From: Arctopsyche grandis
Lineage: Eukaryota > Arthropoda > Insecta > Trichoptera > Hydropsychidae
NCBI RefSeq assembly: GCF_051622035.1
Contig: NC_135360.1
Span: forward strand, 5,146,001 to 5,210,000
Direction: 5' to 3'
DNA: 64,000 nt
Each line of letters starts with the position of its first letter. The first letter of the stretch is position 1. A program made the position numbers and the translations under genes. Below the pieces are notes generated by a model, which did no database searches, was not told where the DNA came from, and saw only the letters and a program-made list of their open reading frames with translations. This document shows, in pieces, positions 1-64,000 of the stretch.

Positions 1-999
1 TAAGACTATATTATATCATATCATAATATGTATGTCATATATATTGTACTCAAGTCTTATATGTACATATATATTGTACTCTATATATGTATATCCTTCA
101 TTGTCATTATTTAATATACAAATAAATAAGTCGGTTTTACTTTTGAATTTCTGAAACAGTTTGACAAAGGAAGGTTAAAGTCGGAATTCTCGTCGACCCG
201 CTCCTTCCTGTTATTGGTTGCACTTTGCGAGTACCCTTGTGCTATTGGGACAAAAATGGGTTTATCATCGTCTATTCCAAAGGTAGAGAGCAAAAAAAAA
301 ATTTGCCATTGTAATAGACAATGATGAACCCACTTTTTGTCCAGATAGCACTGGGTCGCGCCTAAACTTACTTGAAAAATCCTCACACTTCATCGGATCG
401 ACTATACAGATAAAATATTGCCCAATGTAACTTTTTTTTTCTATTTAACAGAAATATGTACATTTATTTAATGCGCAATTTCATTTATTCTAATGCGCAA
501 ATGATTCGTTTTAAGGAGCAAAGTTATTTTTCTAAACGCATTAATAAATTAAATCTTACCCATTAATAAATGGTAAAAGTTGGAATTCTCGACAGGGCGG
601 ACCCTCTAGGCTCGGAAGCAAGGCTCGGTCTACCCGCTCCTTCCTGTCATTGGTTGCTCTTTGCGAGTACTCTTGTGCTATTGGGACAAAAAATGGGTTT
701 ATCATCCTCTATTACAAAGGTAGTGAGCAAAAAAAAATTGGCCATTGCTTACAATGATGAACGCATTTTTTGTCCAAATAGCACTGGGTCGCGCCGAAAC
801 TTACTTGTAAATGCTCACGCTTCATCGGATCGACTATACAGATAAAATATTGCTCAATGTAACGTTTTTTTTTTATTTAACAGAAATATGTACATTTATT
901 TAATGCGCAATTTCATTTATTCTAATGCGCAAATGATTTGGTTTAAGAAGCAAAGTTATTTTTCTAAACGCATTAATAAATTAAATCTTACCCATTAAT

Positions 1000-1433
1000 A
1001 AATGGTAAAAGTCGGAATTCTCGACAAGGCGGACCCTCTAGGCTCGGAAGCGAGGCTCGATCGACCCGCTCCTTCCTGTAATTGGTTGCTCTTTGCGACT
1101 ACTCTAGTATTGCCGTGCCCTGAATTAACTCGACTCTTACCTGATGAAATACTCCGACATATACTGCCTGGTTTGCATATAATTTCGGACGGTCCGGCAG
1201 CTTACGAAAATATTCCGAATTCCGGTAAAAATGGTTATAATTTCGTGGATCCAAATGATAGATATACATATAGCTGCCCAACCGTCCGAAATTATATGCA
1301 AACCAGGCAGTATATGTCGGAGTATATCATCAGGTAAAAGTCGAGTTAATTCAGGGCACGGCAATACTAGGAAGTTTCGGGTCGACCGAGCCTAGAGGGT
1401 CCACCCTGTCGAGAATTCCGACTTTTACCATTT
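1000..1433. mobile_element. Foldback (long inverted repeat) element
   Basis: The ends AAATGGTAAAAGTCGGAATT and its complement at 1414-1433 enclose arms of about 180 bases. The inner arms, from ATTGCCGTGCCCTGAATTAA to the GGACGGT region, are also near-exact complements. The outer arm is continuous with the tandem unit on its left. A decayed relative is at 11095-11460. No coding capacity. Confidence 0.8.
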
Positions 1434-1436
1434 GTA

Positions 1437-1520
1437 ATATTTATTTATTTATTTATTTATTAATAGTTTTGGACCATTGTGGCATAACAGGAAGAACCTA
1501 ATGCGCCACAATGGCCTACA
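1437..1520 (-). mobile_element. SINE/LINE 3' tail, hairpin type CCATTGTGGC
   Basis: A (TTTA)n run is followed by a hairpin at 1474-1514 with stem CCATTGTGGC/GCCACAATGG around the shared loop core. In minus orientation this is a retroposon 3' end with its (TAAA)n tail. Confidence 0.75.
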
Positions 1521-1811
1521 TTTAACAAAGATAATACAAGTAAAAAAAACAGAAAAATTAGAAAGCAGAATAAAAAAATAATAAAATGTAACAAAAGGAA
1601 AATAATAATACAAATAAAATAGTACATAAAATGTACAAAAGAGAAAGAAAAAGTAAAATAAATCAACAAAATATGAAGAAGAAGTCAGTAGTGTAGTGCG
1701 AAATGTTGAGGTGCCAGTACGCTCGATTTTGCGGCCCCCAAGGCCCCGTTGGCGAAGGCCCAGGAGGCGGAGGCCCCGGGGTCGAAGTCCCGAGGGGCGC
1801 CGTGGGGCCTG

Positions 1812-2030
1812 ACGGATTCTGGTATACATATAATTTCGAAAGCGACTTAAATATATTTATGTTTATTTGTTCGTGACAGTCAATTTAATAAAAAAAAACA
1901 AATGAGTATTCAAATAAATTTATATAAAATAAAACTATTCAAATAAATTTAATAAAATGATTACTATTAGACTAATCATGTTTAAGCGGTTTATATTACA
2001 AATACCGAGCGAAGCCGGGTAAAACCACTA
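1812..2030 (+). mobile_element. Dispersed repeat ending in CCGAGCGAAGCCGGGTA
   Basis: It starts GGATTCTGGTATACATATAA and ends with a GAAGCCGGGTAAAACCACTA motif next to TAGTAT. Relatives: 6120-6345, 31105-31536, 57727-57950 (minus) and a fragment at 5560-5603. The class is unknown. The GC-rich GGGGCGCC-type block just upstream (1725-1810) recurs before the 5560 copy, so it may belong to the element. Confidence 0.7.
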
Positions 2031-2159
2031 GTATACACATATACATATAATATATACAAAGTCCCTTTCGAAATTATATACTAGATAATAATTCCTTGAA
2101 AAATATACGAGTATATCAATTACTCAGTTCGGCCTCTAAAGTTATAATTTTTTCAATCA

Positions 2160-3650
2160 CGCTATGATGACTATCCGATCTTTTATCATAATCATATTTT
2201 TTGTATGTATGAGCATTATCATTACATTGTTTATATACATATGTATGACTTACTTAATGAAAATTGCTTTTAATATTATGTATATGTTGTCGTACGTATG
2301 TACATACATACAAAGATATATTATACTCGATATACATGTAGATTTGTTCGATGTGTACTTGTAAAAGTACAAGTTTCGCACGTTAAACTTTTCACGCGGT
2401 CGAATCTCTCGCCATTTGGATATCGCCTGGGGCCAGCGGTTCTCCACATTTTGCGAGGAGGGGTCGATCACCGTCGGTCAGAGTGCCACGAGCTAAATTC
2501 ATCCGGTTGTTTAAGTACTTATACTAATTCAACAATGCCGCTTAACCTCCTAGTTTTTGCCGATGTGCTGCGAATTCAATTCACTTTATCGCGACAAAGG
2601 GATTTCCTATGTTTGAATTTCGTTCTCGTACAAGAATGTAAACCTGAGAACCTGAGAAATGCATCGCACTTATATTGTCCACTTATTGTATTAAAAACAG
2701 TGTTGCGGTGTGTTGAAATAATAATTCATTATTTATATCATCATCACAAGTCGTTGTCTGTGATGACATTGAATTCTCTAAATTGAGGTAATTCGACGTG
2801 TAATGCCTTATAATTTCAAGCTTAATTTTAAAAATAAATTATATTATATAATTATTTAAGTACTTTTTCCTGTCCGCTTAATTTTTTCAATTATTTTTTT
2901 TTTTGTTTTTTTTTTTTTAATTTTGCACCTGGAATTGTTTTAATTCGAAAGCGCTATGTGGAATTGTTTTAATTCGAAAGAAATATGTGGCACGCGTGTC
3001 AAACTTAAGAAGCGAAAAGTTTTTTAATATATCCAATATTTTATCGCTACATGCATTTTTGAAGAAATCATATGCGGTGCAGTTTATTATATTTTTCTCC
3101 AATTGATAATAAAAATAAGTATATAAATGAAAGATTAATAAAAAAAAAATACATATTTTTTTATCGTCTGTATTACATATCAGGTGGGCATTCTATCGGG
3201 TGAATCTTCTTTCGTGGTGCCCTTGTCGTTGGATCTTATATCATTGGACCTTATGTCGTGATACGAATATATTATCACCATATATATATATAATAGCGCT
3301 ATTGTGTGTGTATCTGTCTGCGATAACGGTCGCCGTACTATAATAGTCGTTTTGATTCGACATACATACATATGTATGTATGTCACAGCCAAAACAATGC
3401 CAACAAAACGTACGAAAATAACTGTTTGCTACCAATGTTTCCTCTACGGCAATAGTCTCTGAGCATTTAGCGCCATCTATTGAAAATTTATTTTATTAAT
3501 AAAATTTTCTATTGGTGTTTTATTTTGTTTATATTTATAGTTTCATATTAAACAATTAAATTAAATATATTTAAACGGTATTTGAGAAAAATTCGACCGC
3601 GTGCGGTTCAAACACAGGACCGACACATTTCTTTTAATTTTTTATTTATT
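2160..3650. other. No gene seen; AT-rich, weak hAT-end-like fragment
   Basis: Only short, low-complexity open frames occur. A stretch at 2428-2475 (CCAGCGGTTCTCCACATTTT, then GGGGTCGAT) resembles the terminal repeat of common hAT elements, but no partner end is seen. A 30-base direct duplication (GGAATTGTTTTAATTCGAAA) lies at 2931-2990. Confidence 0.5.
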
Positions 3651-3671
3651 TAATAACTTAATATATCATAA

Positions 3672-4036
3672 CTAAAGGGCGGATAGGGAGCGTGCTTTTT
3701 CCAGGAATCAGGGCGTTTTGGGTCTATTTACAAAGCTAGAGTGAAAAAAAAAGGTTCGGCAAACCTTTAACAAAGCATTTACAACAATTAAACTATGAGC
3801 TGCGCGCTTTGGGAACGCACTCTAGTCATAACCCATGCGATGATATTTCATCGGGAACAATACTAGTCGTATTTCATTACATATGATTAGAGGTAGGATA
3901 GCCAAGGTGCCGCTCATTGCTCCATTGTTGTAAATCATTTGTAAAAAAGGTTCGGAAAACTTTAAACAATGCATTTACAACATTTGAACAATACGCGGCA
4001 CCCTCTGAGTCCGGGCTTTACATATGATACTCTAGC
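3672..4036. mobile_element. Two decayed TAGAGGTAGG-type hAT miniature elements
   Basis: 3676-3830 carries GAGCGTGCTTTTTCCAGGAA and CTACAAAGCTAGAGTG-like sequence in common with 47885, 48887 and 59575. 3889-4036 begins TAGAGGTAGGATAG and contains ACAATGCATTTACAACATTT, as in the complete copy at 59273-59484. Confidence 0.65.
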
Positions 4037-4039
4037 CTA

Positions 4040-4985
4040 GAACGTACATATATGGTGTTAAGAAGTGATCGAAACTTCGATGCGTACAAAAACACCTAAG
4101 CAATTGGTTTCGTCAGTATATGAAGCATTTGCCCATAAACTGAATGTCCGAAAATTCGAATCCCACAATAAGTCGACACAATAATTCGATTTTCAAAACG
4201 GAAGAGATCTTCATTCCAAACGTACATATGTACGTTAATTCTCGTACACTTGCCGTACACATTAGTATGATATCATGTGCGTTTTAATTGTATTCCCGTG
4301 GGTGGGGTGAAGCGTACCCAACGCTTGACCCTAATTTAGCGCTTCCTGTGGCTTTGCTCCTCTCGTCAAATGCGAATTCGACATTAGCAAAGGACTCTCT
4401 ATATCTGCATGCACATGTGCACGAGGACACCCTCAGGTAATTATCGTGCCACGACACGAATACACTTAACACGGCCACTTAACGTGTCAAAATCTGAAAG
4501 AATCCGACGGTTTTGATAAACGATTGCTGTGACTCTCGTGTGTCCGCTCCGGACAGGATAATTGGATGATTGTGACGATGATGAGGCGGCGCCAAGTATC
4601 CTCTTCGAGCGTCTTCCTTCATCAGGAGACGACACATCCTGGATTGCCGAGCTAAATTGCCGCGACAATTGCCTCTCGCACCCACCCATGCAATTACCCT
4701 ACGTCACGATTTTTTAATAGCTATAAAGCGTAATTCACGACATGGTCACCCTACGTATATAGAACTGCTACTTACCATTAGCCGTCGAAACGATCTAGCA
4801 TGAGACTTACGTAAAATGTGCATGCTATCGCATTCACTCCCCCGCCAGTCGACCCGCGATGGCCAATTGCATTTCGTTTCAGTTTCGCATTGCATGCAAA
4901 TACAACATTGTTCGTGCGTATAGCGGTCGGTAGAATTTGACTCTCATTTTTTGTTAGTTTTGAGTTCGTGTTTCGTATTTTGAAG
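4040..4985. other. Non-repeat block without a gene; possible regulatory sequence
   Basis: This part is less AT-rich and shows no sign of the window's repeat families. Open frames on the minus strand are short and have no recognisable product. It lies about 5 kb before an Oaz coding exon, so it could hold intronic control elements; nothing specific is visible. Confidence 0.3.
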
Positions 4986-4987
4986 TC

Positions 4988-5322
4988 TAAGCCCGCTTTA
5001 AAGGTCAAGGAATTTGACCCTTAAAGCCCTCAACATGAGGCCACCCCCCCCCCCCCCAACGAATACAGTCTAAGAGACCCTTTCGTCGGAGAACGAGACG
5101 GTTGTTCATGAATATCGCACAAGAACAACCGCACATCACTGTTCTATACAAAATAAACAACAACGCATGAACACATAAAGCGCGCATGCGTTAGGAAACA
5201 ATACCTGAAATGTGCCGTGCGAATGCACGCACACTTCAAGTAAACATATGTACATGTATACATGTTTATACGTGTACAACATGCACACACACACACACCA
5301 ACACACACACACACACACACAA

Positions 5323-5378
<56 letters not shown>

Positions 5379-5470
5379 ACAAACCACAAAAACATACACA
5401 CACCTAAACAGCAAACGCACACTCACACCACACACATTCACAGAATAAAAACAATAATAATAAATAAATA
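4988..5470 (-). mobile_element. TAAGCCCGCTTTAAAGG element with CA microsatellite
   Basis: It starts TAAGCCCGCTTTAAAGGTCA and includes an oligo-C run, the ACGAGACGGTTGTTCATGAA block and a CA repeat. Other copies: 43740-44187 (+, GT repeat at the same place), 61352-61650 (+), 33391-33520 (+, partial) and 35577-35665 (-, partial). The microsatellite is therefore part of the element. No transposase is seen. Confidence 0.75.
5282..5400. repeat. (CA)n microsatellite
   Basis: Nearly pure CA dinucleotides with a few interruptions, inside the element above. Confidence 0.97.
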
Positions 5471-5989
5471 AAAATGAACGTATTTTGAAATATTTACATT
5501 TAAAATTTTAATATAAAACTCGGCGGAGTCACCGGGGGCGAAGTCCCGAGGGGCGCCGGGAGGGGGCGCCGGATTCTGGTATACATATAATTTCGAAACG
5601 ATCTAGTATGATAATATGATAGTAAGATCTAGATTCACGGTTGCCAATTACATTTCGTTTCAGTTTCGCATTGCATTTTGGTCAAGAAATATGTACAACC
5701 TCGTAGGAAACCTTTTATTTTGTTGCTTTTTTATTGAACGTGTTGTATTTTGGGATTAACTTAATGACTACCGCATAGTATAGTCATCATAATGTGTCAC
5801 TTTAGTCGGGTACATACATAATGTTTGTTTATATTACATATTTAAAAGCAATACGAACAAAATTAAAAATAATTTTGTAGTGCATTGTTCATATATGTAT
5901 GTAGGATTGAAAATTTCCAATAAATAATACTACCAATTGGCTTAAAACTTCTGGAATAAGGCATCAATCAATCCATTCTGTTCAACGAC

Positions 5990-6097
5990 ACTATATATAG
6001 TCGAAACAATATGTAGTCGAACCAATATATATTCGAACCAATATATAGTCGAACCAAAATATGTATGTATAGTCGAACCAATATATAGTCGAGCTAA
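5990..6097. repeat. Minisatellite, unit about 18-20 bases
   Basis: Five to six copies of ATATATAGTCGAACCA with small changes. Confidence 0.85.
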
Positions 6098-6119
6098 TCT
6101 AGCACGAGACTTACGTAAA

Positions 6120-6345
6120 ATGTAAAATGGATTCTAGTATACATATAATTTCGAAAGAGACTTAGTATATACATATGTTTGTTTGTTCGTGGCAGTCAAT
6201 TTAAAAAAAACCAAATGAGTATTCAAATAAATTTATATAAAATAAAACTATTCAAATAAATTGAATAAAATATTTACTATTAGATTAGTCATGTTTAAGC
6301 GGTTTATATTAAAAATACCGAGCCGGGTGAAACCACTAGTATTTT
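6120..6345 (+). mobile_element. Dispersed repeat ending in CCGAGCCGGGT
   Basis: Near-copy of 1812-2030, with the same start (ATACATATAATTTCGAAAGA) and the same end next to CACTAGTAT. Confidence 0.7.
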
Positions 6346-6381
6346 ATATTTTACGTTTCCAATGAAATCATATACCTAACC

Positions 6382-6780
6382 AGCAGAATAGACTAGTGGT
6401 TAGCATATAATGCTTCGAACAAAGTGGTCACGTGTTCAAATCCCACTGGTTACTGCTGGTTAGACCTTGGATTGGTGACTTCAAGTCGATCGTTTCCTAT
6501 CAAAGTTTGCTAATTTATCCGATTTTCATTGAAACGGTTCCAGCAAATTGGCAACCTCAACCATTTTCTCGCAATTTTTGAGTGTTCAGCAATCTCGAAT
6601 TTCGCTGAATTGTATAAAATGCTGCAAATTTAAAAATGTAACTATAAATGTCTCTTTGCATGTTAATTGATATGTATTTACTTTGTATAATACTAATAAT
6701 ACTTGTACAACGTTTCGGGCCAGGAAGGCGCATTTAGGTTAGCTGCTCCTGGTCTTTCTGGTACAAATTAAAAATAAATA
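6382..6780 (+). mobile_element. tRNA-derived SINE
   Basis: The head has a polymerase III A box (ACTAGTGGTTAGC) and B box (GTTCAAATCCC). The body contains GTCGATCGTTTCCTATCA and TTGAAACGGTTCC, shared by all copies of the family. The 3' hairpin CCAGGAAGGC near 6720-6761 is followed by an (AAATA)n tail. A second, minus-strand copy abuts it at 6785-6905. Confidence 0.88.
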
Positions 6781-6784
6781 AATA

Positions 6785-6905
6785 TAAATTGACAAACTCT
6801 GAAAGGAAACGATCGACCTTGGAGTCACACATCCAGCAGCATAGCCAGGGATATAGCCCATGATCATACAATTGGAAGAATTACACGCTAACCATTGATC
6901 TATGT
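6785..6905 (-). mobile_element. tRNA-derived SINE, partial
   Basis: The body TTGACAAACTCTGAAAGGAA then ACGATCGACCTTGGAGTCA matches the family in minus orientation and is followed by a decayed tRNA-like head. Confidence 0.7.
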
Positions 6906-7119
6906 TATATATTGAAAAAGATGTTAATGTTTTTTTACACTTACCATTCACGAGCTGAGCTTTAAACATGTGCGGTTTGCTATAGTGACGCATCGGGGAA
7001 GTCTCTCATGTCACTATGGTGAAATTTGTAATAAAATAGAATAAAAGCGCAATATATTTACGTTTTTAAAGGGCAATAATACGCAAAAAATATTAAGAAA
7101 TATCACGCGTATAGGAAAT

Positions 7120-7330
7120 AAACCACCCTTTTCACGCACCCCCGCCCACTTTTCCTCCCCGTAAATGCGGCGGTTCCCTAATAGATAGGTTTCCTCGTAC
7201 GCAGCATATAAATGGTCGGGTATTTATTATCCGTTCTGAAGGGGGTGGAGATGAAGGGAGGGGAAATGATACGAAGTCGCGAAACGCAAATTGTGATTGA
7301 TGTCAGCGGTGGGAGCTCTCACTTCAACGT
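7120..7330. promoter_or_regulatory. GC-richer unique block, possible regulatory element
   Basis: The block stands out from AT-rich flanks, has runs such as CACCCCCGCCCAC and AAGGGGGTGGAG, and is not repeated in the window. There is no open frame with a product. A regulatory role is only an inference from composition and position in the Oaz gene. Confidence 0.25.
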
Positions 7331-7723
7331 GATAATATATTTTATTTCAATTTATACGCGAGTGTATCAGTACATTATATCAATGTAAATACCACATACA
7401 TACATATTATATATATATGTATATATTAGTAAATACGAATGGTATACATTCAGGCCCAACCTGGGGGTATATGGCGCCCCTAGGCAGATTGCTTTTCAGC
7501 ACCCCATTGTCATAATCATTGTCATTCCAAAAAAATCAGTGTCATATTAAAATTTAGTGGGTCAAAAGTAGTATAGATTGATTAGACTCCGCTCCGGTAA
7601 GAGAAAAAAGTGATGATCAGTGTTATCAATACTCACATTTTTAAAGTTTTATTAGAGCAAAATACATCGATCGATTTGACGTCGATCGTTTTGTAATATT
7701 TTATTTTAATTTTTACATAGATA

Positions 7724-8237
7724 TTTTATTTTATTTTATTTTATTGTTACAAATCAATATACACTTGCCATTACAGAGTTGCTCCAATGCGACGGGTGTA
7801 CGTTAACGAAATACAGAATACATAAACAATCAGAAATACAGTAATACATACATATACAATCAGAGTATATAGCATATAACAATTAATCAGAAATAATAAT
7901 CATAGAGACATCTATGGATTATTTTTAGATATTTTTTTTGTATACAATTTTTATACATATAATAAATATGAAATTATAGAGATATCTATAGATTTCAGAT
8001 TACTGTGTATAATTATTACAAATTATACACACAGATTTTGTGACAACAGGAAATGATCTAATACCAATTTTCAGGAACCGTTTCAACAATGATCAGATAA
8101 AATTGGCAAACTCTGATAGAGAAACGATCGATTTGGAGTCACAAAACCCCCAAACCTAACCAGCAGTTTGACGAGGACACGAACCTTCGACCTCAGTGGT
8201 GCTAAATATATACGCTACCACTAGGCCAAACTGCTGT
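7724..8237 (-). mobile_element. tRNA-derived SINE, near full length
   Basis: On the minus strand the head reads TTTGGCCTAGTGGTAGCGTA (A box), then GGTTCGTGTCC (B box), the common body, and a 3' hairpin of the ACACTTGCC/GACGGGTGT type followed by (TAAAA)n. Confidence 0.87.
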
Positions 8238-8267
8238 CTATGTATATATGTGTATATATGTATGTAT

Positions 8268-8560
8268 ATAACAGGAAGGCCTAACAGATAAACCCCATTG
8301 TGCCTTTGCGCCAGAGACATATATGGAGAGAAACCGGAGATATAACAATAACTCAAGGTTTGCAATAGAAAATTGAATAGGAAAAGCCAATTTTACAGGA
8401 ACTGTTTCAATGAAAAACAGAAAAATTGGCAAATTCTGATAAGAAACTATTGACCTCGACAAACCAAGGTCTGGCCAACATCGAAACTCTAGTGGGAATC
8501 GAACCCGTGACAACTTGCGTGAAAGAATACAACACTCACCACTAGAACACGCTGCAGTTG
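8268..8560 (-). mobile_element. tRNA-derived SINE
   Basis: The minus-strand head GTGTTCTAGTGGTGAG and the strong B box GGGTTCGATTCCC are clear. The 3' end carries a decayed GGAAGGC-type hairpin near 8270. Confidence 0.85.
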
Positions 8561-8890
8561 GTTTGAAAGGAAGACCCCAATGCGCCTTCTTAGACATTTA
8601 ATTACAAACATTGCAGCATTTTTTATTAGATAAATCGCTGTATTTCGAGAAGAAGAACACGAAATTAACAACTAATTGATTAATTAATTAATCCATAGCG
8701 ACATCTATAGATTTAGACTTGTACATAAATCAAATTCAGATATTTGCGACATAGCGGGTAGGATGGTTTTTGTCAATTTGATGGACGAACCGTTTCAACC
8801 ATGAAATCAGATAAATTGGCAAACTCTGATACGAAACGATCGACTTGGAGTCAAAAATATCCAAGTCTGACCAGCAGTATTAATGATTAG
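8560..8890 (-). mobile_element. tRNA-derived SINE, head missing
   Basis: Decayed hairpin tail at 8562-8600; body with GACGAACCGTTTCAACCATG and ACGATCGACTTGGAGTC. No A or B box remains. Confidence 0.75.
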
Positions 8891-9002
8891 CACGGAATCA
8901 AATCTGTCTGTTTTTATGGTTTTTATTTTGATTAAAATTTTCAACACTATATTTATCACAAATTAAGACTTTTGCACTATTCGCGTGCACTTCATTTTAT
9001 TA

Positions 9003-9530
9003 TTAACTAGCCGAACCTGGCATGCGTTGCAATGCCACAATAACGCGTGCTATTCCCGTTCCCGTTCCTGTTCCACAGACATTCAATTTAATGTATACAT
9101 AGGTATAGATCAGTGGCGTGCGATAAAATTCTCTCTTTTTGTCGTACAGCCTTACTTAGTATCCTGCACGTGCACATTAAGTAAGGCTGTACGACAAAAA
9201 GAGAGAATTTTATCGCACGCCACTGGTATAGATATATTTGTTGACGTGGGCCATCCGCTGTGTGTTTGTGGTACAACCCTGACTGGTCAGTACATTCGAG
9301 TGCGAGGTAGGCGTGGCGCGATTTTGTCACACTCTCGGCGTGATACGTTGAAGGCGGAGTAGCTTTACTTTCGCGTCAGTAAAATCGTAATTACGAATAT
9401 TATTTTTAAGAGGTTTTTTCACAGTAATCTTCCCGGACATGTATACAACAAATCCTGAAAGTTCCATCGTAATCGGTTTAGTGGTTTAGGAGCCTATAAG
9501 AGACACACAGAGACATTCAATTTTACATAT
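9003..9530 (+). mobile_element. CTAGC-GAACC repeat carrying an inserted hAT miniature element
   Basis: It starts CTAGCCGAACCTGGCATGCG, has a CCCGTTCC minisatellite, and includes TTCCATCGTAATCGGTTTAG and AGAGACACACAGAGACATTC. Relatives lie at 15398-15990 (-), 21195-21890 (+) and 61140-61310 (-). The class is uncertain; the ends CTAGC ... GCTAG suggest short inverted ends. Confidence 0.7.
9111..9225. mobile_element. hAT-type miniature element with perfect 8-bp target duplication
   Basis: A 115-base near-perfect hairpin begins CAGTGGCGTGCGATAAAATT and ends with its complement. GTATAGAT flanks it on both sides (9103-9110 and 9226-9233). An 8-bp duplication with a CAGTGGCG end is the hAT pattern. 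No coding capacity. Confidence 0.93.
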
Positions 9531-10028
9531 ATTTATTAATATGATTTATACAAATGCTGATAAAATTAAAGAGCGGCCGATTTAAGTTTGCAGCCCTCTT
9601 CATACAGAAGTTCTAACATTATCATCAAATTGAATTTTCATCACAGTGACAGTTCTTTTTTCTATAAATATATATGTATGTATGTATGTATGTACTTACA
9701 AAAAAAAACGTAAATAAGTATACATAGCGGTGATGGGAGAGTCTGCCCATCATTTGTCAAGATTTCCCGTCCGCAGCAAAGTGATATTTATCTATTATAT
9801 CCCCGGCTCTATTAGCGCCGTCTAGGACACCTCATGTGTATATTTTTCCATTTTTCCCAACTCAAGACGAATGATGATAGCGCACACATTTTCCTTCTGG
9901 AAAAGTCCCCGACATTGAAATGCATTATCACACATTATCGCAGCTTCATACGTACATACATACATATATAAAATTTCTGGTGGATTTTATTATGAGTCGA
10001 ATTGATTTTCGGTGTTGATTTGTTGCAG

Positions 10029-46227
<36,199 letters not shown>

Positions 46228-46418
46228 TTGATCTGATTAAACAAAAACAATATTCGTTTCACGAAAGCAATGTTTCATGTGATATGTTTCATTTTTTTGT
46301 TATTATGATATTCAAAAAGTGAATACGAATTTGTACATTTGCGATACTTTTAGACCGATGATGATTTAGATGTCGTTTTCTATAGATTTATTATTTAAAA
46401 ACAACAAAAAAAAAATTA

Positions 46419-46480
46419 AATAAAAAAAAACCTAGCTCGTAATTTATATAATAATATTATTATATACATAAATAAATAAA
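46419..46480 (+). terminator. Polyadenylation signals of the Oaz gene
   Basis: AATAAA is found at 46419-46424 and twice, overlapping, at 46471-46480, 190-250 bases after the stop codon. The intervening sequence is AT-rich and non-coding. Which signal is used cannot be told. The convergent gene's own signal is at 47092-47097, leaving about 600 bases between the two 3' ends. Confidence 0.6.
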
Positions 46481-47091
46481 ACAAAAATAGTGTTCGTTTG
46501 TTCAAGTTTAGAACCATTGGTTATTTACGTCTTTTTAAATGCAACGTTTCCCCAATATTTGTACCGTTTCTATTATTAACGTTTTTTCTTTAACGCAATT
46601 TGTTATTTATTATGTACAAAGTTCGTTAATCATTTGTGTACAGTTATTGTTTTTAAGTTGGTTAATTTTAATATTAATAATTGCACTTACATATATCATT
46701 GTCGAAAGCAATACCATGCAAAAAAATTAGCCCTTTGAGTTCCAATAATGTTTAATTTTGGTGAATTTTAACGCTGCCGTCCGAAGTTATGACAAAATTC
46801 AAACGAAATATTCACTAAAATCCTCATAAAAATTCATAACTTCACAAAAAAAAATCTATTTCAAATAATCGTTTGGCTCATAGAGGGTTAAAAATAGAAA
46901 CAATATGGAATCTCACTGATTTTTTTTTTCTTTAAATTCGTCCAAAAAAATATAATAAACTAAATAATAAACACGTGTAATATTTTAGACAGACCAAAGC
47001 GTTCTTATTATGAAAATATTATTTTTATTTTCAATTATATAAATATATATTAATTTACATAAAAAATAAATAATACATACAAATTGCAAGT

Positions 47092-47097
47092 TTTATT
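47092..47097 (-). terminator. Polyadenylation signal of the CLIP protease homologue
   Basis: AATAAA on the minus strand, 98 bases past the stop codon, in an AT-rich 3' region. No better candidate lies between it and the stop. Confidence 0.6.
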
Positions 47098-47194
47098 ATT
47101 TGATGTACGATTTTTTTTTTAATATTTTTGATAATGTATTACATCAATTGACAGGAGCGACGACAAAACGAAATTAAATGCACAATCAAACGAC

Positions 47195-47356
47195 TCAAGA
47201 CGCTTGTCTGGCTTGTATCCATGGTAAATAGTTGACAACATTGACATAGGCTGCTGGTATTCCTTGGGATGCACATCCCAAGCCCCAAGCCACGAGACCA
47301 GCAAGAGTCCAACGACCTGGAGTCGTCTCGCAGACGAGACCTGATCCTCCATCGCC
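47195..47356 (-). CDS. CLIP protease homologue last exon: GDGGSG motif and C-terminus
   Basis: The acceptor TGTCGTTTCAG ends at 47357. The exon opens with GDGGSGLVCE, where active enzymes read GDSGGP; the catalytic Ser is thus replaced by Gly475. It continues WTLAGLVAWGLGC and AYVNVVNYLPWI, the usual C-terminal helix, and stops at TGA 47197-47195. A polyadenylation signal lies about 100 bases further on. Confidence 0.93.
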   Translation of the reverse strand, partial: GDGGSGLVCETTPGRWTLAGLVAWGLGCASQGIPAAYVNVVNYLPWIQARQAS

Positions 47357-50300
47357 CTGAAACGACATTGAAAAGCATGTTAAAACTTTCACAAAATGAA
47401 AACTGCTGGCAGAATCGTTCGTGGAACTCACCGTGCAAGCGTCTTTGTTCAGTTCTCCCCCGGCGCATACGAAAGCGGCTCGATCCAGTATGTACGCAGT
47501 TCCCAAACGCGTGGTTCTCAGAGTTGTTTCGCATGCTGCAGGAGCCAAGATTTGCACATCCACATTTTTCAGTATCGTTTGATACTGACCGGTCACACCG
47601 AATGCATCCTTGCCCCAGCCTGCCACCCAGCATCTGAAAATATCGTATCAAAAGGATCAAAAATAGAAAAGTGCATGTACAAATGATTAATTTGGCATGC
47701 TGGGGTCTAGCGTATATTTAAGTTGGTATGCTGATAAACCAATTAGTCAAACGAATCTCATTAGCTTGTATATAAATAAAAAATTGCATTAAATGGTCAG
47801 TATTTTTCAAAAAAAGGTATGTATTTTAACGTAGAGATTAGATGATTGGTGCTCTTCAACCATTTGTTTAATGTCGCTGATCACTAGAGGTAGGACCGGA
47901 AGCGTGCTTTTTCCAGGAAACAAGGCAAACTACAAAGCTAGAGTGCAAAAAAAATGTTCATCATAAAAAATTATTTATTTATTTTATTCTAAACAGACCA
48001 TTGTGGCATAACAGGAATTCCTAAAGCGCCACAATGGTCAAAAAATATAACACAAAAAAAACAAAATAACAATTAAACATAAATTAATACATAACGAAAA
48101 TAATATACTCATCAATTATACATAAAAAAATACATTTGAACATAAACATAAATACATCTATACATAAACATAAAAAATAGCATTTAATAATAACAGATAA
48201 GTAAAAATAGCATTTAATAATAACAGATAAGTAAAAATATCAAATAAAAAATATAGCATAAGGAATGCCTTGCATATATAAGAAACAACTACAAATACAA
48301 AACATCCCTGTAAGGCCCAAATGGAAGAGAGCTAATCAAAATTTCACTCATAAATCATAATCAATCATGAAAACAATGATGAGCGCAGACTACCAGATAA
48401 ATGGGTTAGAGTAATTTCCGACAATTTACGCTCACTAAGGTGGAAAATATCACATTCAGTCTCGGCAGCAACGATTTCATTAAGAAGTCGAATAGCTCTT
48501 GGAATAGGAGCCATTCGAAAAAGAACTGTGTGGGCAGGAGGTACAGCCAGCAAATGATGATGTCTACCACGCACATAGTGATTAGGGACATAAAGTCCCA
48601 ACTGCTCCAGCAACAACGGGCATGACGTATTACCACGTAAGAGCAGGAGAACGAAGCGAATTAATGAGAAGTTTCTCCGAAGTTCAATGGAATTATACCC
48701 AAGCATGCCCAAAAGGAAAGGAGTGGGGTAGAGATATGGGTAATACCCATATTCTTTCCTATATAGGAAACGAAAAAATGCACTTTCTCAATCTCAAAAA
48801 TGAACAATGCAGTGCGAACAATGAACAATGCAGTGCGAACAATGAACAATGAACGGCGCAAACTTGGTCCGCTCTTTACTGATCACTAGAGGTAGGACCG
48901 GAAGCATGCTTTTTCCAGGAAACAGGGCATTTTGGGTCTATTTTCCAGGAAATAGAGAAAACTACAAAGCTATAGTGCAAAAAAAAGGTTCATCATAAAA
49001 ATGAACAATGTACAATGAACGGTGAACATTAAACAAAGGACGGCACGCTTCCGGTCCTACCTCTACTAATCACCTGATGTCGCGTAACAGTCAATAAGGT
49101 GTCACGACCAATGGACCAACGATTTACCTATGCGGTAAAAATATTCGACGGTTTTGATCCATGCTTCATTTGGAGTTGACAGGCCGACCGATCAAGAACA
49201 ATAAACTACGTCTATCACTACTGCTGCGTCTTTCATTCCCATCTAAGAAACACCTTTATACGGCCACGTGTCAGTATTATTGTAGTGAGACAGACGGTCA
49301 GTATTAATATATATTTTGATCAGCATGAATATACATATGTACTTATGATTTGGTGGAGTAAAAAAATTGGCCATCTAATTATTAGATAGTCAGTTGTATC
49401 AGATTTTTGTCTTTCTGATCTTTCGTTGTTTGCACTGGCAGCTATGATACTGACCATTTAATATAAATACATTTTAATATTGTTGCGTAAAGATAGGACG
49501 ATCAGTTCACGCCATCTAATCAGAGAGCTCGCCCAATTAGCGGGCGGCGCTCATCGTCTAATCAGAGAGCTCGACTTATTGACCAATCGGAGAGCTTGAC
49601 TCACCGACTAATGACCAAGCTCGACTAAACAACCAAACCCACGCGGCTTACAAACACGTATAAAAGCCAGTGGGTTCGTCTCAGGATTCATTCAAAACCC
49701 AGCTACCACCAGAAGAGCATATATTAAAGATATGAAACCTACCTGATTGTTTTCTTGTACCTCGACTTGATCCCTTAAGGGGACAGAGTATTCAGAGGTA
49801 AGCCCATTGATGTATAATACACATAGATGGGCCCTGACGTGTGATTTTGGTCGGAGATTTTGTCTTCACTAACTGAGGGGTGCGGGGGGGTTAACTAGCG
49901 GGGAAGTTGGGAAAAAAATGTTTTTTTCCCTGCGACGCAGCGGTACCTACCTACCTACTAAGAGAAACATGTGCATGCGCCGTGTATTTTGCATGCGCCA
50001 AAAGGGAGACCAGTATAAGACGTGAGGGCGGATCTAGTGTATTATACATCAATGGGTAAGCCTCTGAATAGTCTTCAATACAAAATTAACTTTAACCTAT
50101 TACATGTGTATTTATCTAAAACCACATTTGTATTTATTATATTAGTTGAAATTTAAATCATTTTGCTCTTCTTTAACTAGTGCAATTATAGTTCTCAAAA
50201 ATTAAATACTTTTTAAGTACCTTTGTCCATCAAAGACTTGAGCTGGTGATGGCAAGCATACTGGAACAATAGCAGGTGTACCCACTTGCACTCCACCAGT

Positions 50301-53288
50301 TATCCTAAAGAGAGCCACATCATTCTGAAGTGTATTAGGATTATAAGCTTCATGGATCCAGACTCTAGTTATAGAATAATCCCTGTAAGGATACTGTTCG
50401 TAGTTGCCAGAAGCGTCCCATTCACCCAAACGAATCTTCAGACCACTTCCATTCCTAGACAACAGAATAATACCTTCTTAAAAAGCAAGTTAATGTTATT
50501 CAACTAGCTAAAAATAGCAATAGCTTACGGATAGCTCGTAATGCGATGAGCTACTGTCAGAACGTTTTGCAAGTCGATGAGCACTCCACCTCCTATGTAC
50601 ATGTTGTCGGTCGTCAGTATTACTACCTGAAATGGATCAATGCTATATTTATTCTGAAGTGTGTTTCTAAATCAAGTAACGTCTTTATTTTGGTCGTATT
50701 CAGTCACCATCCAAGGATAGTCTCCATATTTGGCCTGTCCGGATTGAATGGGATAGATGATATTCGTTTGAAGGCGAGCTCCACAAGACTGTTGTGGTTG
50801 AGAGGTAGATAGGCAACAATATTTCAGACCTTCTATACATTGTTGGACGTTGTTAGACTGAAAATATTTTAAAAATACAATGACACTATGAACATTTCAT
50901 ATGGAAAGAGAATTATTATTGAATGAATTGTAACATTTGAGAACAATCATTACCTAATAATAGAGATATAGCCTAATTATATTCATACAATGATTCGTAC
51001 CATTATAAGTATCTAACAATACGTAAAACGTTCAAGTTTAAGGTCGTTTCATTTACGAAGGCTCACCCCCACTCCACGGGAATGATGCGTATAATATGCT
51101 TACACACCTTTTCTGCAGAGTGGGGGTGGGCCTTCAGAAATAGAACGAGCTCTAAGCTTCTCGACTCCAGACTCAATTTTAGTTACGTTTTTTACGATGT
51201 CACTAGAGCTAGCAATTCTCACGTAATGATGTAGAAAGAAACCAAACCCAAAATACACTTAAAGATATGTTTATACTGGCACAGCACAGACTGGCAACTG
51301 CACAGAAACAACGTATCAGGCAAAACCGATTTTGTTGGTCACTATGGAAATATTCACACATGCTGTGACGTCATAGTGGCGAGTGCAAGCGTTAAGTAAA
51401 TATTTTCGGATACATAACATTGTGACAATATTGACTCGGCGACTATTTACGATTTTAGTATAGTATGAATAGAAGTAGTATTTCCATGCATTGCTTTGTC
51501 ATGCTGTTGCCATGCAGTTCTGTATAGTATAAATAGACATTAAAAAAAAAAAAACTGCATTAAACTTCATACTGGTCAAAATCGACGATACGCAACAGCC
51601 ATTTCCATAAATTTTTGCAAGTGTGTGCACAAATCGATAACGTGGACGCGTCTAGGACTTTCTGCTGGGCTTTAACGAAGTATTTATAATACGTGAGCGA
51701 TAATGGTGAGAAATCAACATACATTGTGTAGCATCGATTTTGGTTAGTTAAAGCCTTTTACATACGTTAGAAACAATGCGGAAGTCAATAAGTCCAGCTC
51801 CATTAGTATTAGGAGCAGCAGTGGTAGTCGGAGCTGCTGGACATAAAGCTGCTGTGAAACAACCGCAGTTGGTTTGCCTCTTCGTTCTCTTGTGCTTTTT
51901 CGACCTGGCCGACCTTTTGTTCCTTGGGAATATGATAGCTCCACCACTGTCGGCAGACTCAATAACCACATCTTCTAATTCGCCACCGAACCTCACTAAT
52001 TCGGCGTCCATCAACTTCAGCGGAGATTGAGTGCCAATTCTTGGATCTATGAGAGGGAACGGGGTAGCTCGAGGAGTTGTTGGAGGAAGGGTGGTCGGAG
52101 GTGGTGTAGTAGGAGGTGGGGTAGTTGGGGGTGGAGTAGTTGGAGGTGGAGTGGTAGGAGGCGGAGTAGGAGGTGGAGTAGTCGGAGGAGGAAGAGTGGT
52201 TGGAGGAGGAGTTGGAGGAAGAGTTGGTGGAGCCGTTGGAGGAGCAGTTGGTGGAGCCGTTGGAGGAGCAGTTGGTGGAGCCGTAGGAGGAGGAGTTGGA
52301 GCAGGAGTTGGAACAGGAGTAAGTGGCGGTAAGGTTGGTGGAGGAGTCGTGGGTACTATTATAGGTGGTGGAGCACCATTGGTAACGATATTGCCGTATC
52401 CAGATGGATAGTAAGCATAGTTTGGCTGAACGGGTACCACACCCAAACAAGCGGTCAAAACCCAAAGACACATTCTGAAACAGTTTGCACAATAAGCATC
52501 AGATTACACAAAACATTTATTTGAATGACTTCATGACCTCCCTCAGCATAATCTCTGAAAATCGTTGAACTTCCACTCAAATATTAACCTTCAACTCTAG
52601 ATAATCGGTGGTCAGTAACCTTCATCTTCATCAAATAACCAAAAAAAAAGATCATATGTACAATAAAATATGCTGCAGATACGAGACATGTCATGTTGCA
52701 GAAACATATCCATTATGTTGGAACCAACCCAGAATTTCAAGGATTCCAAAAGATTATACTGAAAAGGGTGACCTGCTGTGCTGTCTTATCTAGACAAAAA
52801 TGACTTTTTGGCAAAATGCTTTCCTTTTTCTTTTGATTAAAGAAAATTGCATTCAATAATTATTTTGCAATCATGCGATTGACTAGTGCAAAAAAAATTA
52901 TTTAATGACTCTTATTATGAAATGAGATAGAATCAACTATGACTACATACATACATACATATATAGATCGGAAATGGTAAATTGTCGCACTAACAACGTT
53001 CATATAAAATTATATACGTACATAACCAATGCATTAATTTTTTCACATATAAAATGCGGCACAATAACCTGACGCCTAACAAAATCCAAAAAATCAAATA
53101 AGAAAACGTTTAAAATTAACATTTTTAACTTTCAATTATAAATCAAACCTTTTTGAAATGTTATCATAAAAATTCAAATCAATAATAATAATTTTCTTTG
53201 ATTAATATTTCATTCAAAGTTTTAAAAAGTTTGACATTTTCGTGTTAAATGAAGCTGGTTCGTACCTGCGCAGTTGAGGATCTCTCAT
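47195..53288 (-). CDS. Secreted CLIP-domain serine protease homologue (non-catalytic), gene span
   Basis: Seven exons on the minus strand: 53288-53266, 52474-51766, 50857-50708, 50626-50529, 50454-50221, 47633-47432 and 47356-47195. All have AG/GT borders and agreeing phases, giving 525 residues. Order: signal peptide (about 1-25); Pro/Thr-rich stretch (about 42-143); dibasic sites RNKR (192-195) and RTKR (204-207); clip domain with Cys 211, 213, 219, 251, 258 and 259; linker Cys269; chymotrypsin-like domain. His321 (TVAH) and Asp372 (NDVAL) are kept, but the serine is Gly475 (GDGGSG), so it should not cleave peptides. Family knowledge: CLIPA-type homologues are haemolymph cofactors in prophenoloxidase activation, clotting or development. 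Which role applies here is unknown. The Cys normally beside the active-site His is Arg322, and its partner is also absent. Confidence 0.92.
47432..47633 (-). CDS. CLIP protease homologue exon: CWVAGWGKDAFG region
   Basis: The acceptor GATACGATATTTTCAG ends at 47634; the donor is ACG/GTGAGT at 47432/47431. It follows the 2.6-kb intron 47634-50220, which holds a LINE remnant and hAT-type elements. The first base completes Arg405; CWVAGWGKDAFG follows, a motif typical of this homologue group, and then the Cys pairs of the C-terminal barrel. It leaves in phase 0 just before the GDGGSG motif. Confidence 0.92.
47885..49065. mobile_element. Two TAGAGGTAGG-type hAT miniature elements, the first split by a LINE
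   Basis: The complete one, 48887-49065, has ends TAGAGGTAGGACCGGAAGC and its complement, with flanks CTGATCAC and CTAATCAC. The one starting at 47885 has the same left end and the same CTGATCAC flank; a LINE remnant (47975-48798) sits inside, and only part of its right end remains before the second element. They occupy the largest intron of the protease homologue. Confidence 0.8.
47975..48798 (-). pseudogene. LINE 3' end: C-terminal reverse-transcriptase frame plus hairpin tail
   Basis: On the minus strand 48712-48365 reads RRNFSLIRFVLLLLRGNTSC, then PLLLEQLGLYVPN and APIPRAIRLLNEI, the typical C-terminal end of jockey/CR1-like LINE polyproteins. A 3' untranslated stretch, the hairpin (47996-48039, stem GACCATTGTGGC) and (TAAA)n follow. 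It is 5'-truncated and dead. Confidence 0.82.
49481..50090. mobile_element. Possible solo LTR or other repeat interrupted by a hAT miniature element
   Basis: 49490-49800 has repeated CTAATCAGAGAGCTCG words, a TATAAAA box at 49659 and downstream CAGGATTCATTCAAAACC, as an LTR promoter might. I could not establish ends or a target duplication, so the class is a guess. Confidence 0.3.
49805..50054. mobile_element. hAT-type miniature element, CATTGATGTATAATACAC ends, perfect 8-bp duplication
   Basis: The 250-base element has complementary ends and is flanked by GGTAAGCC on both sides (49797-49804, 50055-50062). A second copy is at 63321-63559. The target is itself a palindrome (ATTCAGAGG ... CCTCTGAAT). 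Confidence 0.93.
50221..50454 (-). CDS. CLIP protease homologue exon: active-site Asp region
   Basis: The acceptor TGTTGTCTAG ends at 50455; the donor is AAG/GTACTT at 50221/50220. It encodes NGSGLKIRLGEWDAS, YPYRDYSITRVWIHEAYN and TLQNDVALFR with Asp372. The LKIRLGEWD ... YRDYSI ... NDVAL series is the standard signature of CLIPA-type homologues. It ends VFDGQ plus a split Arg codon. Confidence 0.92.
50529..50626 (-). CDS. CLIP protease homologue exon: active-site His region
   Basis: The acceptor GATCCATTTCAG ends at 50627; the donor is TCC/GTAAGC at 50529/50528. The product VVILTTDNMYIGGGVLIDLQ continues to NVLTVAHRITSY. His321 is present, but the neighbouring Cys of active proteases is Arg, and the matching Cys before GG is also missing, so that disulphide is lost as a pair. 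It leaves with two bases of a Pro codon. Confidence 0.9.
50708..50857 (-). CDS. CLIP protease homologue exon: second half of clip domain and start of protease-like domain
   Basis: The acceptor AATATTTTCAG ends at 50858 and the donor is ATG/GTGACT at 50708/50707; 50 codons in phase 0. It supplies the last three clip cysteines (C ... YCC), the linker Cys in SCGAR that usually bonds to the protease domain, and GDYPWM, the conserved entry of the domain. The position where a zymogen would be cut (usually R/IVGG) carries no such motif, as in other non-catalytic homologues. Confidence 0.9.
51057..51135. other. Stable hairpin in an intron of the protease homologue
   Basis: An 18-bp stem, GAAGGCTCACCCCCACTC paired with GAGTGGGGGTGGGCCTTC, with a loop of about 43 bases. 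Either a structured RNA or the two ends of a very small element. Confidence 0.45.
51190..51700. other. Intron sequence with an imperfect inverted repeat, nothing recognised
   Basis: GTTTATACTGGCACAGCAC near 51270 and a loosely complementary stretch near 51510-51530 may be ends of a decayed element. No gene. Confidence 0.35.
51766..52474 (-). CDS. CLIP protease homologue exon: signal core, Pro/Thr-rich linker, first half of clip domain
   Basis: The acceptor CTGTTTCAG ends at 52475 and the donor is AAC/GTATGT at 51766/51765. It encodes the hydrophobic signal core, then about 100 residues built of PPT, PPTT and APPT repeats. Next come an acidic segment, the basic run RNKRSARSKKHKRTKRQ, and CGC ... 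C of the clip domain with the family-typical GLIDFR. The dibasic sites just before the clip domain suggest removal of the proline-rich arm by a furin-like enzyme. The repeat-rich part is GC-rich and produces long open frames on the opposite strand (Gly/Trp/Arg repeats), which are not genes. Confidence 0.92.
53266..53288 (-). CDS. Short first coding exon of the CLIP protease homologue
   Basis: An ATG at 53288-53286 is followed by seven codons and two bases, then a donor CAG/GTACGA at 53266/53265. The two bases AG join the leading A of the next exon to make an Arg codon in exactly the right frame. The result, MRDPQLRRMCLWVLTACLGV, is a standard signal peptide: basic n-region then hydrophobic core. 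Without this exon the protein could start only at the internal Met of the next exon, with a signal lacking a basic start. The exon is inferred from frame and splice site alone; another upstream exon could be used instead. Confidence 0.6.
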
Positions 53289-53299
53289 GAGTGAATGTG

Positions 53300-53480
53300 T
53301 GGAGAGTGGACGAAATCCTGAGCCAAAATGGCGATTGCGGCCAACGTCATCTGTTTAAATATGTCAATTTTCCACGGACAACACTGTTCGCCGATTTTCC
53401 AGCCGGTAAAACCGACGCACAATGGCACCAGCCGGGAAAATTTAATTGGCGCGAATAATCGCCGCTTCGACAGAGCCGAA
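53300..53480 (-). promoter_or_regulatory. Likely 5' leader/promoter region of the CLIP protease homologue
   Basis: The block just upstream of the proposed start exon is GC-richer than its surroundings and unique. It contains ATATTTAAA at about 53357 (minus strand), a weak TATA-like word. No start site can be fixed from sequence alone. Confidence 0.3.
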
Positions 53481-53539
53481 ACCTATGCAAATAAATTTCG
53501 ATCCATTTGTCCATTCATATTGTAATATATGTACACATG

Positions 53540-56100
53540 TTTGTCCATATGTATGCATATTATGCAACATTATCCAATCGCTTCTGGTTTCAGGCGGATT
53601 TTGAAAACTTGCATTCCCAAAGATTATTTCGGTTAAAATTATTCGGATCACATTAACTTAACTTTGAGGAAACCGAATAAAGTGCATTCGGTCGGTAACT
53701 TTTGAAATTAATAGGCAGTAGTTATGTATATACGATTAGTCAGTTTGGTTATTAAGTGCTTTCATTAGATTCATAAATATGCATATCCTATAATGGTAAG
53801 AAATCATTTATATGCGTAATAGCACAATAGACTGTCAAAATAAACTGACCATGTATTTATATATACATACATTGTCCAATCAACTATACATATACTGACC
53901 GCAATTTTTATTAATAACTGAATACTGACCAAAAACATTTAACCCTTTGAGTGCTGACGTATTTTCTGTTGAAAGCCCGCCACGCTGAAAATTTCATATA
54001 TTTCTAACTAGAATTATTTAGAAATCCAATAGAAAGCAGGCATAAAAATTGTAGTTAATTCAAACAAACTCTATATCACTACCCTAGATAACTACCGCCG
54101 AGGATTTCGAGTTTTGTAAAGGTGTGCTTAGACTCTCGAATATATCTTGCAACAATATAAACTAATCAAAAGAAGTCTATTAACGACTGTATTTTCCCAA
54201 AACTAGTTCCATCTTCTTCATTGTTGTTAAAATGTAATGCTCACAATCTAAATGCCAAGCCACAATGTAAAGTACTCAGCAGTTAGGGATTTCCATCGAG
54301 AAATTCTGCTATAAAACAAAAATAAATAAATTCAGAAATTCCGGTGTAAACCAGTCTTTATAAACATTGACACGGATTACACGACCCATGTTCAATGCAT
54401 TTTTTTTCAATGCTACCTGAAAAGGCTTAGCGGGTAGTATTCTACTTTATTTTTTAAATACTCGCATTTCAAGCTCATGGACTAATTGGCAAAACGCCGA
54501 TCGGCGTTGGTCAGGTTAACGTTACTGACCAATTAAAGACTGGCCTAAATTTAAACCTTAAATAAAAACTAACTTCCTTACTGTAAATACAACTTAATGT
54601 CATGTTTTTATTATTCAATATAGACAGTCTGATCCTTTTTTTTTTCGGAAATGGTAAAGTTTTTTGAGGACCTATTATGACCTGCCTGAAATCACTAATA
54701 TTTAGTGATTTCAGGCAGGTTCCATTTTCTTTAATTTACATACATATGTATATTCAAAATTTATATTAGAAAGTGTATTTTATTTAAATGGACAGTTACT
54801 AATACTCCCTTTCGAGTAGTAAATTAAATAAGTTGTCAGTAATATATCAAAATAGTCAGTAAGTGCTATAAATGTTCTATCGATCATCTAATAAATTTAT
54901 AAAAGGTTATTATTTAAATTAAACAGTCAGTAATTAAAAAAGAACACTCACAGTCCGATGGTCAAAATCAAATCACTGCTACGATTTGAATGTTTAAAAT
55001 ACTGTTTTAACTAACCATTTATAGTTTTTAACGACGTTTAATATTTTTTGCTGATAATTTTAATGAATTATTTAATTCAGATACTGACCAAAAATTTGAT
55101 TTTCGTTTTTAGAGTTTTTGTTACATAATAAATTGATAATATTTAAATATAAGTAATGTTCTCATTTGTTCGAACAATTATTGGATTTTCATTGTATGAC
55201 TTTATAGCAAGTAGTTAATACATTTAACCATAGATATACATATTTAATATTCTAATATGTAGATCATTTGTTCAATAAATACTGACCAATTAATCAAATA
55301 AATATATACAAATCTATATAGTAATCAAATAATGAAAATACGAAAGTCACAAATTTCCATATTTATTTCACAATATGTAAAAAAAAATTGATTTGTCTAC
55401 AGAATATTTTAAATAAAAATAAATAAAAAGGGAAACCCAATACGTACCAGTATTTATAACACTAAAAATTATAAAAATTTAATAATCGGTGAACCATTAG
55501 ATGACGAGCAAACGCGTTCCGGATTGCAATTACTTGCACAATGCCCTTACAGATGCATCACACAAGTCACCAACATTGAATCATTTACATGTAAAATTTT
55601 AATTTTGTTCGGCCTTTTACGATTACAAAATGACCCAATTGTGCCAACGTAATCTGAAGTACCTGTCGAATTAATTGTGACCGTCAAACTTGGTTTTCCA
55701 GGTCATTGAACAAGGATGCGAATATTACATAATTATTTCATGATCCAATCTATCATGCATAATATACCTAATTATGTATAATGTAATGAATGTGTTAGAC
55801 GATTGGGTATAAAATAACATTTCGAATAAACTACTTTGTAGCCGAAAGGGTTAACTGATTTGAACACTGATTTTCGCTAATAAGCCGATTTGGTTTTTTT
55901 GTGCGCGCTACTTTGAATTGTCATACAATGGTGACAATCATGCTGTCAACATTATCATCGCCAATGCCGGGAATTACTAATAACATATTATTCCATTTTT
56001 ATAACGCCATTCATGCTATTTCAATATAATATTATATAATTTGATTGCATCGACACATTTGGTATCCTCAATTGAATAATAATTATATATTTACATACAT
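53540..56100. other. AT-rich intergenic sequence; repeated ATACTGACC word and one perfect hairpin
   Basis: No gene. The word ATACTGACC occurs several times (see findings). A 19-bp perfect hairpin with a 3-base loop (ACCTGCCTGAAATCACTAA) is at 54680-54720. Confidence 0.45.
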
Positions 56101-56108
56101 ACATATAT

Positions 56109-56650
56109 TGGTGCTACTTTAGTGTGCGGTCTACCTTAGCATGCGATCTACCTTTGAATAGCAGTCGATTATTTTTTACTTTATCTATGTTTTTTATTTG
56201 TATCGTAGCAACGAAATGTTTATTACAATTTCTGTTTTTTCCTGCCGCCCCATAATGTTGTCGAAGCATTTCTATCAAAATATAAACCAAATCTTAAATG
56301 AATAGGGCCAACCTTAACTTAACCTAACCTATCCTGACCCTTAAGTAAATAGGTGTTGGCTACTAAGAAGTTTTTTTTGTTGTTGTGAAAATATTGATGA
56401 AATAAAACTTTAAAAAAAGATATCTTAGCAGCCAACACCTATTTATTTATGGGTTAGGATAGGTTAGGTTAAGTTAAGGTTGGCCCTATTTATTTAAGAT
56501 TGGGTTGTTAGGGTCGGTATTATTCAGTCAGTGTCACACGCGAGAACTGAGACAGTGAGACCGCATATAAAAGTATGTAAACGTAGATAAAGGTAGATCG
56601 CATGCTAAAGTAGATATGTGAAGGTAGACCGCATACTAAAGTAGCACCCA
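56109..56650. mobile_element. Foldback element, TGGTGCTACTTTAG ends
   Basis: The outer ends TGGTGCTACTTTAG and CTAAAGTAGCACCCA are complements. Inner arms near 56300-56365 and 56430-56500 (GGCCAACCTTAACTTAACC) are also complements. No coding capacity. Confidence 0.85.
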
Positions 56651-56954
56651 TATATTTATATAAAAAAATACATCAGCGCAAATGGTTTTTTACTTCTTTT
56701 GAGGCATCTACACCTCTTTCCCACCCTTGTATTAATCCATACGGGTACTATACTGTACCCAAAGATTAATCAAAAGAAGGTTTTTTTGTATCATAAAGAC
56801 TGCATCACATGCAGTCATCTCCTATTGACATATTCCTCATTTGTGACGCCATTAGTAAGTAAAAAAAGAACCTGTTCTGATACATAGATGGCTACCTGGA
56901 GGGACTCCTGCCTTGAGAATAAGGTTCAATCTCCGAGATATGAAGCTCTTTAGT

Positions 56955-57180
56955 CGCGGGGGTTTATTGGCAGGATAACTCAATAGTAAGCGCATATTGC
57001 TAGCGACTGAGAGGTCCCAGCTTCGAGCCCTAGTTAGACCTCGATTGAAAACTATCCCTATATTGGCAAACCCTTTATCTAATGATAAAGGGTTTGCCAA
57101 TTTATCTGATATCATTGTTGAAATGGTCCTCTTAAGTTGTCTAACTATCCTCTATTTGTCACCACTGTCTGATTGAATGT
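56955..57180 (+). mobile_element. tRNA-derived SINE, diverged
   Basis: Head GGATAACTCAATAGTAAGCG with B-box remnant CTTCGAGCCC; body TTTGCCAATTTATCTGATAT. The body contains an extra inverted pair (CAAACCCTTTATC/GATAAAGGGTTTG). Confidence 0.72.
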
Positions 57181-57726
57181 AATTTCAAATGTACATGTAC
57201 ATAAAATTTATATACATATAATACATGCATACAAGCTTGGAATAGGTAGATGGCATGGTTCGGTGATTATTCCGCTCAAATCGATCTCTATCAGGTAAGT
57301 TAAATCAGGCACTTGAAAATTCCACCAATCGGGAGTAAACACGCGAACTATCATTTGGCAAGTGCCAGATATTCCGTATTCGCGATTTTTGTGATAACGA
57401 TTGTCGTGTGCGCGATCGTAATATGTGAAATAATCAGTTTACCAGATGGTATACATACATATTATATATACATATGTATATACATAGTTCTGTTTATACA
57501 ATGAAGATGTCCAATGTTCAAATCAGTCAAAACTTTATTAGATTTAAATGAAATTGACTTAAACCGAAACAATTTGCATCAAACTGGCAGAATCTAAAGT
57601 AAATAACTCAATCACAACCGATTAGTATTTTTTTTTAATATGAAAAACCACTAAATAAAATTAAAATGAGCTGTTCATTTAAATTTAGATTATATACATA
57701 TGTAAAATTGTAGTTTTATTAATCAA

Positions 57727-57950
57727 CTAGTGGTGCTACCCGGCTTCGCTCGGTATATGGAAATTAAATGAAAACCACGAAAAAAATCTTCATTTGTTTT
57801 TTTATTAAATGTATTTAAATCGAAAAAAAATAGTATTATTTAACGACGGACCAATCACAAACGTCTTTGACCAATCCAGCCAGTCAGAAACGACTATGAT
57901 GACGACAGCCAATCAGAAAACGCCGTTTCGAATTTATATTATATATAAGA
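57727..57950 (-). mobile_element. Dispersed repeat (GAAGCCGGGTA type)
   Basis: Minus-oriented: TACCCGGCTTCGCTCGGTAT at the left end next to CTAGTGG, and CGTTTCGAATTTATATTATA at the right. Confidence 0.7.
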
Positions 57951-58049
57951 TTTTCATTTTGAATTTTAGAACTGTTTTATATATTTGAATAAAGTGTCAT
58001 CTATACAAGATGTAAAAAAGCATTATCAAAAAAAAAAATCGTTGTAAAA

Positions 58050-58560
58050 ATGTATCACTAGATGTCACTCAAGTCGGTAAAGCAGCGCGCTGCACGCCGA
58101 TGTACGTCACTCGACAGTCAGTGATAGAGCGTTGAGGCTGGGTTTTGTGTCCAGTCGTCGTCTGTTTTTTGATCGGCAGAGTCGCGCAACACGGGCGTTT
58201 CCGGTCTAAAACCGAAACCATACACTTCCGGTTTGTTTCGCATTCACAACTTCCCGTTCTAGTCCCACGCCCTGTGACGTTTGCTCGAAAATGTCAACCC
58301 ATATATAAGTACGAGCGAGATGCATCCCGCACGCAAATTCGATCCGGGAAATTGATCTAGTGCAAATTTTCCGGTCGGGACTCCACTTCCGGTCGGGAAA
58401 ACCGCAATATTAATGCGCCCGGTCGTGGGTGCTGTTGCCCGGGCCCACCTCACTGAATATCGATTGCCCGTTTCAGTATTTATAGAAACGCATTGTTGTT
58501 TCCAACTGCAAAACATTGCAGTGACGTATCGCGATTGATTCCGTGTTTATTTTTGATTTA
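58050..58560. promoter_or_regulatory. GC-rich unique block with TATA box
   Basis: It has TATATAAG at 58302-58309, several CCGGTCGGGA-type words, CpG-rich runs, and TCAGT at about 58118. No open frame of interest. It could be the promoter of the gene whose first coding exon is at 61730 (plus strand, 3.4 kb downstream) or a far element of the protease homologue. Confidence 0.4.
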
Positions 58561-58845
58561 TTTATTTATTTGATTGGAAAAAAAGTAACGGTCGATTTAT
58601 GGCCGCGAACGAATTGTGCGTGTTTGTATTGTGTGGTAGTTCTGATAGTTTTGTTTGTATTAGAATTGTTACCATTTCGCTTTACATAGTTTTATTGCTA
58701 TTTGCTCGCTTGAGAAATATAACTTTTAATATTTCTAGACTATTTTCAGTTTTGACTTACTACAACATATTTCAAAGTACAAGTATGCACATATATAAGA
58801 AACCTATTTTTCAAAAGTCATTTATTTAATTTATAATTTGATTTA

Positions 58846-58920
58846 TTTTTCGACCATTGTGGCGCATTAGGGACTCCTGTAATGCTACAATGGTCCAAAC
58901 TTTAACTTAAATAAATAAAT
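58846..58920 (+). mobile_element. Retroposon 3' tail, hairpin type GACCATTGTGG
   Basis: Hairpin at 58852-58895 with loop CGCATTAGGGACTCCTGTAA, then an (AAAT)n tail. Confidence 0.75.
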
Positions 58921-59027
58921 TATTTTTCCATTTTCATGTCTTTTTCGACTCAAGAAGTAATGTTATGAATATACATACATAGGATACCCATTAGGACAAT
59001 CCCAAATAACTCGCAATAAATACTGTA

Positions 59028-59925
59028 CATTGCATATTATGAAGCATTAGAATTGTCGGACACAAGAACTCTAGAAATCGTCATTTTTTTTTTTGAGTAA
59101 AAAGGGTTAATTCATAACCAAAGATCGGCGTTTGGTCGATGCTTTTCGCATAAAAAATGGTTCACTATTGTCAACCGTTATTTTTTGCTCTCTTTCTTTG
59201 TACACAGTAAAAAAAGTTTTTTCTAAGAAGTTAGCAACTTCCCATGGTGAGTATCCGCTATATAGTCATGAGTAGAGGTAGGATAGTCACAGTGCTATCC
59301 ATTGTTCGGCAAACCTTTAACAATGCATTTACAACATTTGAACAATACGCGGCACCTTCTGGATCCGGGATTTAGTCATGAGTAGTCACCGGAGCCTGAG
59401 GGGGCCGTGTATTGTTCAAATGTTGTAAATGCATTGTTAAAGGTTTGCCGAACAATGGATAGCACTGTGACTAGCCTACCTCTAGTCATGAGTATAGATC
59501 ATCGGTGATTAGGACATGAATGAAAAATGACCACATAACACATTATGTCAATTGTTAACTTCATAAAAAACTTTTTTTTTTGCACTCTAGCTTTGTAGTT
59601 TGCCCTGTTTCCTGGAAAATATACCCAAAACGCCCTGTTTCCTGGAAAAAGCACGCTTCCGGTACTACCTCTAGTTATGAATAGCCTTCGGCGTTGGCTG
59701 GGTGCTTTTCAAATAAACAATAGACCGCTCCATTAGTGTACAAAGCAAGAGAGCAAATTAGTATGGTTGACAATAGTGAACCATTTTTGTGCGGAAAGCA
59801 TCGACCGAACGCCGATCTTTGGCTAAGAATAAGTTAACCCTTTTTACTCAAAACTAAAAAAAAACGGCGATTTCTTAAAGCTCTCGTGTCTGACAATTGT
59901 AACCTGCTTCATAATAATGTACATA
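59028..59925. mobile_element. Large foldback element with nested miniature elements
   Basis: The left arm (59028-59220) and right arm (59700-59925) are complements, including TATTATGAAGC, ATTGTC-GACAC and AACCATTTTT/CAATAGTGAACC blocks. Inside are the complete TAGAGGTAGG element 59273-59484 and a minus-strand piece of the same superfamily at 59575-59675. Confidence 0.82.
59273..59484. mobile_element. TAGAGGTAGG hAT-type miniature element, perfect 8-bp duplication
   Basis: The ends TAGAGGTAGGATAGTCACAG and CCTACCTCTA are flanked by GTCATGAG on both sides (59265-59272, 59485-59492). The arms extend to the ATTGTTAAAGGTTTGCCG region. Confidence 0.9.
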
Positions 59926-61130
59926 TATGTACTATGATAAAAATTTAAAGAAAAGTACCAATTAGTCCTAGTATTGTAATTGACAATTGACGCGATGCGA
60001 TACGTCACGTCGCTCCAGTATGCACCTGAAATATAAAGCATATACCATGCATGGCCACAAAAGCGATTTTTGCGCGGAGTTTATATTTTTGAACATTTTT
60101 TTTCCTTTCTTTTCCATCCTTTGAAAAGAATGAGAGAACAATATCAATTTCTTGTCTGTTATTCGTTCTTTATTGGTCGAAAAAAAAAGATTCACGGATT
60201 CACGACTGTATATATGTACATATGTACACTCAGGTATCTTTTTATGCGATAAGGGATACGGCATAAAAAAGATTTAGCTTCCTTAGAAAAAGTAGGGATG
60301 CATTCCATATTTTTTAATAAAGAGTAGGGATGCACTCCAATGTGCTGATCATTACAGTATAGAAAGGAGGGTGGATATCATTTTTCATGTGGACTTTCCA
60401 TTGTTTTCCTTCTCTGCTTTGTGTTGTTTTTCCTGTCCCGTCTTTTCTCGTATTGATCTACTGTTCCCCAGTGGTGTTTATTGTTTATGTAAACAAAAAC
60501 AATACTAACACCACATGGTATCTGTATTTTGGACACCGAAAGCAAAAATAAAAATAATACAATCATTACTTATTTGCTTTGCTGTCGTTTTTTTCCTGCT
60601 CCACTGTTCTTATCTATCTTATCGCGAATTCAAATCGACCGTTCGGTTCTAAAAGGGCCAATGTCGAATTTTATCTCGTGCCTTAATCTGAAACCGGTAT
60701 GGGTATATTGTTTTGTTAGAAGCACTTGACATTAAAAAACAAAACAATGGCCTTTTCGAAACACATTAACACGATTCGATCGTGAAGATTTTATTTAACA
60801 TATAATAGTAGACAAAAATATAAACCATGTAACTTAAAATGTGTTCTTGAATTTTAAAATTTAACTTATTTGTTGTGATTATAAACGAGCCCTTTAGTCC
60901 AGCGAGTCAGAGTGGCGACGCCTAAAGGTCGTTTTCAAAAGTTCGATAACTTCCGCTCGGTCTCTGACGTTGCAGTGCGCACCTAGTATGCGTGCGTCGT
61001 TCGATTTAGTCTCACAGAAAAAAGGAAGGGTCATGTACTAGTAAAAGGATATCTAGAATTTTATGCGCATATCTCATTTTTATTTTTCCACATTTGCAAA
61101 TTAAAAGTTAACACTTCTATCGTATGTTCT
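59926..61130. other. Intergenic sequence, nothing recognised
   Basis: Only short open frames. A block at 60895-61020 is somewhat richer in CG words but shows no feature that I can name. Confidence 0.4.
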
Positions 61131-61134
61131 ATCG

Positions 61135-61310
61135 CCTTCAACGCATCACGCCGTGAGTGTGACAATAATCGCGCCACGCCTACCTTGCACTCGAATGTAC
61201 TGATCATTCAGGGCTGTACCACAAACACACAGCGGATGGCCCACGTCAACAAATACATCTATGTCTGTGGATCGGAAACTGCAACGCATGCCGGGTTCAG
61301 CTAGTCTTTT
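61135..61310 (-). mobile_element. CTAGC-GAACC repeat, minus fragment
   Basis: Matches 9003-9360 in reverse (ACGCCTACCTTGCACTCGAA, GCATGCCGGGTTCAGCTAG) but lacks the hAT insertion. Confidence 0.75.
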
Positions 61311-61351
61311 ATTTAAAAATTAATATTTAATTGAACCGTACCGTTGAAGCG

Positions 61352-61650
61352 TACATGTATGTTTACTTGAGGTGTGCGTGCATTCGCACGGCACATCTCA
61401 GGTTTTGTTTCCTACCGCATGCGCGCTTTATGTGTTCATGCGTTGTTGTTAATTTTGTACTTGGTTATGTACAGTGTGGTTTTTTTTATTAGAACAGCGA
61501 TGTGCGGTTGTTCTTGTGCGATATTCATGAACAACCGTCTCGTTCTCCGACGAAAGGGTCTCTTGGACTGTATTCGTCGGGGGGGTGGTGGCCTCATGTT
61601 GAGGGCTTTAAGGGTCAAATTCCGTGACCTTTAAAGCGGGCTTAGAATTT
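61352..61650 (+). mobile_element. TAAGCCCGCTTTAAAGG element without microsatellite
   Basis: Same body as 43870-44187, ending GACCTTTAAAGCGGGCTTA, placed 80 bases before the acceptor of the last gene's exon. Confidence 0.78.
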
Positions 61651-61729
61651 AATTGAACCACTGGGCATTTTTACTAGTAAAACAATAAGAATCATTATTT
61701 ATATTCAACGAGTGTTTGTTTGTTTTCAG

Positions 61730-62394
61730 GTACTCCTCGGTCGGAAGAAGACTGTCAGTGCGTGCGCATGTGTGATGTTGAGTGAAAATTTGGCTATTTA
61801 AGCCGAGTGACGCCGGGCACAAATTGGATGGCGAGCGGCTGACAACGCCAGTAGATGCCTGTGAGGACAAGCTTCGTCTTATGACGGTTCGGAAGCTGCT
61901 GCTCTGCGGTGGCGGGCATGTTCTGCTTCGGCAGGAGGGCAGAGCGGCAGCCGGGGGCCGGGGTGGTCGCAGTAGCCCCACCGGGAGAGCCTCCGCCCCC
62001 CAAGGTAGTCAAGGAAGACTCGAGCGTCTCCAGCGACGGCAAGTTCGACCTGGCCACGGTGACGCCGAGGGAGTTTCCGCTAGCGCGTCTCAAATACATC
62101 GACAGCGATCGCAACGACGACGAAGACACCGACGATAATGTCGACGATGGCAACAACAGCGACGCCGACCCTGGTGAGGTCTTCCTCGTCGGTGTACCAC
62201 CCCCCCTGCCCAAGGGCAGGCTTGGTGTCGTGGATAGTCTGAGCTCCGAGGAGGACCCCATCAGTCCCAGAACTCTGGATGGGGGTGCTTCCTCGGCTTC
62301 CACGGCCGACATTGGACGATTGTTGTCGACGACTTCTTCTCACCACACGGCCAGCTTGGAGTCGACCAACAGCAACACTGATCTCACCAACTTG
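61730..62394 (+). CDS. First coding exon of an unrecognised acidic protein (coding from 61909; gene runs off the right edge)
   Basis: The exon begins after the acceptor TTGTTTTCAG at 61729. About 180 bases of leader precede the ATG at 61909, which opens a frame of 162 codons to a donor TTG/GTCAGT at 62394/62395, phase 0. The product starts MFCFGRRAERQ. It then has a Pro-rich patch (PPGEPPPPKVVKED), a segment with REFPLARLKYIDSD, an Asp/Asn-rich acidic run, another Pro patch and a Ser/Thr-rich end. No domain, signal peptide or membrane segment is visible, so this looks like the disordered N-terminus of a larger intracellular protein. I do not recognise the family. Sequence on both sides is repeat, so the sharp, GC-rich open block with matching splice sites is the main support. 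Confidence 0.66.
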
Positions 62395-62468
62395 GTCAGT
62401 ATCCAGTTATTTTGTCACTACTCAAAAACAAGTATGAAAGTGTGAAACGTTGTATGTATGTATACTCG

Positions 62469-62871
62469 CGGTCTCCGTGACGAGCCGGAATGTTAAATTA
62501 CAGAAAACGCAAATATCGGAAGGCAAAGATCGAAAATCGGAAGATCTTAAGTCGAAAGATCAAAAAAAAGGGTGCATGGTAAACGGTAAATACTCACGTA
62601 CATACTCACTTAATTTGCGCGAGCAGGGTACAACAGGAACAAAAGGAACACGCTTTTCCTCCCGTATTCTGCGCGCGCACATTAATACGGGAAGAAAAGC
62701 CTGTTCCTCTTGTTCCTGTTGTATCCTGTTCCCGCAAATTAAGTGAGTATGTACCGTTTACCATGCACCCTTTTTTCTGATCTTTCGATTTAAGATCCTT
62801 CGATTTTCGATCTTTGCCTTCCGATATTTGTGTTTTCTGTAATTTAACATTCTGGCTCGTCACGGAGACCG
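62469..62871. mobile_element. Foldback element, CGGTCTCCGTGACGAGCC ends
   Basis: A 400-base near-perfect palindrome. Each arm holds AAATATCGGAAGGCAAAGAT, GGGTGCATGGTAAACGG and ACAGGAACAAAAGGAACA-like modules. Confidence 0.88.
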
Positions 62872-63072
62872 ATTTGAGATAGTGTGCCAAGTTAAGAGGA
62901 AATCTGTGGAATACCATAGCGGATATACAAACATACATGCCGGGCGTTACCTGAACATTTTTGCATAAGAGTCCTTCAATTTTAGGCTCCGAGCCCTTCT
63001 AAAACCTATCTACGTTCTAATTTGTGGTACCGTGAGATAATTTACTATGAATTCGAAAGTTGTGGAATTGTA

Positions 63073-63671
63073 CAGCAAAGGTCGAAAATCGAAGGATCTT
63101 AAATCGAAAGATCAAAAAAAAGGGTGCATGGTAAACGGCACATACTCACGTACATACTCATTTAATTAGCGCGAGCAGGATACAACAGGAACAAGAGGAA
63201 CAGACTTTTCCTCCCGTATTAATGTGCGCGCGCAGAATACGGGAGGAAAAGCCTGTTCCTCTTGTTCCTGTTGTACCCTGCTCGCGCAAATTAAGTGAGT
63301 ATGTACCGTTTACCGTACACCATTGATGTATAATACACTAGATGGGCCCAGACGTGTTATTTTGGTCGGAGATCTTGTCTTCACTAACTGAGGGGTGCGG
63401 GGGGTTTAACTACCGGGGAAGTTGGGTTTTTTTCCCTACGACGCAGCGGTACCTACCTACCTACTAAGAGAAACTGTGCATGCGCCATATATTTTGCATG
63501 CGCCAAAAGGGAGACAAGTATAACATGTGAGGGCGGATCTAGTGTATTATACATCAATGCCGTGCACCCTTTTTTTTTTTGATCCTTCGACTTAAAATCT
63601 TTAGATTTTCGATCTTTGCCTTCCGATATTTGTGTTTTCTGTAATTTAACATTCTGGCTCGTCACGTAGAC
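63073..63671. mobile_element. Second foldback of the same family, split by a hAT-type element
   Basis: The left arm starts truncated near 63073 and the right arm ends GGCTCGTCACGTAGAC at 63671. The element at 63321-63559 is inserted in the right arm. Confidence 0.85.
63321..63559. mobile_element. hAT-type miniature element, CATTGATGTATAATACAC ends
   Basis: Copy of 49805-50054, with flanks CCGTACAC (63313-63320) and CCGTGCAC (63560-63567), one mismatch. Confidence 0.9.
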
Positions 63672-63849
63672 CCGTATACTCGAAATGGCGAGGAAACGAA
63701 ATACGCGAATGAGACAAGGGTAGTTGCCCAATTTAGAACGTAGATAAGGCTTGGAGACCAAAATCTAAGGATTGTTATTAAAAAGCGTACGGGTAATATA
63801 TGCTATGATATTCCACAGCTTTCTACTGGTTACACGACAATTGGTGCAA

Positions 63850-63995
63850 GGACAAAATGTTCAACGACAAAATGTACCCGAAAATTAGTGCACTGACAAA
63901 ATGTACCCGCGACAAAATGTACCCGCGACAAAATGTACCCGCGACAAAATGTTTAAGCGACAAAATGTTCAAAAATGTTCAAAATGTTCAACCGT
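63850..63995. repeat. Minisatellite, unit GACAAAATGTACCCGC (16 bases)
   Basis: About eight units, the middle ones exact, the last ones shortened to AAAATGTTC. The array may continue past the window edge. Confidence 0.88.
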
Positions 63996-64000
63996 ATCCA

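What the first reader, a model, noticed from the sequence alone, without database searches (positions are those of the whole stretch)
1474..58895. One 3' hairpin, four different stems: a retroposon tail that covaries
SINEs and LINE fragments here end in a hairpin whose loop keeps the core CGCATT, about 8 bases, CTGTAAT (sense strand), while the stem exists in at least four unrelated but self-complementary versions: GACCATTGTGG (1474-1514, 13078-13121, 47996-48039, 58852-58895), CCAGGAAGGC (6720-6761, 18083-18124, 42725-42765), ACACTCGTC (11571-11608, 28781-28819) and CAGTGAC (10996-11029). Stem pairing kept while sequence changes, with a fixed loop, is what a recognised RNA structure looks like. 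Probable role: the 3' mark by which the LINE reverse transcriptase picks its own RNA and the SINE RNAs, with the stem versions reflecting separate LINE/SINE lineages.
Basis: partly seen in the sequence, partly recalled or inferred. Interest (0 to 1): 0.75.

Follow-up and report, generated by a model that had tools for sequence, protein, structure and literature searches.

The report
Shared retroposon tail hairpin with drifting stems
Jumping genes in this probable insect genome end in one recognisable RNA hairpin whose lower stem has changed letters between families while mostly staying paired, probably the handle by which their copying enzyme grabs its own RNA and that of hitch-hikers; this kind of signal is already known from fish and plants.

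Summary
The hairpins are real and lie at all ten stated places. Genome-wide, the core pattern occurs 6,697 times against 53 for the reversed control.

The "fixed loop" is mostly an internal loop plus a short upper stem; the exact core is in 3 of the 10 listed copies. The stems are not all unrelated: A, B and D share an outer GGCCA:TGGYC. Even so, the lower stem pairs in 95% of cells on a 78-row alignment, and two positions show all four Watson-Crick types.

Three LINE families (A, D, F) carry the hairpin near the end of the 3' UTR, before an (AAAT)n or (AAAAT)n tail. tRNA-headed SINEs carry stems B, C, D and a D-like stem. SINE-D matches LINE-D in stem, flank and tail unit. No LINE directly joined to stem B or C was found (0 of 30 and 0 of 16 sampled copies). 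SINE-C matches LINE-F in 3' flank and partly in tail unit, not in stem.

Best reading: a stringent-type LINE/SINE recognition hairpin, a known kind, whose stem is held mainly by shape and does not simply track LINE lineage.

The parts
1470..1517 (-). stem-A hairpin (LINE-A 3' end type with loop GGTTCTTCC), followed by (TAAA)n tail
   Evidence: R1 57.3 bits, E 7.7e-17; sequence
13076..13122 (-). stem-A hairpin, 3' end of an internally deleted LINE-A
   Evidence: R1 49.4 bits; LINE ORF2 match ends 189 bases upstream
13530..13964 (-). ORF that holds an endonuclease-domain piece of the same LINE-A copy
   Evidence: ORF listing, flank reading; same protein stretch as L053 ORF2
47994..48040 (-). stem-A hairpin of a young LINE-A subfamily (core CGCTTT..CTGTTAT)
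   Evidence: R1 56.8 bits; same hairpin in the intact 988-aa copy L053
48365..48787 (-). C-terminal part of LINE-A ORF2
   Evidence: ORF; 150 scored genome matches, all 96-100% identical; ORF2 match ends 330 bases upstream of the hairpin
58851..58897 (+). stem-A hairpin; no LINE ORF2 match within 1200 bases upstream (probably 5'-truncated)
   Evidence: R1 57.2 bits
6717..6765 (+). decayed stem-B hairpin of a SINE-B copy
   Evidence: R1 17.1 bits, E 0.0044
18080..18128 (+). stem-B hairpin; SINE head at 17675
   Evidence: R1 48.5 bits; tRNA-like head and GCCAATTTT domain
42722..42769 (+). stem-B hairpin; SINE head at 42374
   Evidence: R1 56.2 bits
11568..11612 (-). stem-C hairpin; SINE head at 12031
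   Evidence: R1 48.1 bits
28778..28823 (-). stem-C hairpin (ACACCCG form, one C.A mismatch); SINE head at 29265
   Evidence: R1 38.6 bits
   Evidence: R1 36.5 bits; duplication; head
10989..11035 (-). stem-D hairpin
   Evidence: R1 48.9 bits
6977..7023 (+).
   Evidence: R1 47.5 bits; sequence

Best explanation
This is the 3'-terminal recognition hairpin of a group of related stringent-type LINEs and of the tRNA-headed SINEs that use their machinery. The RNA forms a variable lower stem of about 10 bp, an internal loop (GCAU / UAAUG side), a conserved short upper stem (URGR / YCUG) and a variable 4-5 nt cap, followed by a short linker and an (AAAT)n or (AAAAT)n tail. The LINE ORF2 protein most likely holds the conserved upper part by sequence and the lower stem by shape, then starts target-primed reverse transcription in the tail repeats. 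Because mainly pairing matters, the lower stem drifts: families differ at most stem positions yet stay mostly paired. Shown: anatomy, abundance, pairing across families, LINE and SINE carriers. Inferred: protein binding, SINE dependence on these LINEs, and the SINE-C with LINE-F and SINE-B with LINE-D pairings.
For: Pairing: 94.5% of 237 cells standard on 14 representatives against 37-47% when partners are slid; 10 of 17 pairs change on both sides. On 78 distinct rows 92.8% against 37-49%, lower stem 95.2%. Own arms pair at 9.6 of 10 positions (minimum 7), arms of other types at 5.5; for the six most variable pairs 5.7 against 2.2. Fold z-scores -3.97 to -8.23 for 8 of 10 representatives. Position: 17 of 20 chosen LINE-D-type 3' ends carry the hairpin at E < 1e-9 downstream of the ORF2 stop, as do the intact LINE-A copy L053 and 4 of 4 fetched LINE-F ends at E <= 7e-7. 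An ORF2 match ends 70-184 bases upstream of 18 of 25 stem-D copies (two of these are LINE-F) and 189-403 bases upstream of 7 of 27 stem-A copies (one of these belongs to a LINE-F), of none of 16 stem-C copies. Open ORF2 frames reach 988, 972 and 960 aa. SINE domain within 400 bases: stem B 25 of 30, C 14 of 16, D 5 of 25, A 0 of 27. SINE-D and LINE-D share stem, 11 of 14 flank bases and mostly the TAAA unit. LINE-A and LINE-D keep two tryptophans 19 positions apart (W338, W357), the spacing of W325 and W344 in the ZfL2-2 tail-binding region.
Against: The tree-aware null gives only one column pair at E <= 0.05 and it is one column off a stem pair; the best five true pairs have E 0.07, 0.16, 0.40, 0.40 and 3.64, a further one 13.4, so independent compensatory events are few. 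Two shuffle measures on A4 do not exceed chance (pairs changed on both sides 121/500; further pair types 283/500). Abundant or young families carry mismatches: C2, LINE-D subfamilies, and LINE-F with two neighbouring broken pairs. C2 and E fold little better than shuffles (z -1.7, -2.0). The core varies too. No activity, binding or expression was tested.
Confidence: 0.82

Rival explanations
1. Each stem version marks its own LINE/SINE partnership: a LINE with stem B and a LINE with stem C exist or existed, and stem sequence itself carries specificity.
For: Stem D is shared by LINE-D and SINE-D. My LINE sampling was limited: a protein search scores only the best 150 candidates, of 11,104, 5,978 and 2,634. 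Four of the 16 stem-C copies have under 700 bases held upstream.
Against: 0 of 30 stem-B and 0 of 16 stem-C copies are directly joined to a LINE. Three stem-B copies have an ORF2 match within 1200 bases, but each has a SINE body or the LINE's own stem-D hairpin in between. A pattern that allows a LINE-D-type lead-in TGAC before stem B gave 45 hits, none of them TGAC. SINE-C flank matches LINE-F at 10-11 of 14 bases although the stems differ. LINE-D subfamilies tolerate broken pairs.
Confidence: 0.3
2. The hairpin serves another step of the element RNA's life (3' end formation, stability, export or protection) and not enzyme recognition.
For: It sits just before AATAAA-like tail repeats; no binding data exist here.
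Against: It is shared by LINEs and by tRNA-headed, presumably pol III SINEs, which would not share mRNA 3' end processing; the tested precedents (UnaL2, ZfL2) are recognition elements.
Confidence: 0.12
3. Inherited palindromes without any selection on pairing: the stems are just the sequences of a few founder elements.
For: Only a few independent stem changes; the tree-aware test is marginal.
Against: Each main family is self-complementary over about 10 bp in the same register with the same upper part; for the six most variable pairs other-type arms pair at 2.2 against 5.7; the upper pair at columns 24-30 of A3 also switches between G-C and A-U.
Confidence: 0.03

Closest known systems
Zebrafish ZfL2-1/ZfL2-2 and eel UnaL2 stringent-type LINE tails (L2 clade; Hayashi et al. 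2014, PMC4176376, abstract and sections 3, 13 and 18 read)
   Same: 3' stem-loop needed for retrotransposition; the stem can be swapped with the other LINE's stem, a stem that cannot pair fails, the loop is specific; SINEs share LINE tails; tail-binding region between EN and RT with two tryptophans 19 positions apart, a spacing also found here
   Different: Those stem swaps were engineered; here several stem versions occur naturally in one genome. The conserved part here includes an internal loop and upper stem; the sequence differs; no assay here
Maize/sorghum L1-clade LINEs with ZmSINE2/3 (Ohshima 2013, PMC3747384, section 4.3 and passages read)
   Same: Conserved loop and flank, variable stem with compensatory changes, shared by LINEs and SINEs
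   Different: Plant L1 clade with another conserved sequence; SINE and LINE stems there were not described as separate types in the section read
Gecko SINE and I-clade LINEs of Aedes aegypti (an entry under Protostomes in the table passage of Ohshima 2013 that I saw, PMC3747384)
   Same: Arthropod SINE/LINE pair
   Different: Listed with I-type LINEs; no hairpin is described in the passage read

Membership tests
Stringent-type LINE with 3' recognition stem-loop | ORF2 with endonuclease and reverse transcriptase | tested here: met
   LINE-A: Pfam RVT_1 9.8e-27, above its cut-off; Exo_endo_phos 1.1e-4, 22.5 bits, under its 24.5 cut-off. LINE-D aligns with LINE-A over 981 columns, 36% identity. 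LINE-F was not scanned
Stringent-type LINE with 3' recognition stem-loop | Stem-loop at the end of the 3' UTR, before short tandem repeats | tested here: met
   17 of 20 chosen LINE-D-type ends, LINE-F 4 of 4, LINE-A L053; tail units
Stringent-type LINE with 3' recognition stem-loop | Partner SINE with the same 3' end | tested here: met
   SINE-D with LINE-D. For SINE-B and SINE-C only architecture and flank are shared, not the stem
Stringent-type LINE with 3' recognition stem-loop | Conserved specific upper/loop part, stem free if paired | tested here: inconclusive
   Sequence pattern fits, but the tree-aware test is marginal and the core itself varies (CGCTTT, CTGTCAA)
Stringent-type LINE with 3' recognition stem-loop | Retrotransposition requires the stem-loop; ORF2 tail-binding region binds it | not testable with these tools
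   Only the W..W spacing of the tail-binding region was compared
CR1/L2/Jockey group | Placement in that clade of an RT tree | not tested
   No reference LINE proteins were on hand; the resemblance of the ORF2 is recalled

The most novel reading that the evidence does not exclude
In one genome a LINE enzyme mobilises SINEs whose tail stem is unlike any LINE's: stem identity has been uncoupled from LINE partnership, so SINE-C (stem ACACTCGTC) is read by LINE-F (stem CACATTGAC) through the shared upper part, 3' flank and tail repeat alone. It would be a natural version of the zebrafish stem-swap experiment.
Probability: 0.35. Interest if true: 0.55.

Novelty: new member of a known kind. Interest (0 to 1): 0.42.

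Why it matters
It appears to extend the stringent-tail principle to several coexisting LINE and SINE families of one probable insect genome, with thousands of copies and natural stem variants, including imperfect ones. That makes a ready test set for which parts of a 3' tail a LINE enzyme reads, and for how SINEs keep or change LINE partners.

Tried and rejected
Considered and set aside: DNA-transposon or Helitron ends, because the element bodies read are SINE or LINE and the tails are repeats. A known Rfam family: no match at gathering score in the window. ARAGORN found no tRNA gene in the window, so SINE heads were judged by eye and by box/domain patterns.

Led nowhere: LINE relatives in genome contigs and viral contigs; 133 and 101 pattern stretches, none confirmed by tblastn. 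Paper searches (listings only, apart from the two papers read in part) showed no insect hairpin of this kind that I recognised; this is no proof of absence; hybrid hairpins with A and B arms, 0 and 0 hits; they argue against arm shuffling but would also be 0 under simple descent.

Weak points: the 20 LINE-D-type ends were chosen by me from the listed matches. classes copies by nearest stem: one truncated B copy (L067) fell into A, and L107 did not fall under F; its small classes B, C and A outside the expected carrier (3, 2 and 1 loci) show no clear unit. Alignment A4 has 97 rows, 7 of them antisense reads of stem-A hairpins; these were counted but left out. Alignment A2 held four rows in the wrong orientation and was replaced by A3. 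The flank strings were picked by eye.
Full report
Where it is. The window is C6:5146001-5210000 of an unnamed 475.7 Mb assembly in 189 contigs. I take it for an insect genome from its look; that was not tested.

Observation. Hairpins exist at all ten stated coordinates. A covariance model (R1) from 14 representatives (A3) finds 11 strong window copies. Six window copies are among the 14 rows that built the model (58852, 18083, 11571, 10996, 6982 and, as the identical hairpin of L053, 47996), so their scores are partly by construction. Genome-wide counts of exact patterns against the reversed pattern: core 6,697 / 53, stem A 1,748 / 0, B 4,041 / 0, C 1,545 / 0, D 144 / 0. Each stem pattern covers only part of its family; the D pattern leaves out the young LINE-D form, and counts for stem E, young LINE-D and LINE-F were not obtained. 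In 24 IMG/VR contigs picked by the exact core, R1 lists 13 matches at E <= 1, at most 22.3 bits, mostly on the core alone.

Structure. Ten representatives folded singly give, for types A, B and C, the same anatomy: a lower stem of about 11-13 bp, an internal loop of 3x3 or slightly more, a 4-bp upper stem U-R-G-R / Y-C-U-G, and a 4-5 nt cap. D and the 6977 hairpin fold slightly differently inside. The exact core is in 3 of 10 listed copies, and young families vary it: CGCTTT..CTGTTAT in LINE-A, CGCTTT..CTGTCAA in LINE-F.

Pairing. On A3, 94.5% of 237 cells are standard pairs against 37-47% when partners are slid by 1-3 columns; 10 of 17 pairs change on both sides; two pairs show all four Watson-Crick types. 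On A4 (97 hits, 78 distinct rows, 7 of the 97 antisense) 92.8% of cells pair and 95.2% in the lower stem; two of the five measures do not beat shuffling. A3's structure was drawn from these sequences, and A4 is fitted to the model, which favours pairing. Own arms pair at 9.6 of 10 positions, other-type arms at 5.5, but 25 of 152 cross combinations reach 8 or more, most of them A 5' arms with D or 6977-type 3' arms, so the stems are not four unrelated inventions. A tree-aware null in the style of R-scape on 81 rows gives only one of 946 column pairs at E <= 0.05, one column off a true pair; true pairs stand at 0.07, 0.16, 0.40, 0.40, 3.64 and 13.4. Stems changed in few steps and as blocks, so formal covariation is weak although complementarity is clear. 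Imperfect stems are common: 74 of the 100 listed C hits read CACCCG, a form with a C.A mismatch in the sampled copies; LINE-D subfamilies read CAGCGAC..GTCACTG or CAGTGAC..GTCACTTTG; LINE-F breaks two neighbouring pairs.

Carriers. In the held loci, the SINE central domain lies within 400 bases upstream for 25 of 30 stem-B, 14 of 16 stem-C, 5 of 25 stem-D and 0 of 27 stem-A copies. Of the five B copies without it, four show the SINE 3' body in the 26 bases before the stem; the fifth (L055, 719) has no LINE match upstream. A tblastn of LINE-A and LINE-D ORF2 finds a match within 1200 bases upstream on the same strand for 3 of 30 stem-B, 0 of 16 stem-C (four of them with under 700 bases held), 18 of 25 stem-D and 7 of 27 stem-A copies. 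In the three B cases a SINE body (L061, window) or the LINE's own stem-D hairpin (L086) lies between. Two of the 18 and one of the 7 are LINE-F ORFs (L107, L039). LINE-A: L053 is intact, 988 aa, and ends in stem A. LINE-D: a protein search led to 20 3' ends that I chose; 17 carry stem D at E < 1e-9, one has a deleted loop (13.9 bits), one is broken in mid-hairpin, one has none; one intact ORF2 has 972 aa. LINE-F: open frames up to 960 aa among 150 listed matches, 4 of 4 fetched 3' ends with a related hairpin at 25-29 bits. SINE-D (L073-L076) and another SINE with a D-like tail (L080-L082) were read.

Which LINE drives which SINE. Tail units: stem-A copies outside the SINE class are mostly TAAA in 25 of 30 loci and mostly TAAAA/TAAAAA in 0. 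D copies outside the SINE class: 14 and 6 of 25. SINEs with stem D: 6 and 1 of 7. SINE-B: 7 and 14 of 24. SINE-C: 2 and 7 of 14. LINE-F: 0 and 2 of 3. Stem E: 0 and 2 of 2. The remainder were ties or had no clear unit. First 14 flank bases: SINE-D and LINE-D 11 identical, SINE-C2 and LINE-F 11 (C1 10), SINE-B3 and LINE-D 11; most other pairs of families 3-9, with 10-11 also between SINE-B and SINE-D forms and the D-like SINE. The strings were chosen by eye, so this is suggestive only. No LINE with stem B or C was found, but the census is incomplete.

Mechanism. Hayashi 2014 (abstract, sections 3, 13, 18 read) showed in zebrafish L2 LINEs that the hairpin is required, that stems can be exchanged between the two LINEs, that a stem that cannot pair fails, and that the loop is specific; ORF2 binds through a region between EN and RT. 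LINE-A and LINE-D here keep two tryptophans 19 positions apart in that region (W338 and W357 in LINE-A), as W325 and W344 in ZfL2-2. Ohshima 2013 (passages and section 4.3 read) describes the same pattern, conserved loop and compensating stem, in plant L1 LINEs and SINEs. The present hairpin therefore works, most likely, like a known kind of signal; clade membership was not tested.

Verdict. Real, mostly as described, ordinary in kind. The useful part is the natural variety of stems, including imperfect ones, within one genome and the hint that SINE stems need not match their LINE.

Noticed in passing
window 7721-9101 and 11543-12899: 92% identical copies of a 1.4 kb block holding several SINEs, including the missed stem-C hairpin.
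   Followed up: partly
window 9113-9223, 62629-62723, 63181-63275: Long near-perfect inverted repeats with arms of 30-40 bp, perhaps small DNA transposons.
   Followed up: no
window 40567-41556 and 44590-46227: ORFs on the + strand that look like zinc-finger proteins (judged by eye).
   Followed up: no
window 192-1105 and 21899-22802: Tandem repeats of 432 and 215 bp units.
   Followed up: no
window 19340-19870: A 530-base (AT)n tract.
   Followed up: no
SINE bodies, e.g. window 42374-42769 and 17675-18128: SINEs with stems B, C and D and the D-like one (L080-L082) share a central domain (GTTTGCCAATTTT..GAAACGGTTCC), perhaps a lineage-specific conserved SINE domain.
   Followed up: partly
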